Shown: positions 1 through 64,000 of the stretch, piece by piece | How positions within the stretch are numbered: the stretch's first letter is position 1 | How the letters are laid out: each line of letters begins with the position of its first letter | Origin: Mycolicibacterium mucogenicum DSM 44124 | Lineage (GTDB): Bacteria > Actinomycetota > Actinomycetes > Mycobacteriales > Mycobacteriaceae | DNA: 64,000 bases | Assembly (NCBI RefSeq): GCF_005670685.2 | Contig: NZ_CP062008.1 | Span: 2,294,001 to 2,358,000 of the forward strand | Reading direction: 5' to 3' | The notes under the pieces: model-generated | The model's database searches: none | What the model was told of the DNA's origin: nothing | What the model saw: the letters and a program-made list of their open reading frames with translations, nothing else | Program-made: the position numbers and the translations under genes

Positions 1-186
1 GAAGCCGGGGAACTCGAGGATCAGGCAGCGGAAGTGTGCCGCGAACGTCGGCAGGACGCCGCGGAAGTTCCGCCAGCCCGTCACGCCCGGGCCCGAACCG
101 TGCAGAAACAGCACTACAGGGCCGCTGCCCTCGTCGTAATAACGCAGCGTTCCGCGCTCGGTCTGGACTTCCTTCAGCTCACTCAT
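1..186 (-). CDS. alpha/beta hydrolase, N-terminal fragment
   Basis: The gene starts at an ATG (186-184, minus strand) and runs off the left edge after 62 codons. The visible part has the opening strands of an alpha/beta hydrolase and the HGSGPG oxyanion-hole segment at residues 29-34, followed by a GWRNF stretch. This form is typical of hydrolases acting on C-C bonds of meta-cleavage products (HsaD/BphD type) and of related esterases. The catalytic Ser, Asp and His lie outside the window, so the reaction cannot be fixed. It is divergent from the CoA-transferase operon, with about 110 bp between the two starts. Confidence 0.75.
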   Translation of the reverse strand, partial: MSELKEVQTERGTLRYYDEGSGPVVLFLHGSGPGVTGWRNFRGVLPTFAAHFRCLILEFPGF

Positions 187-299
187 GCGTTCCAAATTAC
201 GGTGCGGATGTCACGCGGTCGCCACCACCTCCCGTCCGGCGGGACGCGTCGCGCCCGGGGGCGCCCCGTTGTGCTGCGAGCGGCCTTTATGGTGTCCAG

Positions 300-1502
300 A
301 TGACCGTGCCGGAGTCTGCGCGTCCACTGGCGGGCGTGCGCATCGTCGAAATCTCCAGTTTCGTCGCAGTGCCCCTGGCGGGGATGACGCTGGCGCAGCT
401 CGGCGCCGAGGTCATCCGGATCGATCCCATCGGCGGCGCCGCGGACTACCACCGCTGGCCGGTGACCGATGACGGCGAGAGCATCTACTGGGCGGGCCTG
501 AACAAGGGCAAGCGATCCGTCGCGGTGGACATGCGCTCACCGGAAGGTCAGGACCTGGTGACCCGGCTGATCGTCGACGCCGGGGTCTTCATCACCAATG
601 TGGCGGGCCGGCAATGGCATTCGTACGAGACCCTCTCCGCGCTGCGGTCCGACCTGATCCACGCCGAGGTGTCCGGCCGGGCCGACGGTGGTACGGCCGT
701 GGACTACACCGTCAACGCCGGGCTGGGCTTTCCGCTGGTCACCGGTCCGTCCGAGTTGCAGACTCCGGTGAACCACGTGCTGGCGGCCTGGGACGTGTCG
801 TGCGGCCTGTACCTGGCGCTGGCGGTGACGGCGGCGCTCCGCCACCGCGACAGCAGCGGCGAGGGCCAGCAGGTCAGCATCCCGCTGGAGAACGTCGCCC
901 TGGCGACGGCCGGGAATCTCAGCTTCCTGACCGAGGTGATGGTCAACGGGGTCGGCCGTGAACGCATCGGCAATTCGATCTTCGGGCAGTACGGGCAGCA
1001 GTTCGTCAGTGCCGACGGCGCCGCGTTCATGATCGTCGCGTTGACCGGACGCCATTTCCGCGATCTGGTCGAGGTCACCGGTACGACGAAAGCCGTTGCC
1101 GCGCTGTCGGAATCGCTCGGCGCCGACTTCACCGATGAGGGGCAGCGCTACCTGCACCGCGACGCGCTCACCGGTCTGTTCACCGTCTGGTTCTGTGCGC
1201 ACACCGCCGAGCAGATCACGGCGGCGTTGGGTGCGACGTCGATCCTGTGGGAGCGCTACCGCGACTTCAGCGAGGTGGCCGGGAGCCCCAAGGTGACCGC
1301 CAACCCGCTGTTCACCGAACTCGACCAGCCGCGCATCGGCCGCCACCTGGCGCCGGGCCTGCCGCTGCGGATCGACGGTGAGTATCCGCCCGCGCGACCG
1401 GCGCCGGCGCTCGGCGACGACACCACCGCCGTGCTGACCGAGCGGCTCGGGCTCACCGCAGCCGACGTCGCCGGGCTGACGGAAGCGGGGACCGTGGCAT
1501 GA
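300..1502 (+). CDS. CaiB/BaiF (family III) CoA-transferase
   Basis: A family III CoA-transferase of 400 aa, which moves coenzyme A between carboxylic acids. The N-terminus carries the usual LAGVRIVE nucleotide-fold start, then the NKGKRSVAVDM segment near residue 70. An Asp near residue 135 (in VDYTVNAG) is at the position expected for the catalytic aspartate. The frame is open further upstream, but homology begins at the ATG at 300, so the upstream part is not included. The stop overlaps the start of the thioesterase gene (ATGA), so the two are translationally coupled. The pair probably handles activation and release of an unidentified acyl group. Confidence 0.85.
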   Translation: MTVPESARPLAGVRIVEISSFVAVPLAGMTLAQLGAEVIRIDPIGGAADYHRWPVTDDGESIYWAGLNKGKRSVAVDMRSPEGQDLVTRLIVDAGVFITNVAGRQWHSYETLSALRSDLIHAEVSGRADGGTAVDYTVNAGLGFPLVTGPSELQTPVNHVLAAWDVSCGLYLALAVTAALRHRDSSGEGQQVSIPLENVALATAGNLSFLTEVMVNGVGRERIGNSIFGQYGQQFVSADGAAFMIVALTGRHFRDLVEVTGTTKAVAALSESLGADFTDEGQRYLHRDALTGLFTVWFCAHTAEQITAALGATSILWERYRDFSEVAGSPKVTANPLFTELDQPRIGRHLAPGLPLRIDGEYPPARPAPALGDDTTAVLTERLGLTAADVAGLTEAGTVA

Positions 1503-2299
1503 CCGTGCTGCCCGACTTGTTGGTGGTGTCACCCGGTGCCGGGCCCGATTTCTGGATTGGGGAGGCCGGGGGACCCGACGGCAAGCGGGCCTTCGGCGGC
1601 CTGCTGATGGCGCAGAGTCTGTCCGCCGCATGTCAGACGGTGAATCCGGAGATGCGCCCGACGGCCATGCACCTGCAGTACCTGCGTGGCGGAGAGGCCG
1701 GCGCGACCACGGACTACACGGTGGTCCGGGTGTACGACGGACGGACCGCGGCGGCGCGGCGGGTCGAGGCCTGCCAGGCCGGGCGGCTGCTGACCGTCGC
1801 GACGGTGTCCTTCTCGGTGGACCTGGCCGGCCCCGAACACGATGAAACACGGTCACTGCCAGAGGATCCCGAGCTGCTGCCGTTGACCGGGCCGCCGGGG
1901 CCGGCGCCCGCGGTGCCGCTGGACGAGATCGACATCCGGATCGTCGACGACCGGTCGCCGGGCGAGTTCGTCCGGCGCATGTGGTGGCGGGCCACGGTGC
2001 CGATGCCACCGGAACAGTTGCCGCACATGATGATTGCCTGCTACATCACCGACCTCTACGGGATCGACCCGGCGCTGCAGGTCCACGGACACTCCATGCA
2101 GGCACGCACCCACCGCAGCGGCACCACCGATTTCTCGATCTGGTTTCACCACCCGATCCGGGCCGATCACTGGAATCTGCTGGAATCGCTTTCGCCGGCC
2201 GCGGGCCGGGGCCGCGGTGTGATCACCGGGAGTCTGGTCGGCGCAGACGGAACCAGGGTCGCGACAATGGTGCAGGAAGGTCTGATCGCGGACCGGTAG
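1499..2299 (+). CDS. acyl-CoA thioesterase (TesB-like double hotdog)
   Basis: A 266-aa protein with the size and two-hotdog layout of TesB-type acyl-CoA thioesterases, which hydrolyse acyl-CoA to free acid and CoA in the cytosol. The first domain shows FGGLLMAQSL near residues 30-40; the second shows the TTDFSIWFHHP segment near residue 210, with the conserved Asp of the family. It overlaps the upstream CoA-transferase by 4 bp and is followed after about 40 bp by the IlvX-like gene, so the three form one operon. The substrate is not evident from the sequence. Confidence 0.8.
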   Translation: MTVLPDLLVVSPGAGPDFWIGEAGGPDGKRAFGGLLMAQSLSAACQTVNPEMRPTAMHLQYLRGGEAGATTDYTVVRVYDGRTAAARRVEACQAGRLLTVATVSFSVDLAGPEHDETRSLPEDPELLPLTGPPGPAPAVPLDEIDIRIVDDRSPGEFVRRMWWRATVPMPPEQLPHMMIACYITDLYGIDPALQVHGHSMQARTHRSGTTDFSIWFHHPIRADHWNLLESLSPAAGRGRGVITGSLVGADGTRVATMVQEGLIADR

Positions 2300-2339
2300 T
2301 ACCGTCGTCGGCAGGCTGGTGAAGAACCCTAGGAGAACG

Positions 2340-3902
2340 ATGAACGGCGCACAGGCACTGATCCGCACACTGGTCGACGCCGGCGTCGACGTCTGCTTCG
2401 GTAATCCCGGAACCAGCGAGATGCACTTCGTCGCGGCACTGGACTCCGTGCCCGAGATGCGTGGTGTGCTCTGCCTTTTCGAGGGCGTGGTCACCGGGGC
2501 CGCCGACGGTTATGCCCGCATGGCCGAGAAGCCGGCGGCCACCCTGCTGCATCTGGGCCCCGGACTCGGCAACGGTATCGCCAACCTGCACAACGCCCGC
2601 CGGGCCTATTCGCCGGTGGTCAACGTCGTCGGCGACCATGCGCTCGGCCACAAGAAGTACGACGCACCACTGGAATCCGATATCGACGCGATGGCGGGCA
2701 CGGTGTCGGGATGGGTGCGCCGGTGCGAGAAATTGGCCGACATCGCCAACGACGCGGTGGCCGCGATCGAGGCCGCGCAGCAGGGACAGGTGGCCACGCT
2801 GATCCTGCCGGCGGATGTGTCGTGGACCGAGGGCGCCGAGCCGGCGGCGGGGGAGCCGGCCACGAGCGCGGCGTCGTTCGACTACCGCGCCGGCGTCGAC
2901 CCCGACGAACACCAGCTGCTCGACGCCGGTCCCGAAGTCTTCGGCGCCGGCACCGTCCTGCTGCTGGGCAGCGCGGCCTGCCGGGAGCGCGGACTTCGTG
3001 CCGCGAGCCGGATCGCCGAGGCCACCGGAACCAAGGTATTGATCGAGACCTTCCCGGCCCGGCTCGAACGCGGCGCCGGCCGGCCCAACTTCGAACGCCT
3101 GGCGTATCTCGCCGAAGCCGCTCAGTTCCAGCTCACCGGCGCCGAGCACCTCGTGCTGGCCGGCGCCCGGTCCCCGGTGTCGTTCTTCGCCTACCCCGGC
3201 AAGGCGAGTGACCTGGTGCCGGCCGGCTGCCAGATACACACCGTGGGCAGCGACATCGTCGCGCGTCTGGAAGAACTGGCCGATTCGGTGGCGCCGGGTA
3301 CCGAGCCGGTGCTGACCGAGCTGAAAGTGCCGGAGCTGCCGACAGACTCGGCTCTGACGACGCAGAACTGGGTCGAGGTGGTGGCCGCGACGCTGCCCGA
3401 CGACGCGATCATCGTGGACGAGTCCAACACCAGCGGGTTCCTGCTGCCGCAGGCGACGATGAGCGCGCCGCGGCACGACCTGTTGACGTTGACCGGCGGC
3501 GCCATCGGGTTCGGATTGCCGAGTGCGGTCGGTGCCGCGGTGGCCCGCCCGGACCGTCCGGTGCTGTGTCTGCAGTCCGATGGCAGTGCGATGTACACGA
3601 TTTCGGCGTTGTGGACCATGGCGCACGAGCAGCTCGACGTGGTGACGGTCATCCTCAACAATGCCGCCTATGCGATCCTGCGCATGGAGCTGCAGCGCGT
3701 CGGGGCCGAGGCCAGTGGGCCGAAAGCCGCGGCGATGCTTGATCTCTCGGGCCCGACGACGGATTTCGCGGCGCTGGCGGCGGCCATGGGCGTGCCGTCG
3801 GCGAAGGCGACGACAACGGCGGAGTTGGCCGACCTGCTCCGCGTGGGCTACGCCACACCGGGGCCGTACCTGATCGACGCGGCGGTGCCGGCGCTGCTGT
3901 AG
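2340..3902 (+). CDS. ilvX: IlvX-like thiamine-diphosphate enzyme (acetolactate synthase large-subunit family)
   Basis: A 520-aa ThDP-dependent enzyme closely resembling mycobacterial IlvX in length and in its first residues (MNGAQALIRTLVDAGVDVCF). The activating Glu lies in FEGVVTGAADGYAR near residue 50. The C-terminal cofactor motif begins SDGSAM rather than the canonical GDG, and the NN that ends it is present. An AGGAG at 2331-2335 sets the start at the ATG 2340; the GTG at 2319 is less likely. True acetohydroxyacid synthase activity is doubtful for this branch; an oxalyl-CoA or benzoylformate decarboxylase-type reaction is possible and would fit the CoA-transferase upstream. Confidence 0.8.
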   Translation: MNGAQALIRTLVDAGVDVCFGNPGTSEMHFVAALDSVPEMRGVLCLFEGVVTGAADGYARMAEKPAATLLHLGPGLGNGIANLHNARRAYSPVVNVVGDHALGHKKYDAPLESDIDAMAGTVSGWVRRCEKLADIANDAVAAIEAAQQGQVATLILPADVSWTEGAEPAAGEPATSAASFDYRAGVDPDEHQLLDAGPEVFGAGTVLLLGSAACRERGLRAASRIAEATGTKVLIETFPARLERGAGRPNFERLAYLAEAAQFQLTGAEHLVLAGARSPVSFFAYPGKASDLVPAGCQIHTVGSDIVARLEELADSVAPGTEPVLTELKVPELPTDSALTTQNWVEVVAATLPDDAIIVDESNTSGFLLPQATMSAPRHDLLTLTGGAIGFGLPSAVGAAVARPDRPVLCLQSDGSAMYTISALWTMAHEQLDVVTVILNNAAYAILRMELQRVGAEASGPKAAAMLDLSGPTTDFAALAAAMGVPSAKATTTAELADLLRVGYATPGPYLIDAAVPALL

Positions 3903-3917
3903 GTGCCGGGCAAAGAA

Positions 3918-3948
3918 ATTCGGGGCCCCTCGGTGAGGGGCCCCGAAT
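3918..3948. terminator. bidirectional terminator hairpin
   Basis: A perfect 14-bp stem (arms 3918-3931 and 3935-3948) with a 3-nt loop lies 15 nt after the ilvX stop. It also lies just beyond the stop of the small secreted-peptide gene on the other strand, so it can serve both convergent transcripts. There is no clear U-tract on the plus strand. Confidence 0.8.
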
Positions 3949-3959
3949 CCTGTTGACGG

Positions 3960-4127
3960 TCAGCGGCTCTGGTGCACGCTGTTGTCCACCTGCGGCGCCT
4001 CGGCGCGCGGGTGGATGTCGTTGACCCAGTCGTGGTGGGAGATGTCCGCCGACGCCGGCGCGGCCAGTCCCAGCACCGCTGCTGCCAATCCGTTTGCCAC
4101 CAGTGCGGCGATTCCGAGCTTCTTCAT
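3960..4127 (-). CDS. small secreted peptide (55 aa), unknown function
   Basis: A short gene with a clear Shine-Dalgarno (aaggagttgggg) just before the ATG at 4127. The first 27 residues form a textbook signal peptide: MKK, a long Ala/Leu/Val core, then an APASA cleavage site. The predicted mature peptide is only 28 residues (DISHHDWVNDIHPRAEAPQV and eight more), with four His, several acidic residues and no Cys. It is convergent with ilvX across a strong terminator and has its own promoter region at 4128-4354. I do not recognise the family; many mycobacteria encode small secreted proteins of this kind. The spread of His suggests possible metal binding, which is only a guess. Confidence 0.75.
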   Translation of the reverse strand: MKKLGIAALVANGLAAAVLGLAAPASADISHHDWVNDIHPRAEAPQVDNSVHQSR

Positions 4128-4354
4128 TGTCCCCAACTCCTTGTATCTGAAGCTTTGATGCTCGGTTCAACGGGTGGAGGGCCGGCAGTATTTCTGTAGT
4201 TGGGCGTTGGCAGCAATTGATCGTTCTTCGGCAGTAATCAGTCTGTCGGCCGGTCCTGTGGATGAATCGCGCACTGTGCATAACTGTCTTCCGGACGCCG
4301 GATCCGGGGGTCTTCGTCTCGTGATCTGTCGGTGGCTCCGGCCACGGTGACGGC

Positions 4355-4729
4355 ATGAACACACCACCACGCATGACCCGCGCCGAGATCGGAGCGCTCG
4401 GTGAACAGCTCGCGGTCGACCACCTGGTCTCGCTGGGAATGACGGTCCTGACCCGGAACTGGCGCTGCCGGTGGGGTGAACTCGACGTCATCGCCACCGA
4501 AAGGGACCACAGTGCGGTGGTCTTCGTCGAGGTGAAGACCCGCACCACCACGGAGTTCGGCGGTGTCGAGGAAGCGGTGACGCCCGAGAAGGCCCGTCGG
4601 CTGCGTCGGTTGGCCAGCGTGTGGCTGGCTGAGCAGAACGCGCACTGGCCCGATGTGCGGATCGATGTGGTCGGCGTCCGGCTCGGTGGCCGGGAGCCGG
4701 AGCTGGTGCATCTGAGAGGTATCGGCTGA
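4355..4729 (+). CDS. yraN: YraN/UPF0102 family nuclease-fold protein
   Basis: A 124-aa protein of the UPF0102 family, which has a restriction-endonuclease-like fold. The conserved core is visible: GEQLAVDHL near residue 18, then GELDVIA and VFVEVKTR near residues 46-70, giving the E-x-D...E-x-K pattern of this fold. Its role in the cell is not established; the family is widely linked to DNA processing because it neighbours yifB and dprA, as it does here. Its stop overlaps the start of yifB by one base, so the three genes are one operon. Confidence 0.9.
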   Translation: MNTPPRMTRAEIGALGEQLAVDHLVSLGMTVLTRNWRCRWGELDVIATERDHSAVVFVEVKTRTTTEFGGVEEAVTPEKARRLRRLASVWLAEQNAHWPDVRIDVVGVRLGGREPELVHLRGIG

Positions 4730-6237
4730 TGGCGCTGGGACGGGCCTACTCGGTGGCCATCCGCGGCCTCGACGGCGTCATGGTGGAGATTGAGGCGGAC
4801 ATCACCTCGGGGCTGCCGGGGGTGCATCTGGTCGGCCTACCCGATGCGGCGCTGCAGGAGTCGCGGGACCGGGTCAGGGCCGCGATCACCAACTGCGGCA
4901 ACAGCTGGCCGATGTCGCGGCTGACTCTCGGGCTGTCGCCGGCCACGCTGCCGAAAGGTGGGTCGATGTATGACCTGGCGATCGCCGCGTCGGTGCTGTC
5001 GGCGCATCTGAAGACGCACTGGGGACGGCTGGACAAGACGGTCCTGCTGGGCGAACTGGCACTCGACGGTCGGGTGCGTCCGGTCAAGGGCGTGCTGCCT
5101 GCCGTCATGGCTGCCAAGCGGGAAGGGTGGCCGTCGGTGGTCGTGCCTGCCGAGAATCTGGCCGAAGCCAGTCTCGTCGACGGCATCGAGGTATGGGGCG
5201 TTCGCACGCTCGGACAGATGCAGGCGTGGCTCAATGGGAAGGCGCCGCTGGACGGGCGGGTCGACACGACGGCGCCGGCCGCCGACGACGGCGTCGACCT
5301 GGCCGACGTGGTCGGTCAGACCCAAGCTCGATGGGCAGTGGAGATCGCCGCCGCCGGCGCCCACCACCTGATGCTCACGGGGCCGCCGGGGATCGGCAAG
5401 ACGATGCTGGCCCAACGGCTCCCGGGGCTGCTGCCCGACCTGACCGAGGAGGAAGCGCTGGAGGTCACCGCCATCCATTCGGTGGTCGGGCTGCTCACCG
5501 GTGATACGCCGCTGATCACCCGCCCGCCGTTCGTGGCGCCGCATCACACGTCCAGTGTCTCGGCACTCGTCGGCGGTGGCTCCGGGATGGCACGCCCCGG
5601 CGCCATCAGCCGGTCGCATCGCGGCGTCCTGTTCCTCGACGAGTGCGCCGAGATCGGGACCAGCGTGCTCGAAGCCCTGCGGACCCCGTTGGAGGAAGGC
5701 AAGATTCGGCTGGCACGTCGTGACGGCGTGGCGTGCTATCCCGCTCGCTTCCAGTTGGTCCTCGCGGCGAATCCGTGCCCGTGCGCTCCGCCGAACCCGC
5801 GGGACTGTGTGTGCCCGTCAGCCGACCGGCGTCGGTATCTGGGCAAGCTCTCCGGGCCGCTGATGGACCGCGTCGATCTGCGTGTCGATATGCACCCTGT
5901 ACTCGCCGGCGCCTTCGGTGACCACGCCGCCGAATCCACCAGTGCTGTCCGTGCCCGCGTCGCCGCCGCCCGTGCGGCCGCCGCCGAGCGATGGCAGGAC
6001 GTCGGAGTCCGGACCAACGCCGAGGTACCAGGGCCCCTGCTGCGCCGCAGATTCCGGCTGAGCCGGGACGCCATGGAGCCGCTGCGCAAATCCCTCGATT
6101 CCGGCCGGTTGAGTATCCGCGGCGTTGACCGCACGTTGCGCGTCGCGTGGTCCCTGGCCGATCTGGCGGGCCGCGATGCGCCCAACCTCGAGGACGTCAG
6201 CACGGCATTGGGTTTCCGCGAGGGAGATGTCCGATGA
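4729..6237 (+). CDS. yifB: YifB/ComM family Mg-chelatase-like AAA+ ATPase
   Basis: A 502-aa protein with the standard layout of the YifB/ComM family: an N-terminal ChlI-like domain (LGRAYSVAIRGLDG), a central AAA+ ATPase and a C-terminal Mg-chelatase-like domain. The Walker A motif GPPGIGKT lies near residue 218 and the Walker B LFLDE near residue 302. A Cys-rich insert (CPCAPPNPRDCVC) near residue 347 is the usual one for the family. In transformable bacteria ComM is a helicase that drives branch migration during integration of transforming DNA. It sits between yraN and dprA, with 1-bp and 4-bp overlaps. Confidence 0.92.
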   Translation: MALGRAYSVAIRGLDGVMVEIEADITSGLPGVHLVGLPDAALQESRDRVRAAITNCGNSWPMSRLTLGLSPATLPKGGSMYDLAIAASVLSAHLKTHWGRLDKTVLLGELALDGRVRPVKGVLPAVMAAKREGWPSVVVPAENLAEASLVDGIEVWGVRTLGQMQAWLNGKAPLDGRVDTTAPAADDGVDLADVVGQTQARWAVEIAAAGAHHLMLTGPPGIGKTMLAQRLPGLLPDLTEEEALEVTAIHSVVGLLTGDTPLITRPPFVAPHHTSSVSALVGGGSGMARPGAISRSHRGVLFLDECAEIGTSVLEALRTPLEEGKIRLARRDGVACYPARFQLVLAANPCPCAPPNPRDCVCPSADRRRYLGKLSGPLMDRVDLRVDMHPVLAGAFGDHAAESTSAVRARVAAARAAAAERWQDVGVRTNAEVPGPLLRRRFRLSRDAMEPLRKSLDSGRLSIRGVDRTLRVAWSLADLAGRDAPNLEDVSTALGFREGDVR

Positions 6238-7367
6238 GTGCCGACGAGCAGGAACTGCGGGCGTGGGCGTATCTGTCGCGGGTGGCTGAACCGCCGTGCC
6301 CGAGGTTGACGGTATTGGTGGCCGATCACGGGCCGGTCGAGGTGGCAGACATGATCCGGCGCGGCCGCGAGGATTCGGACCTCACCGGCAGCGTCGCCGC
6401 GCGCCGTGAGGTTGATTGCGCGGCGCGGGATTTGGAGATTCTCGATCGCCGCGGTGGGCGGTTGATCACGCCCGACGACGATGAGTGGCCGTACCTGTCG
6501 TTCGTCGCGTTCGCGAACAAGGCGGTGTGGGAGCGGCCATCGGGTTACCCGCCCATGGTGTTGTGGGCGCTCGGCCCGGCCCGCCTCGATGAGATCGCCG
6601 AACGCGCTGCCGCGATCGTCGGCACCAGGGCGTGCACGGCGTACGGCGAACATGTCGCTGCCGAGATTGCAGCGGGCCTCGTCGAACGTGACGCCGCGGT
6701 GGTCTCTGGTGGCGCTTATGGCATCGACGGAGCGGCGCACCGCGCGGTGTTGGCGTCGGACGGCGTCACCATGGCAGTGCTTGCCGGGGGTATCGACGTG
6801 CCGTACCCGTCGGGGCATTCGGCGCTGCTGCACCGGGTGGCCACCTCGGGGCTGCTGCTCAGCGAGTATCCGCCGGGGGAGCGGCCGACCAGATACCGGT
6901 TCCTGACCCGAAACCGATTGGCGGCGGCGCTATCCGGGGCCACCGTGGTGGTTGAAGCTGGGCTGCGCAGCGGGGCGGCCAACACCGCGGCGTGGGCGAC
7001 CGCGATGGGCCGCAAGGTGTGTGCGGTGCCCGGCCCGGTGACGTCGGCCGCTTCGGCGGGATGCCACGTCCTCATCCGCAACGGTGCGGCCCTGGTCGAC
7101 CGGGCCGAGCAGGTCGTCGAATTGATCGGGCGGATAGGCGAACTGGCCGATGAACCCGAGCATCCAGAGACACCGCTCGATGACCTGACCCCGGACCAGC
7201 TTCAGGTGTACGAGGCGCTGCCGGCACGGGGCTTCCGCAGCCTCGAGCAGATCTCGGTCGGTGCGGCCCTGCCACCCGAACGTGTGCTCGGGCCGCTGGC
7301 GCTGCTGGAGATCAGCGGGCTGGTGGAGAAACAGGACGGACAGTGGCGGATCAGGAGGGCGGGATGA
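6234..7367 (+). CDS. dprA: DNA-processing protein DprA
   Basis: A 377-aa DprA/Smf protein, which binds single-stranded DNA and loads RecA. The central Rossmann-like domain carries GTRACTAYG (residues ~125-135), SGGAYGIDGAAHRA (~161-175) and the AGGIDVPYP segment. The C-terminal 70 residues form a winged-helix-like domain (LTPDQLQVYEALPARGFRS). The ATG at 6234 overlaps the yifB stop as ATGA; an in-frame upstream extension lies inside yifB and was rejected. Natural transformation is not generally established in this group, so its role may be general recombination. Confidence 0.92.
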   Translation: MSADEQELRAWAYLSRVAEPPCPRLTVLVADHGPVEVADMIRRGREDSDLTGSVAARREVDCAARDLEILDRRGGRLITPDDDEWPYLSFVAFANKAVWERPSGYPPMVLWALGPARLDEIAERAAAIVGTRACTAYGEHVAAEIAAGLVERDAAVVSGGAYGIDGAAHRAVLASDGVTMAVLAGGIDVPYPSGHSALLHRVATSGLLLSEYPPGERPTRYRFLTRNRLAAALSGATVVVEAGLRSGAANTAAWATAMGRKVCAVPGPVTSAASAGCHVLIRNGAALVDRAEQVVELIGRIGELADEPEHPETPLDDLTPDQLQVYEALPARGFRSLEQISVGAALPPERVLGPLALLEISGLVEKQDGQWRIRRAG

Positions 7368-7374
7368 GGTGCGA

Positions 7375-8565
7375 CTACGCGGCAATCAGCTTGAGCGGCA
7401 ATCGTTCATGGCGGCGGATGATGTTGTTGATCGCCCACCTGGGTGTACCGGTGAGCTCTATCCGGTCCACACGCTCGAGCAGCGCCCGCAACATCGCCGT
7501 CGTTTCCAAGCGGGCCAGGGCTTGTCCCGCGCACGCGTGCGCACCCTGTCCGAAACCGACGTGGCGGCCGGCGTCACGTCGGATGTCGAAAACCGTCGGG
7601 TTTTCCCATTCACGTTCGTCGCGGTTGGCGGAGGCATAGATCACCAGGACTCGTGCACCCGAACGGATTGACACTCCGGCGATTTCGGTCTGCTGCGCCG
7701 TGCACCGCGCGAAGGCGCGCAGCGGTGGCTCGTAGCGGACTATCTCGTTGACGGCGTTGGCCATGAGGCCGGGCTCGTCCTTGAGCAGTTGCCACTGGTC
7801 GGGGTGGCTGGCGAAGAGATACAACGCATTGGAGATCGCGCTCATGGTGGTATCGATCGACGGGGCGATGTAGTCGACGAGCAATGGCGGGCATTCGTCG
7901 TGTGCCAGTTGGCCTTCGTCTGCCGCGGTGAGCAGCTCGTCGGCCATGCTGCCCTCGATGACGTTGCGCTCGCGAACCACGCGCCGGGCGAACCGCAGCA
8001 TGAGCAGGGTGTTGGGCACCGCTTTGATCGCCTGCCAATTGAGTGGGCCGAGTACGTCGAATGTCGCTCCGGCCCAGGAAATCAGGTGGTCGCGTTGATC
8101 GCGCGGCCAACCGATGAGGTCGGGCACCACCGCCAGCGGTAGCGCGGCCGCGAGGTCGTTGACACCGTCGACATCGCCCTTGCCGAGCGCTGTTTCGACG
8201 ACGCCGCGGGCCGTGTCGTCGACGGTGTCACTGATGGCGCGCAGAGCACGTGGCAGCATGCGGTGCGCGACGCGCTTGCGGCGTTGTTCGTGCTCGACAC
8301 CGTCGCTGTTGAGCGTGGTGCCGCGCGACATGCGGTTGGTGATCGGGTTGAGCGCCACACCCTGGCCCGACAGAAAGGTCTTGTCGTCGCGCAGTACCGA
8401 TTTGCACTCGGTGTAGCGAGGCAACGCATATGCCCGCTGCTTCGCCAGCCATACCACCGGACCGAGGTCACGCATCCTCTGGTAGTGCGGGTAGGGGTCG
8501 GTGATGGCGTCGAGAGCATAGATGTCGGGTTTGTAGATCGGCAGGGCGGCGGGTGGGCGTCGCAT
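7375..8565 (-). CDS. cytochrome P450 (last gene of catabolic operon)
   Basis: A 396-aa bacterial P450. The haem-binding loop is FGQGAHACAG with the ligand Cys at about residue 345, and the K-helix ExxR is EIVRYEP. The I-helix reads APSIDTT, where the usual small residue pair before the acid-alcohol motif is replaced. The start is placed at the ATG 8565, because a GAGGAA lies five bases before it and the ATG five codons upstream has none. It is the last gene of the minus-strand operon, 48 bp after the amidohydrolase. No dedicated ferredoxin lies next to it. It ends 7 bp from the dprA stop, convergent. Confidence 0.88.
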   Translation of the reverse strand: MRRPPAALPIYKPDIYALDAITDPYPHYQRMRDLGPVVWLAKQRAYALPRYTECKSVLRDDKTFLSGQGVALNPITNRMSRGTTLNSDGVEHEQRRKRVAHRMLPRALRAISDTVDDTARGVVETALGKGDVDGVNDLAAALPLAVVPDLIGWPRDQRDHLISWAGATFDVLGPLNWQAIKAVPNTLLMLRFARRVVRERNVIEGSMADELLTAADEGQLAHDECPPLLVDYIAPSIDTTMSAISNALYLFASHPDQWQLLKDEPGLMANAVNEIVRYEPPLRAFARCTAQQTEIAGVSIRSGARVLVIYASANRDEREWENPTVFDIRRDAGRHVGFGQGAHACAGQALARLETTAMLRALLERVDRIELTGTPRWAINNIIRRHERLPLKLIAA

Positions 8566-8613
8566 TGACGTTCCTCTCATGATTTCGGCAGTGGACGATT
8601 GGGTGGTTGTTGC

Positions 8614-9639
8614 TCACGAACGGTGATGAAGGAACTGTGCTGTGTTCGCGGACGTCACTGCCCGCCAGTCTGTTTCGGGGTCGGAGTCCAGGACGGCGAT
8701 CTGTTGGGCCACGCCAAACGCTGGTGTCCAGCAGTAGTCGCTGCCGTACAGGATGCGATCTGCCCCGACGACGCTCCGAAGTACTCCGGCCTGGGTCGGC
8801 AGTGGATGCCCCGCCATGTCGAACCACATGCGCTGCAGCTGTGCATCGGTTGTCAGGAGCCCGGGTGCAGCGCCGTTGGGAGCCGGCCACAGGCTGCGGA
8901 ACAGTTCGATCCGTGCGGCAAGAAGCGGCAGGGCGGCGCCGCAGTGTGGGATCAAGAAGCGAATGTGCGGATAGCGACTCATGACATCCGCGAAAATCAG
9001 ATCGGTGATCGTCCGCGTCGTCTCGAACATGAACTCGAGCATCGGCGCGGGCCGCCCCAGTGACATGGCGCTTGCGTCGGGTGGCGACGTCGGATGGACG
9101 AAGACGATCGATTGCCGCTTGTCGAGGCATTCCCACAACGGGTCCAGCGATTCGTCACCGAGGTAGCGTCCTCCGCTGTTGCTCATGAGTACGACACCTG
9201 CGGCCCCATGGATATCCGTTGCGCGAATGGCTTCGTTGACGGCGGCATCCACATCGGGGAGTGGTAGCGAGGCGAAGAAGGAGAAGCGCTCAGGATGCGC
9301 GGCGACTGTGCGAGCTGCGAAGTCGTTGACGTGCTGCGCCAGCGCGGGGGCGTTGGCCACACCGGCGAACGACACACCGGGAGAGGACAGCGACAGGATG
9401 GCGTGCCGAATCCCATTGTCCTGCATCAGCGAAAGGTGCTGTTCGGCGCTCCAGGAAGGCCATTGCGGCATGCCGTCGGGATGCTCGATGCCTTCAGCGA
9501 TCGCGGCGGCGATGTACTCCTCTGTGAGGAAGTGTGCGTGGACGTCCACCAGGGGGACGGTAGGTTGCCCGGTGTGCTCGCCTGAACGGGCACCGCTCTC
9601 GCGGTGCAGGTTTGGGTGTGCGTCGGCAGTGGAAGGCAT
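8614..9639 (-). CDS. amidohydrolase family 2 protein (ACMSD-like decarboxylase/hydrolase)
   Basis: A 341-aa TIM-barrel metal-dependent hydrolase of the amidohydrolase-2 group, which includes ACMS decarboxylase, gamma-resorcylate decarboxylase and related enzymes that decarboxylate or open hydroxylated rings. The first metal ligands are in VDVHAHF near residue 34, another His lies in FVHPTSP, and the C-terminal Asp ligand is in ILYGSDYCWTP. It sits between the FAD monooxygenase (9 bp upstream) and the P450. In this setting it probably acts on a carboxylated aromatic or ring-cleavage intermediate; the exact step is unknown. Confidence 0.82.
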   Translation of the reverse strand: MPSTADAHPNLHRESGARSGEHTGQPTVPLVDVHAHFLTEEYIAAAIAEGIEHPDGMPQWPSWSAEQHLSLMQDNGIRHAILSLSSPGVSFAGVANAPALAQHVNDFAARTVAAHPERFSFFASLPLPDVDAAVNEAIRATDIHGAAGVVLMSNSGGRYLGDESLDPLWECLDKRQSIVFVHPTSPPDASAMSLGRPAPMLEFMFETTRTITDLIFADVMSRYPHIRFLIPHCGAALPLLAARIELFRSLWPAPNGAAPGLLTTDAQLQRMWFDMAGHPLPTQAGVLRSVVGADRILYGSDYCWTPAFGVAQQIAVLDSDPETDWRAVTSANTAQFLHHRS

Positions 9640-9648
9640 CCTGATCGC

Positions 9649-11217
9649 CTAACTGGTGGTCTGGATGGGTGGCTGGGCGTCGCGTGCCTGAGCGACTGAC
9701 GTGAATCCCGGTATCGCGGCACACAGTTTCGACACGTCGCGGCCCGCGCACATGACCGTCCGATCAGGCCGGACGACGGCAGCGGTTGCATGTCCGTGGC
9801 GCAGCCACCGCTCCAGTTCGCCCCCGGGTTCGGCGACATGAACGACGATGCCGTGCTCAGCGAGCGCGGCGAGCTGGAACGCCAGCGGACGGGTCCTGGT
9901 GACGAGCGCAAAGCCATTGCCCAACAACGTGTCCAAGCGCCGGCCGTCGGTAAGAACCGGGTTGGGGCACAGGGTTCCGGCAAGGTGCCAGGGCGTGCGG
10001 CTCCTGTGCACCAGGGCCGATTCGCGCAGCCGGGGGGTCGTGCCGTGGGTGAGCTTGTCTCGCAGACCGGGTATCAATCGCAGCCGGGGTGCGACGGTGC
10101 GCCGCACCAAGTTTCCCGCATGGCCACCGGCCGTCATCGCCCAGCCCATGGCCAATGCCAACCCGATCATGCTGCGCGCGTGGGGTTTCCGTTCCTGCTC
10201 GTAGGTCGCCAGCAGTGCCTCGGGTAGCTCGCCGTTGATCACGCCGGCGACTTTCCACGCCAGGTTCATCGCGTCACGCAGGCCCGCGCCCATGCCCTGC
10301 CCGATGAACGGCGGTGTGAGGTGGGCGGCGTCGCCGAGGAGGAACACGTTGCGGTCCCGCCACCTGTCGGCGATCTGTGCGCGAAAGGTGTACTCGGTGA
10401 CCCGCACCAGGTCGAGGTCGTCGTCGGCGGCACCGCCGATCCACGGTGCGATGAACGGCCGAAGAGTCTCGATCGTGCTGAAGTCGGCGGCTGTTTCGGG
10501 CGGCAGCAGCCGAAACTCCCACCGGTAGCGGTTGGGCCCGATCCGCATGTACGTCGCCGCCCGAACGGGATCGCATACCTGGTGCACGCCATCCCACTGG
10601 TCGAGCTCGGCGTCGGTGACGACGTCGGCCACCAGCCAGCGCTGCTCGAAACGCAGGTCGTCCATGGCGGCACCGATGGAGGCTCGCACGATGCTGTTGG
10701 CCCCGTCGCAGCCCAGCACGTAGCTGGTTTCGACGACGTGCTCGGTTCCCGTGGCGCGGTCGGAGTAGGTCACGCGCACGCGGCCGGGCTCGTGCTGGGT
10801 GATGCCGGTGACCTCGGAATTGCCGCGCAGCTGCACATTTGGGCGCTTGGCCAGGTTGGCGCGTAGCAGCTGTTCCAGTTCGGGTTGGTCGAACATGTTG
10901 GCCTGAGGAAAGCCGTGCCGGCTGCGGGCGGGGTCGCGGTCGAACTGTGCGAGCGTGTGGTGGTTCTGGTCGAGCAGCCGCAACCCGAGCGCTGGCCGGG
11001 AAATCGCGGCGAACTCTTCGGCCACGCCGAGGCGGGCGACGATGCGATGAATCTCGTCGTCGAGGTGCACCGCGCGTGGCTGGGGATAGACCGATTCCCA
11101 GCGGTCCAGAACCAGCGTCGACACGCCGTGGTCGGCGAGCAACGTCGCGGCAGTGACACCGGTCGGCCCCGCTCCGACGACGACAACAGGAATGGATTGT
11201 GTTACAGGGTCAGGCAT
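9649..11217 (-). CDS. FAD-dependent aromatic hydroxylase (MhpA/PHBH class)
   Basis: A 522-aa class A flavoprotein monooxygenase. The three hallmark motifs are present: the GxGxxG dinucleotide fold GAGPTGVTAATLL near residue 13, the DG motif in YVLGCDGAN near residue 160, and the GD motif in FLLGDAAHLTPPFIGQGM near residue 290. A C-terminal thioredoxin-like extension is consistent with the length, as in MhpA and phenol hydroxylases. Enzymes of this class use NAD(P)H and O2 to add an ortho hydroxyl to a phenol, producing the catechol needed by the extradiol dioxygenase encoded in the same operon. The phenolic substrate is not known. Confidence 0.87.
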   Translation of the reverse strand: MPDPVTQSIPVVVVGAGPTGVTAATLLADHGVSTLVLDRWESVYPQPRAVHLDDEIHRIVARLGVAEEFAAISRPALGLRLLDQNHHTLAQFDRDPARSRHGFPQANMFDQPELEQLLRANLAKRPNVQLRGNSEVTGITQHEPGRVRVTYSDRATGTEHVVETSYVLGCDGANSIVRASIGAAMDDLRFEQRWLVADVVTDAELDQWDGVHQVCDPVRAATYMRIGPNRYRWEFRLLPPETAADFSTIETLRPFIAPWIGGAADDDLDLVRVTEYTFRAQIADRWRDRNVFLLGDAAHLTPPFIGQGMGAGLRDAMNLAWKVAGVINGELPEALLATYEQERKPHARSMIGLALAMGWAMTAGGHAGNLVRRTVAPRLRLIPGLRDKLTHGTTPRLRESALVHRSRTPWHLAGTLCPNPVLTDGRRLDTLLGNGFALVTRTRPLAFQLAALAEHGIVVHVAEPGGELERWLRHGHATAAVVRPDRTVMCAGRDVSKLCAAIPGFTSVAQARDAQPPIQTTS

Positions 11218-11235
11218 TTCGGTCCTCGACTCGGA

Positions 11236-12012
11236 TCAGCCGATGATCGGCTTGCGGTTGGCGACGAGAGTGTCGAGGCGGGCCTGCATGGCGGCCTCGA
11301 TTCTGGCTGCGAAGTCCTCGGCGGTTTCCCCGGCATGTGGCGTCATCGGGGGCAGGACGGCGGTCACCAGCTTGGTCGGCAATGCGACGTAGGGGAGCAT
11401 GCCGGCGACGCCGATGTTGAGTCCCCACGGGATGGTGACGCTGATCGGCAGTGCCTTCATGCGCAGGCGCCGCGGCAGGCCCAGCTGTTGTGCGAGCCGT
11501 CGACCGTCGGACACGACGAACAACGAATCACCGGCGCCTGCCGTCACGACGGGGACCACCGGTACGCCGTGGCTCATGGCCAGCCGGGCGAACCCGCAGC
11601 GCGCGTCGAAATGCACCTGATTGCGATCCCACCAAGACTTCCCGGCGTCGACGTCACCACCGGGAAACACGAGCACGTTGTGCCCGGCGGCGAAGGCGGC
11701 GTCTGCCGATTCCTGGCTTGCGGGCCGGCCGTCGAGAAACTCGGCGATGCGGCCGGCGCCGACCGTCCACGCCACCTGGTGAACGAGCGCGGTGGTCGGC
11801 CGCCTCAGCGCCGCTTTTTCGCGCACGGCGATCATGGCGAGGACGTTCAGGTCCACGAGGCCGCCGAAGCCGTGATTGGCGACAAGCAATGCAGGCTCGG
11901 GAATCTCGGCGTCGATGTGGATTTCGTGGCGGTGGTACCACCGCAGATAGTTCGGCACCGCCACGCGCATGACGGACTTGAGCGCCGATGCTGTCGAGGA
12001 GGGGTCGGTCAT
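11236..12012 (-). CDS. PlsC-type phospholipid/glycerol acyltransferase
   Basis: A 258-aa protein of the PlsC (LPLAT) superfamily. The catalytic NHxxxxD box appears as NHGFGGLVD near residue 45 (N-H-G-F-G-G-L-V-D, slightly longer than usual), and a FPGGDVDAG segment near residue 118 matches the glycerol-phosphate binding motif. The ATG at 12012 overlaps the stop of the acyl-CoA synthetase as ATGA, which decides the start over an upstream ATG. Acyltransferases of this form transfer acyl-CoA to a lipid or alcohol acceptor at the membrane. Its presence in an aromatic-degradation operon is unusual; it may use the acyl-CoA made by the neighbouring synthetase. Confidence 0.78.
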   Translation of the reverse strand: MTDPSSTASALKSVMRVAVPNYLRWYHRHEIHIDAEIPEPALLVANHGFGGLVDLNVLAMIAVREKAALRRPTTALVHQVAWTVGAGRIAEFLDGRPASQESADAAFAAGHNVLVFPGGDVDAGKSWWDRNQVHFDARCGFARLAMSHGVPVVPVVTAGAGDSLFVVSDGRRLAQQLGLPRRLRMKALPISVTIPWGLNIGVAGMLPYVALPTKLVTAVLPPMTPHAGETAEDFAARIEAAMQARLDTLVANRKPIIG

Positions 12013-13892
12013 GGTCGTTCCTTGATGTCCCATGCGAGCGCGTAGCGACCCAGGGTCGCGGCAATGGCGTCGGTGTCGGCATCGGCGCCGACCACAACCG
12101 TCACGGCGATGGCACCGTCGTCGACGGCTGCTTCGACGTCGGCGACGCCGGGTACAGCGGCCAGTGCGTCACGGACCGCGTTGCGGGTGGCGTCGGCCCG
12201 CAGCGGCAGTTTGTACGGTTTACCGACGGCGGTGACCGGGATGGCGTCGATCGCGATCACCGATCTCGGAGCAGCCGCGCTCTCGGCGACGTGCTCAACG
12301 GCCCACTGCCGCAACAAATCCGGAGTCGTGGCAGCGTCGGGCCGCAATGTGACATACGCGACCGGTACCTCACCGGCGTGCACGTCGGGACGGCCGACCG
12401 CGGCGACACCGGTGACGTCGGGATGGGCCAGCAGCGCATCTTCGATCATCGCCGGGTCGATGTTGTGCCCGCCGCGGATGATCAGGTCCTTCGCGCGCCC
12501 GCACAAATGCACGAAGCCGTCGTCGTCGACCCATGCGAGGTCGCCGGTGTCGAGCCAGCCGTCGACCAGTTTGCCGTTGCCGTCGAGTACGAAACCGTCG
12601 GTGTTGCGGCCGGTGACATAGCCCGCGAACACGGTGGGGCCACCGATCGCGAGGGTGCCGATCTGGCCGGACGGCAGTTCGTGCCAGACGCCATGGTCGT
12701 CGATGTCGACCGTCTTGACCTGCTGGTAGGGCAGTCGCTGGCCTACCGAACCGGGCCGGGGATGGCCGGGGAAGCTGCGCGCGCTGGCGCAGGTTGCCTC
12801 CGTCAATCCGTAGCCTTCCAGCAGCGGGACGCCGGTGTGCGACTGGAAGTCGTGGCGCACCGCATCTGGCAGTGCGGAGGCGCCGACAATGGCCATTTCC
12901 ATGCTGGAGATGTCGGCGTCGACTGGGATCTGGCTGAGCACCGAGTACACCGTGGGTACCGCGCTCATAGTCGAGATTCGGTAGCGCTCAACGATTTTCC
13001 AGAAGTTGCCGTACAGCCCCATGTCCCGGTAGCCGAGCGGGCCGGCCCACAGCACCTGCTGTCCGCGCAGCAGCGGCGCCAGTAGCGTCACCACGAGTGC
13101 GTTGACGTGGAACAGTGGCAACGCGGCGAACAACACCGAGGTTTCATCGAGCAAGGTGTTGGCGGCGATCATCCATGCATCGGCCACCTCGTTGGCGTGC
13201 GTGTGTGCGGCCAGTTTCGGCGCGCCGGTGGTTCCGCCGGTGTGGAACAACGCGGCCAGATCGGTGGATTCCATTGCGGCCCCGTGGAATCGGGTGCCGT
13301 CGTGTGCCGCGGACAGTCGGGTCAGGTAGTCGACGTTCGCCCCGGCTACGGTAGGGACGTCGATCGGCGTGGCGCCGGTCGGTCCGATCAGCAGGATGGT
13401 GTCGATCAAGCCGGCACCGACGAGGCGGTCTGCCACCGCCGATGCCGAGGCGTCGAGCTGAGCGTCCGCCGTGATGAGGACCCGGGCGCCGGATCGCCGC
13501 ACCAGTTCACTGACGTGCTCCGGGGAGAGTGCGCCGTTGATGGGCGCGGCGATGCCGGTCAGTTGGGCCGCCAGGGTCGCGGTGATCAGGTCATCGCAGT
13601 TCGGGGCGATGAGCGCAACCGCATCATGGCGCTGAACACCCAAGTCGCGCAGTAGGTTTGCGCTCTGGTGCACGTCGTGCAGCAGTTGGCCGAAGGTGCG
13701 CTCGACGGGCTTCTCCCAACGTTCGCCGTCGGGCAGGACGCTGATGGCGATCCGGTCCGGCCACATCTGCGCGGCGCGTGCCAGCAGCGCGTAGGTGGAG
13801 GCCGGCAATCCCCGCTCGGACAGCGGGACGGCTTCGATGTCGGCCAGGTCGGTCGGGCTGGAGTACCTGGGCCACAACAGGTTCGCGCTCAT
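12009..13892 (-). CDS. acyl-CoA synthetase (AMP-forming, FadD-like)
   Basis: A 627-aa ANL-superfamily ligase, which activates a carboxylic acid with ATP and CoA. The P-loop-like A3 motif is FHTGGTTGAPKLA near residue 215, the acyl-binding and A5 region includes LLEGYGLTEA, and the hinge is GRAKDLIIRGGHNI near residue 475. The catalytic C-terminal Lys is expected in TAVGKPYKLPLR. The C-terminus is about 60 residues longer than a minimal enzyme and carries a small ACT-like or helix-strand tail. Both ends overlap neighbours by ATGA. In context it probably activates an aliphatic or aromatic acid produced by the pathway. Confidence 0.87.
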   Translation of the reverse strand: MSANLLWPRYSSPTDLADIEAVPLSERGLPASTYALLARAAQMWPDRIAISVLPDGERWEKPVERTFGQLLHDVHQSANLLRDLGVQRHDAVALIAPNCDDLITATLAAQLTGIAAPINGALSPEHVSELVRRSGARVLITADAQLDASASAVADRLVGAGLIDTILLIGPTGATPIDVPTVAGANVDYLTRLSAAHDGTRFHGAAMESTDLAALFHTGGTTGAPKLAAHTHANEVADAWMIAANTLLDETSVLFAALPLFHVNALVVTLLAPLLRGQQVLWAGPLGYRDMGLYGNFWKIVERYRISTMSAVPTVYSVLSQIPVDADISSMEMAIVGASALPDAVRHDFQSHTGVPLLEGYGLTEATCASARSFPGHPRPGSVGQRLPYQQVKTVDIDDHGVWHELPSGQIGTLAIGGPTVFAGYVTGRNTDGFVLDGNGKLVDGWLDTGDLAWVDDDGFVHLCGRAKDLIIRGGHNIDPAMIEDALLAHPDVTGVAAVGRPDVHAGEVPVAYVTLRPDAATTPDLLRQWAVEHVAESAAAPRSVIAIDAIPVTAVGKPYKLPLRADATRNAVRDALAAVPGVADVEAAVDDGAIAVTVVVGADADTDAIAATLGRYALAWDIKERP

Positions 13893-14827
13893 GCGTACTT
13901 CACGATGTTGCGCTGGGCGCCAAGGTCGATGGCGCCGTCATCGGTGGCGATGGTCGTCTCGACGATGTCACCGTCGTGCAGGTATTTCGGGTTGCGTGCC
14001 TGGCTCTTGAAGAAGGCCTTCCATTTCACGGCGGGCGGCAGCAGCGACCCGATGAAGGCGACGGCCTTGGGCGGCGCACTCAGCGCGGTGCCGAGGGGCG
14101 TGCCGGTCAGGATCAGGTCGCCGGCACTGAGGTCCTGAAAGCGGGTCAGCGATTGCAGGGCCTGCAGCGGCGGGTAGATCATGTCGCCGGCAACGCGCAT
14201 GTCTTGCCGCAGTTCGCCGTTCACGCGCAGCTGCAGTCGCAGCTCGCCGAAGCGCTTGAGCTCGGCCGCGGTCAACAGCACCAGGGCCGGGCCGACGGGC
14301 GTGAAGGTGGGGTAGGACTTGGCCTCGTAGAACTGTGTCTGGGGCAGCTGGATGTCGCGGGCGGAGACGTCGTTGGTGACCACCAGTCCGGCCACGTAGT
14401 CGGCGAGGTTGGACTCGGTGATGGTGCTGCCCACCGGGATGTCGGTACCGATGACCAGACCGATCTCCACTTCATAGTCCAGGAACCGCACGTGGCTGGG
14501 TTTGACGATCGCGTCCGATGGGCCGGTGATCGACGCCGACGATTTACGGAAGAAGGTCAACGGGATCGAGGCCGGCTCCATCCCCGCGTCTTTGACATGC
14601 GAGGCGAAGTTCGTCATCTGGGCGACCACCCGGCAGGGTGCGGTCACGGGTGACACGAGTTCGAGGCTGTCGACCGGCACCGTGGCGGTGTCGGCGGCAG
14701 CGGCTTCGATGGCGGCGCGGTCGCCGAGCAGGGCGCCCGTGGTGGTCGCGTCGGTGGCGATCTTGGCCGCTCCGGTGGCGGTGTACACCCACCAAGCGTC
14801 GGCGGTGCGCAGAACGGAGATGGTCAT
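13889..14827 (-). CDS. fumarylacetoacetate hydrolase (FAH) family protein
   Basis: A 312-aa FAH-fold enzyme. The conserved metal-binding acids are in LDYEVEIGLVIG near residue 120, followed by NDVSARDIQ and the GDLILTGTPLGTAL segment near residue 245. Family members hydrolyse C-C bonds of diketo acids or hydrate and isomerise 2-hydroxydienoates, steps that follow meta-cleavage of a catechol. The start ATG 14827 overlaps the dioxygenase stop as ATGA; the longer in-frame extension lies inside that gene. It most likely processes the ring-opened product of the dioxygenase encoded immediately upstream. Confidence 0.87.
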   Translation of the reverse strand: MTISVLRTADAWWVYTATGAAKIATDATTTGALLGDRAAIEAAAADTATVPVDSLELVSPVTAPCRVVAQMTNFASHVKDAGMEPASIPLTFFRKSSASITGPSDAIVKPSHVRFLDYEVEIGLVIGTDIPVGSTITESNLADYVAGLVVTNDVSARDIQLPQTQFYEAKSYPTFTPVGPALVLLTAAELKRFGELRLQLRVNGELRQDMRVAGDMIYPPLQALQSLTRFQDLSAGDLILTGTPLGTALSAPPKAVAFIGSLLPPAVKWKAFFKSQARNPKYLHDGDIVETTIATDDGAIDLGAQRNIVKYA

Positions 14828-15954
14828 GATTTGGCTGCTTTCAGTAGGCCGATGAGGCGGTTGACGTCGAATTCGTTGTGGCTGCGCAGTGCGGTGAGCA
14901 GTTCTCGCACCTCGCCGCGCGCGTGCCGGGGACTGGTGCCCAGGAAGTCTGAGGTGGCCGGCGGTCCCCATTGCGCGAGGCCGGAGGCGGTGAACTCCGC
15001 CCATCCGGGTTCGAGTGTGTTGTCGAACATGTCGCCGTCGGTGAAATGCTCGACCATGAATCCGTCGGGGTCGCGCCAGTAGTCGAAGATCTGGCTGCCC
15101 TGGATGTGCCGACCGATACCCCAGGAACGTTGGTAGCCATGGTCTTTGAGGTATTCGCCGCCGGCGGCGAGAGCGTCGAGGTCACTGACTTGATAGGCCG
15201 AGTGGACGTAGCGGTTCGCCGGTCCCAGCGCCAGCGCCAGCGTGTGATGGTCGGTTGGGATCGAGCCGCGGTCGCATCGGATGAAGCTCATCGTCGGGCC
15301 GCGTTGGCGTTGCCCCGGGAAATACAGGAAGTCGCTGACGATCAAGCCGAGCGTATCGAGGTACCAGTCCAGTGCCGCATGGTATTTGGTGGACTGGACG
15401 ACGACGTGGCCGAGGCGTTGCACCGTCGTCGGCACCCGGGGCGGCCGCTGGGTCGCGTTGATCCGTTCGACGTCGTGGCCGACGTTGAAGGTGTGCGGGG
15501 CCTGGGCCGGCAGCGGGGTCAGCGGATGGGTGCCGGACACCACACGTACCGGGATGCCGCTGGGGTCGGTCAATTGCACACCCGAGCCGCCGATCGATTC
15601 GGGTAGCGCAGCGACCGGCGCGCCGGTCTTGTCGGCCAGTCGCACCAGGTCTGCGTCGTCGCCGGCGGCGAACGCCATGCCGCGGAAACGCGTCTGCGGG
15701 CCACGCCGGATGAGGACGCACGGGGCGTCGGGATCGCTGCCGCGCAAATGCAATTCGGTATCGGTGCGCAGCGCTGTGCCGAAGCCGAACGCATGGGCAA
15801 AGGCCTCGGCGCGCGCCAGGTCGGGTTTGTCGAATTCCAGCCAGGCGACGTCCGTCACCTTGATCAAGGGGTTGCGGGAGCGCCCGCAATGCTCGCCTTC
15901 CAAGGCACCCTGCTCGCTGTGGAGATCGTTGTGTGCGCCGACCAGGTCGTTCAT
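14824..15954 (-). CDS. extradiol ring-cleavage dioxygenase (two-domain VOC family)
   Basis: A 376-aa type I extradiol dioxygenase with two vicinal-oxygen-chelate domains. In the second domain the three Fe(II) ligands can be placed at LGHVVVQS (~residue 168), TDHHTLAL (~235) and FMVEHFTDGD (~287). The enzyme opens a catechol next to the hydroxyls with O2. An AAAGGGG lies about nine bases before the ATG. It is the first gene of a seven-gene operon, and its promoter region contains two palindromic operators shared with the divergent TetR gene. The C-terminal 60 residues after the last ligand are longer than usual, and their role is unclear. Confidence 0.87.
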   Translation of the reverse strand: MNDLVGAHNDLHSEQGALEGEHCGRSRNPLIKVTDVAWLEFDKPDLARAEAFAHAFGFGTALRTDTELHLRGSDPDAPCVLIRRGPQTRFRGMAFAAGDDADLVRLADKTGAPVAALPESIGGSGVQLTDPSGIPVRVVSGTHPLTPLPAQAPHTFNVGHDVERINATQRPPRVPTTVQRLGHVVVQSTKYHAALDWYLDTLGLIVSDFLYFPGQRQRGPTMSFIRCDRGSIPTDHHTLALALGPANRYVHSAYQVSDLDALAAGGEYLKDHGYQRSWGIGRHIQGSQIFDYWRDPDGFMVEHFTDGDMFDNTLEPGWAEFTASGLAQWGPPATSDFLGTSPRHARGEVRELLTALRSHNEFDVNRLIGLLKAAKS

Positions 15955-15973
15955 CGCCTGACCCCTTTCATTC

Positions 15974-15987
15974 TGACGAAATCGTCA
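15974..15987. promoter_or_regulatory. palindromic operator 1 of the dioxygenase operon / TetR
   Basis: TGACGAAATCGTCA is a perfect 6+6 inverted repeat around AA. It lies 20 bp upstream of the dioxygenase start, overlapping where that gene's core promoter must be. The same 17-bp block (TTCTGACGAAATCGTCA) recurs 44 bp away with one mismatch. Confidence 0.7.
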
Positions 15988-16017
15988 CATACGACGTGAC
16001 GCTCAGTCAAGTGTTTC

Positions 16018-16031
16018 TGACGAAATCATCA
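16018..16031. promoter_or_regulatory. palindromic operator 2 of the dioxygenase operon / TetR
   Basis: TGACGAAATCATCA, a one-mismatch copy of operator 1 exactly 44 bp away (about four helical turns). It covers the -35 position of the putative leaderless tetR promoter, so binding here would block tetR transcription. Confidence 0.68.
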
Positions 16032-16048
16032 AAACTGATAAGCGCTGC

Positions 16049-16054
16049 TATTCT
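16049..16054 (+). promoter_or_regulatory. -10 hexamer of a putative leaderless tetR promoter
   Basis: TATTCT ends six bases before the GTG start at 16061. Transcription would therefore begin at or next to the start codon, as is common in mycobacterial leaderless mRNAs. Inferred from sequence only. Confidence 0.45.
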
Positions 16055-16060
16055 GAGTCG

Positions 16061-16717
16061 GTGAGCGCATTGCAGGACGAGCCGGTCAACCGCCTCGAAC
16101 GCCGGAAACAGCGCACCCGCGCGGCGCTGATCCAGGCCGCGCAGGCGCTGATCGCAGAAGGAAAACTGAACGTCCCGGTCCTGGAGATCACCCAAGCGGC
16201 AGACGTCGGAATGGGCTCGTTCTACAACCACTTCGACAGCAAGGAGGAGTTGTTCGAGGCGGCGGTGGCCGATGTGCTCGATAACTATGGCGCGCTGCTT
16301 GACCAGCTCACCGCTTCGTCGATCGACGACCCGGCCGAAACATTTGCCTGCAGCTACCGGCTGACCGGTCGCCTGTTCCGGCGCCGCCCGCAGGAGAGTC
16401 GGATCCTGCTCGCCAACGGCCTCAATCTCATGACGTCGGATCGTGGCCTGGGGCCGCGCGCATTACGGGACATCACGGCCGCCGCCACCGCTGGCCGGTT
16501 CACCGTCGACGACCCCAAACTGGCCATGGCCCTTGCCGCCGGGGCACTCCTCGGGCTCGGCAAGCTCCTGCAACAAGAGCCTGAACGCGACGACGCGGGA
16601 GCGACCGATCGGGTGACCGAAGACCTGCTACGACTGTTCGGTCTGCCCGCCGACGAAGCGCATCAAATCTGTCAGCGGCCACTTCCCGATCTCGATGGCG
16701 TGGCGCCGTTTGCATGA
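16061..16717 (+). CDS. TetR/AcrR family regulator of the divergent catabolic operon
   Basis: A 218-aa TetR-type repressor. The N-terminal helix-turn-helix spans about residues 15-62 (RTRAALIQAAQ, then ITQAADVGMGSFYNHFDSKE); the rest is an all-helical ligand-binding and dimer domain. It starts with GTG and has no Shine-Dalgarno, which fits a leaderless transcript. Two copies of a 14-bp palindrome in the 106-bp divergent intergenic region are the obvious binding sites. The likely inducer is a substrate or intermediate of the dioxygenase operon. Confidence 0.88.
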   Translation: MSALQDEPVNRLERRKQRTRAALIQAAQALIAEGKLNVPVLEITQAADVGMGSFYNHFDSKEELFEAAVADVLDNYGALLDQLTASSIDDPAETFACSYRLTGRLFRRRPQESRILLANGLNLMTSDRGLGPRALRDITAAATAGRFTVDDPKLAMALAAGALLGLGKLLQQEPERDDAGATDRVTEDLLRLFGLPADEAHQICQRPLPDLDGVAPFA

Positions 16718-16766
16718 GCCGGCCAGATCGCCGGCACAGCATGAGTTTCGATCTCGGCCGGAGCAC

Positions 16767-17837
16767 GTGACCCCCGCGGTGACCCACCATGTCAGCAGCT
16801 TGTTCCGTCGACTCGCCGTGGTCGTCGGGCTGGTCGGCGTGCTGACGGTAGGTACTTGTCTCTGGGTGCGTCCCTCGCTCGTCGCGATGCCTGTGGTGCC
16901 CGACGCCGGTTACGGATTCAGCGTCGGCGCGCCCCAGTCCTGGATGAGCGACGCCGACGCCGACCGTGAACTCGATGCCGTCGCCCGAACCCGGGCCGAG
17001 TGGATGCGGGTGCTGATCGACTGGCACATCGTGGAACCCGTTAAGGGGCAATACAATTGGCACTACGTCGACCACTGGGTGAACGGCTCCAAGAAGCGGG
17101 GTCTGAAGGTGCTCGGCCTGATCGCGTACAGCCCCACGTGGGCTCGGGCACCGGGCTCGTATTTCAGTGCGCCACCGGTGAATCCGGCCGACTACGCCGC
17201 GTTCGTCATGGCCGTCGTGCAACGCTACGGCGACCGGGTCGCCCATTGGGAGATCTGGAACGAGCCGAACCTGCCGCTGTTCTTCGGATTCACCGACAAC
17301 CGCGCCGCGGTCTACACCGAACTGCTCAAGGCGGCGTATCCGGCGATCAAGGCCATTCAGCCCGACGCCACGGTCATCGCCGCCGGGCTGAGCCGCGCCA
17401 CCGGCCCGGACGCGCCGACGAAATTCCTTGCCGACATGTATGCCAATGGCGCGCGGAAGTTCTTCGATGCCACCGCGATGCACCCGTATGTGTTCCCGGG
17501 CGGCATCGCCGAAGACGGTGACAACGGGTGGTCGGACCTGGTGCGCGTGCACGATCTGATGACCGTCAACGGTGACGGTGACAAGAAGGTCTGGATGACG
17601 GAACTGGGCGCCTCGACCTGCGCTCCGCAGGCCCGCGGTGTCAGCCAGGACGAGCAGGCGCGTCAGATCCTGCAGGTGCTGTCGGGTGTGGCCGGGGCCG
17701 GTTGGAGCGGCCCGGCATTCATTTTTGCGGTGCGCGACACCGACACCGCCAAACGTGACGATCTCGAATCCAACTTCGGCGCGTTGCTGACATCGGACTG
17801 GAAGCCCAAGTTCACGGCGGCGGTGCTGGCTCGGTAG
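16767..17837 (+). CDS. membrane-anchored glycoside hydrolase (GH39/PslG-like)
   Basis: A 356-aa protein with one N-terminal membrane segment (residues ~12-33, with two Arg before it) followed by an exported TIM-barrel glycosidase domain. The acid/base Glu is in HWEIWNEPNLP (Glu ~166) and the nucleophile Glu in VWMTELGAS (~279), the clan GH-A pattern seen in GH39 and PslG-like enzymes. The start is uncertain: GTG 16767 is preferred, since the longer frame begins inside the tetR gene. The substrate is probably a cell-surface or environmental polysaccharide. It does not obviously belong to the catabolic operon. Confidence 0.75.
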   Translation: MTPAVTHHVSSLFRRLAVVVGLVGVLTVGTCLWVRPSLVAMPVVPDAGYGFSVGAPQSWMSDADADRELDAVARTRAEWMRVLIDWHIVEPVKGQYNWHYVDHWVNGSKKRGLKVLGLIAYSPTWARAPGSYFSAPPVNPADYAAFVMAVVQRYGDRVAHWEIWNEPNLPLFFGFTDNRAAVYTELLKAAYPAIKAIQPDATVIAAGLSRATGPDAPTKFLADMYANGARKFFDATAMHPYVFPGGIAEDGDNGWSDLVRVHDLMTVNGDGDKKVWMTELGASTCAPQARGVSQDEQARQILQVLSGVAGAGWSGPAFIFAVRDTDTAKRDDLESNFGALLTSDWKPKFTAAVLAR

Positions 17838-17862
17838 CCCACCACGGCGGCGGCGCCGCTCG

Positions 17863-17868
17863 TATAGT
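17863..17868 (+). promoter_or_regulatory. -10 hexamer of a putative leaderless viuB promoter
   Basis: TATAGT lies exactly six bases before the GTG start of the siderophore-interacting protein gene. The gene has no ribosome-binding site, so a leaderless mRNA starting at the GTG is likely. Confidence 0.55.
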
Positions 17869-17874
17869 CGAGGC

Positions 17875-18720
17875 GTGGCAGGCCGTCCGATTCATACGTT
17901 CGAAGTACTGCGCACCGTGCGCCTGACCCCGCACATGATTCGTGTTGTGTTCGGCGGCAACGGGTTCGACACCTTCACTCCCAAGGAATTCACCGATTCC
18001 TACGTCAAGTTCGTCATCGTGCCCGCGGGCGTCGAGGTCGCCGGTCTCGCGCAGCCGCTGACGCTGGACAGCTTCGAGGAGCTGCCGGCCGATCAGCGCC
18101 CGACGGTGCGGACCTACACCGTGCGCAACGTCGACGTCGAGCAGCGCGAACTCACCGTCGACTTCGTGGTCCACGGCGATACCGGCGTGGCGGGGCCGTG
18201 GGCGGCGTCGCTGGCACCCGGCGACCCGGCGTACCTCATGGGGCCCAACGGGGCGTACAGCCCGAACCCGGCCGCCGACTGGCACCTGCTGGCCGGCGAC
18301 GAAGCCGGGCTGCCCGCGCTGAGTACCGCGCTGGAAGCGTTGCCGCCCAACGCGATAGGCCACGCCTTCATCGAGGTCGACGGCCCCGACGACGAGCTCG
18401 ACCTGCCCGCGCCCGCCGGCGTGAAGATCCAATGGATTCACCGCGGCGGCCGCGCCGACCTGGTGCCAGACGACCGGGCCGGCGACAACGCGCCGCTCAT
18501 CGCGGCGGTCCGCGCGGCCGACTGGCTGCCCGGGCAGGTCCAGGTGTTCGTGCACGGCGAGGCGCAGGCGGTCATGCACAACCTGCGGCCCTACCTGCGC
18601 AAGGAACGCGGCGTCGGCGCCGAATGGGCGTCCATCTCCGGCTACTGGCGCCGCGGCCGTACCGAGGAGACCTTCCGGCAGTGGAAGGCGGAGCTGGCCA
18701 AGGCCGAAGCCGAGGCGTAG
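17875..18720 (+). CDS. viuB: siderophore-interacting protein (ViuB-like FAD reductase)
   Basis: A 281-aa member of the SIP/ViuB family, cytosolic flavoproteins that reduce Fe(III) bound to a siderophore so that the iron is released. The FAD-binding beta-barrel (residues ~1-130) includes RTYTVRNVD, the usual RxYT-type flavin motif, and HGDTGVAGPWAASL. The C-terminal NAD(P)H domain carries LLAGDEAGLPAL and ends with ISGYWRRGRTEE. Length and position next to xerC match the M. tuberculosis gene annotated viuB. It starts with GTG and probably has a leaderless mRNA. Confidence 0.88.
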   Translation: MAGRPIHTFEVLRTVRLTPHMIRVVFGGNGFDTFTPKEFTDSYVKFVIVPAGVEVAGLAQPLTLDSFEELPADQRPTVRTYTVRNVDVEQRELTVDFVVHGDTGVAGPWAASLAPGDPAYLMGPNGAYSPNPAADWHLLAGDEAGLPALSTALEALPPNAIGHAFIEVDGPDDELDLPAPAGVKIQWIHRGGRADLVPDDRAGDNAPLIAAVRAADWLPGQVQVFVHGEAQAVMHNLRPYLRKERGVGAEWASISGYWRRGRTEETFRQWKAELAKAEAEA

Positions 18721-18805
18721 GTCGACGCGCATAGCCCGAAGCAACGGCGCGGGCCGACGCTAATGTGCGATCCTCAGCCGAAGTGGCAACGGAAAGGCGG
18801 GCCTG

Positions 18806-19969
18806 ATGGCGTTCGGTGACTACCAACTCGAGATCTATCTGCAGGGGTTGGGCGGTGTCGTGCCGACGCTGCCGATCTCGTTCGCGGAGCTCGAGGAGCG
18901 CGCCGAGGCCGCGATGCCGCCGTCGATCTGGTCGTACGTCGCCGGCGGCGCCGGTGACGAGCGGACGCAGCGCGTCAACGTCAGCGCCTTCGAGCGCTGG
19001 GGCCTGATGCCGCGGATGCTGGTCGGGGCCACCGAGCGCGACCTGACCATCGACCTGTTCGGCCTGAAGCTGCCGTCGCCGCTGTTCCTGGCGCCCATCG
19101 GCGTCATGGGCATCTGCGCCCGCGACGGCCACGGCGACCTGCACGCCGCACGCGCGGCGGCCCAGACCGGGGTGCCGATGATGGTCTCGACGCTCACCAG
19201 TGATCCGCTGGAGGACGTCGCCGCCGAATTCGGTGACACCCCAGGCTTTTTCCAGCTGTACACCCCGAAAGACCGCGACTTGGCGGCCAGCCTGGTCAGC
19301 CGCGCCGAAGCCGCCGGTTACCAGGGCATCGTCGTCACCCTCGACACGTGGGTGCCCGGCTGGCGTCCCCGCGACCTATCGACGGCCAATTTCCCGCAGT
19401 TGCGTGGCCACTGCCTGTCCAACTACACCAGCGACCCGGTGTTCCGCGCCAAGCTGCCCACGCCGCCGGAGCAGAACCCGCAGGGCGTGGTGATGCAGTG
19501 GGTGCAGGACTTCGGGAACTCGCTGACCTGGGACGACCTGGCCTGGCTGCGCTCGCTGACGAAGCTGCCACTGCTGGTCAAAGGCATCTGTCATCCCGAC
19601 GACGCCCGTCGTGTGCGTGACGCCGGGGTCGACGGCATCTACTGCTCCAACCATGGCGGCCGACAGGCCAACGGCGGAATCCCGGCCATCGACTGTCTGC
19701 CCGGCGTCGTCGCGGCGGCCGACGGCATGCCGGTGCTGTTCGACTCCGGCGTCCGCAGCGGCGCCGACGTCGTCAAGGCACTGGCGCTGGGGGCGACCGC
19801 GGTCGGCATCGGCCGGCCGTACGCGTACGGCATGGCACTGGCCGGCACCGCCGGCGTCGTTCACGTGGTGCGGTCGCTGCTGGCGGAGACCGACCTGACC
19901 ATGGCCATCGACGGCTACCGCTCGCTGGCCGACCTGACGCCGGATGCCTTGCGCCGCGTCGACGTCTGA
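18806..19969 (+). CDS. FMN-dependent alpha-hydroxy-acid oxidase, lactate 2-monooxygenase-like
   Basis: A 387-aa FMN enzyme of the LldD/glycolate-oxidase family, closest in layout to the lactate 2-monooxygenase known from M. smegmatis: [12 protein letters not shown] at the start, [12 protein letters not shown] near residue 48, [14 protein letters not shown] near residue 180, and the active-site [11 protein letters not shown] near residue 285, which holds the catalytic His and Arg. That enzyme converts L-lactate and O2 to acetate, CO2 and water. It has about 17 residues fewer in the loop before the active site than the M. smegmatis protein, so a different hydroxy acid is possible. A GGAAAGG precedes the ATG. 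Confidence 0.85.
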
Positions 19970-20037
19970 GGTCACAGCTCGGCCACCGACGGGTGGCGTG
20001 ACGGGCGATCGGCCGAGCGTTCTGCGAACGTAGGGGA

Positions 20038-20934
20038 GTGCACCAGGCGGTTCTCGATGAGTTCGATCAGTACCTCGAACTCGAATGCGGCCGTTCCGAG
20101 CACACCCGGCGTGCCTATCTCGGTGATCTGCGGTCGTTGGGGGAATTCCTCGGCGACGACGCAACCATCGCCGACCTGGACCTCATGACGCTGCGGTCGT
20201 GGCTCGCCGAGCAGGCCGGCAGGGGCGCCGCCCGGACGACGCTGTCCCGCCGGACGTCGGCGGTCAAGACCTTCACTGCCTGGGCCGTGCGGCGGGGCCT
20301 GCTCGAGACCGACCCCGCCGTGCGGCTGCAGACCCCCAAGGCGCATCGCTCACTGCCTGCCGTGCTGCGTCAGGACCAGGCCGTCGATGCCATGTCGGCG
20401 GCGAATTCCGGTGCGGAACAAGGCGATCCGATGGCACTGCGCGACCGGCTGATCGTCGAGATGCTCTACGCCACCGGCATCCGCGTCAGTGAGCTGTGTG
20501 GCCTCGACATCGACGACGTCGACCAGAGCCGCCGGTTGCTGCGCGTGCTCGGTAAAGGCGACAAGGAGCGCACCGTGCCCTTCGGTGAGCCGGCATCCAA
20601 AGCGCTTCGGGCCTGGCTGTCCGACGGCCGCCCGGCACTGGCAGTCGCAACGTCAGGCCCGGCACTGCTGCTCGGGGCGCGAGGGCGACGGCTCGACCCC
20701 CGCCAGGCGAGGACCGTCGTGCACCAGACGATCTCGGCCGTGGACGGTGCCCCCGACATCGGGCCGCACGGGCTGCGCCACAGCGCGGCCACCCACCTGC
20801 TGGAAGGCGGCGCCGACCTGCGGGTGGTGCAGGAGCTGCTGGGCCATTCGTCGCTCGCGACCACCCAGCTCTACACGCACGTGACCGTCGCCCGGCTGCG
20901 TGCCGTCCACGACCAGGCCCACCCCCGCGCCTGA
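20038..20934 (+). CDS. xerC: tyrosine recombinase XerC
   Basis: A 298-aa tyrosine recombinase that resolves chromosome dimers at dif together with XerD. The N-terminal SAM-like core-binding domain covers residues ~1-90. The catalytic residues are in place: Arg ~149 (ATGIRVSEL), His ~244 and Arg ~247 ([10 protein letters not shown]), His ~270 (LGHSSLATT) and the nucleophile Tyr ~279. It starts with GTG at 20038. Its position between viuB and the M23 peptidase/rpsB genes matches M. tuberculosis. Repeat-rich DNA lies immediately downstream. Confidence 0.93.
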
Positions 20935-20960
20935 TTCACCCGGTGCCACTCCACTCCTCT

Positions 20961-21092
20961 CCGCGCGAGCGGCCGTGTCTGCACAGCGACACGCGGGGCC
21001 AGGTGTGTAGTTTGGGGCCGCTCGCGGCCGGCGAGGGTGCACATTGTGCACGCGAATAGCGGCGTGTCGCCGTACAAACACGGCCGCTCGCG
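20961..21092. repeat. nested inverted-repeat element between xerC and the M23 gene
   Basis: A 15-bp perfect inverted repeat (CGCGAGCGGCCGTGT at 20964-20978, complement at 21078-21092) encloses a second perfect 9-bp pair (GCGACACGC at 20986-20994, complement at 21062-21070). A third copy of the arm, GGCCGCTCGCGG, lies at 21016-21027, so the left half is itself a hairpin. GTGCAC-ATT-GTGCAC sits in the centre (21039-21053). It fills the gap between two convergent genes and could terminate both, but it is far more elaborate than a terminator. It looks like a short palindromic intergenic repeat element. Confidence 0.7.
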
Positions 21093-21093
21093 G

Positions 21094-21579
21094 TCAGGGG
21101 GAGTCGGGTTTCAGGCGGATCGGGGTCTCGGCAAGCAGACCGAGGGGATCGACGTAGTCGGCATCGGACGACGCACCCCACATCGCGCCCCAGTGCAGAC
21201 AGCTCGCGCACCCGGGGTGCCCCGCCAGCAGCGTGCCCAGCGGCGCACCCGCGGCGACGACGGCGCCGGGCCGGACCGCGGCGCGGACCGGCTCGTAGCT
21301 GGTCCGCAGCCCGCCCGGATGGGCGACCGACACCACCGGCCGGCCCGCGAGCTCCCCGGCGAACACCACGGTGCCCGGGGCCGCGGCGTACACCGCCTGG
21401 CCGGCGGCGCCGGCGAGGTCGACGCCCCGGTGCCCGCGCTGCCAGTTCGGCCGCGGCGCGTCGAACGTGCGCACGACGGCCGGTCGCGGCCGCAGCGGCC
21501 AGTCCAGCCGGCCGTCGGTGGCGTGCGCCACGCCGGTCGAGCACAGTCCGGAGATCAGGAGCACCACCAGGGTCCGCAT
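21094..21579 (-). CDS. M23 family peptidase, secreted
   Basis: A 161-aa exported protein with a short signal sequence (MRTLVVLLISGLCSTGVAHA) and a LytM-type M23 domain, which hydrolyses peptidoglycan cross-bridges in active members. The first zinc ligands are in GHRGVDLAG (His and Asp, ~residues 50-54). The second motif reads SCLHWGA, so only the second His of the usual HxH is present and the first is Cys. This CLHWG form appears characteristic of the actinobacterial branch, so it may be a reduced or specialised peptidase. It faces rpsB divergently, as in M. tuberculosis. Confidence 0.85.
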   Translation of the reverse strand: MRTLVVLLISGLCSTGVAHATDGRLDWPLRPRPAVVRTFDAPRPNWQRGHRGVDLAGAAGQAVYAAAPGTVVFAGELAGRPVVSVAHPGGLRTSYEPVRAAVRPGAVVAAGAPLGTLLAGHPGCASCLHWGAMWGASSDADYVDPLGLLAETPIRLKPDSP

Positions 21580-21868
21580 CAGGCCAGTTCAGCGCTTCGG
21601 CGGCGGTTTCGGCACCCCCGGAAACCCGATCTGTGGATAACCGGCGCACTGTGGACAAAAGCACCCCTGGGAAGCGTGTAAACTTCCCGTTGCAATCCGC
21701 ATTCGTGGGTTGACTTCGCGCGCCTGCACAGCGGCTCGATCTCGGGTCGCCACCGCATGCCGGGCGGTCCCACCTCGGACAACCGAGTTGGGTCCGGCAC
21801 GCAGCAGACGCCAGGGTCCGGAATCACCCGATACCGGACGACAACCGATAACTAAGTGAGGCACCAAC

Positions 21869-22690
21869 ATGGCCGTAGTGACCATGAAGCAGCTGCTTGA
21901 CAGCGGCGCACACTTCGGGCACCAGACCCGTCGCTGGAACCCCAAGATGAAGCGGTTCATCTTCACCGACCGCAACGGCATCTACATCATCGACTTGCAG
22001 CAGACGCTGACCTACATCGACAAGGCGTACGAATTCGTCAAGGAGACCGTTGCCCACGGCGGCACCGTCCTCTTCGTCGGTACCAAGAAGCAGGCGCAGG
22101 AGTCCATCGCTGACGAGGCCACCCGCGTCGGCATGCCCTTCGTCAACCAGCGCTGGCTGGGCGGCATGCTCACCAACTTCTCGACCGTTCACAAGCGCCT
22201 GCAGCGCCTGAAGGAACTCGAGTCCATGGAGCAGACCGGTGGCTTCGAGGGTCGCACCAAGAAGGAAATCCTCATGCTGACGCGTGAGAAGAACAAGCTC
22301 GAGCGCAGCCTCGGCGGTATCCGGGACATGCAGAAGGTTCCGTCGGCCATCTGGGTCGTCGACACCAACAAGGAGCACCTGGCCGTTTCCGAGGCCATCA
22401 AGCTCGGCATCCCGGTCATCGCGATCCTGGACACCAACTGCGACCCCGACCAGGTCAACTACCCGATCCCGGGTAACGACGACGCCATCCGCAGCGCCGC
22501 GCTGCTGACCAAGGTGATCGCTTCCGCGGTTGCCGAGGGTCTGCAGGCCCGCTCGGGTGCCAAGACCGAGGCCGAAGGCGCCGAGCCGCTCGCCGAGTGG
22601 GAGCAGGAACTGCTCGCCGGGGCCACGGCAGGAACCGAGACCGCGTCTTCTCCGGAAGCCGCCACCGAAACCACCACCACAGAAAGCTGA
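21869..22690 (+). CDS. rpsB: 30S ribosomal protein S2
   Basis: Ribosomal protein S2, 273 aa, on the small-subunit head-body junction. The family opening [25 protein letters not shown] and the WLGGMLTNF and [10 protein letters not shown] signatures are all present. The C-terminus has an acidic, Thr/Glu-rich tail typical of actinobacteria. A GTGAGG stretch lies about nine bases before the ATG. It is followed one base later by tsf. The 289-bp gap upstream probably holds its promoter, including a GGGAAG-N8-CTTCCC inverted repeat at 21669-21688 whose role is unknown. Confidence 0.97.
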
Positions 22691-22691
22691 G

Positions 22692-23507
22692 ATGGCTAAC
22701 TACACCGCTGCTGACGTAAAGCGACTGCGGGAGCTCACCGGCTCCGGCATGCTCGACTGCAAGAACGCACTGGTTGAGACCGAGGGTGACTTCGACAAGG
22801 CCGTCGAGGTCCTGCGCATCAAGGGCGCCAAGGACGTCGGCAAGCGCGCTGAGCGCGCCACCGCCGAGGGCCTGGTCGCCGCCAAGGACGGCGCCCTCAT
22901 CGAGCTGAACTCCGAGACCGACTTCGTCGCCAAGAACGCCGAATTCCAGGCTCTCGCGGACCAGATCCTCACCGCTGCCGTCGCGGCCAAGGCCAACGAC
23001 GTGGAGACCCTCAAGGCCGCCACCGTCGACGGCACCACCGTCGAGCAGCTGGTCGCGGACCTGTCCGCGAAGATCGGCGAGAAGCTCGAACTGCGCCGGG
23101 TCGCCTACTTCGACGGCACCGTCGAGACCTACCTGCACAAGCGTGCCGCGGACCTGCCGCCGGCCGTGGGTGTGCTGGTCGAGTACAACGGTGCTTCGGA
23201 AGAGGCCGCCCACGCGGTCGCGCTGCAGATCGCCGCGCTGAAGGCCAAGTACCTCACCCGTGAGGACGTGCCCGCCGACCTGGTCGCCAACGAGCGTCGC
23301 ATCGCCGAGGAGACCGCCAAGGAAGAGGGCAAGCCCGAGGCCGCACTGCCGAAGATCGTCGAAGGCCGCGTCACCGGCTTCTACAAGGACGTCGTGCTGC
23401 TCGACCAGCCGTCGGTGTCCGACAACAAGAAGACCGTGAAGGCCCTGCTGGACGAGGCCGGCGTCACCGTGACCCGCTTCGTGCGGTTCGAGGTCGGCCA
23501 GCAGTAA
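22692..23507 (+). CDS. tsf: elongation factor Ts
   Basis: EF-Ts, 271 aa, the nucleotide-exchange factor for EF-Tu. The N-terminal UBA-like domain shows [19 protein letters not shown]; the two dimerisation subdomains follow, with the [11 protein letters not shown] signature near residue 76. The ATG at 22692 comes one base after the rpsB stop, and the resulting length equals that of the M. tuberculosis protein. An upstream in-frame extension lies within rpsB and is not real. The gene ends before a strong terminator. Confidence 0.97.
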
Positions 23508-23566
23508 CAGAGTTTGGGCGGCACACCACACCCAGGATTGACGGCTCGCCGTCGCCGCTCACTGAC

Positions 23567-23612
23567 AAAACCCCGCGCACAAACCCGGCGATCCCGGAGT
23601 GCGCGGGGTTTT
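23567..23612. terminator. bidirectional terminator after tsf
   Basis: A perfect 14-bp stem (23567-23580 with 23599-23612) begins with AAAA and ends with TTTT, so it gives a U-tract in both directions. The 18-nt loop contains a small secondary hairpin. It serves tsf on the plus strand and the fmdB-like gene on the minus strand. Confidence 0.88.
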
Positions 23613-23623
23613 GCTTTGTCCGG

Positions 23624-23908
23624 CTAGGGCCGGGGGAGCTTGCGGTGCAACGGATTCGTGGTCACCGGCGCGCGGCGGCGACTCGCAGGCAGGCTCTGGA
23701 CGACATCGGGGCGATCCGCCGTGGCGCGGGTGGCGTCCTGCGCCCGCATGCCCGGCGAGCTGCCGGCACCCAGCGCAGGCGAGCCGATGCGGCGCTTGGC
23801 CGCGCCGCTGCAGCTCGGACACGGGGTATCGGCGGGCGCGGACGCCATCGAATGCTGTTCGGTGAAGTCCGGGCAACCCTGTCCACACCGGAATACGTAG
23901 GTAGGCAC
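23624..23908 (-). CDS. fmdB: FmdB family zinc-ribbon protein
   Basis: A 94-aa protein with the FmdB opening VPTYVFRCGQGC and a second pair CPSC at about residues 30-33, forming a small zinc ribbon. The first Cys pair is spaced by three residues instead of two. The rest is a basic, low-complexity tail. The GTG at 23908 is chosen because family members begin with (M)PTY. FmdB was first described beside formamidase genes and thought to be regulatory. Here it is divergent from fmdA, which supports a link, though its molecular action is unknown. Confidence 0.8.
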   Translation of the reverse strand: MPTYVFRCGQGCPDFTEQHSMASAPADTPCPSCSGAAKRRIGSPALGAGSSPGMRAQDATRATADRPDVVQSLPASRRRAPVTTNPLHRKLPRP

Positions 23909-23947
23909 AACGACACCATAAGCCCTCTGCGTCAACGTCATCCGGAT

Positions 23948-23974
23948 GTAACTTGCCCGAACCGCAGACGAGAC
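23948..23974. promoter_or_regulatory. candidate GlnR box in the fmdB-fmdA intergenic region
   Basis: GTAAC-N6-GAACC-N6-GAGAC follows the spacing of the actinobacterial GlnR half-sites (GTnAC-N6-GAAAC). It lies about 60 bp before fmdA. Nitrogen control of a formamidase would make sense, but this is a match by eye only. A separate inverted repeat, CTTCC-ATTC-GGAAG, sits at 23992-24005. Confidence 0.4.
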
Positions 23975-24035
23975 ACCTTCACTATTGAATACTTCCATTC
24001 GGAAGCAAGTGTTTTTGTGTCGCTAGGAGGTCAAC

Positions 24036-25289
24036 GTGCCGGAATTGCTGTTCCCCTTGGATTCGGCGAAGAAGTTCACCGACCAACAGTTGGTCGGTCA
24101 CAACCGATGGCACCCGGACATCCCGCCGGCCGTCACCGTCAAGCCGGGGGACAGCTTCCGGGCGCACTGCCGCGAGTGGTTCGACGGCGCCATCCACAAC
24201 GACGACTCGGCCGAGGACATCCTCAACGCGCCGCTCAAGGGCGTGCACTGCCTGTCCGGGCCGTTCGCGATCGAGGGCGCCGAGCCGGGTGACCTGCTGA
24301 TCGTCGACATCCTCGACGTCGGGCCCATTCCGCAGGAAGACTCGGGGCCGCTGGCAGGGCAGGGCTGGGGATACACCGGCATCTTCGCCAAGCAGAACGG
24401 CGGCGGGTTCCTCACCGACCAGTTCCCCGACGCCTACAAGGCGATCTGGGATTTCTCCGGCCAGAAGGCCACCTCACGCCACGTGCCCCATGTGAAGTAC
24501 ACCGGCATCGTGCATCCCGGCCTCATGGGCACCGCGCCGTCGGCGGCCCTGCTGGCCAAATGGAACGCCCGCGAAGGCGCGTTGATCGCCACCGATCCCG
24601 ACCGCGTGCCGCCGCTGGCATTGCCGCCCGAACCGCAGGACGCGATCCTGGGCTCGTTGCGCGGCGACGCCTTCACCAAGGCTGCCGCCGAGGCCGCCCG
24701 CACCGCGCCGCCCCGCGAGAACGGCGGAAATCAGGACATCAAGAACCTCACCAAGGGCAGCCGGGTGTTCTATCCGGTGTTCGTCCCCGGCGCGAACCTG
24801 TCGTTCGGCGACCTGCACTTCTCGCAGGGCGATGGCGAGATCACGTTCTGCGGCGCGATCGAGATGGGCGGGTTCATGGACCTGCACGTGGATCTGATCA
24901 AGGGCGGCATGGAAACCTACGGCGTCCATGAGAACGCGATCTTCATGCCCGGCAACACCGACCCGCAGTACTCGGAATGGCTGGCGTTCTCCGGCACCTC
25001 GGTCACTCTCGATGGCGAGCAGAAGTACCTCGACTCGGATCTGGCGTACCAGCGCGCATGTCTGCACGCCATCGACTACCTGACGAAGTTCGGCTACAGC
25101 CCGGAGCAGGCCTACCTGCTGCTCGGGTCCGCCCCGATCGAGGGCCGGCTCTCCGGCGTGGTGGACATCCCGAATTCCTGTGCGACGGTGTACATCCCGA
25201 CGGCGATCTTCGACTTCCCGGTGGCGCCGTCGGCGTCCGGGCCGTACCAGATCGATCCCGGAATGGGCGCGCCACACGCCAGTTTCTGA
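24036..25289 (+). CDS. fmdA: formamidase (acetamidase/formamidase family)
   Basis: A 417-aa enzyme of the FmdA/AmdA family that hydrolyses formamide or short aliphatic amides to ammonia and the acid. The length and opening (MPELLFPLDSAKKF, VGHNRWHPDIPP) match formamidases, and the conserved GHNRWHP, GGGFLTDQFP and HPGLMG segments are visible. It starts with GTG, preceded by a full AGGAGG at 24025-24030. It is divergent from fmdB and followed by a terminator shared with a MarR gene. With the nearby AmiC-like sensor, permease and amidase it forms a nitrogen-scavenging block. Confidence 0.9.
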   Translation: MPELLFPLDSAKKFTDQQLVGHNRWHPDIPPAVTVKPGDSFRAHCREWFDGAIHNDDSAEDILNAPLKGVHCLSGPFAIEGAEPGDLLIVDILDVGPIPQEDSGPLAGQGWGYTGIFAKQNGGGFLTDQFPDAYKAIWDFSGQKATSRHVPHVKYTGIVHPGLMGTAPSAALLAKWNAREGALIATDPDRVPPLALPPEPQDAILGSLRGDAFTKAAAEAARTAPPRENGGNQDIKNLTKGSRVFYPVFVPGANLSFGDLHFSQGDGEITFCGAIEMGGFMDLHVDLIKGGMETYGVHENAIFMPGNTDPQYSEWLAFSGTSVTLDGEQKYLDSDLAYQRACLHAIDYLTKFGYSPEQAYLLLGSAPIEGRLSGVVDIPNSCATVYIPTAIFDFPVAPSASGPYQIDPGMGAPHASF

Positions 25290-25302
25290 TCCCGCAGCCG
25301 GC

Positions 25303-25335
25303 AGCCAGTTCCCCGATTTCCTTGGGGGACTGGCT
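25303..25335. terminator. bidirectional terminator between fmdA and marR
   Basis: A 12-bp stem with one G-U pair (25303-25314 with 25324-25335) and a 9-nt loop lies between the convergent ends of fmdA and the MarR gene. It is followed by GTTTG rather than a full U-tract. Confidence 0.7.
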
Positions 25336-25353
25336 GTTTGGCGGGTGCGGTGG

Positions 25354-25812
25354 TCAGCCGCGCAGATCTGCCGGGGAGGTCGAACCCTGCAGGACGCCCA
25401 GGAGTTCGGTCAGTGTTTCGGGCTGCAGCGACGCTGACGTGCACAGCGCGGCCAGCTGTTCGGACTTGTTGAGCCGCTCCCGGATCTGGCGGTACAGCGC
25501 GCTGCCCCGCCGGGTCTGGTACACCAACACCCGTCGGCGATCGACCACATCGGCCTTGCGCAACACCAGATTGTCGTCGACCATCCCGTCGACGAGCCTG
25601 GTCAGGCTCGGCCCGGGCAGCAGCGTCACCTCGGCCAGTGCCGTCATCGGCTTTCCTGCACCGCCCTCGAGTGCGGCCAGCACGTGCCACTGACGCACCG
25701 TCAAACCGCCCAGGTGATCGGTCACGACGCGGTCCAGTTCGAAGGCGACCGACTTCACCAATCGAGCGAGCTCCTCGATGGTGTCTGCACGCGCGCCGGG
25801 CTTCATTTCCAT
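25354..25812 (-). CDS. MarR family transcriptional regulator
   Basis: A 152-aa MarR-type regulator. The winged helix covers about residues 35-105: LTVRQWHVLAALE, then AEVTLLPGPSLTRLVDGMVDDNLV as the DNA-reading helix, then the wing DRRRVLVYQTRRG. Two start codons (ATG 25812 and 25806) are equally possible. It is divergent from the AmiC-like gene. The palindrome TTCAAATTGAA at 25881-25891 between them, with a near copy before the NCS1 permease, marks it as the likely local regulator of amide uptake or use. Confidence 0.85.
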   Translation of the reverse strand: MEMKPGARADTIEELARLVKSVAFELDRVVTDHLGGLTVRQWHVLAALEGGAGKPMTALAEVTLLPGPSLTRLVDGMVDDNLVLRKADVVDRRRVLVYQTRRGSALYRQIRERLNKSEQLAALCTSASLQPETLTELLGVLQGSTSPADLRG

Positions 25813-25880
25813 GGTGGCGACCAGCCTACCGTGGTCGGACCTTGCATCTCGCCGTGAAACAGCGCTGATCGGCAGGTATC

Positions 25881-25891
25881 TTCAAATTGAA
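25881..25891. promoter_or_regulatory. candidate MarR operator (marR / amiC-like intergenic)
   Basis: TTCAA-A-TTGAA is an 11-bp palindrome in the 158-bp divergent intergenic region. A 10-of-11 copy occurs at 29002-29012 before the NCS1 permease. Confidence 0.5.
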
Positions 25892-25970
25892 TTCTGGTCA
25901 CCCGGGCGACGGACGTCGTGGTCGTCGCGATTGGTGTGGCATGGCTGGGCCGGTGTCCCAAGGTGAGGTG

Positions 25971-27065
25971 ATGGTGAATCCGAAACCTGCGACGACTCCC
26001 GCGCGCCCCGACCGGGATGTGGTCGACATTGCGCTCGTGGTGCCGTTGAGCGGGCCCGCCGGGATGTTCGGACCGTCGTGCGAGGCGAGCGCTGAACTGG
26101 CCGCCGAGGACATCAACGCCGCCGGCGGCATCCTGGACCGGCCCGTCCGGATTCATCCGGTCGACGCCGGAGCACCGTTGAGCGAGCTTGCGGACGAGCT
26201 GGGCCGCCTCGTCGCCCAGCAGCAGATCGACGCCGTGGTGGGCTGGCACCTGTCGAATGCCCGGCGTGTCATCACGCCGCAGACGGCCGGGCGGGTGCCC
26301 TACGTGTACACCACGTTCTACGAGGGTGGCGAGAGCACCGACGGCGTGTACATGGTGGGGGAAACGCCGGAGCAGCAACTGTTTCCGGCGTTGATGTGGT
26401 TGCGTGAGCACCTCGGGCTGAAGCGCTGGTGCATCGTCGGCAACGACTACATCTGGCCGCGGCAGACCGCCCGCGTGACCAAGGAGTACATGTGGCGATC
26501 GGGCCTCGAATTCGTCGGTGAGGCGTTCGTGCCGCTGGGCGGGCGCGATTTCCGGACGATGCTCGACGTCATCGCGAGCTCGGACGCCGATGGGGTGCTG
26601 GTGTTGATGGTGGGTGCGGACAACGCGGCGTTCAACCGCGCGTTCGCCCGCGCCGGCCTGGACCAGAGCGTCGTGCGCCTGTCGCTGATGATCGGTGAGG
26701 ATGTGTTGTGCGCCAGCGGAAGTGGGGCGACGACGGGTCTGTACACCGCGTGCGGCTACTTCGAGAGCCTGCCCACCGAGGTGAACATGGGGTTCGGCTC
26801 GCACTATCTGCGACGGTTCGGCAGTGCGGCCCCGGCGCTCAACAACATCGGTGAATCCTGTTACGAGGGGCTGCTGTTGCTCACGGCGCTCGCACAGACG
26901 GCCCGCAGCCTGGAGGTGGCCGCGATCGACCGGGCGCGCGCCAATGTCGCGTACCAGGGTCCGCGCGGCGAGGTCGTCATGCGTGGTGCTCATACTCGTC
27001 AACCCGTGTACCTCGCCAGCGCGGACCAACTCGAATTCGATGTGATCGCCGAGCTCACCCCTTGA
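25971..27065 (+). CDS. AmiC-like amide-binding sensor (periplasmic-binding fold, cytosolic)
   Basis: A 364-aa type I periplasmic-binding-protein fold of the Leu/Ile/Val-amide group: IALVVPLSGPAGMFGPSCEASAEL at the start, AGGILDRPV near residue 45, then VGWHLSNARRVITPQ. No signal peptide or lipobox precedes the domain, so it should stay in the cytosol, like AmiC, the amide sensor of amidase operons. The ATG at 25971 follows AAGGTGAGG. No ABC permease or ATPase genes are nearby. It is therefore more likely a sensor for an amide or short-chain substrate than a transport component. Confidence 0.72.
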   Translation: MVNPKPATTPARPDRDVVDIALVVPLSGPAGMFGPSCEASAELAAEDINAAGGILDRPVRIHPVDAGAPLSELADELGRLVAQQQIDAVVGWHLSNARRVITPQTAGRVPYVYTTFYEGGESTDGVYMVGETPEQQLFPALMWLREHLGLKRWCIVGNDYIWPRQTARVTKEYMWRSGLEFVGEAFVPLGGRDFRTMLDVIASSDADGVLVLMVGADNAAFNRAFARAGLDQSVVRLSLMIGEDVLCASGSGATTGLYTACGYFESLPTEVNMGFGSHYLRRFGSAAPALNNIGESCYEGLLLLTALAQTARSLEVAAIDRARANVAYQGPRGEVVMRGAHTRQPVYLASADQLEFDVIAELTP

Positions 27066-27073
27066 CGGACAGC

Positions 27074-27107
27074 CATGGCCCCGCCCGGTGTTCTGGGCGA
27101 GGCCATG
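27074..27107. terminator. hairpin between the amiC-like gene and the NCS1 permease gene
   Basis: A 13-bp stem with one mismatch (27074-27086 with 27095-27107) and an 8-nt loop, between convergent genes. There is no U-tract, so it would be an intrinsic terminator of the weak mycobacterial kind. Confidence 0.6.
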
Positions 27108-27115
27108 ACGGTTCA

Positions 27116-28849
27116 TCAGCTCGACTGCGGTGCCACCGCGGTTTTCAGTAGCTCCGCGCTGGTGGAGTCGGTGTATCCGTCCTTCTTGCACATGTCATGG
27201 CAGTCCTTCGTGAGCGTGCACGTCAGCGAGGACACGGTGCCGTTGTGGAACGGGCAGTCGTGCACCATGTCCGGCAGTTCGTACCGCTTCTGGTCGACGA
27301 CGTCCAGCAGCGTCTGCCCCGCCCACAGGGGCTCCTTCTCGATCTCCTCGCGAAGTGGATTGCGCCGCGCCAGGTAGTACTTGCCCTTGGTCGCGATGCA
27401 CATCACCGGTGACAGCACGAATGCCAGCGTCAGCGCCAGGTACGGCGACCAGGCCGCGAGGAAATCCCCGAAAGCGTGGTAGAAGGCCAAGATCGAGAAC
27501 ACCGAACCCACCAGCATGGAGACGAATCCGACCGGATTGATGCTGTAGAGGTAGGCCCGCTTGAACTCGACGTAGGACGGACTGAGCTTGAGCAGTGGCT
27601 TGTTGATCACCAGGTCGGCGACGATCGCACCGATCCAGGCGATCGCGACGTTGGAGTAGAACCCCAGGATGGTGTTGAGCACGGCGAACATGTTGCTGAG
27701 CATCAGCGCCAGCGCGATGGCGATGTGCAGACCGAGGTACACCACCCGGCCCGGGTGTACGTGCAGCACCCGGCTGAAGAAGTTCGACCAGGACAGCGAG
27801 CCCGAATAGGCGTTCGTCACATTGATTTTCACCTGCGACAGCAACACCATGAGGGTGGCCAATCCGAGCGCGAGGGCGTCGTTGTGGATCACCGAGCCGA
27901 AACCGCCGAGGAACTGCTCGATGGGTTCGGTGGCGGCCGCGAAACCGACCTTGCCCGCGACGTAGAAGGCCAGGAAGGCGCCGCAAATCTGCTTGGCCGC
28001 ACCGAGGATCACCCAACCGGGGCCCGCGGCGAGTACCGCGGCCCACCACCGCAGTGGCGGTGTTTCCGACTTCTCTGGCATGAAGCGCAGGTAGTCGACC
28101 TGTTCACCGATCTGGGCGATGAGCGACAGTGCCACGCCGGCGCCCGCGCCGACTCCGATGGCCGTCACCTGTTCGCTGCCGCCGTTGCCCGCCCAGCTCA
28201 GGAACCCGTGGAAGCCCGCCGGATCCGCGGTGGCGATGAAGGCGATGGGCGCGACGAACAGGATCAGCCACAACGGCTGGGTCCAGACCTGGAACTTGGC
28301 CAGGGCCGTCATGCCGTAGAGCACGAGCGGAATGATGATCAGGGAGCCGATGATGTAGCCGAGCGCCAGTGGAATGCCGAACGCCAACTTCATCGCCTGC
28401 GCCATGATCGCGCCCTCGAGCGCGAAGAAGATGAAGCAGAAGCTGGCGTAGATGAGGCTCGTCAGCGTCGAGCCGAAGTATCCGAAACCCGCTCCGCGCG
28501 TGAGCAGATCCATGTCGATGTTGTACTTGGCGGCGTAGTAGGCAATCGGGATACCGGTGAGAAAGATGGTGACCGCGGCGACCAGGATCGCGACGACCGC
28601 GCTGGCCGCGCCGTGGGTGACGGCGATCGAGGCGCCGATGGAGTAGTCGGCGAGATACGCGATGCCGCCCAGTGCGGCCACGGCGCATGCCATCGGTGAC
28701 CATTTGCGAAAAGACTTGGGCGCGTAGCGAAGTGAGAAGTCCTCGATGGTGTCCTGGTTCGCCCAGGTGACGAAGCGGGACCAGGGGCCGACGCGTGCTG
28801 CGGCCATCGGCTGGCCGTGCACTTCGTCTAGGGATTGCTCGGTTGTCAT
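27116..28849 (-). CDS. NCS1 family nucleobase/amide permease with Cys-rich C-terminal tail
   Basis: A 577-aa integral membrane protein of the NCS1 (cytosine/purines, uracil, thiamine, allantoin) family with about 12 membrane segments between residues ~55 and 500. The N-terminal TIEDFSLRYAPKSFRKWSP and the NAYSGSLSWSNFFSRV segment are family landmarks. After the last membrane segment there is an extension of about 80 residues with five Cys and two His (DCPFHN, then LTCTLTKDCHDMCKK), which ordinary NCS1 transporters lack and which looks like a metal or redox site. The location beside fmdA, amidase and an amide sensor suggests a nitrogenous substrate. Confidence 0.87.
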   Translation of the reverse strand: MTTEQSLDEVHGQPMAAARVGPWSRFVTWANQDTIEDFSLRYAPKSFRKWSPMACAVAALGGIAYLADYSIGASIAVTHGAASAVVAILVAAVTIFLTGIPIAYYAAKYNIDMDLLTRGAGFGYFGSTLTSLIYASFCFIFFALEGAIMAQAMKLAFGIPLALGYIIGSLIIIPLVLYGMTALAKFQVWTQPLWLILFVAPIAFIATADPAGFHGFLSWAGNGGSEQVTAIGVGAGAGVALSLIAQIGEQVDYLRFMPEKSETPPLRWWAAVLAAGPGWVILGAAKQICGAFLAFYVAGKVGFAAATEPIEQFLGGFGSVIHNDALALGLATLMVLLSQVKINVTNAYSGSLSWSNFFSRVLHVHPGRVVYLGLHIAIALALMLSNMFAVLNTILGFYSNVAIAWIGAIVADLVINKPLLKLSPSYVEFKRAYLYSINPVGFVSMLVGSVFSILAFYHAFGDFLAAWSPYLALTLAFVLSPVMCIATKGKYYLARRNPLREEIEKEPLWAGQTLLDVVDQKRYELPDMVHDCPFHNGTVSSLTCTLTKDCHDMCKKDGYTDSTSAELLKTAVAPQSS

Positions 28850-28980
28850 GAACGCGTTTCCTGTCGAATCCGTCGTAATCGCCAGTGATGCAATGCATCA
28901 GGCAGGCAGGTCGGATGCGGGCGCCAATGACCGGACCGGTCCGCGACCTGCAGCAGCCGGGTGAACGGAAATTAGCACCA

Positions 28981-29018
28981 GTTACTTCCATATGGCACTA
29001 GTTCAAATGGAAAGTTAC
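28981..29018. promoter_or_regulatory. regulatory region upstream of the NCS1 permease
   Basis: This AT-richer stretch holds TTCAAATGGAA (29002-29012), a near copy of the candidate MarR operator. It also holds two GTAAC words on the minus strand 33 bp apart (29018-29014 and 28985-28981), the three-step 11-bp phasing of GlnR sites. ACTTCCAT at 28984-28991 repeats a word found before fmdA (23991-23998). Confidence 0.4.
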
Positions 29019-29138
29019 GCCGGGGAAACTAGGCGTTTACGCAGCGCGTTCAATGGCGCCGGAAGTCGGTGTCCGGACTCACATCGTGAAATCTGGGGGT
29101 AAGGCGGGCCGGTGGTACTGCTTGGTACCGTGGCTCCT

Positions 29139-30545
29139 ATGACACGGATCAGCACATTCGGTGACGACGCCCTCGGTGACCTCGACGCGGTCGGTGTCGC
29201 CGACGCGATCCGCAGCGGCGAGGTGTCGGCAGCCGCGGTGGTGCAGGCGGCGATCGCCCGTACCGAGAAGGCGCAGCCCGAACTGAACGGCTTGGCGTAC
29301 GAAGCCTTTGACCAGGCGGTCGAAAAGGCCAGCACACCAAGGTCTTTCGGTGGATTCTTCGACGGTGTTCCGACGTTCATCAAGGACAACGTTGCGGTCG
29401 GCGGCTGGCCGACCATGCAGGGTGCCGACGCCTGGACGCCCAGGCCGCTGCCGGCGGACGGGGAGTGGGCGCGCCTGTACCTGTCGACGGGCCTGGTGGC
29501 GCTCGGCAAGACGCAGCTGTCCGAGTTCGGTTTCAGCGCCTCGGCCGAGCACCCGCGGCTGGGCCCGGTGCGCAACCCGTGGGACACCATGGTGACCGCG
29601 GGGGCGTCGTCGTCCGGGTCGGGCGCGTTCGTCGCGGCCGGCGTGGTGCCCATCGCCCACGCGAACGACGGCGGCGGTTCCATCCGAATCCCGGCTTCCT
29701 GCAACGGATTGGTCGGTCTCAAGCCCACCCGCGGCCGGTTGCCACTCGACCGCGAGACCCGGATGCCGCTGCAGATCGTCGCCAACGGCGTCCTCACCCG
29801 CAGCGTCCGGGACACCGCGGCGTTCTACCGCGAGGCCGAGCGTGTCTACCGGAACCCGAAGCTGGCGCCGATCGGCGACGTCACCGCGCCCGGACCGCGG
29901 CGGCTGCGCATCGCGGTGTGCACCAGCTCCATCGGCCGCGACGCGGCCCCCGAAATCCGGGAGCTGACGATGCAGACCGCGGCCCGGCTGGAGGAGCTCG
30001 GCCACCGCGTCACCGAGATCGGCAACCCGGCACCGGAGCGGTTCCGCGACGACTTCCTGCTCTACTGGTCCTTCCTGGCCTTCGCGCTGGTTCGCGGCGG
30101 AAAGCGCACCTTCGGCCCCAGCTTCGATCGCAGCAGGTTGGACAACCTGACCCTGGGGTTGGAAGCGAAGGCGGCCCGCAATCTGCACCGCGTGCCGGCC
30201 GCCATCGCCCGGCTGGCCGCGTCGCGGCGCATTCCGGCGCGCCTGGCCCGCGATTACGACGTGGTGCTCACCCCGACCCTCAGCGAGGTCACCCCGCCGA
30301 TCGGGCACCTGGACCCGACCGCCGACTTCGACCAGGTGATGTCGCGGCTCATCGACTGGGTTGGATTCACCCCGCTGCAGAACGCCAGTGGAGCACCGGC
30401 GGTTTCGCTGCCGCTGGCCCAGTCCGCGTCGGGACTGCCGGTCGGCATGATGTTCGGCGCGGCGGCGGGGCAGGAGGCGACGCTCCTGGCGCTGGCCTTC
30501 GAGCTCGAGCGGGAGATCGGCTGGCCGTCGCTCGCGGCGCGTTGA
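29139..30545 (+). CDS. amidase (amidase signature family, AmiC-like)
   Basis: A 468-aa amidase-signature hydrolase. The Ser-cisSer-Lys triad can be read as Lys ~82 (FIKDN), cis-Ser ~157-159 (TAGASSSGSG) and nucleophile Ser ~181 (DGGGSIRIPASCNGL). The start at ATG 29139 aligns with the M. tuberculosis amiC product; a GTG nine codons upstream is possible. In M. tuberculosis an amidase occupies the same place between tsf and pyrH, so this is probably backbone rather than acquired. It hydrolyses an unidentified carboxamide in the cytosol. Confidence 0.87.
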   Translation: MTRISTFGDDALGDLDAVGVADAIRSGEVSAAAVVQAAIARTEKAQPELNGLAYEAFDQAVEKASTPRSFGGFFDGVPTFIKDNVAVGGWPTMQGADAWTPRPLPADGEWARLYLSTGLVALGKTQLSEFGFSASAEHPRLGPVRNPWDTMVTAGASSSGSGAFVAAGVVPIAHANDGGGSIRIPASCNGLVGLKPTRGRLPLDRETRMPLQIVANGVLTRSVRDTAAFYREAERVYRNPKLAPIGDVTAPGPRRLRIAVCTSSIGRDAAPEIRELTMQTAARLEELGHRVTEIGNPAPERFRDDFLLYWSFLAFALVRGGKRTFGPSFDRSRLDNLTLGLEAKAARNLHRVPAAIARLAASRRIPARLARDYDVVLTPTLSEVTPPIGHLDPTADFDQVMSRLIDWVGFTPLQNASGAPAVSLPLAQSASGLPVGMMFGAAAGQEATLLALAFELEREIGWPSLAAR

Positions 30546-30657
30546 CGCAGCCCGGCCGACGGCGGCCACTTTTGCTCCACGGAAGCAGCGTCAACGACCG
30601 CTTTGTCGCGCGGCCAGCCTTATGCTGTCTCACAGGTTGCGTCAATTGGGGGTGTGC

Positions 30658-31368
30658 ATGACTGTCGGGCCCGAGAACGGGGCTGAAAGGCAGCCGTGGA
30701 AATCGTCGGCTCAAGGCGGCGGGTCGGACCCTGCGCCCGGGTCCGAGCCGAGTTCGCCGCCGGTGCCTCCGGCGGGTCCCACCCCGAATCCGACCCCGGA
30801 ATTCACGCCGCCGGCACCCCCGGCAGAACCGCAGGGCTCCGTCCGCTGGCAGGACCCGGCCACGGCCAAGCCGCGGCAGCCGACGGTCGGTGAGGCACGG
30901 GCCCGGGACAAAGCCAAGCGGGCGCGCGAAGCCGAGGAAGAGATCGAGCGCGTGAAGGCCGAGAAGGCCCGCAAGCGCGCGGCGACCGGCAAGAAGGTCC
31001 TCATCGGTTCGGCGGTCGGCGTCGGTGTGGTGGCAGTCGTCGCCGCCGGCTATGCGATCTTCCATCGCGACGATCAGATCAGCGCTTCCTGCGTCAAGGA
31101 TGGCACCAACGAAGTGGTGCCGGACAGCTACTGCAGCAGCGGCACCAACTACGGCGGCGGCAGCACGTTCTTGTACATGGGATCGCCGTACCGCTACTAC
31201 TACGGCGGCTCCAACTCCGGCGTGGGCAGCATCGCCCACGGTGGCACCCTGACCCTGCCGAAAGGCACTACGGCCACAACGAAATCCGGCACCTCCATCT
31301 CCAAGTCCGGGTCGTCGGTGTCGCGCGGCGGCTTCGGTTCGTCGAGCCACGGAAGCTCCGGTAGCTGA
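30658..31368 (+). CDS. single-pass membrane protein with Pro-rich head and Gly/Ser-rich tail
   Basis: A 236-aa protein I cannot assign to a characterised family. In order: a Pro/Gly-rich cytosolic N-terminus (residues ~1-75), a charged Arg/Lys/Glu/Ala helix likely to form a coiled coil (~80-118), one membrane segment (LIGSAVGVGVVAVVAAGYAI, ~119-141), a short domain with two Cys (ASCVKDG...DSYCSSG), then a Tyr/Gly- and Ser/Gly-rich tail ending SSHGSSGS. It overlaps the ATP-grasp gene by one base (TGATG). The layout resembles the DUF1190 partner found beside such enzymes in enterobacteria, and the tail is a plausible target for amide-bond modification. Confidence 0.72.
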   Translation: MTVGPENGAERQPWKSSAQGGGSDPAPGSEPSSPPVPPAGPTPNPTPEFTPPAPPAEPQGSVRWQDPATAKPRQPTVGEARARDKAKRAREAEEEIERVKAEKARKRAATGKKVLIGSAVGVGVVAVVAAGYAIFHRDDQISASCVKDGTNEVVPDSYCSSGTNYGGGSTFLYMGSPYRYYYGGSNSGVGSIAHGGTLTLPKGTTATTKSGTSISKSGSSVSRGGFGSSSHGSSGS

Positions 31369-32531
31369 TGCGGCGCGAACGTCACGCCCCGCGACCGGGG
31401 TGGCAGCAGATCGTTGCCAGCCAGGGCATGTGTTTCGACACCCCGGCCACCGACGCACACGGGAATGACCGTCCGTACTGGGACGAGTCGGTGCACTACG
31501 TGTTCGACATGGACGAGGTGCTCTCGATCGAGGCCTCGGTCGAGGTGCTGCACTCGATGTGCCTGGAAGCCGTCGAGAACATCGTGCTGACCGAGCGCTA
31601 CCGCGACTTCGGGTTGCCGGAGTGGAGCTGGCCGCACATCGAAAAGTCTTGGCGCCGTAGCGATCCGCACCTGTACGGCCGCTTCGACCTGCGCTACGAC
31701 GGCCGCCGGCCCCCGGTTCTGCTGGAGTACAACGCCGACACCCCGACGTCGCTGCTCGAAGCCGCGATCCTGCAGTGGTACTGGAAGACCGATGTCTTTC
31801 CCGCCGACGACCAGTGGAACTCGTTGCACGAGAAGCTGGTGGAGCGGTGGAAGGAAATCCAGGATCGGTTGCCCGGCAACGAAGCCCACTTCACCTGGTC
31901 CTCTGCCGACACCAGCGGTGAGGACAACGTGACGCTGGCCTACCTTCAGGAGTGCGCCGCCGAGGCCGGCATGAACACCGTCGGCCTGGCCATCGAGCAA
32001 CTCGGTTGGGACCGGGACCTGAATCGGTTCGTCGATCTGGAAGACGCCCCGATCTCGACGCTGTTCAAGCTCTACCCCTGGGAATGGGTGCTCGACGACG
32101 AATTCGGCAAGTACGCAGCCGAATCCCTGCCGGAGACCATGTGGATCGAGCCGCTGTGGAAATCGCTGCTGAGCAACAAGGCCATCCTGGCGGTGCTGTG
32201 GGAGATGTACCCGGGACACCCCAACCTGCTTCCGGCGTACATCGATGATCCGCACGAGCTGACCGAATACGTCCGCAAGCCCAAGCTCGGCCGCGAGGGG
32301 GCGAACGTGACGATCGTCGGCGCGGGCTACGAGACGCAGACCGGCGGCGTGTACGGCGAAGAGGGCTACGTGTACCAGTTGCTCGATCCGCTACCGCAGT
32401 TCGACGACATGCGTCCCGCCCTGGGCGCCTGGATCGTCGGCGACGAATCGGCCGGCCTCGGTATCCGCGAGACCTCGGGTCTGGTCACCGACAACGGCGC
32501 AGCCTTTGTGCCCCACCGCATCCCGCAGTGA
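31368..32531 (+). CDS. glutathionylspermidine-synthase-type ATP-grasp amidoligase
   Basis: A 387-aa protein of the glutathionylspermidine synthase C-terminal family (YjfC/YgiC type). Landmarks are YWDESVHYVFDMDEV near residue 36, RFDLRYDGRRPPVLLEYNADTP near residues 103-125 and the ATP-grasp binding residues in YVRKPKLGREGANVTI near residue 300. These enzymes form an amide bond between a carboxylate and an amine with ATP. No glutathione exists in mycobacteria, so the substrate must differ from the name. Its coupling to a membrane protein upstream and DUF350 downstream suggests action at the membrane. Confidence 0.87.
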   Translation: MRRERHAPRPGWQQIVASQGMCFDTPATDAHGNDRPYWDESVHYVFDMDEVLSIEASVEVLHSMCLEAVENIVLTERYRDFGLPEWSWPHIEKSWRRSDPHLYGRFDLRYDGRRPPVLLEYNADTPTSLLEAAILQWYWKTDVFPADDQWNSLHEKLVERWKEIQDRLPGNEAHFTWSSADTSGEDNVTLAYLQECAAEAGMNTVGLAIEQLGWDRDLNRFVDLEDAPISTLFKLYPWEWVLDDEFGKYAAESLPETMWIEPLWKSLLSNKAILAVLWEMYPGHPNLLPAYIDDPHELTEYVRKPKLGREGANVTIVGAGYETQTGGVYGEEGYVYQLLDPLPQFDDMRPALGAWIVGDESAGLGIRETSGLVTDNGAAFVPHRIPQ

Positions 32532-32550
32532 CCGGAAGGAAACGAACTTC

Positions 32551-33000
32551 ATGACCCTGACCGCTCTTGGCAACGACTACTGGTCCATCGTCGGACACGG
32601 CGCGTCGGCCATCGCGCTGTACGCGATCGTCGGCGGCGCGCTGATGATCCTCGGCTTCTTCGTGATCGACTGGACCACGCCGGGGCCACTGCGCGAGCTG
32701 GTCCGCTCGGGCCGGCCCAACGCCGCGGCGGTGGCGGCCTCCGGTGTGGTGTCCATGGCCTTCATCGTGGTGCTCGCCATCTACAGCTCGTCGGGTGACC
32801 TGGCGGCCGGCCTGATCAAGACACTGGTGTTCGGCCTCGTCGGCATTGCCGCACAGGCACTCTCGGTGCGCCTGATCGGCGCCGTCAAAGGCCTCGACAT
32901 CGGCGAGATGCTCCATGAGGAGAAGTTCTCCCCGGTCGTGCTCGACGTGGCGGCCTCGTACCTGGCGTTCGGCCTGATCGTCGCGGCCGCGATTCTCTGA
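32551..33000 (+). CDS. DUF350 family membrane protein
   Basis: A 149-aa membrane protein with four predicted segments (about residues 17-38, 58-80, 85-108 and 127-148), matching DUF350. The GxxxI/VDxxTPGxLxELV pattern (IDWTTPGPLRELV) near residue 40 and the MLHEEKFSPVVLDVAASYLAFGLI end are typical. The start at ATG 32551 follows an AGGAAA. DUF350 proteins are repeatedly found beside glutathionylspermidine-synthase-like genes; their function is unknown. It closes the three-gene cassette. Confidence 0.83.
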   Translation: MTLTALGNDYWSIVGHGASAIALYAIVGGALMILGFFVIDWTTPGPLRELVRSGRPNAAAVAASGVVSMAFIVVLAIYSSSGDLAAGLIKTLVFGLVGIAAQALSVRLIGAVKGLDIGEMLHEEKFSPVVLDVAASYLAFGLIVAAAIL

Positions 33001-33006
33001 TTCCCG

Positions 33007-33430
33007 CTACTCGGGCGGTACCAGGCTGGTCAGCGTCTCGCGGAACTGCCGGCGCTGGGCGGGGCTCAGGTCGGCCAGCAGGGCGTCGTCGGCTGCGCGG
33101 ATTCCGGCGACGGTCTTGCCCAGCAGGGTGCGGCCGGACCGGGTCAGTTCGGTGGGTCGGGACCGCCCGGCCGCGACGGTCGACGGCCGGGTGATGAGCT
33201 CGCGGTCCTGCAGCGCACGCACCACGATGTTCATCGCCTGTGGCGATACCCCGACGAACCGCGCCATCTCGGCGTTGGACATGCCGGGGCGGTTGTCCAC
33301 CATGCGCAGGCAGACGAACTGTGGGAACGTCAGGCCAAGCGGGTCAAGAACATTGGCGGTGATCTCGGCGCGCAGGGCAGTGGCGACCCGGTTGAGCAGG
33401 TAGCCCAGGGGAGCGTCTTCACCTTCGAAC

Positions 33431-33432
<2 letters not shown>
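33007..33432 (-). CDS. MarR family regulator, divergent from a methyltransferase
   Basis: A 141-aa MarR-type regulator with the recognition region MSNAEMARFVGVSPQAMNIVVRAL at about residues 51-74 and the wing PSTVAAGRSRPTELTRSG. The ATG at 33432 is preferred over an upstream TTG because it gives the family length. A 19-bp palindrome overlaps this start codon, so the gene is probably self-repressed. In M. tuberculosis the MarR protein Rv2887 lies in the same stretch of the chromosome and represses a methyltransferase gene elsewhere (Rv0560c). Here the regulator directly faces a methyltransferase. Confidence 0.86.
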
Positions 33433-34166
<734 letters not shown>

Positions 34167-34292
34167 TCCGCCAGCTGGCCGCCCGCCCATCGGGTTCCAC
34201 CCTCCTTGCCTCCGGTTCGATCGCCATGAGGCAGGATGGAGCCGCTGCCGATCGCCGGGGCAGCTGTGACGTGTGGGGACCGAAGGAGTCTG

Positions 34293-35048
34293 ATGGCCAG
34301 CCCAGACAACGAGGCAGACAACGGTGGCCAGGGTTTGATCCGGCCGGCCTACCAGCGGGTGCTGCTCAAGCTCGGTGGTGAGATGTTCGGCGGCGGCGCG
34401 GTGGGTCTGGACCCCGACGTCGTCGCTCTGGTCGCCAGGCAGATCGCCGAGGTGGTGCGCGCCGGCGCCCAGGTCGCCGTCGTCATCGGTGGCGGCAACT
34501 TCTTCCGCGGTGCGCAGCTGCAGCAGCGCGGCATGGAGCGGACCCGCAGCGACTACATGGGCATGCTGGGCACCGTGATGAACAGCCTTGCGCTGCAGGA
34601 CTTCCTGCAGAAGGAAGGCATCGACACCCGCGTGCAGACCGCCATCACCATGGGGCAGGTCGCCGAACCGTACATCCCGCTGCGGGCGCGCCGGCACCTC
34701 GAGAAGGGTCGTGTGGTCATCTTCGGCGCCGGCATGGGCCTGCCGTACTTCTCCACTGACACCACCGCCGCGCAGCGCGCGCTGGAGATCGGTGCCGAGG
34801 TGGTCCTGATGGCCAAGGCCGTCGACGGCGTGTTCACCGCGGACCCGCGTGAGGTGCCCGACGCCCAGATGATCACCAGCATCACTCATCGTGAGGTGTT
34901 GGAACGCGACTTGAAGGTCGCCGATGCCACCGCGTTCAGCCTCTGCATGGACAATGGCATGCCGATGCTGGTCTTCAATCTGCTGACCGAAGGCAATATC
35001 GCGCGCGCGGTCGCGGGTGAGAAGATCGGAACGCTGGTCTCCAGCTAG
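34293..35048 (+). CDS. pyrH: UMP kinase
   Basis: Bacterial UMP kinase, 251 aa, which phosphorylates UMP to UDP in pyrimidine synthesis. The amino-acid-kinase core shows [13 protein letters not shown] near residue 22, [11 protein letters not shown] near residue 65, and the [17 protein letters not shown] and GVFTADPR segments. The ATG at 34293 follows AAGGAG at the right distance; the longer in-frame extension has no such signal. It is the first of the pyrH-frr-cdsA group, as in M. tuberculosis. Confidence 0.96.
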
Positions 35049-35088
35049 AGCTGGGGCCGGGCGAGCGGGACTGACGGGAGAAGATGAA

Positions 35089-35646
35089 GTGATCGAGGAA
35101 ACCCTCTTCGATGCCGAAGAGAAGATGGACAAGGCCGTCTCGGTGGCCCGCGACGACCTCGGGTCGATCCGCACCGGCCGGGCCAACCCGGGCATGTTCA
35201 ACCGGATCAACATCGAGTACTACGGCTCGATGACGCCCATCACCCAGCTGGCGAGCATCAACGTCCCCGAGGCGCGCTTGGTCGTCATCAAGCCGTACGA
35301 GGCCAACCAGCTCAAGGCCATCGAGGATTCCATCCGCAACTCGGACCTCGGCGTCAACCCGAGCAACGACGGCAGCGTCATCCGCATCTCGATCCCGCAG
35401 CTGACCGAGGAACGCCGCAAAGAACTGGTGAAGCAGGCCAAGGGCAAGGGCGAGGACGCCAAGGTGTCGGTGCGCAACATCCGTCGCAAGGCGATGGACG
35501 AGCTGTCCCGGATCAAGAAGGACGGCGAGGCCGGCGAGGACGAGGTCGCGCGCGCCGAGAAGGATCTGGACAAAACCACCGCCACCTACACGGCTCAGAT
35601 CGACGATCTGGTCAAGCACAAGGAAGGCGAACTGCTGGAGGTCTGA
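35089..35646 (+). CDS. frr: ribosome recycling factor
   Basis: RRF, 185 aa, which with EF-G splits the post-termination ribosome. The full two-domain layout is present: the long helical domain ([20 protein letters not shown]...[11 protein letters not shown]) and the small beta domain ([19 protein letters not shown]), ending KDLDKT...HKEGELLEV. The GTG at 35089 gives exactly the length of the M. tuberculosis protein. It follows pyrH by 40 bp. Confidence 0.96.
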
Positions 35647-35677
35647 GGACCCTCCAGTCGTCCGCATCCGCACATTC

Positions 35678-36550
35678 GTGGCCACCGAAACAGCCCCCAC
35701 CGGGGAGCCCAAGAAGACATCGCGCGCCGGGCGCAACCTGCCCGCGGCCATCTCCGTCGGAGTCCTCCTGGGCGGCACCGTCATCGCCACCCTGCTGTTC
35801 GTCCCGCAGCTGTGGGTGGCGCTGGTGGCCCTGGCGGTCGCCCTGGCCACGCACGAGGTGGTTCGCCGGCTGCGGGAAGGCGGCTACGCCGTCCCGGTGA
35901 TCCCGCTGTTGATCGGCGGCCAGGCAATGATCTGGCTGACCTGGCCGTACCGGGAAGCCGGCGCCCTCGGGGCGTTCGGTGCCACCGTCGCGCTGTGTTT
36001 GATCTGGCGGTTGCTGTCCGGCGGACTCAAAGCCGCGCCGGACAACTACACCCGCGACGTCTCGGTGACGATCTTCCTGGCGTCCTGGGTGCCGCTGTTC
36101 GGCGCCTTCACGGCGCTCCTGATCTACCCGCACCATGGCGGCTACCACGAAGGCGCCATGCAGGTGTTCTGCATGATGCTCGGCGTCGTGGCCTCCGATA
36201 TCGGCGGTTACACCGCGGGCGTGCTGTTCGGTAAGCACCCGATGGTGCCGGCGATCAGCCCGAAGAAGTCCTGGGAGGGTCTCGGCGGCTCGCTGTTGTT
36301 CAGCATCGTCGTCTCGGTGCTGTCGGTGCACTACCTGGCCGGCCGGCCGCTGTGGGTTGGTGTGCCGCTCGGCATCATGCTCGTCATCACCGGCACCCTG
36401 GGCGACCTGGTGGAGTCGCAGGTCAAGCGCGACCTCGGGATCAAGGACATGGGCACTCTGTTGCCTGGTCACGGCGGTCTGATGGACCGGATCGACTCGA
36501 TTCTGCCGTCTGGAGTGGCGGCGTGGCTGGTGCTGGAGCTGCTGGCCTGA
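35678..36550 (+). CDS. cdsA: phosphatidate cytidylyltransferase
   Basis: CDP-diacylglycerol synthase, 290 aa, an integral membrane enzyme making CDP-diacylglycerol from CTP and phosphatidic acid for PI, PG and cardiolipin synthesis. About eight membrane segments are visible. The family signature lies near the C-terminus: PAISPKKSWEG near residue 190, then GDLVESQVKRDLGIKDMG and LPGHGGLMDRIDS. It starts with GTG 32 bp after frr. Its last 110 bp overlap the end of a convergent transporter gene. Confidence 0.94.
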   Translation: MATETAPTGEPKKTSRAGRNLPAAISVGVLLGGTVIATLLFVPQLWVALVALAVALATHEVVRRLREGGYAVPVIPLLIGGQAMIWLTWPYREAGALGAFGATVALCLIWRLLSGGLKAAPDNYTRDVSVTIFLASWVPLFGAFTALLIYPHHGGYHEGAMQVFCMMLGVVASDIGGYTAGVLFGKHPMVPAISPKKSWEGLGGSLLFSIVVSVLSVHYLAGRPLWVGVPLGIMLVITGTLGDLVESQVKRDLGIKDMGTLLPGHGGLMDRIDSILPSGVAAWLVLELLA

Positions 36551-37427
36551 CGGTCCGCGCCACGGCTCGCGAGTTGAGCCAACAGGCCAGCGCGCCGAGC
36601 ACCAGGCCGACCACCACACCGAGGTCCGGACGCTGGCCCAGCAGCAGCCACGACAGCACGCCGGCGATCGCCGGGATGACCGCGAACAGCATGGCCACCG
36701 CGGCGGCGCCGTAGCGATCGATCGCCCGCACGTACATCGTCATGCACAGCGTCGCGTTGAGCAGGACCACGGCGCCCACCGCGAGGACAGCGGTGTGCAG
36801 GTTGGTCACCGTCCACGGCATGAAGGCGGCCAGGATCGCCACCGGGACCAAGGACGCCGCGTTCTGCACCGCCGCGGTGGCGCGGAAATCGACGCCGCGG
36901 CAGAACCGCTGCTGGTAGACGCCGCCCGAGGCCAGGGCCAGCAGCGAGACGACCAGCAACACGATCACCGCGTCGACGCCACCGACCATCAGCAGCCGCT
37001 GGGCGCACGCGGCCAGCACCGCCAGCGCGCCCAGGATCAGGGCGACGACGCGCATGGCCGTCAGCCGTTCGCCCAGGAACACCGCGGCCAGCAGCGCGGT
37101 GGCGACCGGGTTCATCGAGATGACGACGGCGCCCAGCACCGCCGGGGCGCCGTGCAGCAAGGCCAGGTACAGGCAGATGAACTGCACGGCCTGTGTGAGC
37201 AGACCACTGATCACGACGTGCACGAGCTTGGTACCAGTGGGCCATTTCACACGCGCCACCAGTGCCCAGGTGGACAGGATGGCAGCCGCCAGACCGAACC
37301 GGAACACCAGGGTCGCCATCGGCGCCAGGGCTGAAACGGCAAGGGCCCCAATGGGATAACCCAACGCGTAGACGAAGGCCAGGAGTGACGCGGGACGGGG
37401 TGGCATGGGCTCATGGTGAGTGGTCAT
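36441..37427 (-). CDS. EamA/DMT family transporter
   Basis: A 328-aa membrane protein with ten predicted segments in two EamA repeats (the first ~10-135, the second ~150-285), as in drug/metabolite exporters. The second repeat contains RYGAAAVAMLFAVIPAIAGVLSWLLLG, the usual close of an EamA domain. The substrate is unknown. The ATG at 37427 is chosen because the longer upstream frame is low-complexity and lies over the rlmN promoter. Its C-terminal 37 codons overlap cdsA on the other strand, an unusually long convergent overlap that leaves the exact end a little uncertain. Confidence 0.82.
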   Translation of the reverse strand: MTTHHEPMPPRPASLLAFVYALGYPIGALAVSALAPMATLVFRFGLAAAILSTWALVARVKWPTGTKLVHVVISGLLTQAVQFICLYLALLHGAPAVLGAVVISMNPVATALLAAVFLGERLTAMRVVALILGALAVLAACAQRLLMVGGVDAVIVLLVVSLLALASGGVYQQRFCRGVDFRATAAVQNAASLVPVAILAAFMPWTVTNLHTAVLAVGAVVLLNATLCMTMYVRAIDRYGAAAVAMLFAVIPAIAGVLSWLLLGQRPDLGVVVGLVLGALACWLNSRAVARTVRPAAPAPATPPLQTAESSRSGPSDRRDQATECPCP

Positions 37428-37500
37428 AGGCGCTGAGTCCAACGATTTTCGGCTGTGATTTCGTCCCGGGGGTGCCGTCGGTGCGATACTGGAGCCCGTT

Positions 37501-38598
37501 ATGGCCGTTTCCCTTCCTCTGGTGTTCGATGCACCGCGCCGCGGCACGCCGCCGCGGCACTTGGCCGACCTCGACGCCGACGGCCGGGTCGAGGCCGTCA
37601 CCGAGCTGGGATTGCCGAAGTTCCGGGCCAAGCAGCTGGCGAACCAGTACTACGGCCGGCTGATCGCCGACCCGCACGAGATGACCGATCTGCCGGCCTC
37701 GGTGCGTGACCAGGTGGCCTCGGCGCTGTTCCCCGACCTGATCACCCCCGCGAAGCAGATCCAGTGCGACGCCGGCGAGACCCGCAAGACCCTGTGGCGC
37801 GCGGTGGACGGTACGACGTTCGAATCGGTGCTGATGCGCTATCCGCAGCGCAACACCGTCTGCATCTCGTCGCAGGCCGGCTGCGGTATGGCGTGCCCGT
37901 TCTGCGCCACCGGCCAGGGCGGCCTGAAGCGGAACCTCTCGACCGCCGAGATCCTGGAGCAGGTGCGGGCGGCGTCGGCGGCGATGCGCAACGAGCATGA
38001 CGGCCGGCTGTCCAACATCGTCTTCATGGGCATGGGCGAGCCGCTGGCCAACTACAACCGGGTGGTGGCCGCCGTCCGCCGGATCACGGCAGCGCCGCCG
38101 GAGGGTTTCGGCATCAGCGCCCGGTCGGTGACGGTCTCGACCGTCGGCCTGGCTCCGGCGATCCGCAAACTCGCCGACGAGAAGCTGGGCGTGACGCTGG
38201 CGCTGTCACTGCACACCCCTGACGACGAGTTGCGCGACACGCTCGTCCCGGTGAACAACCGGTGGAAGGTCTCCGAAGTCCTGGACGCCGCACGGTATTA
38301 CGCCGACGTCACCGGTCGCCGGGTGTCGGTGGAGTACGCGCTGATCCGCGATGTCAACGATCAGCCTTGGCGCGCAGACCTTTTGGGCAAGAAGTTGCAC
38401 CGCGCGCTCGGTCCGCTGGTGCACGTGAACCTGATTCCGCTGAACCCGACCCCGGGCAGCGAGTGGGACGCGAGTCCCAAGCCGGTCGAGCGGGAGTTCG
38501 TGCGCCGGGTGCAGGCGGCCGGGGTGTCGTGCACGGTCCGTGACACCCGTGGCCGGGAAATCGCCGCTGCCTGTGGGCAATTGGCGGCCGAGGGCTAG
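37501..38598 (+). CDS. rlmN: 23S rRNA (adenine(2503)-C(2))-methyltransferase
   Basis: RlmN, 365 aa, a radical-SAM enzyme that methylates C2 of A2503 in 23S rRNA and A37 in some tRNAs. The [4Fe-4S] motif CGMACPFC places cysteines at ~128, 132 and 135. The resolving and methyl-carrying cysteines are expected near the C-terminus in [10 protein letters not shown] (Cys ~343) and in [25 protein letters not shown] is also characteristic. It stands alone in its transcription unit, in the usual mycobacterial position after cdsA. Confidence 0.95.
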
Positions 38599-38602
38599 CC
38601 GG

Positions 38603-39142
38603 CTACCGCAGGCCGACGGCGTGGCGGAGCTGAGCCAGGAACTGGTCGCCGTCATCGCTGGGGACGATGTAGTGCGACACCGCGACGCGGATGGCGGTCG
38701 CGGCCTTGAGCTCGGCGTTGGGTCCGGTGAGGAGCTTCTGCAACCGGGCCCGCATGATCGGGATCACATCGTTCAGCTGTGCGATCACCACCTCCGGCTC
38801 GATGTCGATCACTCGCACCCCGGAGTAGGACTGCTGGTAGTTGACGATGAATTGAAGTGCGGCATCGAGCTTTTCGTTGCCGCGCAACCCCTGCGTGACC
38901 GCACTCATGCCGCTGTCGAACAACTGGCGCTCATATCGCCCGAACGATGCGAGCAACTCCTCCTTGGAGGCGAACCACCGATAGAGCGTCGGGCGCGACA
39001 CTCCGGCATGCGTCGCCACCTCGGACAAGCTGAGTTTCGTTTGTCCGTGGCTGGCAAGCACTTCCGCTGTAGCGACCAGAATCCGGTTGCGGGTCGAGGT
39101 GTCGTCGACGGAGCCGGTCTGGTTGCTCAGGGGACTGTTCAC
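38603..39142 (-). CDS. TetR family regulator (paralogue 1)
   Basis: A 179-aa TetR protein starting with GTG. The DNA-binding domain (residues ~18-65) contains TKLSLSEVATHAGVSRPTLY and then RWFASKEELL, almost identical to that of the second TetR at 40349-40876 (TKLSLSEVAAQAGVSRPTLY). The ligand domains also align: NEKLDAALQFIVNYQQSYSG here against EDRLDAALRVIVDYQRSYPG there. The two must recognise the same or very similar DNA. It lies 25 bp after the kinase-like gene and ends 4 bp from the rlmN stop. Confidence 0.87.
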   Translation of the reverse strand: MNSPLSNQTGSVDDTSTRNRILVATAEVLASHGQTKLSLSEVATHAGVSRPTLYRWFASKEELLASFGRYERQLFDSGMSAVTQGLRGNEKLDAALQFIVNYQQSYSGVRVIDIEPEVVIAQLNDVIPIMRARLQKLLTGPNAELKAATAIRVAVSHYIVPSDDGDQFLAQLRHAVGLR

Positions 39143-39167
39143 GGTACCGATGGTAATTCCTGTCGGG

Positions 39168-40280
39168 TCACAAACATCGCTGAAGTTCTGTGACGGTGTC
39201 GAGATCGTCCAGGGCGGCCACCGAACGGGCCAGGCCGGTCATCGCGATGGTGTCGTCCTGCATGCCGCCCATTCCCGAGGTGATGAGTGTCGCGATGTAG
39301 GCGTACGACGCGCCCTGCCGGTAACGGTGCAGCAGGTCGTCGCCGTCGAGTTCGGGCCCGCCGGCGGCGGTGAGCGCCTTCCGGTAGACGTCCAGCAGGT
39401 CGCGTTCGTGGGCGCGCCGGTCCCGGGTGGTCATGCCGGTGACCAGGGTGTAGGCCAATTCCCGGCCGGGGTGTCCGCGACGGACCGCCTGCCAGTCGAG
39501 CAGGCCGGCCTTTCCGTCGCGGAAGTACACGTTGCCCGGATGTGCGTCGCCGTGCATGACGGTGTTCGGGTCGCGGTCGATCAGGGTGGCCGCGGCCCGG
39601 TAATTGTCGATGATGAATTGGCCGTTGTGTACCGGGATGTCGGTGCGGCCGGCCAGTTTGCGCACAGAGGCCGCTGCCAGTGTGCCGGTCAGCAGTGACG
39701 TGGCGTCTTTCGAGGCCGAGTACACCCACGGGTACCCGTCGGCCCGGCCCCAGAAGGTCGCGTGCAGCCGCGCGAGCAGTTCGACGACCAGAGCGGCCTG
39801 GTCGGCGGTCAACGGATGCAAGGTGTCGGGGAATTCGCACGGTCCGGACGCCGCCAGGTCTTCCAGCACCAGGACGAATCGGCCGGTGAGCCCGTCGAAC
39901 GCGCTGCCGTGGCAGGCCGGGACGTCGGACAGGTGGGGCGCCAGCTCGCGATAGAAGTGCACCTCGGTGGACGCCAGTCGGCCCAGTTCGCCCATCAGCC
40001 GCGTCGCGGCGGTTTTGGCGGCCATCTTCACGAAGACGGTCTCGGGTACGTCGGTTCCGGTGATGCGCAGCCGGGCGCGGGACGAGGTGCCTGCTTCGCC
40101 TCCGATCACCTGTACTGAGGTGACCGGTTTGCGGAGCAGTGCCGACAGATAAGTGGCGTCCAGATCGGCGATTTCGCGCGGCAGCGCGCGTGTCCATCCG
40201 ATAGCGGTGTCCGTCGCGATGCGTTGTACGCCGTGACCGAGGTGGGCCGTCAGGTTGAGGACAGGGGCGACCGGAAGCAT
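39168..40280 (-). CDS. aminoglycoside-phosphotransferase-like kinase (APH family)
   Basis: A 370-aa protein of the APH/choline-kinase superfamily. The catalytic loop is VMHGDAHPGNVYF near residue 245, the Mg-binding Asp is in LLDWQ near residue 264, and the ATP-binding Lys lies in VFVKMAAK near residue 85. Members of this branch phosphorylate small hydroxyl compounds and are common beside catabolic genes; an antibiotic-resistance role should not be assumed. A GTG directly precedes the ATG at 40280 and could also be used. It sits between two paralogous TetR genes on the same strand, with a palindromic site just before its start. Confidence 0.8.
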   Translation of the reverse strand: MLPVAPVLNLTAHLGHGVQRIATDTAIGWTRALPREIADLDATYLSALLRKPVTSVQVIGGEAGTSSRARLRITGTDVPETVFVKMAAKTAATRLMGELGRLASTEVHFYRELAPHLSDVPACHGSAFDGLTGRFVLVLEDLAASGPCEFPDTLHPLTADQAALVVELLARLHATFWGRADGYPWVYSASKDATSLLTGTLAAASVRKLAGRTDIPVHNGQFIIDNYRAAATLIDRDPNTVMHGDAHPGNVYFRDGKAGLLDWQAVRRGHPGRELAYTLVTGMTTRDRRAHERDLLDVYRKALTAAGGPELDGDDLLHRYRQGASYAYIATLITSGMGGMQDDTIAMTGLARSVAALDDLDTVTELQRCL

Positions 40281-40287
40281 CACGCAA

Positions 40288-40315
40288 GTTTACAAAAAGC
40301 ACTGAAATTGTAAAT
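40288..40315. promoter_or_regulatory. operator A of the TTACA-N14-TGT family (kinase-like gene)
   Basis: TTTACA (40289-40294), 14 bp, TGTAAA (40309-40314): a perfect 6+6 palindrome, eight bases before the ATG of the kinase-like gene and between the two TetR genes. It is the most symmetrical member of the family besides site F. Confidence 0.72.
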
Positions 40316-40348
40316 GGGGACGAGGACCAACGGTGGGACCGGCTCGAT

Positions 40349-40876
40349 CTAACCCGGCCCGCGCACCCGTGCGGCGTAGCGCAGTTGCTCGAGGAATTGA
40401 TCTTCGTCGTCGCTGCGGACCAGGTAGTGCGACGCCGCGACGCGCACCACTGTGGCTGCGATCTCTGCCGAGTGCGGGCCGGGGATCAGCCGCTCGAGGC
40501 GCGCTCGCATCACCGGCAGCGCACTGCCCAGGCGGGCGATCACCTGCTCGGGTTCGATGTCGACCATCCGGAATCCCGGATATGACCGCTGGTAATCGAC
40601 GATGACGCGCAACGCCGCGTCGAGCCGGTCCTCCGGCGGCAGTCCGGCGATGGCCTTGGCCACGCCGCGCTCGTAGAAGCCGCGCTCCCACTCCACGAAT
40701 GCCGCCAGCAGTTCCTGTTTGGAGGCGAACCAGCGGTACAGCGTGGGGCGTGACACGCCGGCCTGGGCGGCGACCTCGGAGAGGCTGAGTTTGGTCATGC
40801 CCTGACGGCCGAGTACGGCGGCGGTGGCGACCAGGAGGCGCTCGCGCGTGGTATCGGTGTCGTCGGCGGCGGACAT
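40349..40876 (-). CDS. TetR family regulator (paralogue 2)
   Basis: A 175-aa TetR protein with its helix-turn-helix at about residues 12-58 (RERLLVATAAVLG, then TKLSLSEVAAQAGVSRPTLY). It is clearly paralogous to the TetR at 38603-39142 over the whole length. It is divergent from the P450 at 40960; operator B lies between them, eight bases before this gene's start. It is therefore the best candidate for the protein binding the TTACA-N14-TGT sites. The inducer is probably a substrate of the P450/BVMO pathway. Confidence 0.88.
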   Translation of the reverse strand: MSAADDTDTTRERLLVATAAVLGRQGMTKLSLSEVAAQAGVSRPTLYRWFASKQELLAAFVEWERGFYERGVAKAIAGLPPEDRLDAALRVIVDYQRSYPGFRMVDIEPEQVIARLGSALPVMRARLERLIPGPHSAEIAATVVRVAASHYLVRSDDEDQFLEQLRYAARVRGPG

Positions 40877-40883
40877 GTGACTA

Positions 40884-40913
40884 CTTTACAAAATTTACAT
40901 CAAGTGTCACGCT
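40884..40913. promoter_or_regulatory. operator B of the TTACA-N14-TGT family (tetR / P450)
   Basis: CTTTACA, then 14 bp, then TGTCACGCT. The same 30-bp pattern occurs at 42274-42303, 51237-51266 and 58908-58937. It lies in the divergent region between the second TetR gene and the P450, so it can control both. Confidence 0.75.
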
Positions 40914-40959
40914 GAGTCGGCTGCGTCGGGGTAGCCGACCGCAGTGGGAAGGAGCGCCG

Positions 40960-42216
40960 GTGAGCGTGGTCAGTGAGCCGCAGAAGCGCCCGTACAGCCC
41001 GCATGACATCACCTCGCACGCATTCTGGGAACAGCCTTTTGCCCAGCGCGACAAGACTTTTGCCGCATTGCGGGCGGCGGACGGGCTGACCTGGCACCGG
41101 CCGCTGCCGTCGCTGTTCCCCATGGAGGAGCCCGGTTTCTGGGCTGTCACCCGCCGCGCCGATATCGGCTACGTCAGTCAGCACCCCGAGCTGTTCACCT
41201 CGGTGCGGGGCGTCGCCCTGGACCCGATGCCCGCCGAGGTGCAGCGGTTCGCGTCGTTCTTCCTGACCATGGACCCACCCGAGCACACCAGATACCGCCG
41301 GCTCATCAGTTCGGCCTTCACGCCGCGCAATGTCCGGAGGATCGAGCAGCAGATCCACGACAACGCGGTGCGGGTGGTCGACGAGCTCGTCGGCGCCGGC
41401 GACGTCGACTTCGTGGCGGCCTGCTCGTCGCGGCTGCCGATGATGACGATCTCCGAGATGCTCGGGGTGGTGCCGTCCGAGCGTGAAGCGCTGGCCAAGG
41501 CCGCCGAGAAGCTGTTCAGCATGAGCGACGACGAGTACTCCTCATTGGAGGAACGTGCGGCGGACACCATCAACGAGATCATGCTGTTGTCCGGCACCGG
41601 GGTTGAGCTGGCCAAGTATCGCCGGGCCAACCCCGGCGACGATCTGATGACCGCCATGGTCGATGCCGAGGTCGATGGGCACCGCCTGACCGACGATGAG
41701 ATCGGTGCGTTCTTGATCCTGCTGGCATCGGCCGGTAACGACACGACCAAGCAGACCACGACACACGCGATGCTCGCGCTGCAGCAGCATCCCGACCAAT
41801 TGGCCTGGCTGTTGGAGGATTTCGAGTCCCGTATCGACATCGCCGTCGAGGAGTTCGTGCGGTGGTCCACACCTGTCCTGCAGTTCGCCCGCTTCGCCAC
41901 CCAGGACACCGAGTTGGCCGGGCAGCGCATCACCGCCGGCGACAAGGTGGGGCTGTTCTACTGCTCGGCAAACCGGGATGAGGCGGTGTTCGACGCGCCC
42001 GGCGCCTTCAACTTGCGCAGGACCCCCAACCCGCACTTCGGCTTCGGTGGCGGCGGCCCGCATTTTTGTCTCGGCAACCAGCTGGCCAAGGTCGAACTGC
42101 GAAACCTGTTCCGGGAGTTGCTGACTCGCCTCAAGCGTATCGAGCTCGGCGAGCCCGACCTGCTGTACAGCAGCTTCGTCCACGGCATCAAACACTTGCC
42201 GGCGTACGTGGCCTGA
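40960..42216 (+). CDS. cytochrome P450 (CYP124/125/142-like haem loop)
   Basis: A 418-aa P450. The haem loop is FGGGGPHFCLG with Cys ~370, the form found in the mycobacterial CYP124, CYP125 and CYP142 families that oxidise methyl-branched chains and sterol side chains. The I-helix carries ASAGNDTTKQ and the K-helix EEFVRW (ExxR). It starts with GTG. It stands alone, with operator B upstream, and probably draws electrons from the ferredoxin encoded just downstream. Family similarity suggests a terminal or branched-carbon hydroxylation, but the substrate is not known. Confidence 0.88.
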   Translation: MSVVSEPQKRPYSPHDITSHAFWEQPFAQRDKTFAALRAADGLTWHRPLPSLFPMEEPGFWAVTRRADIGYVSQHPELFTSVRGVALDPMPAEVQRFASFFLTMDPPEHTRYRRLISSAFTPRNVRRIEQQIHDNAVRVVDELVGAGDVDFVAACSSRLPMMTISEMLGVVPSEREALAKAAEKLFSMSDDEYSSLEERAADTINEIMLLSGTGVELAKYRRANPGDDLMTAMVDAEVDGHRLTDDEIGAFLILLASAGNDTTKQTTTHAMLALQQHPDQLAWLLEDFESRIDIAVEEFVRWSTPVLQFARFATQDTELAGQRITAGDKVGLFYCSANRDEAVFDAPGAFNLRRTPNPHFGFGGGGPHFCLGNQLAKVELRNLFRELLTRLKRIELGEPDLLYSSFVHGIKHLPAYVA

Positions 42217-42273
42217 CAACCGCCGACGTGACCTGCGGTGTGCCGATCGGCGGCCCGGTCGGCGGGGTGGAGG

Positions 42274-42303
42274 CTTTACAAAAATGCTCAAAACTGTCAC
42301 TCT
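42274..42303. promoter_or_regulatory. operator C of the TTACA-N14-TGT family (ferredoxin operon)
   Basis: CTTTACA, 14 bp, TGTCACTCT, about 140 bp upstream of the ferredoxin start, within the 223-bp gap after the P450. The long distance implies a leader of more than 100 nt if this site marks the promoter. Nothing else was recognised in the gap. Confidence 0.7.
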
Positions 42304-42439
42304 TGGAAAAGTCTTCGCCGCATCGGTGGCCGGGCCGGCTGCCAATAGGGGTGGGCGGTAGCGGGCCGCAAAACCGCTGTCGGACAACCTAACCGGGTCG
42401 GGGAGTGTGCGCTGCCCGGCGAGAGAGGAAGTGGGGTCG

Positions 42440-42631
42440 ATGGAGATCGAAGTCAGCCTCGACAAATGCACCGGGCACGGAATCTGCGAATCCCTCGCCG
42501 ACGACGTCTTCGAGGTTCAAGACGACGGCAGCGTGCGGATCATCGGCGGATCGCGGCCGGAATCGGACCGGGACCGCATGCAACAGGCGGTGACGCAGTG
42601 CCCCGCTGCGGCGCTGCGACTCGTCGACTGA
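42440..42631 (+). CDS. 3Fe-4S ferredoxin
   Basis: A 63-aa ferredoxin of the type that partners actinobacterial P450s. The cluster motif is KCTGHGIC (Cys, then His in the place of the second Cys, then Cys), and the distal Cys is in TQCPAAAL, so a [3Fe-4S] or [4Fe-4S] cluster with an unusual His position is expected. The ATG at 42440 gives the normal family length. It lies 16 bp before a P450 gene and would carry electrons from a ferredoxin reductase encoded elsewhere. Confidence 0.9.
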   Translation: MEIEVSLDKCTGHGICESLADDVFEVQDDGSVRIIGGSRPESDRDRMQQAVTQCPAAALRLVD

Positions 42632-42647
42632 GCGACTGGAGGCCGCG

Positions 42648-43853
42648 ATGACCACGTCGAAATTGATCTTTGATCCGTTCTCCGAACGCCACTACAACGA
42701 CCCCTACGACACCTACAGGTTGTTGCGGGATGAGGCGCCCGTCTACTACAGCGATCAGTACGACTTCTACGCGCTGAGTCGCCACGCGGACGTCGCGCCG
42801 GCGTTCAAGGACTTCGCGACATACTCGTCGAGTCGGGGCGTGACGCTCGACGAAATCCACTCCGGCGAACACGGGCACGATCAATCCATCATCTGGATGG
42901 ATCCGCCGGCGCACCGCCGAATGCGCAGCCTGGTCAACAAGGTGTTCACACCGCGCGCGATCCAAGCTCAAGAGATCGTCGTTCGCGAGCGCATCGAATA
43001 CCACCTGTCCCGGTTGGACCGCACGAATTTCGATGTGGTGGCGCAGTTCTCGGCACTGTTCCCCGTCGAGGTCATCACCACGATGCTCGGGGTGCCCGAG
43101 GAGGATCGGCAGAAAGTCCGCGTTCTGCAGGACGTCGCGTTGCGGCGTCAGCCGGGGCAGATGCGCATGAGCCGCCGTGGTGCCGAGGCGATGGCCGAGA
43201 TCGGCCTCCTCTACTACAAGTTGATTCAGCAGCGCCGCGCCGATCCGCAGGACGACATGATCAGTGCCCTGATCGAAGTCGAGGTCGAGCGTGAAGACGG
43301 CACCCGCACTTCCCTCAACGACGTCGAGATAGCGGGCTTCTGCACCCTCCTGGGTGGCGCGGGGGCCGAGACCGTGGCCAAACTCGTCGGTACGGCGGCC
43401 GTCCTGTTCGGCCGCCATCCGGACCAATGGCAGCTACTGCAGGACAATTCGGGCCTCGTCCCGTCCGCCGTCGAAGAAGTCCTGCGCTACGAGGGACCCG
43501 TCCAATACGACTGCCGATTCACCATGACCGATGTGCACCTGCACGGCACCACGATTCCGCAGGGCCGCGCGGTGATGCTGCTCGGTGCGGCGGCCAACCG
43601 GGACGAGCGGGCATTCACCGATGCCGACGTGTTCGACATCAATCGGGACCGCACCGAGGCGCAGAACCTCGCCTTCGGATACGGCATTCACAGCTGTCTC
43701 GGTGCGGCGCTGGCGCGGATGGAGAGCAAGATCGCGCTGGAGTATCTGCTCGACCTCATGCCGGCGTTCGAGGTGCACGAGGAGGGCTTGAGCCGCGTCG
43801 CGATGACGAGCGTCAACGGCTACGAGAACGTGCCCCTGCGGGTCCGGCGATGA
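42648..43853 (+). CDS. cytochrome P450 coupled to the ferredoxin
   Basis: A 401-aa P450. The haem loop is FGYGIHSCLG with Cys ~350 and the ExxR is EEVLRY. The I-helix reads GGAGAETVAK: Glu replaces the more common Asp and Val replaces the second Thr, so proton delivery to the iron-oxygen species may differ. It is encoded between the ferredoxin and an SDR gene, all on one strand with small gaps, suggesting hydroxylation followed by oxidation of the alcohol. Confidence 0.88.
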   Translation: MTTSKLIFDPFSERHYNDPYDTYRLLRDEAPVYYSDQYDFYALSRHADVAPAFKDFATYSSSRGVTLDEIHSGEHGHDQSIIWMDPPAHRRMRSLVNKVFTPRAIQAQEIVVRERIEYHLSRLDRTNFDVVAQFSALFPVEVITTMLGVPEEDRQKVRVLQDVALRRQPGQMRMSRRGAEAMAEIGLLYYKLIQQRRADPQDDMISALIEVEVEREDGTRTSLNDVEIAGFCTLLGGAGAETVAKLVGTAAVLFGRHPDQWQLLQDNSGLVPSAVEEVLRYEGPVQYDCRFTMTDVHLHGTTIPQGRAVMLLGAAANRDERAFTDADVFDINRDRTEAQNLAFGYGIHSCLGAALARMESKIALEYLLDLMPAFEVHEEGLSRVAMTSVNGYENVPLRVRR

Positions 43854-43902
43854 CAGCACGTCGCCGGGATCACCCTCTGCGCTGTCGACGAAAGGCCCAC
43901 TC

Positions 43903-44736
43903 ATGAACAACAATTCGGCATCGTTGGCAGACCGCACCATGGTGGTCTCCGGTGGCAGCCGGGGCATCGGCCTGGCCATCGGAATCGGGGCGGCCCGGCT
44001 CGGCGCCAACGTCGTGCTGCTGGCCAAGACCAGCGAGCCGCATCCGAAGTTGCCGGGAACGGTCCATACGGCCGTCGCGGAAGTGGAGGCTGCCAGCGGC
44101 AAGGGACTGGCCGTGGTGGGCGACGTCCGCAACGAGGCCGACGTGCAGCGTGCGGTCGACGCGGCGGTCGAGCGTTTCGGGGGCATCGACATCGTCGTCA
44201 ACAACGCCAGCGCCATCGCCACCGAACCAACCGAGACGCTGCCCGCCAAAAAATTCGACCTGATGATGGACATCAATGTCCGCGGCACTTTCCTGCTGAC
44301 GAAAGCCGCACTGCCGTACCTGCGGAAGTCGACGAACGCCCACGTTCTGACAGTGGCCCCGCCCCTCAACATGAACCCGTATTGGCTCGGCGCGCATCCG
44401 GCCTACACGGTGTCGAAATACGGAATGACGCTGCTGTCGCTGGGATGGGCCGCTGAATACTCAAGTGCGGGAATCGGATTCAGCTGTCTGTGGCCGGAGA
44501 CCTACATTGCGACCAGCGCGGTCGCCAACTCGGCGGATTTGGCGGACATGATGGCGCGCTCGCGCAGTCCCGAGATCATGGCCGATGCCGCGGTGGCCAT
44601 TCTGACCGGACCGGCGCGGGAAGCCAACGGCAAGTGCTATATCGACACCGACGTGCTGGCCGAACGCGGGGTCATAGACCTCTCGCGGTACGGCGGGGGC
44701 GCCGACCCCATCGTGGACATCTTCGTGGATCGCTGA
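43903..44736 (+). CDS. short-chain dehydrogenase, HSDL2-like, lacking the catalytic Ser
   Basis: A 277-aa SDR of the HSDL2 type. The cofactor motif is SGGSRGIGLAIG near residue 17, VVNNASAI follows near residue 105, and the active-site YTVSK is near residue 167. The segment that normally supplies the catalytic Ser (SPPLN in this family) reads VAPPLNMN, so Ser is replaced by Ala. It may be impaired as a dehydrogenase or use another proton donor. It follows the P450 by about 50 bp and probably belongs to the same operon. Confidence 0.82.
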   Translation: MNNNSASLADRTMVVSGGSRGIGLAIGIGAARLGANVVLLAKTSEPHPKLPGTVHTAVAEVEAASGKGLAVVGDVRNEADVQRAVDAAVERFGGIDIVVNNASAIATEPTETLPAKKFDLMMDINVRGTFLLTKAALPYLRKSTNAHVLTVAPPLNMNPYWLGAHPAYTVSKYGMTLLSLGWAAEYSSAGIGFSCLWPETYIATSAVANSADLADMMARSRSPEIMADAAVAILTGPAREANGKCYIDTDVLAERGVIDLSRYGGGADPIVDIFVDR

Positions 44737-44769
44737 GTCACGACGGGGTCGAGATCGCGCGGCGCCCGA

Positions 44770-46110
44770 CTACTCGACCGTTCCGTTGAGGCCGAGTTCG
44801 GCCAGCGCTTTGCGGGTGGATTCTTCCAGTGCCGCTTTGGTGTTCGTGTCGCCCGGTTCCCACGCGGTGACCGTGACGATCATCGACGTCGGTGTCTGGC
44901 ACAGCACCAGGAACAGGTGACCGTTCAGTCGCTCGAGGTCCACCGGGGTCAGTCCCGGCTCGACCAGGCGGGCGTGGAAATTGTCGGCGTCGGTCCCGTC
45001 GGGCCGGTTGAACGCCGGCGGGAACTGCCCGAGGTTGGAGCAACCGATCGGCTTGCCGACCTTGAGCACCATCTTCTCGAGCCGTCGCACCGCGAACTTG
45101 GGCACCAGGGGAGTCAGTGGCAGGGGCGTGAGCATCATCCGGGTCCACTCGTCGACACCGGCCAGTTCGCGCTTGACGTCGGCCCGCAACTCGGACAGGT
45201 CGGTGCTGACCTTCTCTGGGTCCGCCATCACGGTGATGGTGCTGAGCGCATTGCCCCGGGTGTCGCCCTCGGTGCGGATGTTGACCGGGAACGAGAGCAT
45301 CGCCCGGCCGTCGTCGCCCAACCGTCCCACCACCTGCCCGACCCGGGCGGCGAGCGCGGCGAACAGGACATTGCTGGTGCCGCCAAGGGCTTTCGCGCGC
45401 TGGTACCACTCGTCGATGTCGACATGCACGACGACGAACGGCGGCGTCACCGGCGTGGTGATCCCGCTGGACACCGGCGCGCTCACCGATTTGGCTGACG
45501 CCGCCAGGTCGCCCTTCTGGTCGCGGGCGATCTTGGCGGCGCCGACCACGGCCTTGAACCAACTGGGGACCGAGCGGACCGTCTGGCGGAGGTCTTCGCG
45601 CAGTGCCTCACGCCGGGTCCGGGCGCCGGCTATCGGGTAGCCGAGATCGCGCGGCGACCCGTTGACCGCGTCGGCGACGGCTTCGGCGATGGCCAGGCCG
45701 TCACCGACGGTGTGGGACACCACGAGAGACACGGCCGCGCCGCCGCCCTCGAGCTGTTGCACACCGAGGTGCCACGGCGGGCCGTGTTCCGGGTCGACCG
45801 GGAGGTAACCGCGTTCATTGACCCAGTCGTTCAGCTCGGAGACGGGCCGCGTTCCAGGGGAGACGTCGAGGTCCACCGGTCCGGTGGAGCGGACCCACCG
45901 GTGGCGGCCGAACGGCAGCGGCGACCGTTCGATCCGGCGGCCCAGCAGGCCGCCGCTACCCAGATTGCGGTGCAGCCGGCGCAGGCCCTCGATGTCGACG
46001 GGGTGTTCGTAGATCCAGGTGTACTGGATGAGCGGGCCGCGACCCAGCGCCCGTAAGCCGGTGAAGGAGGCTTGATCTCCCAGGTCGATCGTGTTGTCGG
46101 CTACGGTCAT
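44770..46110 (-). CDS. WS/DGAT-like O-acyltransferase (condensation-fold)
   Basis: A 446-aa protein of the wax ester synthase/diacylglycerol acyltransferase family, which condenses acyl-CoA with an alcohol or diacylglycerol. The HHxxxDG motif appears as SHTVGDG near residue 135: the catalytic second His and the Asp-Gly are kept, and the first His is Ser. The C-terminal SNLGQFP and PTSMIVTVTAWEPGD segments fit the family. It is a single gene, convergent with the SDR. Activity is plausible but the divergent motif leaves the reaction open. Confidence 0.8.
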   Translation of the reverse strand: MTVADNTIDLGDQASFTGLRALGRGPLIQYTWIYEHPVDIEGLRRLHRNLGSGGLLGRRIERSPLPFGRHRWVRSTGPVDLDVSPGTRPVSELNDWVNERGYLPVDPEHGPPWHLGVQQLEGGGAAVSLVVSHTVGDGLAIAEAVADAVNGSPRDLGYPIAGARTRREALREDLRQTVRSVPSWFKAVVGAAKIARDQKGDLAASAKSVSAPVSSGITTPVTPPFVVVHVDIDEWYQRAKALGGTSNVLFAALAARVGQVVGRLGDDGRAMLSFPVNIRTEGDTRGNALSTITVMADPEKVSTDLSELRADVKRELAGVDEWTRMMLTPLPLTPLVPKFAVRRLEKMVLKVGKPIGCSNLGQFPPAFNRPDGTDADNFHARLVEPGLTPVDLERLNGHLFLVLCQTPTSMIVTVTAWEPGDTNTKAALEESTRKALAELGLNGTVE

Positions 46111-46213
46111 GTCGCGAATGTTACCCAGCCCACAATATTTCGCTGCGCGAGCCTGTGAGTTGTCTGGGGGAGGCTCATCCTGTGAATCGGTCGGGTGTGC
46201 CGGACGCGCTACT

Positions 46214-46239
46214 ATGGATTGAGAATTTCCTCAATCCAT
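46214..46239. promoter_or_regulatory. 10+10 palindromic operator of the arsR-sulP operon
   Basis: ATGGATTGAG and its exact complement CTCAATCCAT are separated by AATTTC. The site lies 18 bp before the arsR start, where an autoregulating ArsR protein would bind. Confidence 0.75.
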
Positions 46240-46257
46240 CAATTAGGGGTGCGGCAC

Positions 46258-46635
46258 ATGGTCGACAGCGTGCTCGACGGTCCCGAACGGCCGCTGTACG
46301 AAATCAAGGCGAACCTCTTCAAAGCGCTGGCCCATCCGGCCCGCATCCGGGTGCTGGAGATTCTGTCGACCTCTGAGGGGCCGACGCCGGTGAGCGACAT
46401 CCTCGCGGCCAGCGACATCGAACCGACGTTGCTTTCACAGCATCTGGCCGTGCTCAAACGCCATCACGTGGTCAGTGGGTATCGGGCCGGCAACGCGGTG
46501 TACTACACACTGGCACATCCGAAGATCGCCGAACTGCTCCTCATCGCGCGGACCTTCCTCGCCGATACCCTTGCCGCGCAACGTGATCAGCTCGACGCCG
46601 TCGGCGCACTGCCGCCGATCGGCACCAACAGATGA
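46258..46635 (+). CDS. ArsR family regulator
   Basis: A 125-aa winged-helix protein of the ArsR group: NLFKALAHPARIRVLEILST opens the domain at about residue 19, the recognition helix is in EPTLLSQHLAVLKRHHVV, and the wing ends RAGNAVYYTLAHPKI. The metal-binding ELCVCD motif of ArsR/SmtB is absent, so it probably senses something other than a metal. A near-perfect operator precedes it. It overlaps the SulP gene as ATGA, so it must control that transporter. Confidence 0.88.
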   Translation: MVDSVLDGPERPLYEIKANLFKALAHPARIRVLEILSTSEGPTPVSDILAASDIEPTLLSQHLAVLKRHHVVSGYRAGNAVYYTLAHPKIAELLLIARTFLADTLAAQRDQLDAVGALPPIGTNR

Positions 46636-48269
46636 CCACGGTCGCCGGTGACCGCATCGCCCGGCTGCTGCCGTCGCGCACCGACTACGCGGGCCTGAGC
46701 CGCTCGTGGCGACGCGATGTCCTCGCCGGGGTGACGGTCGGGGTGGTCGCGTTGCCGCTCGCGCTGGCATTCGGGATCAGCTCGGGCGTCGGTGCTGCGG
46801 CCGGTTTGGTCACCGCGGTCGTGGCGGGGCTGGTGGCCGCGGTGTTCGGCGGGTCGCACGTCCAGGTGTCGGGGCCGACCGGGGCGATGACGGTGGTCCT
46901 GGCGCCGATCGTGGCCCAGTACGGACTGGGCAGCGTCGCCGCGGTGACCATCCTGGCCGGCGTCATCGTCGTCGTCGCCGGCATCACCGGGGTGGGGCGC
47001 GCGGTGACCTTCATACCGTGGCCGGTCATCGAAGGATTCACCCTCGGCATCGCCGTCATCATCTTCCTACAGCAGATCCCGGCCGCATTCGGACAGGCGA
47101 CACCCGCCGGACGGTCCCCGCTGGTGGCCGCGGGCATGGTCCTGTCGCACATCGAGGTGGGTGCGGCACGGCCGGCCCTCGTCGTCACGGCGCTGGTGGC
47201 GGTCCTGATGATCGTGCTGCCCAGGCTGCACCCCGCGGTGCCGGCCTCGCTGGTGGCCGTTGTCGCCGCGACGGCACTGGTGGCGGGTACCGGATTGTCG
47301 GCGCCCCGGATCGGGGTGCTGCCGTCGCGGCTGCCCGCGCCCGTGTGGCCGCACGCCGACCTGGCCGTGCTGCACTCGCTGTTCGGCGCGGCGCTGGCGA
47401 TCGCCGCACTGGCCGCCATCGAATCGCTGCTGTCGGCACGGGTCGCGGCGACGATGTCCCCGACCGGGCCGTACGACCCGAACCGGGAACTCGTCGGACA
47501 GGGGCTGGCGTCGGTCGCTTCCGGGCTGTTCGGCGGCATGCCGGCCACGGGGGCGATAGCCCGTACCGCGGTCAACGTGCGGTCCGGCGCGCGGACCCGC
47601 GTCGCGGCGATCGTGCACGCGCTGGTGCTGCTGGCTGTGGTGTATCTCGTCAGCGGACTCGTCGGGACCATCCCACTGGCGGCGCTCTCGGCGGTCTTGA
47701 TGGTCACGGCGTTCCGGATGATCTCGCCGCACACGGTCATGCGGATTCTGCGGTCCACGCGTTCGGATGCGGTGACGTTCCTGCTGACCGCGACGGTCAC
47801 GGTCTGTTTCGATCTGATCCAGGCTGTCGAGATCGGCATCGCGGCCACGGCAGTGTTCGCCCTGCGCGCGCTGGCCCGGCGCAGCAGCGTCACCCGCGAG
47901 GAGTTGCCGGGTTCCTACGTGCCCGGCGATGAGCGCATCGCCTTGCTACGGCTCGACGGGGCGATGTTCTTCGGTGCGGCCGAACGGCTTTCCGCCGCCA
48001 TCACCGACGGCAATCATCCCGAGACGTCGGTGGTGATCATCAGGTTGTCGCAACTCGGCATGCTCGACGCCACCGGTGCGCACACCCTGACGCAAATCGT
48101 CGAAGATCTCGAGGCGCGGGGCATCACCGTGATCATCAAAGGTGTCCGGCCCGAGCATCGGGACCTCCTCGAAGGTGTCGGCATCATCGACTCCCTGCGT
48201 CACGAGAACCACCTCATCGAGAACTTGGACGACGCCATCGCCCACGCCCGCAGTCACACCACCCGGTAG
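46632..48269 (+). CDS. SulP family anion transporter with STAS domain
   Basis: A 545-aa SulP (SLC26) transporter. The membrane domain (about residues 20-410) contains GVVALPLALAFGISSG, the QVSGPTGAMTVV segment characteristic of the family, and SLLSARVAATM. A cytoplasmic STAS domain follows (~residues 425-545), with its LGMLDATGAHTL loop. Substrates in the family include sulfate, bicarbonate and dicarboxylates. No carbonic anhydrase domain is fused, unlike some mycobacterial relatives. Expression is likely set by the ArsR protein encoded immediately upstream. Confidence 0.9.
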   Translation: MTTVAGDRIARLLPSRTDYAGLSRSWRRDVLAGVTVGVVALPLALAFGISSGVGAAAGLVTAVVAGLVAAVFGGSHVQVSGPTGAMTVVLAPIVAQYGLGSVAAVTILAGVIVVVAGITGVGRAVTFIPWPVIEGFTLGIAVIIFLQQIPAAFGQATPAGRSPLVAAGMVLSHIEVGAARPALVVTALVAVLMIVLPRLHPAVPASLVAVVAATALVAGTGLSAPRIGVLPSRLPAPVWPHADLAVLHSLFGAALAIAALAAIESLLSARVAATMSPTGPYDPNRELVGQGLASVASGLFGGMPATGAIARTAVNVRSGARTRVAAIVHALVLLAVVYLVSGLVGTIPLAALSAVLMVTAFRMISPHTVMRILRSTRSDAVTFLLTATVTVCFDLIQAVEIGIAATAVFALRALARRSSVTREELPGSYVPGDERIALLRLDGAMFFGAAERLSAAITDGNHPETSVVIIRLSQLGMLDATGAHTLTQIVEDLEARGITVIIKGVRPEHRDLLEGVGIIDSLRHENHLIENLDDAIAHARSHTTR

Positions 48270-48304
48270 CGCTTCGAAAACCCATCCAGGCAAAGGAAAT
48301 CGAT

Positions 48305-48733
48305 ATGAGTCTGACAAACGACGCACGTCTCGGCGATGACGTCACCGTTGACGCCACCGCCGCACACCGCGTCATCGGCGCACCCGCCCAAGGCCATGCC
48401 GTGCGCCGGCGCGGGTCTGAGGTGCGTCCGGGCTCGGGTGTGCTGGTGATCAGCCGCGGCCCCGGCTCGGCCGGACGGTTCCTGCTGGCCGACGACGTCG
48501 TCGCCGCCGGTCGGCACCCCGACAGCGCGGTGTTTCTCGACGACATCACCGTCAGCCGCAACCATGCTGAAATCCGTTGGCTCGATGACGAATACTGGAT
48601 CGTCGACACCGGCAGCCTGAACGGCACCTACGTCAACGGGACCCAGGTCCAGTCCCTCCCGCTCACCAGCGGTGACGAAATCCAGATCGGCAAGTTCCGC
48701 CTGACCTTCACCTGCCAGCCGCAGGACCGCTGA
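48305..48733 (+). CDS. FHA-domain protein, GarA-like
   Basis: A 142-aa protein whose C-terminal 90 residues form an FHA phosphothreonine-binding domain: AGRHPDSAVFLDDITVSRNHAEIRW, then GSLNGTYVNG and DEIQIGKFRLTF. It is close to GarA, the regulator of 2-oxoglutarate dehydrogenase and glutamate metabolism, over this domain. The N-terminal 45 residues differ: the ETTS motif phosphorylated by PknB/PknG in GarA is absent. It is therefore a GarA paralogue that may bind phosphoproteins without the same self-inhibitory switch. It lies 35 bp after sulP. Confidence 0.87.
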   Translation: MSLTNDARLGDDVTVDATAAHRVIGAPAQGHAVRRRGSEVRPGSGVLVISRGPGSAGRFLLADDVVAAGRHPDSAVFLDDITVSRNHAEIRWLDDEYWIVDTGSLNGTYVNGTQVQSLPLTSGDEIQIGKFRLTFTCQPQDR

Positions 48734-48788
48734 CCGCGCCGCGACTGATCTGAGCTGTTCGCCGATCGCTGCCCTACATAATGGGCCG

Positions 48789-49526
48789 GTGGATCAGCAG
48801 TCGCCCGACAGGGTTGTGAGCAAGGAAGCCGCCATCGGACCGGAGGCACGGTTGTCGTGGCTGTTGTCGTGGTTGGCCGGCATGATCGGCGCGGTCGCGT
48901 TCCTGCACAGTGCCGGATACTTCGTCACCTTCATGACGGGCAACACCGAACGAGCAGTGCTCGGGTGGTTCGACGTCGCCGAACGGCAGAAAGTGTCAGG
49001 GGCCGGGCCGCAGGCGGCGTTGTGGTTGATGGCCTGCTTCCTGGCGGGCGTCTTCGTGGCGTCATTCCTGCGGCGCAGGTACTGGCAGAACCATCCGCAC
49101 GGCGCCACGGCCCTGGTGACCGTCGGATTGTTGGTGGCGTCCGTGGTCGAGCTCTACGAGGACGGCTGGTACTACGAGGACGTCAACTTCACCGGAATCC
49201 TGATCATCTGTTTCTCGGTGGGCGCGCTGAACACCAGCTTCGTCAAGAACGGTGAAGTGGCGGTACCGCTCAGCTATGTCACCGGTACGGTCGTCAAGCT
49301 GGGGCAGGGGCTGGAACGCCACATCTGCGGCAAGGGCACCGTCTATGACTGGCTCGGATATCTCGCCCTGCTGGGGTCGTTCATGATCGGCGCCGGTGTG
49401 GGCGGCGGGCTGGCCGACCGTCTCACCGGCCCACAGCTGATCGGTACCGTCGGATTGATCTGCGGCGCAACCACACTCGTCACGTTCTTCCATACCGACC
49501 GGCGCCACGGGTCGGCGGTCGAGTAG
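48789..49526 (+). CDS. DUF1275 (YoaK) family membrane protein
   Basis: A 245-aa membrane protein of the DUF1275 family with six or seven predicted segments. The opening SWLLSWLAGMIGAVAFLHSAGYFVTFMTGNT and the VPLSYVTGTVVKLGQGL segment are characteristic. The function of the family is unknown. It starts with GTG; CATAAT at 48777-48782 lies six bases upstream and could be the -10 of a leaderless promoter. It is convergent with the thioesterase gene. Confidence 0.83.
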   Translation: MDQQSPDRVVSKEAAIGPEARLSWLLSWLAGMIGAVAFLHSAGYFVTFMTGNTERAVLGWFDVAERQKVSGAGPQAALWLMACFLAGVFVASFLRRRYWQNHPHGATALVTVGLLVASVVELYEDGWYYEDVNFTGILIICFSVGALNTSFVKNGEVAVPLSYVTGTVVKLGQGLERHICGKGTVYDWLGYLALLGSFMIGAGVGGGLADRLTGPQLIGTVGLICGATTLVTFFHTDRRHGSAVE

Positions 49527-49543
49527 CCCCGCAGGTCCCGCGC

Positions 49544-50365
49544 TCAGGTCGTTCTGGGCGGACGCGGCCGCACCAGAACCGACTGCTGGATGTGTGCGAC
49601 GGAGCCTGCCTCGTCGAACAGGGTGCCCACGGTAGCGGCGATGCCGTCCGGCCCGTAGTTGGTGTCCGACCGGATGCCGATCCAGTCGCCGTCGGGGACA
49701 CGGTGGATGTGCACCACCAAATCGGTGTTCAGGAACGTGAACCTGCGAATGTCGATCTTGGAACCGATGCCGTTGGCATTGTCGGCCACCGCGAACAGCC
49801 GCTGCAGCGGCGTCATCGATTCACCCTTGACCAGGTCGACCGTCGGGCGCAGCCAGGATTCGCCGGGGCCGGCGGCCTGCGGCACGGTCAGCCAGCGCCA
49901 GTCCACGCTGTGCACATAGTTGGGTTCCCAGTTCTTCGCCATGTCCCGGCTGCGGGCCTGCTGCAGCGGCGGCAGTGGCACCGCCGTGGCTTTCGCGATG
50001 GCCGTGGTATCGATCTGCAGCATGCGCCAACCGCTGGCCCGCGCGACGGCCCGGGTCGCGCCGTCCGGGCCCGGGGCCAGCATCTCGGCGCTGACCAATT
50101 CGATCTGTCGGCCGGGTCGCTCCACGTGTGCACGCACCCAGAGATCGCCGTCGGACGGCACGCCACCCATCAGGTCGATCGAGACGCGGCTGAGCCGGGT
50201 GTCGTCGCGGCGTTCGCAGTTCTCGAGGGCCCGGACCAGTAGGGCCGACGCCGGTGCCGCGTGCTGGATATCGGCGGACCAGGTGCCCCGCACCAGGTCC
50301 GTGGCCCTGAACCTGTCACCGTCGGGTCCGCAGGCGTCCAGCAATTCGTAATAGCAGTCAGACAT
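49544..50365 (-). CDS. acyl-CoA thioesterase family protein (double hotdog)
   Basis: A 273-aa double-hotdog protein related to the acyl-CoA thioesterases (TesB-like). The second domain carries MTPLQRLFAVADNANGIGS and RFTFLNTDLVVHIHRVP, typical of the actinobacterial members. It is the second gene of a two-gene minus-strand unit behind the SMP-30 lactonase, so it may be controlled by operator D. It could release or salvage a CoA-linked intermediate of the BVMO pathway. Confidence 0.78.
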   Translation of the reverse strand: MSDCYYELLDACGPDGDRFRATDLVRGTWSADIQHAAPASALLVRALENCERRDDTRLSRVSIDLMGGVPSDGDLWVRAHVERPGRQIELVSAEMLAPGPDGATRAVARASGWRMLQIDTTAIAKATAVPLPPLQQARSRDMAKNWEPNYVHSVDWRWLTVPQAAGPGESWLRPTVDLVKGESMTPLQRLFAVADNANGIGSKIDIRRFTFLNTDLVVHIHRVPDGDWIGIRSDTNYGPDGIAATVGTLFDEAGSVAHIQQSVLVRPRPPRTT

Positions 50366-50374
50366 TTCGTCCTG

Positions 50375-51226
50375 TCAGTGGTGGTGGCCGAAGTCGCCGG
50401 GGGCTGGCACGCTGACCGTCAGCGCCGCGACGGTGGACAGCTTGGTGCCGATCATCCGATCGGGGTAGGCGTCGTGTGTGGTGACCAGGAACAAGGTCTT
50501 GCCCTCGGGGCCACCGAGGGCGCACGCGATGGCCATGCGGTCACCGACGTGGACCCGGTCGGTGACCGCTCCGCCATCTTCGATGCGCTCGAATTGGTGT
50601 GCCAGGGTCATGGCCGCCCACACGCCGCCGTCGGCGTCGATGGCGATGCCGTCCGGCGGGCCGTCGAGATGGTCGGCGAAGACTCGCCGACCGGAAAGAT
50701 CGCCGTCGGTATCGATGGTGAACGCGCTCAGCCGACGGCCGGTGGATTCGGCGACGATCAGCGTCCCGCCGTCGGGGGAGATAGCCATGCCGTTCGGGAA
50801 GTCGAGATCGCCGGCAACCACGCGGACGGAGCCGTCGAGGTCTACCCGCGCGATCACCCCGTTGCCGCGGGCCTGCGCGCCGACGTAGGCGCGACCCACC
50901 CGGTCGACGACGAGGTCGCCGAGGTCGGCCGGAACCAGATCGCTCAGGTCCGCCAGCAATTCCACGCTGTCGCCGTCGTAGTGCAGGATCTGCCGCGCGG
51001 CAATGGAGACGATGAGCAGCGCGCCGTCGGGCCGAAAACCCAAGCCGGACGGGCGATGTCCGGGCAACGGGAGGGTCGTGCCGTCGCCGGCCAGGTTCAC
51101 CGTGTGCACCGCCTCGCCGAGCATGTCGGAGAACCAGAGCAGGCCTTCGAACCAGCGGGGTCCTTCGCCGAAGCAGAAGCCGTCCGCGAGAGCAGTCGTC
51201 ATGGTGGGTTCAGCTTCGACCGTCAC
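50375..51226 (-). CDS. SMP-30/gluconolactonase family lactonase
   Basis: A 283-aa six-bladed beta-propeller of the SMP-30/gluconolaconase/LRE family. Metal-binding landmarks are the early Glu (FCFGEGPRWFEG), the Asn in DLDFPNGMAISPDG and the Asp in PPDGIAIDADGGVW. These enzymes open lactones. The GTG at 51226 has AAAGG nine bases upstream; ATG 51202 is the alternative. It is divergent from the BVMO operon across operator D, so it is a good candidate for hydrolysing the lactone that a Baeyer-Villiger enzyme would form. Confidence 0.85.
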   Translation of the reverse strand: MTVEAEPTMTTALADGFCFGEGPRWFEGLLWFSDMLGEAVHTVNLAGDGTTLPLPGHRPSGLGFRPDGALLIVSIAARQILHYDGDSVELLADLSDLVPADLGDLVVDRVGRAYVGAQARGNGVIARVDLDGSVRVVAGDLDFPNGMAISPDGGTLIVAESTGRRLSAFTIDTDGDLSGRRVFADHLDGPPDGIAIDADGGVWAAMTLAHQFERIEDGGAVTDRVHVGDRMAIACALGGPEGKTLFLVTTHDAYPDRMIGTKLSTVAALTVSVPAPGDFGHHH

Positions 51227-51236
51227 CGTGGCATAC

Positions 51237-51266
51237 CTTTACAAAACACGCCTAAAGTGTCACGCT
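51237..51266. promoter_or_regulatory. operator D of the TTACA-N14-TGT family (lactonase / BVMO operon)
   Basis: CTTTACA, 14 bp, TGTCACGCT in the 75-bp divergent gap, 36 bp before the first gene of the BVMO operon and 11 bp from the lactonase start. It can control both directions. Confidence 0.75.
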
Positions 51267-51301
51267 CTCGTGGTGTCACTGTCAACCGCGGGGACGCCGC
51301 G

Positions 51302-52030
51302 ATGAAGAAGTTCCACGGCCACACCCTGTTGTACCTGCACGAGACCATCGACTTCGGGAGCGGACGCGACAACGGCTCCGGTCCGGGCACGATCGACGCC
51401 TTCCTGGAGGTCTTCGGTGACATCTATCAGCCGATGATGGAAGAGCTCGGGGCCAGGTTGTTCGCGATCTGGGAGACCACGCGGTACAACGGGCACTGGC
51501 CGCAGGCCACGATCATCTGGGAGATCGACACGTTCGCCGACTACGCCCGGGTCGGCCGGGCGCAGGGCCGTGGTGGGAGCCACGAGGCGCCGGCTCTGCG
51601 GTGGGCCTCGGCCCTGGCCGGACTGAATGCTCGCGGTGAGGGCCGAATCATGTACGCGGGCAAGTACAACCGGACGCTGGCGCAACTGACGGAAGCCGAC
51701 TTCGGAGCCGGGCTGGTGATCCAGGAGATCATGGAAACCAAACCCGGTAAGCAGGACGACTACATCCGCGAACTGGAGCGGCTTTACGTGCCGTGGTCGG
51801 AGTCGACCGGCAAGCGCTGGCTCGGCTCGTTCATCACCACCTTCCGGTTCAACGAAGTGATCCACTACTGGGCGCTCGACGGGGGCTGGGACTGCTTCGA
51901 GAACCACTACCCGTCGTGGAAGGGCGACCCGCCGGCCGAGATCGTCACCTGGATGAGCGTGGCTCCCGCGCTACGCGACGGTTGGGAAGATTCCGTTCTG
52001 TCCGCCCTGCCGCCGTCACCGCTCAAATGA
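51302..52030 (+). CDS. NIPSNAP-like dimeric alpha/beta-barrel protein
   Basis: A 242-aa protein with two similar halves (opening HGHTLLYLHETIDF and AGLVIQEIMETKPGKQDDYI), each with the beta-alpha-beta pattern of the NIPSNAP/dimeric alpha-beta barrel superfamily. Small proteins of this fold are common in degradation operons as isomerases, lyases or accessory factors. The enzymatic role here is unknown. It is the first gene of the BVMO operon and overlaps the P450 by ATGA. Confidence 0.6.
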   Translation: MKKFHGHTLLYLHETIDFGSGRDNGSGPGTIDAFLEVFGDIYQPMMEELGARLFAIWETTRYNGHWPQATIIWEIDTFADYARVGRAQGRGGSHEAPALRWASALAGLNARGEGRIMYAGKYNRTLAQLTEADFGAGLVIQEIMETKPGKQDDYIRELERLYVPWSESTGKRWLGSFITTFRFNEVIHYWALDGGWDCFENHYPSWKGDPPAEIVTWMSVAPALRDGWEDSVLSALPPSPLK

Positions 52031-53274
52031 TCCGGAACCATCCGATGAAAAACACTGTGATGCAAGACTTCTCGTACGATCCGTTCGACCCCGCCGTGAT
52101 GGCCGACCCGCGGCCGTATTACCGGGTGCTGCGTGATCGGTATCCGGTCTATTTCGTCGAGGCATGGGATACCTACGCGCTGTCGCGGTTCGAAGACATC
52201 TGGCGCGTCCTGGAGGTGAACGACGGCACGTTCGTCGCATCCGAGGGCACCCTCCCCGCTGCGAATGTGCTTGCCGTACACAACGCCGGTGCGGTACCGG
52301 ACCCGGCCCTGCACCCGATGCCGTTCCACGCCAACTTCGATTCCCCGATCTACGAGGACGTCCGTCGCTGTACCGCGGCACAATTCCGGCCCAAGTCGGT
52401 CGGCCGGCTCGCCGACCGGATCCGCGTGCTGGCCAACGAACGACTGGACGTGCTGCTGCCACAGGGCACCTTCGACCTGACGCAAGACTACGGCGGCATC
52501 GTCGCGGCTTCGGTCGTGTGTGAACTACTGGGACTACCAACAGAATTGGCGTCCGAGGTGCTCGCCACGGTCAACGCCGGCAGCCTGGCCGAGCCGGGGA
52601 GCGGCGTCGAGGTCGGCAACGCCCGGCCGGGCTACCTGGAGTATCTGACGCCGTTGGTCAGCGGTCGACGGTCCGGATCGGGTCAGGGCGATCTGCAGAT
52701 CGTCGATGCGCTGCTGGGTTACCGGTTGCCCGACGGCTCCGAACTCACCGATACCGAAGCCGCAGTCCAGCTGCTGGGCGTGTTCATCGGCGGCACCGAG
52801 ACCGTCCCCAAGATCGTCGCGCACGGACTGTGGGAACTACTGAGGCATCCCGACCAGATGACGGCCGTGCGTGGCGATCTCGCGGCCCACGTGCCCGTGG
52901 CGCGTGAGGAGATGATCCGGTACTGCGCACCCGCACAATGGTTCGCGCGAACCGTACGGCGCCCGTTCACCATTCACGACACCACCGTAGAACCGGGGCA
53001 GCGGATCATCACCTTGCTCGGGTCCGCGAGCCGAGACGAACGCGAATACCCGGACCCCGAGACATTCATCTGGAACCGGCCGATCGAGCGTCTGCTGGCA
53101 TTCGGCCGGGGACAGCACTTCTGCCTCGGTGTCCATCTGGCCCGCCTGGAGATCACCATCCTGGTGACCGAGTGGCTGAAACGGGTGGGGGAGTACGACA
53201 TCGACACCAACGGTGCGTCGCGGCCGCCGTCGAGCTTCCAGTGGGGCTGGAACCGCGTCCCGGTGGAGGTGTGA
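52027..53274 (+). CDS. cytochrome P450 of the BVMO operon
   Basis: A 415-aa P450. The haem loop is FGRGQHFCLG with Cys ~366 and the ExxR is REEMIRY. The I-helix is FIGGTETVPK, again with Glu in place of Asp and no second Thr, as in the P450 at 42648. The start at ATG 52027 overlaps the upstream stop (ATGA); ATG 52045 is the alternative. Position in the operon suggests it introduces the first hydroxyl, which the next gene (an alcohol dehydrogenase) would oxidise. Confidence 0.87.
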   Translation: MIRNHPMKNTVMQDFSYDPFDPAVMADPRPYYRVLRDRYPVYFVEAWDTYALSRFEDIWRVLEVNDGTFVASEGTLPAANVLAVHNAGAVPDPALHPMPFHANFDSPIYEDVRRCTAAQFRPKSVGRLADRIRVLANERLDVLLPQGTFDLTQDYGGIVAASVVCELLGLPTELASEVLATVNAGSLAEPGSGVEVGNARPGYLEYLTPLVSGRRSGSGQGDLQIVDALLGYRLPDGSELTDTEAAVQLLGVFIGGTETVPKIVAHGLWELLRHPDQMTAVRGDLAAHVPVAREEMIRYCAPAQWFARTVRRPFTIHDTTVEPGQRIITLLGSASRDEREYPDPETFIWNRPIERLLAFGRGQHFCLGVHLARLEITILVTEWLKRVGEYDIDTNGASRPPSSFQWGWNRVPVEV

Positions 53275-53276
53275 GC

Positions 53277-54245
53277 ATGTGGTGCTACCGACTGGTCGCG
53301 CCGTACACCTTCGAGCGCATCGACATTCCCCGGCCGACCGCCGAAGTGTTGACCGACGGTCAGGTGTTGTTGAAGTTCGGCGCCGCGGGCATCTGCGGCA
53401 GCGACATTCCCGGATTCCGCGGCACCAAGGGCAAACTGCCGGGCGACACCGGTCCCTGCGCCGCCGAGATGAACGGCTTCCCGGTACACGAGATCGCGGG
53501 CGAGGTGTTGGCCAGCAGACACCCGGGCCACCGGATCGGGGACCTCGTGGTCGGCTGGGCATCCGGGTTCGACGGGCTGATGGACACGGTAGTGGCCGAC
53601 GGAAACGGTTTGGCCGCATACGATCCGGCGCTGACACCCGAACTCGCCGTCGGGCTGCAGCCGCTGGCCTGCGTGCTGTACACCGTGGAGCAGTTGCCGG
53701 ACCTCACGGGCAAGCGGGTCGCCGTGATCGGCCTCGGGTCGATCGGCCTCTTGTTCGCGTATCTGGCGAAGGCAGCCGGGGCCGGGCATGTCACTGGTGT
53801 CGACCCGGTGGACCGTTCGGCCGTCGCGCCGGCGTTCGGGGTCGACACCGTGGTGCGGGCGACCAGTGACCGGTGGATCAGTCATCTCGATCCCGGCGAC
53901 AAGGCGGATGTGGTGATCGAGGCGGTGGGGCATCAGGTCGCGACGCTCAACCACGCACTCGACGCGGCGGCCTTCGGCGGCACCGTCTTCTACTTCGGCG
54001 TGCCCGATGACGACAGCTACCCGATCAGTATGCGGACCCTGCTGCGCAACAACCTGACACTGAAATCCGGTGTGACACTGGATCGTCGGCGGGTGTTGAC
54101 GGCAGCCGGCCAGTTTGCGCGCGCGCATCCGGAGCTGCTGCCGCGATATCTGACCCACACCTTCATCGCGGATCAGGTGCAGGAGGCGTTCGAACTGGCT
54201 GCCCGGCCCAGCCCGGGTCGCGTGAAGATCGCGATCACCGCATGA
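53277..54245 (+). CDS. zinc-type alcohol dehydrogenase (MDR), compact form
   Basis: A 322-aa medium-chain dehydrogenase. The catalytic zinc site is recognisable in AGICGSDIPG (Cys ~37) and FPVHEIAGEV (His-Glu ~67-68). The Rossmann motif VIGLGSIGLLFAY is near residue 147. The four-Cys lobe of the structural zinc is missing, so the enzyme is shorter than a typical ADH. An in-frame extension lies within the P450 gene; GGAGGTG before ATG 53277 fixes the start. It would oxidise the alcohol made by the P450. Confidence 0.85.
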   Translation: MWCYRLVAPYTFERIDIPRPTAEVLTDGQVLLKFGAAGICGSDIPGFRGTKGKLPGDTGPCAAEMNGFPVHEIAGEVLASRHPGHRIGDLVVGWASGFDGLMDTVVADGNGLAAYDPALTPELAVGLQPLACVLYTVEQLPDLTGKRVAVIGLGSIGLLFAYLAKAAGAGHVTGVDPVDRSAVAPAFGVDTVVRATSDRWISHLDPGDKADVVIEAVGHQVATLNHALDAAAFGGTVFYFGVPDDDSYPISMRTLLRNNLTLKSGVTLDRRRVLTAAGQFARAHPELLPRYLTHTFIADQVQEAFELAARPSPGRVKIAITA

Positions 54246-55030
54246 CATCACGACTGCAGGACCTGCTGGCCGCCAAAGACCGGATCTGGGGCGGCTGGGT
54301 GACCGGCCCGACCATCCTGGGCCCGGAGGAATTCGCCGCGGCGGGATACGACTACGTCGGGTTCGACCTGCAACACGGCTATCTGGACGATGCCGCTGTC
54401 GCCCTCATCCTGCGCCGCCTCGAACACGTGCCGATCGCGACGGCGGTGCGGTTGCCATCGGCGGATCCGGCCCCGATCGGCCGGGTGCTGGACGCCGGAG
54501 CGGATGCCGTCATCATCGCGATGGTGGAATCCGCCGAGCAGGCGGCCGCAGCGGTCGCCGCGGCCCGCTTTGCGCCGGAGGGGATTCGCAGCTTCGGACC
54601 GCTACGGGCCTCGCTGGGCCATGACATCGGCGCCCTGCAGGATCGGGTCGGCGTTTTCCCGATGGTCGAAACGGTGGCGGGCGCCGCGGCGCTGCCGGAG
54701 ATCCTTGCCGTGCCCGGAATCGCGGGGGTGTATGTCGGACCTGCCGATCTTGCGGTGTCGATGGGCCGAACCGTCGCGGATTCGTGGCGGGATCCCGCGG
54801 TGCTGGAACAGATGAGCGGCATCTGCGCGGTCACCACCGCCGCCGGTCTGGTGGCCGCTGCGCACGCGGGTGCGGGCCTGGTGGGTCATACCGCCGCCGG
54901 CCTCGGGTTCCGAATGTTGACCCTGGCGTCCGAATCCCAGGCATTGCGGCGGGGTGCGGCCGAAAACCTCAGGGAGGCAACGGGTGCGGCGCCGGACACC
55001 GGCAGCCGGCAGACGGGAGGCTACCGATGA
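54242..55030 (+). CDS. HpcH/HpaI family aldolase
   Basis: A 262-aa class II aldolase of the HpcH/HpaI (2,4-dihydroxyhept-2-ene-1,7-dioate aldolase/citrate lyase beta) family. The active-site Arg-region is in TAVRLPSADP near residue 63, the metal-binding Glu is in PMVETVAGA near residue 142 and the metal Asp in GPADLAVSMG near residue 168. It cleaves hydroxy-oxo acids to pyruvate and an aldehyde, which would suit a late pathway step. It overlaps both neighbours by ATGA. Confidence 0.85.
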   Translation: MTSRLQDLLAAKDRIWGGWVTGPTILGPEEFAAAGYDYVGFDLQHGYLDDAAVALILRRLEHVPIATAVRLPSADPAPIGRVLDAGADAVIIAMVESAEQAAAAVAAARFAPEGIRSFGPLRASLGHDIGALQDRVGVFPMVETVAGAAALPEILAVPGIAGVYVGPADLAVSMGRTVADSWRDPAVLEQMSGICAVTTAAGLVAAAHAGAGLVGHTAAGLGFRMLTLASESQALRRGAAENLREATGAAPDTGSRQTGGYR

Positions 55031-55758
55031 CCACCACAGCACAGCCGGTGGCACTGGTCACCGGCGCTGCCCGTGGCCAAGGTGCCGCCATCGTCGCTCG
55101 ATTGCGCCGGGACGGATTCCAGATCGCGGCGTGTGACGTGTTGGTCGATGAACTTGCCGTGGTGGCCGGCGACGACGCCGGTGTCCTGCCGATCGGGCTC
55201 GACGTCACGTCGGCAGATCAATGGCACGCCGCCGTGGACCAGATCGTCGACCGTTTCGGTGGGCTCAACGCTCTGGTCAACAACGCCGGTGTGCTGCACC
55301 GTGCGTCGCTGAGCAAGGAGGGCGCAGCGGGCTTCGAAGACAGCTGGCGGGTCAACTGCCTCGGCCCGTTCCTGGGCATCCAAGCGTGCCTGGAGCCGCT
55401 GCGGGCGGCCGACGGTGCGGCCGTCGTGAACACCTGCAGCACCGGCGCGGTGCGGCCGTTCCCGGGCCATGCCGCATACGGATCGTCCAAGTGGGCGCTG
55501 CGTGGGTTGACCCAGGTTGCGGCGGCCGAGCTGGCCCCGTCGGGTATTCGGGTCAATGCCGTGTTCCCGGGACCGGTGCAGACCCCGATGCTCGACGATG
55601 TCACGCAGGCCCGGTTGGCCGAACGGTCCCCGCTCGGCCGTCTGGGGCGGCCGGGTGAGATCGCCGATGCGGTCGCATTTCTCGTCTCCGACCAGGCCTC
55701 GTTCATCACCGGTGCCGAGCTGGTGGTGGATGGTGGCCAATGCCTGCAGATCGGATGA
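55027..55758 (+). CDS. SDR family oxidoreductase
   Basis: A 243-aa classical short-chain dehydrogenase. TGAARGQGAAIV (residues ~13-24) binds NAD(P), NNAG is near residue 90, and the catalytic set is complete: Ser in NTCSTGAV (~139) and YGSSK (~151-155). The family C-terminus FITGAELVVDGGQ is intact. It is coupled by ATGA to both the aldolase and the BVMO genes. It probably oxidises a cyclic alcohol to the ketone used by the BVMO, alongside or after the zinc dehydrogenase. Confidence 0.88.
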   Translation: MTTTAQPVALVTGAARGQGAAIVARLRRDGFQIAACDVLVDELAVVAGDDAGVLPIGLDVTSADQWHAAVDQIVDRFGGLNALVNNAGVLHRASLSKEGAAGFEDSWRVNCLGPFLGIQACLEPLRAADGAAVVNTCSTGAVRPFPGHAAYGSSKWALRGLTQVAAAELAPSGIRVNAVFPGPVQTPMLDDVTQARLAERSPLGRLGRPGEIADAVAFLVSDQASFITGAELVVDGGQCLQIG

Positions 55759-57224
55759 CGGCGGTGACTCGTGACCTGTCGGTCGGCATCATCGGCGCCG
55801 GCCCCGGCGGACTGGCGCTCGGAATCTTCCTGAAGAAAGCCGGCTTTCGTGACTTCACCATTTTCGACCGGGAGGACGGTGTCGGCGGCACCTGGCGCAT
55901 CAACACCTACCCGGGGCTGGCCTGTGATGTGAAGTCGCATCTCTACTCGTACTCATTCGACCTCAACCCGGACTGGTCCCGGATGTGGTCCGGCCAGGCA
56001 GAGATTCTGGCGTACTTCGAAAACTGTGCTGAACGTTACGAATTGGGACCGCATTTACGACTGGGCACCGAGATCGCGGCAGCGCGGTGGGATGCCGAGA
56101 CCGGCGACTGGGAACTGACCACCGCGACGGGGGAACGGCATCGCTTCGATGTCGTGGTGTCTGCCATCGGCTTGTTCACCCGGCCGGTGCTGCCTGAATT
56201 GTCCGAGGAAGAACCGTTCCTCGGCACGGTCATGCATACCGCGCGGTGGGATCCCTCGGTACCCATCGACGGCCGCCGGGTCGCCGTCCTCGGAACGGGA
56301 TCGACTGCCGCGCAGCTGCTTCCGGAGCTGGCCAAGACCGCCGAACACGTCTATTCGATCCAGCGTTCGCCGACGTGGATTCTGCCGAAACCGGACCGGC
56401 CCTACACCGACCGCGAACGCTGGCTGTTCCGGCGCGTGCCGTTGGCGAAGAAGATCTACCGCACCCGCCTGTGGCTGCGCAGCGAGTCGAACATCGCGGT
56501 GATCGAGAACGGCAGCGACAAGACCCAGCAGTTCAAGGCGGTTGCGGTCAACATGTTGGAGTCCACGGTCGCGGACCGAGAACTGCGGCGCCGGCTGACC
56601 CCGGATACCCCGCTGGGCTGCAAGAGGCTGGTGTTCTCGTCGGATTTCCTTCCCGCGCTGACCCGTTCGAACGTCGACGTGGTGTCCAGCCCGGCCCGGG
56701 CACTGCGGTCGCGGTCACTGGTCACCGCCGAAGGAGACGAATTCGAGGTCGACGTCGTCGTGTGCGCCACGGGGTATGCAGCGGCCGACTATTTGGGGCA
56801 GATCGAGGTGACCGGAGAAGGTGGCCGGCCGCTGAGCGAGCGATGGCGCGACGGTGCGCACGCCTATCTCGGCATGGCCGTGCCCGGCTTCCCGAACTTC
56901 TTCATGCTGTACGGGCCCAATACCAACGTCGGGTCGAACAGCGTCATCTTCATGCTGGAAGCGCAGGCGCACTACGTGGTGCGTGCGCTGAAATATCTGC
57001 GGCGCAAGCGGAAGCGGTACATCGCGGTGCGGGAGCCGGTGATGCAGGACTTCCTGGCCAAGGTCGACCGGTGGATGGTCGGCACGGTGTGGACGACACG
57101 GTGCAACAACTACTTCCGGGTGGCAGGTGGACGTGTGGTGACGCAATGGCCGCGCAGCGCCCGGACGTTCTGGGCGATGACTCGTCGATTCCGCCCGGCC
57201 GACTACGATTTCGGGGACCGGTAG
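55755..57224 (+). CDS. Baeyer-Villiger flavin monooxygenase
   Basis: A 489-aa class B flavoprotein monooxygenase. Two Rossmann motifs are seen: GAGPGG at ~14-19 for FAD and LGTGSTA at ~179-185 for NADPH. The BVMO fingerprint FxGxxxHxxxW is exact (FLGTVMHTARW, ~155-165). The GGTW segment is at ~44-47. BVMOs insert oxygen beside a carbonyl and turn ketones into esters or lactones. It is followed one base later by an esterase gene, the same pairing and size as MymA-LipR in M. tuberculosis. Confidence 0.9.
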   Translation: MTAVTRDLSVGIIGAGPGGLALGIFLKKAGFRDFTIFDREDGVGGTWRINTYPGLACDVKSHLYSYSFDLNPDWSRMWSGQAEILAYFENCAERYELGPHLRLGTEIAAARWDAETGDWELTTATGERHRFDVVVSAIGLFTRPVLPELSEEEPFLGTVMHTARWDPSVPIDGRRVAVLGTGSTAAQLLPELAKTAEHVYSIQRSPTWILPKPDRPYTDRERWLFRRVPLAKKIYRTRLWLRSESNIAVIENGSDKTQQFKAVAVNMLESTVADRELRRRLTPDTPLGCKRLVFSSDFLPALTRSNVDVVSSPARALRSRSLVTAEGDEFEVDVVVCATGYAAADYLGQIEVTGEGGRPLSERWRDGAHAYLGMAVPGFPNFFMLYGPNTNVGSNSVIFMLEAQAHYVVRALKYLRRKRKRYIAVREPVMQDFLAKVDRWMVGTVWTTRCNNYFRVAGGRVVTQWPRSARTFWAMTRRFRPADYDFGDR

Positions 57225-58148
57225 GTGTCCATCGAACGCCGGTTGGATCCCGCGCTGCGGCACCTGGTTGGCGCGCGGATCGACCTGGCAGCGGAAACCC
57301 TTGTCCAGCTACGTGAATCTCTTGATAGCCGGCGGCGTCTCGCTGCCGCCGCGGTCGATGTCACGGGCGTCGACGTCGCCGATGCCCAGGTTGCGGCAGC
57401 CGGGCGGGTGATTCCGGTTCGGATATACCGGGCCGGCGGCCGGGCTGTCCCCGCGGTGCTCTTCTGCCATTCCGGTGGCTTTGTGCTGGGCAACCTGGAC
57501 ACCGATCACCGCTGGTGTCTGGAACTGGCCAGGGCCGTCGGCTGCGCGGTGGTTTCGGTGGACTACCGCCTGGCTCCCGAACACCCCTATCCGGCCGCGT
57601 TCGATGACGTCGCGGCGGTGCTCGAGTGGATTGCGGACCATGCCGCGGCGCTGGACGTGGATGCACAGCGGATTGCGGTGGCGGGCAACAGCGCCGGCGG
57701 TGGGTTGGCCGCGTTGGTGGCCCAGGCGTCGGCTGTGGGGGCGTTGCCGCCGGTGGTCTTCCAGCTGCTGCATCAGCCGGTGCTCGATGACCGGCCGACA
57801 CCGTCGAAGGCCGATTTCTCGACTACGCCCGGATTCGACGGTCCGGCGGTCGAACTGATGTGGCAGCACTACCTGGCCGGTGCGCCGGTGCCGGCGGGGG
57901 CAGTACCCGGGCGGACGGCCGAATTGGCCGGTGTGCCAACGGCTCTGATCACCTGCGCGGAACTGGACCCACTGCGCGATGAAGCCGTCGACTACGCGCT
58001 GCGGCTCATGTGGGCCGGTGTCACCACGGAACTGCATGTGTATCCGGGCACGTGCCACGGGTTTGAGTCATTCCTGCCGGACTGGCAGACCAGCCGGGAC
58101 CTGTTGGCGCTGCACGCCGGTGCATTGCGGCGCGCCCTGTGCCGCTAG
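57225..58148 (+). CDS. alpha/beta hydrolase, hormone-sensitive-lipase family
   Basis: A 307-aa esterase of the HSL group. The oxyanion motif is CHSGGFVLG (usual form HGGG; here Ser replaces the first Gly) near residue 85, the nucleophile is in AGNSAGGGLA (~153), and the acid and His are expected in CAELDPLRDE and TCHGFESF. It starts with GTG directly after the BVMO stop. It is the last gene of the operon and is likely to hydrolyse the ester or lactone formed by the BVMO. Length equals that of LipR in the M. tuberculosis mymA operon. Confidence 0.88.
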   Translation: MSIERRLDPALRHLVGARIDLAAETLVQLRESLDSRRRLAAAAVDVTGVDVADAQVAAAGRVIPVRIYRAGGRAVPAVLFCHSGGFVLGNLDTDHRWCLELARAVGCAVVSVDYRLAPEHPYPAAFDDVAAVLEWIADHAAALDVDAQRIAVAGNSAGGGLAALVAQASAVGALPPVVFQLLHQPVLDDRPTPSKADFSTTPGFDGPAVELMWQHYLAGAPVPAGAVPGRTAELAGVPTALITCAELDPLRDEAVDYALRLMWAGVTTELHVYPGTCHGFESFLPDWQTSRDLLALHAGALRRALCR

Positions 58149-58161
58149 GGCGGGTGCCGTG

Positions 58162-58647
58162 CTATCGGCCCGGCCGCTGAGTAGCGCCGAGTTCCCGTGC
58201 GATGGCGTCGTGATAGCGATCGATGTTGGCCGGGTTGACAATTCGAAAGAAGTTGTCCGGCATGGGGGAATCTCTCGGGGCTTCGACGGTCATGGTGCGG
58301 GTGAACAGCGTCAGGCCCTCCGTCGGCTGGCTGAACCGGTACTCGACCGTGATGCGCCCGGCCATGCCGCCTTCGCCGGAGCGGTCGTGCCCGAGCCGGC
58401 CGACGGAGGTGAACATCCACAGCGTCGGTCGATAGGCCATGGCGAGGTGCCAGGTGAAGATGCGGTCGCCGTCCGGTCCGCCTTCTTCCCAGGTGTCACC
58501 GACCTTCAGGGGCAGGTCGTGCAGGTTGCCGACGTACTTGCTGCCGGGATAGGTCTTGGTCCAGTTGGCCGGGTCGGTCACGAAGTCATAGATGGTTTCT
58601 GCCCGGTGCTGAAACGTGTTCTGTGAGCTGGTGGTAACGACACCCAT
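58162..58647 (-). CDS. SRPBCC (START-like) family protein
   Basis: A 161-aa protein of the SRPBCC superfamily (polyketide cyclase/dehydrase-like), small helix-grip proteins that bind hydrophobic ligands. The opening NTFQHRAETIYDFVTDPANWTKTYPGSKYV and the later RITVEYRFSQPTEGLTLFTRTM fit this fold. The ATG at 58647 is immediately followed upstream by operator F. It ends 13 bp from the esterase gene, convergent. It may bind or transform a hydrophobic substrate of the pathway. Confidence 0.8.
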   Translation of the reverse strand: MGVVTTSSQNTFQHRAETIYDFVTDPANWTKTYPGSKYVGNLHDLPLKVGDTWEEGGPDGDRIFTWHLAMAYRPTLWMFTSVGRLGHDRSGEGGMAGRITVEYRFSQPTEGLTLFTRTMTVEAPRDSPMPDNFFRIVNPANIDRYHDAIARELGATQRPGR

Positions 58648-58648
58648 G

Positions 58649-58676
58649 CATTACAGATTAACTCACAAATGTAATG
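58649..58676. promoter_or_regulatory. operator F of the TTACA-N14-TGT family (SRPBCC gene)
   Basis: CATTACA, 14 bp, TGTAATG: a perfect 7+7 palindrome starting one base upstream of the SRPBCC start codon. The 14-bp spacer is the same as in sites A-E, and its GATT...CACAAA resembles that of site E. Confidence 0.72.
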
Positions 58677-59028
58677 GCCGACGGGAAATTTCAGATCTCT
58701 GAAGGCGAATGCCGGTGGCGCTGCCGGCGGCGGGCGCGTGGCCTGCGCCGTGTCTGATACTCGCTCAAACCGGCTGCATGTCAACAAGATTCCGGTACTT
58801 CGGCCATCGTTTGTGTGGCGGTGGGGGATGGTTGTGGGGTCGGGCTCGAATGTGGGATGGGGCGTGGTCGAGGGGCGGGCGCTGTTTCAGTGCAGGCAAA
58901 ATTCGATCTTTACAGATTTGCGCAAAAGTGTCACGCTGTGTTGAGGGATGCGTCACACCATCGGGATGTCACCCGAGGTCTCACGCCCGCACCACGGCCC
59001 AGCAACCGCATTCGGAGGAAGTGACACG
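58677..59028. other. 352-bp intergenic region with operator E
   Basis: No convincing gene was found here: the short open frames have odd composition (Gly/Trp/Arg-rich) and no ribosome-binding site. The region holds operator E at 58908-58937, about 90 bp before the orphan gene at 59029, so most of it upstream of that site is unexplained. The G/T-rich stretch 58815-58880 stands out from the rest. Confidence 0.6.
58908..58937. promoter_or_regulatory. operator E of the TTACA-N14-TGT family (orphan gene)
   Basis: CTTTACA, 14 bp, TGTCACGCT, with the same 30-bp layout as sites B and D. It precedes the 196-aa orphan gene by about 90 bp. Confidence 0.73.
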
Positions 59029-59619
59029 ATGACCGCACATACCGCTGACATCGACGGCCCGATCGTGATCGCCGATCGAGACCGGATCGGGGTGGGGCGT
59101 TCTGCGGCAAGTCTTTTGGAGTACGACCTGACGGTCATCGCGAGCGATGCCGAAGATGTCGTGCGGGCGGCCGGCGGCTGGTTGTGCGACCGGGTGCTGG
59201 CTGGGTGGAAGGTCGGCATGTTCACCGCCGCCACCGCGGCGCCCGCGGCCGCTGGGGTTCTGGGTGTGCGCCTGCTGCCGGCGGATACCGATCTGATCGC
59301 ATTGGTGCGGTCGACGTCGGCGGCGCTGGCGATCTCGGCCGAGTTCCTCGATGCAAACGAGGCGTTGCGCGCCGAGGTGCTACGGGCGGTCGATCGCAGC
59401 GGTTTGGAGTTGACCGTGTGGGGGACCATGCCGGCCGGCGCGCTGGCCGGCCGATTGGCGATCAACCGGCACCGGCTGAGCGGGGCCGCCCGGGCGTTCA
59501 AGTCGCATGCCCTTGCCGCGTCCGGGTCGTCGTGTACGTCGGCCGGCCTGGCGGAGGAGTTCCGGAGCTGTGGCTCGTGGTATCCGCCCGAGGGTCCGGA
59601 CCTGACGCCCGTGAGCTGA
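59029..59619 (+). CDS. orphan 196-aa protein, unknown function
   Basis: I do not recognise a family. The gene is real on several grounds: a GGAGGA at 59014-59019, a strong terminator after it, and operator E before it. The protein is Ala/Leu-rich and probably alpha/beta, with no membrane segments or signal peptide. Residues ~35-75 (LTVIASDAEDVVRAAGGWLCDRVLAG) suggest a strand-helix unit; the C-terminus has three Cys (SSCTSAGL, FRSCGSWYPP). Shared control suggests a role in the P450/BVMO programme, perhaps as a second-layer regulator or accessory protein. Confidence 0.7.
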   Translation: MTAHTADIDGPIVIADRDRIGVGRSAASLLEYDLTVIASDAEDVVRAAGGWLCDRVLAGWKVGMFTAATAAPAAAGVLGVRLLPADTDLIALVRSTSAALAISAEFLDANEALRAEVLRAVDRSGLELTVWGTMPAGALAGRLAINRHRLSGAARAFKSHALAASGSSCTSAGLAEEFRSCGSWYPPEGPDLTPVS

Positions 59620-59645
59620 CGAACTGCGGCAATGGAAGGCAAATG

Positions 59646-59681
59646 AAAAGGCCACGAACTCGCAAGAGTTCGTGGCCTTTT
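59646..59681 (+). terminator. terminator after the orphan gene
   Basis: A 16-bp perfect stem (59646-59661 with 59666-59681) with a GCAA tetraloop, AAAA at the base and TTTT at the end. It works for both strands, closing the orphan gene and the DUF2631 gene. Confidence 0.9.
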
Positions 59682-59695
59682 CGTAAAGACTGAGG

Positions 59696-59950
59696 TCAGC
59701 GGATCCAGCCGCGGCGCCGCAGCCACCAGCCGCGCACGACGATGACCAGGAGCAGGATGGCGAAGCCGATCAGCCAGGCGTCCTCGACGTGGCCGACGTG
59801 GTTGCCGCGCAGCATCACCAGCAAGAAGATGGCAGACAGGATGCCACCGGCCTGAATCACGCCGCGGTTCATCTTGGACCAGCCCCACTCGGCAGAGGGG
59901 ACGTCCTCGACGTCGACGCCGGTGCTTCGTTCGACCTCGGTGGTGGCCAC
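59696..59950 (-). CDS. DUF2631 small membrane protein
   Basis: An 84-aa protein with two membrane segments (about residues 32-47 and 58-75), a charged linker HVGHVEDAW between them and a basic C-terminus ([12 protein letters not shown]). This is the DUF2631 pattern, found mostly in mycobacteria and relatives; function unknown. It starts with GTG. A related small membrane protein lies in this interval of the M. tuberculosis chromosome. A 19-bp palindrome (ATACGAC, 5 bp, GTCGTAT) lies 42 bp before the start. Confidence 0.82.
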
Positions 59951-59991
59951 GGCTACTCCTTAACGATCCGATGGATTGCCGACATTCTTAC

Positions 59992-60010
59992 ATACGACGC
60001 TCGGTCGTAT
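59992..60010. promoter_or_regulatory. ATACGAC-N5-GTCGTAT palindrome upstream of the DUF2631 gene
   Basis: A perfect 7+7 inverted repeat with 5-bp spacer, the size and form of a TetR-family operator. No TetR gene adjoins it, so the regulator, if any, is encoded elsewhere. Confidence 0.5.
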
Positions 60011-60073
60011 TCGTGCGGAGGAGTGCGGCGGGTCAGGTGCAGTCGGTGCGTCCGCCGCGATGCGTGACGTCAA

Positions 60074-60119
60074 GATGACACTTGCGATGACACCATAGTG
60101 ATGTCATATTGGTGTCATG
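60074..60119. promoter_or_regulatory. array of four ATGACA/TGTCAT boxes before the RHH gene
   Basis: ATGACA occurs at 60075-60080 and 60087-60092 and TGTCAT at 60102-60107 and 60113-60118. The middle pair forms ATGACACCA...TGGTGTCAT. The last box includes the start codon at 60117, so binding would also block translation initiation or a leaderless start. Confidence 0.6.
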
Positions 60120-60620
60120 GATCTGCAACCGTATGTCGACGGGGTTCGGCTGGAGCTGGAAATCGCCGCTGCGGCCGGTGGCGAGGAAGCAGCTGAGCTC
60201 GCCGAACGGCTCACCGCGCCACTGGACTCCGCCTTGCGGCTGGCGCTTCTCGAGGCGCTGTCCGAAGGGGCCGAGCACATCACCCGCGAACTGGCGCCCG
60301 CGTCGGTCGACGTGCGCCTGCGCGGCCGAGACCCGGAGTTCGCTGTGACCGGGCTGGCGACCGATGCCGATCCGCGCGGTGCGAACCCTGCCGATACGGA
60401 CCTTCCCGACGGGGACGCAGTGCCGGCCGGCGACGACGGCGGAACCTGGCGCGTCACCCTCCGGCTGCCCGAAGCCCTGCGCGGTGGCGTCGATGCCGCC
60501 GCCCGACGCGACGGCCTGTCGGTCAACGCCTGGCTGGTGCGCGCGGTCGGAGCCGCCCTCGGCGGGTCGACGCCACGTGACCGAAAGCGCGGCAACACCG
60601 TCACCGGCTGGGTCCGCTGA
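60117..60620 (+). CDS. ribbon-helix-helix protein (HicB-antitoxin-like)
   Basis: A 167-aa protein. The C-terminal part contains a ribbon-helix-helix DNA-binding unit: the strand WRVTLRLPEALRG, then DAAARRDGLSVNAWLVRAVGAAL (~residues 110-150). The N-terminal part (~1-95) is a helical, acidic domain with a stretch on residues 60-75 rich in charged residues. Such proteins are annotated as HicB-type antitoxin relatives and often precede a DUF4097 gene, as here. No toxin gene is adjacent, so it is more likely an autoregulator. It is coupled to the next gene with a 44-bp gap. Confidence 0.75.
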   Translation: MDLQPYVDGVRLELEIAAAAGGEEAAELAERLTAPLDSALRLALLEALSEGAEHITRELAPASVDVRLRGRDPEFAVTGLATDADPRGANPADTDLPDGDAVPAGDDGGTWRVTLRLPEALRGGVDAAARRDGLSVNAWLVRAVGAALGGSTPRDRKRGNTVTGWVR

Positions 60621-60664
60621 CGACGCCGAACACAAGAAAACCCATCCACCGATCGGAGACCACA

Positions 60665-61465
60665 ATGCGAACTTTTCCCACGCCCGGCCCCATCACCGCC
60701 GCGATCGAACTGGGTGCCGGCGCGGTGCATGTCACCGCTGCCGACCGCGCTGACACCGAGGTGCGCGTGACGCCGCGTGACCCGCTGCGGGCGGCCGACG
60801 TCCGGGCGGCCGAGCAGGCGCACATCGATTTCGCCAACGGCGCGCTGACGGTGACCGTCGGCAAGAAGCTGCTGTCGCTGTCGCGCGGTGCGGTCAACGT
60901 CGACATCGCGTTGCCGTCGCTGTCGAGGCTCGCGGTCGCGGTGTCATCAGCGGACCTGCGGGTCGACGGAACAGTCGGCGACTGCCGGTTCGACGCCGCC
61001 AGTGGCAACGCCACCCTCGACGCTGTCGAGGGAAACATCAAGGCCGCCACCGCTTCCGGTGACCTGGCAGTCCGCCGCGTGCTGGGCAACGCCAACGCGT
61101 CCACGGCTTCGGGGGAGCTGTCGATCGACGGCCTCGACGGCGGCCTGAAGTTTCAGGCAGCCAGTGGCTCGGCGACCGTCGGCACCTTGCGCGGGAGCGC
61201 GCACAGCCGGACCGCGTCCGGATCGCTGACCGTGGCCGCCGCCGAGTCGGGATCGATTTCCGCCGCGACCGCCAGCGGCGACGTCGAGGTCGGCGTGGCC
61301 CAGGGGACCGCCGCGAACCTCGATCTGGACAGCCGGTCCGGGACCGTGCGCAGCGACCTGACTCCCGCGGCAGGACCCGAGAACGACGACCGGCGGCTGA
61401 CCGTGCACGCCCGCACCGCCTCGGGCGACATCACCATCCGGCGCGCCACGACTGTGCCGGCCTGA
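60665..61465 (+). CDS. DUF4097 beta-repeat protein
   Basis: A 266-aa DUF4097 protein, a right-handed beta-solenoid-like fold. From about residue 95 a motif of the form TASG(D/E/S)L recurs roughly every 19-20 residues (ATASGDLAV, STASGELSI, RTASGSLTV, ATASGDVEV, RTASGDITI). No signal peptide or anchor is seen, so it is probably cytosolic. The function of the family is unknown. It is co-transcribed with the RHH protein, which probably controls it. Confidence 0.8.
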   Translation: MRTFPTPGPITAAIELGAGAVHVTAADRADTEVRVTPRDPLRAADVRAAEQAHIDFANGALTVTVGKKLLSLSRGAVNVDIALPSLSRLAVAVSSADLRVDGTVGDCRFDAASGNATLDAVEGNIKAATASGDLAVRRVLGNANASTASGELSIDGLDGGLKFQAASGSATVGTLRGSAHSRTASGSLTVAAAESGSISAATASGDVEVGVAQGTAANLDLDSRSGTVRSDLTPAAGPENDDRRLTVHARTASGDITIRRATTVPA

Positions 61466-61553
61466 CGCGGTGCCTCGTCCCCGCGACCCGTCGTTGCTGA
61501 TCTGATGTGCCACCACCGGCGCCGAAGCCCGGCCGGGGCGGCACAATAGAGAC

Positions 61554-62714
61554 GTGAGTGAGCGGCTACGAGTCCTGGTGCTCGGCAGTACCGGGTCGAT
61601 CGGTACCCAGGCCCTGGAGGTGATCGCCGCCAACCCCGACCGGTTCGAGATCGTCGGCCTGGCGGCCGGCGGCGGCAATGCCGAACTGCTGGCCCGGCAG
61701 CGTGCCGAGACGGGCGTCACCAACATCGCGGTGGCCGACGTCGCCGCGGCCGAGCGCATCGGGGACGTCACGTACGCGGGCGCCGACGCCGCCACTCGGC
61801 TGGTCGAGGACACCGACGCCGACGTCGTCCTCAACTCCCTGGTCGGCGCGCTCGGGCTGAAGCCGACGCTGGCGGCGCTGCACTCGGGTGCCCGCCTTGC
61901 CCTCGCGAACAAGGAATCGCTGGTCGCCGGCGGACCGCTGGTGCTCAAGGCGGCGAAGCCCGGCCAGATCGTGCCCGTCGACTCCGAGCATTCGGCGCTG
62001 GCCCAGTGCCTGCGCGGCGGCACGAGCGACGAAGTGGCCCGGCTGGTGCTCACCGCGTCGGGCGGACCGTTCCGCGGTTGGGCCGCCAAGGACCTCGAGG
62101 ACGTCACCCCCGAGCAGGCCGGTGCCCACCCCACCTGGTCCATGGGGCCGATGAACACCCTGAACTCGGCGTCACTGGTCAACAAGGGGCTCGAGCTCAT
62201 CGAGACCCACCTGCTGTTCGGCATCGACTACGACCGCATCGACGTCGTGGTGCACCCGCAGTCCATCGTGCATTCGATGGTCACCTTCACCGACGGCTCG
62301 ACGCTCGCGCAGGCCAGCCCGCCCGACATGAAGCTGCCCATCGCGCTGGCACTGGGCTGGCCGGCGCGCGTCCCGGGCGCCGCCCTGGCGTGCGACTGGA
62401 CCACGGCCTCGACCTGGGAGTTCGAGCCACTGAACGACGATGTCTTCCCGGCGGTCCGGCTGGCCCGCGAGGCCGGTACCCGCGGCGGTTGTCTGACCGC
62501 GGTCTACAACGCCGCCAACGAAGAGGCGGCGGCAGCGTTCCTCGACGGCCGGATCAGGTTCCCGGCGATCGTGCGGACTGTTGCTGACGTCCTGGGCGCC
62601 GCGGATCAATGGGCCGCCGAACCCAGTACCGTGGAGGACGTACTCGATGCGCAGGATTGGGCCCGGGACCGGGCGCGGCGCATCGTCGCACAGGAGGTTG
62701 TGCCCGCCCGATGA
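61554..62714 (+). CDS. dxr: 1-deoxy-D-xylulose-5-phosphate reductoisomerase
   Basis: DXR, 386 aa, the second enzyme of the MEP isoprenoid pathway, converting DXP to MEP with NADPH and a divalent metal. The NADPH motif [13 protein letters not shown] is at ~8-20. The metal-binding and active-site segment [11 protein letters not shown] is near residue 120, followed by [13 protein letters not shown], and the active-site loop includes [10 protein letters not shown]. It starts with GTG; a CACAAT six bases upstream may be the -10 of a leaderless transcript. It is coupled to rip1 by ATGA, as in M. tuberculosis. Confidence 0.96.
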
Positions 62715-63946
62715 TGTATGCGATCGGCATCGTGCTCTTTGCGCTGGGCCTGCTGGTATCGGTGGCCCTGCACGAGTGCGGCCACATGTGGGTGGCGCGG
62801 GCCACCGGGATGAAGGTGCGGCGGTACTTCGTCGGCTTCGGCCCGACGCTGTGGTCCACGCACCGGCCGAACCGGCTCGGCTCGACCGAGTACGGCATCA
62901 AGGCCGTCCCGCTGGGCGGCTTCTGCGACATCGCGGGCATGACGTCGGTCGACGAGATCGCGCCGCAGGACGAGCCCTACGCGATGTACAAGCAGAAGGT
63001 GTGGAAGCGCGTCGCGGTGCTGTTCGCCGGACCCGCGATGAACATCGTCATCGGCCTGGTGCTGATCTACGGCATCGCGGTGTCGTGGGGCCTGCCGGAC
63101 CTCCACGCGCCGACCAGCGCGGTGATCGGTGAGACCGCTTGTGTCGCACCGCAGGTCGCCAAGACGGGGGACAACCCGTTCGGGCCGTGCCCGCACCCGG
63201 GCGCCGGACCTGCTGCGGCGGCGGGCCTGAAAGCCGGGGACGTTGTGGTCAAGGTCGGCGACAAGCCGGTCAGCACGTTCGAGGAGATGGCGAAGGCCAT
63301 CCGCGGCCTCAGCGGCGCCGTCCCCGTCGTGTACGAACGCGGCGGACGGACGTTCACCACCACCGTCAACGTCGAGCAGACGCAGCGATTCACGAACAAG
63401 GACTCCGACACCGCTGCGACGGTCGGCGCCATCGGCGTGACCGCGCCGCCGCAGCCCGGACCGACGCAGTACAACGTGCTGACCGCGATACCCGCGACGT
63501 TCACCTTCACCGGTGACCTGTCCGTCGAACTGGGTAAGTCGCTGGCGAAGATTCCGACCAAGATCGGCGCGCTCGTCCATTCGATCGCCGGCGGCGAGCG
63601 GGACAAGGAGACTCCCATCAGCGTCGTCGGCGCCAGCCGGATCGGCGGGGAGACCGTCGAACACGGCATCTGGGTGATGTTCTGGTTCTTCCTGGCGCAG
63701 TTGAACTTCGTCCTCGCCGCGGTAAACCTGCTGCCGCTGCTGCCGTTCGACGGTGGACACATCGCGGTGGCGACTTTCGAGAAGATCCGCAACATGATTC
63801 GCGCGGCCCGCGGCAAAGTCGCCGCGGCGCCGGTGAACTACCTCAAGTTGATGCCGGCCACCTATGTCGTGCTGGTGGTGGTCGGCGGCTACATGCTGTT
63901 GACCGTGACGGCAGACTTCGTGAACCCCATTCGACTTTTCCAGTAG
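62711..63946 (+). CDS. rip1: site-2 membrane protease Rip1
   Basis: Rip1, 411 aa, an intramembrane zinc metalloprotease that cleaves anti-sigma factors and is central to mycobacterial cell-envelope regulation. The zinc motif HECGH is at residues ~21-25 in the first membrane segment. A PDZ domain covers ~150-250 ([21 protein letters not shown]). The third zinc ligand is in [12 protein letters not shown] near residue 350. The ATG at 62711 overlaps the dxr stop as ATGA; a longer upstream frame is not conserved. It precedes ispG. Confidence 0.95.
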
Positions 63947-63955
63947 GAGACCGTG

Positions 63956-64000
63956 ATGACCTCCATCGGTTTGGGTATGCCGGGCGTCGGCAGCGAGCCC
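63956..64000 (+). CDS. ispG: ispG (gcpE) start, 4-hydroxy-3-methylbut-2-enyl diphosphate synthase, partial
   Basis: Only the first 15 codons are visible: MTSIGLGMPGVGSEP, before the right edge cuts the gene. The GLGMP start and the position directly after dxr and rip1 match the mycobacterial gcpE/ispG gene, an iron-sulfur enzyme of the MEP pathway. It follows rip1 by nine bases. The assignment rests mostly on gene order. Confidence 0.75.
   Translation, partial: MTSIGLGMPGVGSEP

Follow-up and report, generated by a model that had tools for sequence, protein, structure and literature searches.

The question raised by this locus is which protein reads six similar inverted repeats, here called sites A to F, that lie in front of genes for oxidative metabolism. 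In the window (the whole 64-kb stretch of DNA that was analysed), all six predicted sites were found letter for letter at their coordinates, with TTACA and TGTAA or TGTCA exactly 14 bp apart. The motif TTACA-N14-TGTMA is confined to them, as had been claimed: an exact search of the window gave no further match, and the number expected from base composition is 0.022 per window. The core measures 24 bp, and the centres of the half-sites are 19 bp apart. Sites A and F had been described as perfect palindromes, which is true of their 7-bp arms but not through the centre. Similarly, the near-identity of B to E over 30 bp is found in the arms (CTTTACA, TGTCAC), but not over the inner 14 bp.

40289..40314 (core 40290-40313), no strand: site A, palindromic arms, upstream of the EcKL kinase and TetR2 genes (minus)
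40884..40913 (core 40886-40909), plus: site B, asymmetric, between TetR1 (minus) and P450a (plus)
42274..42303 (core 42276-42299), plus: site C, asymmetric, upstream of the ferredoxin-like gene, P450b and SDR1
51237..51266 (core 51239-51262), plus: site D, asymmetric, between the SGL lactonase (minus) and NIPSNAP-like (plus) genes
58649..58676 (core 58651-58674), no strand: site F, palindromic arms, directly upstream of the SRPBCC gene (minus)
58908..58937 (core 58910-58933), plus: site E, asymmetric, upstream of the orphan gene 59029 (plus)

The placement of the sites upstream of transcription units agrees with the gene positions and with orthologous promoters in relatives, where the positions equivalent to B and D are occupied. 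The genes are the following.

38603..39142, minus: TetR2, 179 aa, second gene after site A
39168..40283, minus: EcKL/APH-type kinase (ecdysteroid kinase-like), predicted near-leaderless behind site A
40349..40876, minus: TetR1, 175 aa, proposed repressor, predicted to be autoregulated via site B
40960..42216, plus: P450a, closest solved relative CYP268A2
42440..42631, plus: ferredoxin-like protein, 63 aa, labelled by cysteine pattern and context
42648..43853, plus: P450b, closest solved relative CYP130
43903..44736, plus: SDR1 oxidoreductase, PRK08278 subfamily
46195-46635: ArsR-type protein
49544..50365, minus: acyl-CoA thioesterase (TesB-like), after SGL
50375..51226, minus: SMP-30/gluconolactonase-type lactonase (SGL)
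51302..52030, plus: NIPSNAP-like protein (presumed label), first gene of the D operon
52027..53274, plus: P450c, family match taken on the longer ORF 51793-53274
53271..54245, plus: zinc-type alcohol dehydrogenase, family match taken on the longer ORF 52938-54245
54242..55030, plus: HpaI-type aldolase
55027..55758, plus: SDR2 oxidoreductase
55740..57224, plus: type I Baeyer-Villiger monooxygenase, fingerprint FLGTVMHTARW at residue 160
57225..58148, plus: LipP1/HSL-type esterase
58162..58647, minus: SRPBCC protein, polyketide_cyc2-like (below cut-off), behind site F
59029..59619, plus: orphan protein, 196 aa, behind site E

The NCBIfam search gave no match for the ferredoxin-like protein, nor did the family search for the protein which we take to be NIPSNAP-like. 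The orphan protein family (17 relatives listed, the window protein included) features no Pfam domain.

Both TetR genes are located where originally placed. Their products share 59% identity and the same recognition helix, and both should therefore read the same half-site, TTACA/TGTMA; RPTLYR is found in this helix in 94 of 97 TetR rows. PF00440 (TetR_N helix-turn-helix) matches the two proteins above the cut-off of 24, with 54 and 51 bits. The predicted structure of TetR1 (pLDDT 84.7, pTM 0.74) is made of nine helices and includes an all-helical ligand domain. A fold search with the model retrieved FasR, EthR2 and KstR, and the DNA complex 6c31 (Rv0078) ranked third. Judged by sequence, an inverted-repeat operator is present at the regulator's own and at target promoters, as in a TetR regulon.

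TTACA-N14-TGTMA yielded nine strand hits in the 6,099,273-bp genome, corresponding to seven places, against seven strand hits for the reversed control pattern. Six of the seven places fall within the 18.6-kb block, an outcome with a binomial chance of about 6e-15, for a pattern originally derived from the same window. A profile was also made from 50 non-redundant sites of other mycobacterial species, no window site being included. At E<=10 it matched the genome exactly six times, always in the block that had been predicted: D (2.7e-4), E (4.0e-4), B (1.3e-3), C (9.6e-3), A (0.55) and F (1.3). Individually A and F are weak, and are convincing only by their place. With up to two mismatches, 161 strand hits were counted, fewer than the 232 of the control, and no further sites are therefore claimed in this genome.

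The motif and TetR travel together. Among 148 sampled genomes of the genus, 123 have a TetR homologue and 124 have the motif, TTTACA-N14-TGTMA giving 782 strand hits versus 81 for the reversed control. At least three strand hits mark 112 of the 123 TetR-positive genomes, but none of the 25 TetR-negative ones (p 4e-20). In the family sample (n=301), at least one match was found in 36/38 TetR-positive genomes versus 50/263 others (p 2e-20). Zero sites were found in three of the 123 TetR-positive genus genomes (G157, G354, G360), and in G260 of the family sample, where TetR is also present; correspondingly, the site is absent from L109 (G157) and L110 (G260), among 11 stretches around TetR genes. 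None of the 33 named loci is without a site, and most of the sites sit at orthologous promoters. Sites reside at P450a/TetR1, EcKL and SGL/NIPS, plus one adjoining TetR2, whose associated ORF encodes an aldehyde dehydrogenase in L063. Over 605 kb, these loci hold 116 places (against 0.23 expected and 0 for the reversed control), orthologous sites being non-independent in such counts. TetR homologues of other genera (45–57% identity, L100-L105) all have half-sites at their own promoter, arranged in L102 as TTACA-N4-TTACA-N5-TGTAA-N4-TGTAA. A P450b-like gene lies opposite TetR in L100-L104, the five g23 loci, with the half-sites in the interval, and other P450/SDR matches near TetR are only of low identity (28–36%).

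The sites also resemble promoters. B to E share one orientation relative to their gene and feature CACGCT or CACTCT beyond the repeat, CACGCT being a -10-like hexamer without the usual first T. The -10-like T (-7 place) beyond the TGTMA half is kept in 51 of 52 unique sides facing P450a (17/17), NIPS (17/17) or TetR1 (17/18), and in all six facing P450b-like genes. Conservation is weaker towards EcKL (16/24) and SGL (8/20), and the T is found in 1/21 unique sides which face only the 3' end of TetR2; 60 unique sides were left unclassed, 31 with T. In the window, the hexamers facing TetR1 (AAAGTA) and SRPBCC (AATGCA) lack the -7 T. Among 28 palindromic places in relatives, TGTAAACTTG-N4-ATG was read in 17; the left side of site A in the window is AAACTT.

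The common direction of B to E, with CACGCT or CACTCT retained past the repeat, would suit a bare promoter class, in which TTTACA, 17 bp and CACGCT mark an alternative sigma factor site and no repressor operator exists. We regard this as highly improbable, given the inverted-repeat symmetry, the palindromic sites at EcKL, the doubled half-sites in another genus and the close linkage to TetR. Moreover, sides facing only the TetR2 3' end keep TGTCA, yet GCT is found in 0/21 of the unique ones, which suggests that the repeat is preserved for something other than transcription. ECF41-type sigma promoters read TGTCACA-N16-CGTC; inspected by eye, B to E carry CGTC near the required spacing only in E, and this candidate was discarded.

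If the repeats are operators, their owner could be another regulator, such as the ArsR-type protein (46195-46635) or one encoded elsewhere, the TetRs being merely linked, as physical linkage alone could generate co-occurrence. The ArsR gene, however, was found only in L061 among 25 loci with TesB and P450a hits, and half-sites lie between TetR and the P450b-like gene in the five g23 loci; such an owner is very unlikely. Two paralogues side by side, and two classes of sites with fixed places, could alternatively denote obligate TetR1-TetR2 heterodimers on the asymmetric B to E and homodimers on the palindromic A and F. This too seems very unlikely: the recognition helices are identical, so that TetR1 and TetR2 should not distinguish the halves, and in L086 and L088, where TetR2 is the only one of the pair within reach, the EcKL site is palindromic. 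In addition, genomes in which just one TetR match reaches E<=1e-20, G085 and G136 among them, have both TGTAA and TGTCA hits, the former lying away from TetR.

Sites A to F are thus best viewed, with good though not full confidence, as operators of the local TetR repressors TetR1/TetR2, laid over promoters and released by an inducer. Strong support, at the sequence level, for the TetR regulon of the original prediction comes from the pairing of the motif with TetR, from the orthologous promoters and from the clustering of the profile matches; the sites, their conservation and the link to TetR emerge from comparison, and from there we infer binding, repression, two dimers, an inducer and the operon extents. 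The TTTACA half would also serve as the -35-like element of the controlled promoter; at a distance of 17 bp, the TGTMA half and the bases after it would supply a -10-like element, and in divergent pairs this would often hold for both strands. By occupying the site, the repressor would exclude RNA polymerase. The 19-bp distance between half-site centres makes two dimers per site probable, and the four half-sites of L102 are also suggestive of two dimers. Freed by an inducing compound, the operators would let all units be expressed together: from A, EcKL kinase and TetR2; from B, TetR1 and P450a; from C, the ferredoxin, P450b and SDR; from D, lactonase and thioesterase on one side and NIPSNAP, P450, ADH, aldolase, SDR, BVMO and esterase on the other; from F, SRPBCC; and from E, the orphan protein. 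Feedback would act on both regulators.

A more elaborate version, which we consider rather doubtful, has mixed TetR1/TetR2 dimer pairs sharing every operator, full derepression needing two signals, and the operator itself being a symmetric face-to-face promoter, each half-site acting as -35 for one direction and as -10 for the opposite one. If true, it would make a two-signal gate on superimposed bidirectional promoters, the signals being for example substrate and a downstream CoA intermediate. For TetR operators laid over promoters, as we favour, the family offers a clean natural series to study how the two are superimposed, because the presence of the -10-like bases varies with the gene that the side faces.

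Together, motif and TetR delimit a putative oxidative catabolic route across the genus. Oxidative breakdown had been predicted, and gene content fits it: three P450s, a ferredoxin-like protein, a type I BVMO with fingerprint, a lactonase, an esterase and an aldolase. The compound class proposed at the same time is plausible only, the candidate substrate being a branched or cyclic terpenoid-like compound. Six promoters are defined and the putative repressor should respond to the inducer, so that a reporter offers a direct way to look for the substrate. L117 is part of a main cluster. Remote sites of other species were viewed in six stretches (L111-L116), hand-picked from site listings and not counted as evidence. 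Their neighbours encode enoyl-CoA hydratase, AMP-dependent ligase, aldehyde dehydrogenase, thiolase, a DUF222 protein, APH/EcKL kinases, nitroreductase, alpha/beta hydrolase and metal-dependent hydrolase, a set suggestive of CoA-based breakdown.

A literature search limited to open-licence PMC papers found no description of this regulon. KstR, likewise a TetR repressor, controls an oxidative breakdown of lipids that involves P450s, and in these traits resembles the system described here, but its operator, TAGAAC-N2-GTTCTA, is different. The two TetRs score 28.8 and 25.7 bits with the NCBIfam KstR equivalog (cut-off 280), in line with the claim that this is not the KstR site. No KstR2 model is among their NCBIfam matches. 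In the same genome, the TetR of what we presume, from gene order, to be the cyp51 cluster has the recognition helix APATAYTYF and two GGACA-N2-TGTCC repeats at its own promoter; TTACA-N14-TGTMA is absent from 18 kb of this cluster, within one mismatch. Identity with motif X was rejected on account of this other TetR and these other repeats, the comparison running via the presumed cyp51 cluster and not via motif letters. The motif X (Rv0767c-type) regulon is likewise a predicted TetR-family regulon of a mycobacterium, described as including P450s, alcohol/aldehyde dehydrogenases and SDRs, in 14 operons, 12 of which are up >3-fold on phytosterol (PMC6593523).

Mce3R, also set apart in the original prediction, is a single polypeptide of ~400 aa with two TetR units, reported on a non-palindromic 27-bp region (PMC11667970), in contrast to the inverted repeats and separate proteins of 175 and 179 aa found here. 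It is nonetheless the best sequence match among solved structures (9b7y, 40 bits, residues 9-61 only), and its regulon is described as holding genes for lipid-related metabolism. Motif logos are reported for 30 M. tuberculosis TetR genes (PMC4482099). QacR and CprB operators, given as >15 bp and bound by two dimers (PMC4150764), are long as the 24-bp core is, dimer stoichiometry being here deduced only from the layout; CprB is no close kin (28.9 bits over residues 8-90), and QacR is absent from the sequence matches of TetR among solved structures. In M. tuberculosis Rv0078 (EthR2), two dimers were solved on one longer operator (>15 bp) over divergent starts (PMC6016246). Rv0078 is a TetR repressor, and its crystal DNA starts with TTTACA and ends with GGTAAC (PMC6016246), but sequence kinship to TetR is weak (24 bits), the half-sites, as read off the 23-mer, are closer, and the one divergent pair described for Rv0078 compares with six units here.

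The core TTACA-N14-TGT(A/C)A is invariant in all six sites (A to F) of the block, and the 64-kb window holds no further match to it, in agreement with the original prediction. Sites A and F have palindromic arms, B to E are asymmetric. Predicted units, the extents of which are inferred from spacing and strand, are:

Site A, 40289-40314: EcKL, ecdysteroid kinase-like gene (39168-40283, minus), and TetR2 (38603-39142, minus)
Site B, 40884-40913: TetR1 (40349-40876, minus) and P450a (40960-42216, plus)
Site C, 42274-42303: ferredoxin-like gene, P450b (42648-43853, plus), SDR
Site D, 51237-51266, left: SGL, lactonase (50375-51226, minus), and TesB, thioesterase (49544-50365, minus)
Site D, right: NIPSNAP-like gene (51302-52030, plus), P450c (52027-53274, plus), alcohol dehydrogenase, HpaI aldolase, SDR, BVMO, esterase
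Site F, 58649-58676: SRPBCC
Site E, 58908-58937: orphan protein (17 relatives listed, itself included; no domain)

The genome scan proposed earlier was made in two forms. As a bare pattern, the core yields nine strand hits at seven places of the 6.10-Mb genome, six of them inside the block; the reversed control yields seven strand hits, so that the count by itself is near background and the signal lies in the clustering of the places. A stronger test is the scan with a sequence-only model from other species, made from 50 non-redundant sites (near-duplicates removed) of 33 named mycobacterial loci, which hold 116 places of the motif. At E<=10 this model has exactly six matches in the genome, sites A to F, A and F being weak (E 0.55 and 1.3).

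The genus sample of 148 genomes, which contains the own one, has 782 strand hits of TTTACA-N14-TGTMA versus 81 of the reversed control; palindromic sites may count on both strands. TetR1 homologues (E<=1e-30) were found in 123/148 genomes. At least three hits mark 112/123 TetR-positive and 0/25 TetR-negative genomes (five of the latter identified by subtraction), and any hit 120/123 and 4/25, respectively; the exceptions are G157, G354 and G360 among the former, G308, G377, G380 and G419 among the latter. Among 301 genomes sampled across the family, at least one hit occurs in 36/38 genomes with TetR (E<=1e-20) versus 50/263 without. The latter count is inflated by a sequence recurrent in genus g4, TTTACAWCAC-N8-TCTGTMA, found in 16 genomes without TetR (L010-L025), which make 16 of the 50. 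Gene linkage can account for part of the co-occurrence. Against linkage as the full explanation stand the six most distant stretches (L100-L105; TetR 45-57% identical), which carry half-sites at the TetR promoter, in five between TetR and a P450b-like gene. Overall, 11 stretches with TetR genes were taken from other genera or from genomes lacking sites; a site was found in 9 of them, and not in L109 and L110.

In 82 unique asymmetric sites (from 92 rows, the window's four included) information sits in AGCTTTACAAA and AAGTGTCACGCT; sites adjoining EcKL have palindromic arms. The operator is extended in genus g23 (TTACA-N4-TTACA-N5-TGTAA-N4-TGTAA in L102), and in L105 (genus g11) an inner TGTAA lies 10 bp from the outer TTACA. 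Half-site centres 19 bp apart would fit two TetR dimers per site, as recognition helices in TetR dimers are 31-38 A apart, according to PMC4150764. Two dimers have been solved on the 21-bp Rv0078 operator (PMC6016246); here the arrangement is suggested by spacing.

TetR1 and TetR2 are 59% identical and share the recognition helix, RPTLYR being read in 94 of 97 TetR rows; the other three are parsing errors. In the tree of these rows (90 different), TetR1 belongs to a clade of 33 (support 100/99), TetR2 to a separate clade of 39 (96/88). In the TetR search of the family-wide sample, twelve genus genomes have a single match; none of the 11 represented in the tree (G187 was left out) falls in the TetR1 clade. 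As TetR2 lies downstream of EcKL behind site A, and TetR1 behind site B, both regulators would be under the motif. A TetR1-TetR2 heterodimer is not required, because both kinds of hit also occur in genomes where just one strong TetR match was found, and because the EcKL site is palindromic in L086 and L088, where TetR1 is not within reach.

Past the right arm, the next three bases vary with the context of the facing gene. A -10-like hexamer would lie 17 bp from TTTACA; its final T is conserved in 51/52 unique sides (flanks, duplicates merged) facing P450a, the NIPSNAP-like gene or TetR1, in 6/6 P450b-like sides, in the single orphan-gene side (1/1), in 16/24 EcKL-facing sides, and in 1/21 facing only the TetR2 3' end; 75 sides (60 unique, 31 with T) could not be assigned to a class. 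In the window, right sides read CACGCT (B, D, E) or CACTCT (C), and the T is missing where TetR1 or SRPBCC faces the site. Among the 28 palindromic places, 17 show TGTAAACTTG-N4-ATG, compatible with a TAAACT -10 and leaderless transcription. Since the T follows the facing gene, the operator covers a probable polymerase site, which argues for TetR acting as repressor at the putative operators. SGL-facing sides have the T in 8/20 only, hence this gene probably has a different promoter. In relatives, 22/23 sites facing the NIPSNAP-like gene are followed by CTGTCAAC (exception L091), as is the window (51262-51300); its opposite strand includes TTGACA, which could be a -35 of the lactonase gene.

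CYP268A2 is the closest solved relative of P450a (421 bits) and CYP130 that of P450b; the BVMO has the type I fingerprint. Three further genes stand in the M. wolinskyi locus L063: one for a CoA-transferase opposite EcKL, one for an aldehyde dehydrogenase adjoining TetR2 and, following TetR1, one for a GH3 glycosidase. The first two are kept under sites there and missing from the window, where the gaps between the neighbouring genes (40315-40348 and 38599-38602) are too short for them. Together these genes can be read as a route for stepwise oxidative breakdown of a hydrophobic compound, branched or cyclic, which might enter the cell as a plant glycoside: it would be hydroxylated and turned into a ketone, undergo Baeyer-Villiger cleavage, be opened at the ester or lactone and, after aldol cleavage, pass into CoA metabolism. 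Five genes inside the block (44770-49526: WS/DGAT-like, ArsR regulator, SulP transporter, OdhI-like FHA protein, DUF1275 protein) have no site; among 25 related loci that hit both TesB and P450a, all five are present in L061, two in L062 and none in the other 23. Remote copies of the site in other species (L111-L116) have as neighbours genes for enoyl-CoA hydratase, acyl-CoA ligase, thiolase, aldehyde dehydrogenase, nitroreductase and APH/EcKL kinase.

The site had not been recognised as one of KstR or Mce3R type, and the two are ruled out by score and by architecture, respectively. The regulon had also looked undescribed, and the literature searched, mostly open-licence papers, gave no description of it. 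Read from sequence, its operator is well resolved, and the apparent promoter overlap is unusual and readable. According to PMC6593523, 14 operons in Mycobacterium sp. VKM Ac-1817D carry the palindromic motif X, which is assigned to an Rv0767c orthologue. Motif X is a close competitor in print. We take the own-genome cluster holding the corresponding TetR to be the cyp51 cluster, and the comparison goes via this cluster, not the letters of motif X. No TTACA-N14-TGTMA within one mismatch occurs in 18 kb of it, which, along with the different helix and repeats, speaks against identity. In contrast to TetR1 and TetR2, its TetR has another recognition helix, and instead of TTACA-N14-TGTMA it is accompanied by GGACA-N2-TGTCC, twice, between TetR and a divergent aldehyde dehydrogenase (L148:12857-13670; C1, about 518.9-519.7 kb); these two repeats are likely a form of the Rv0767c-type operator.
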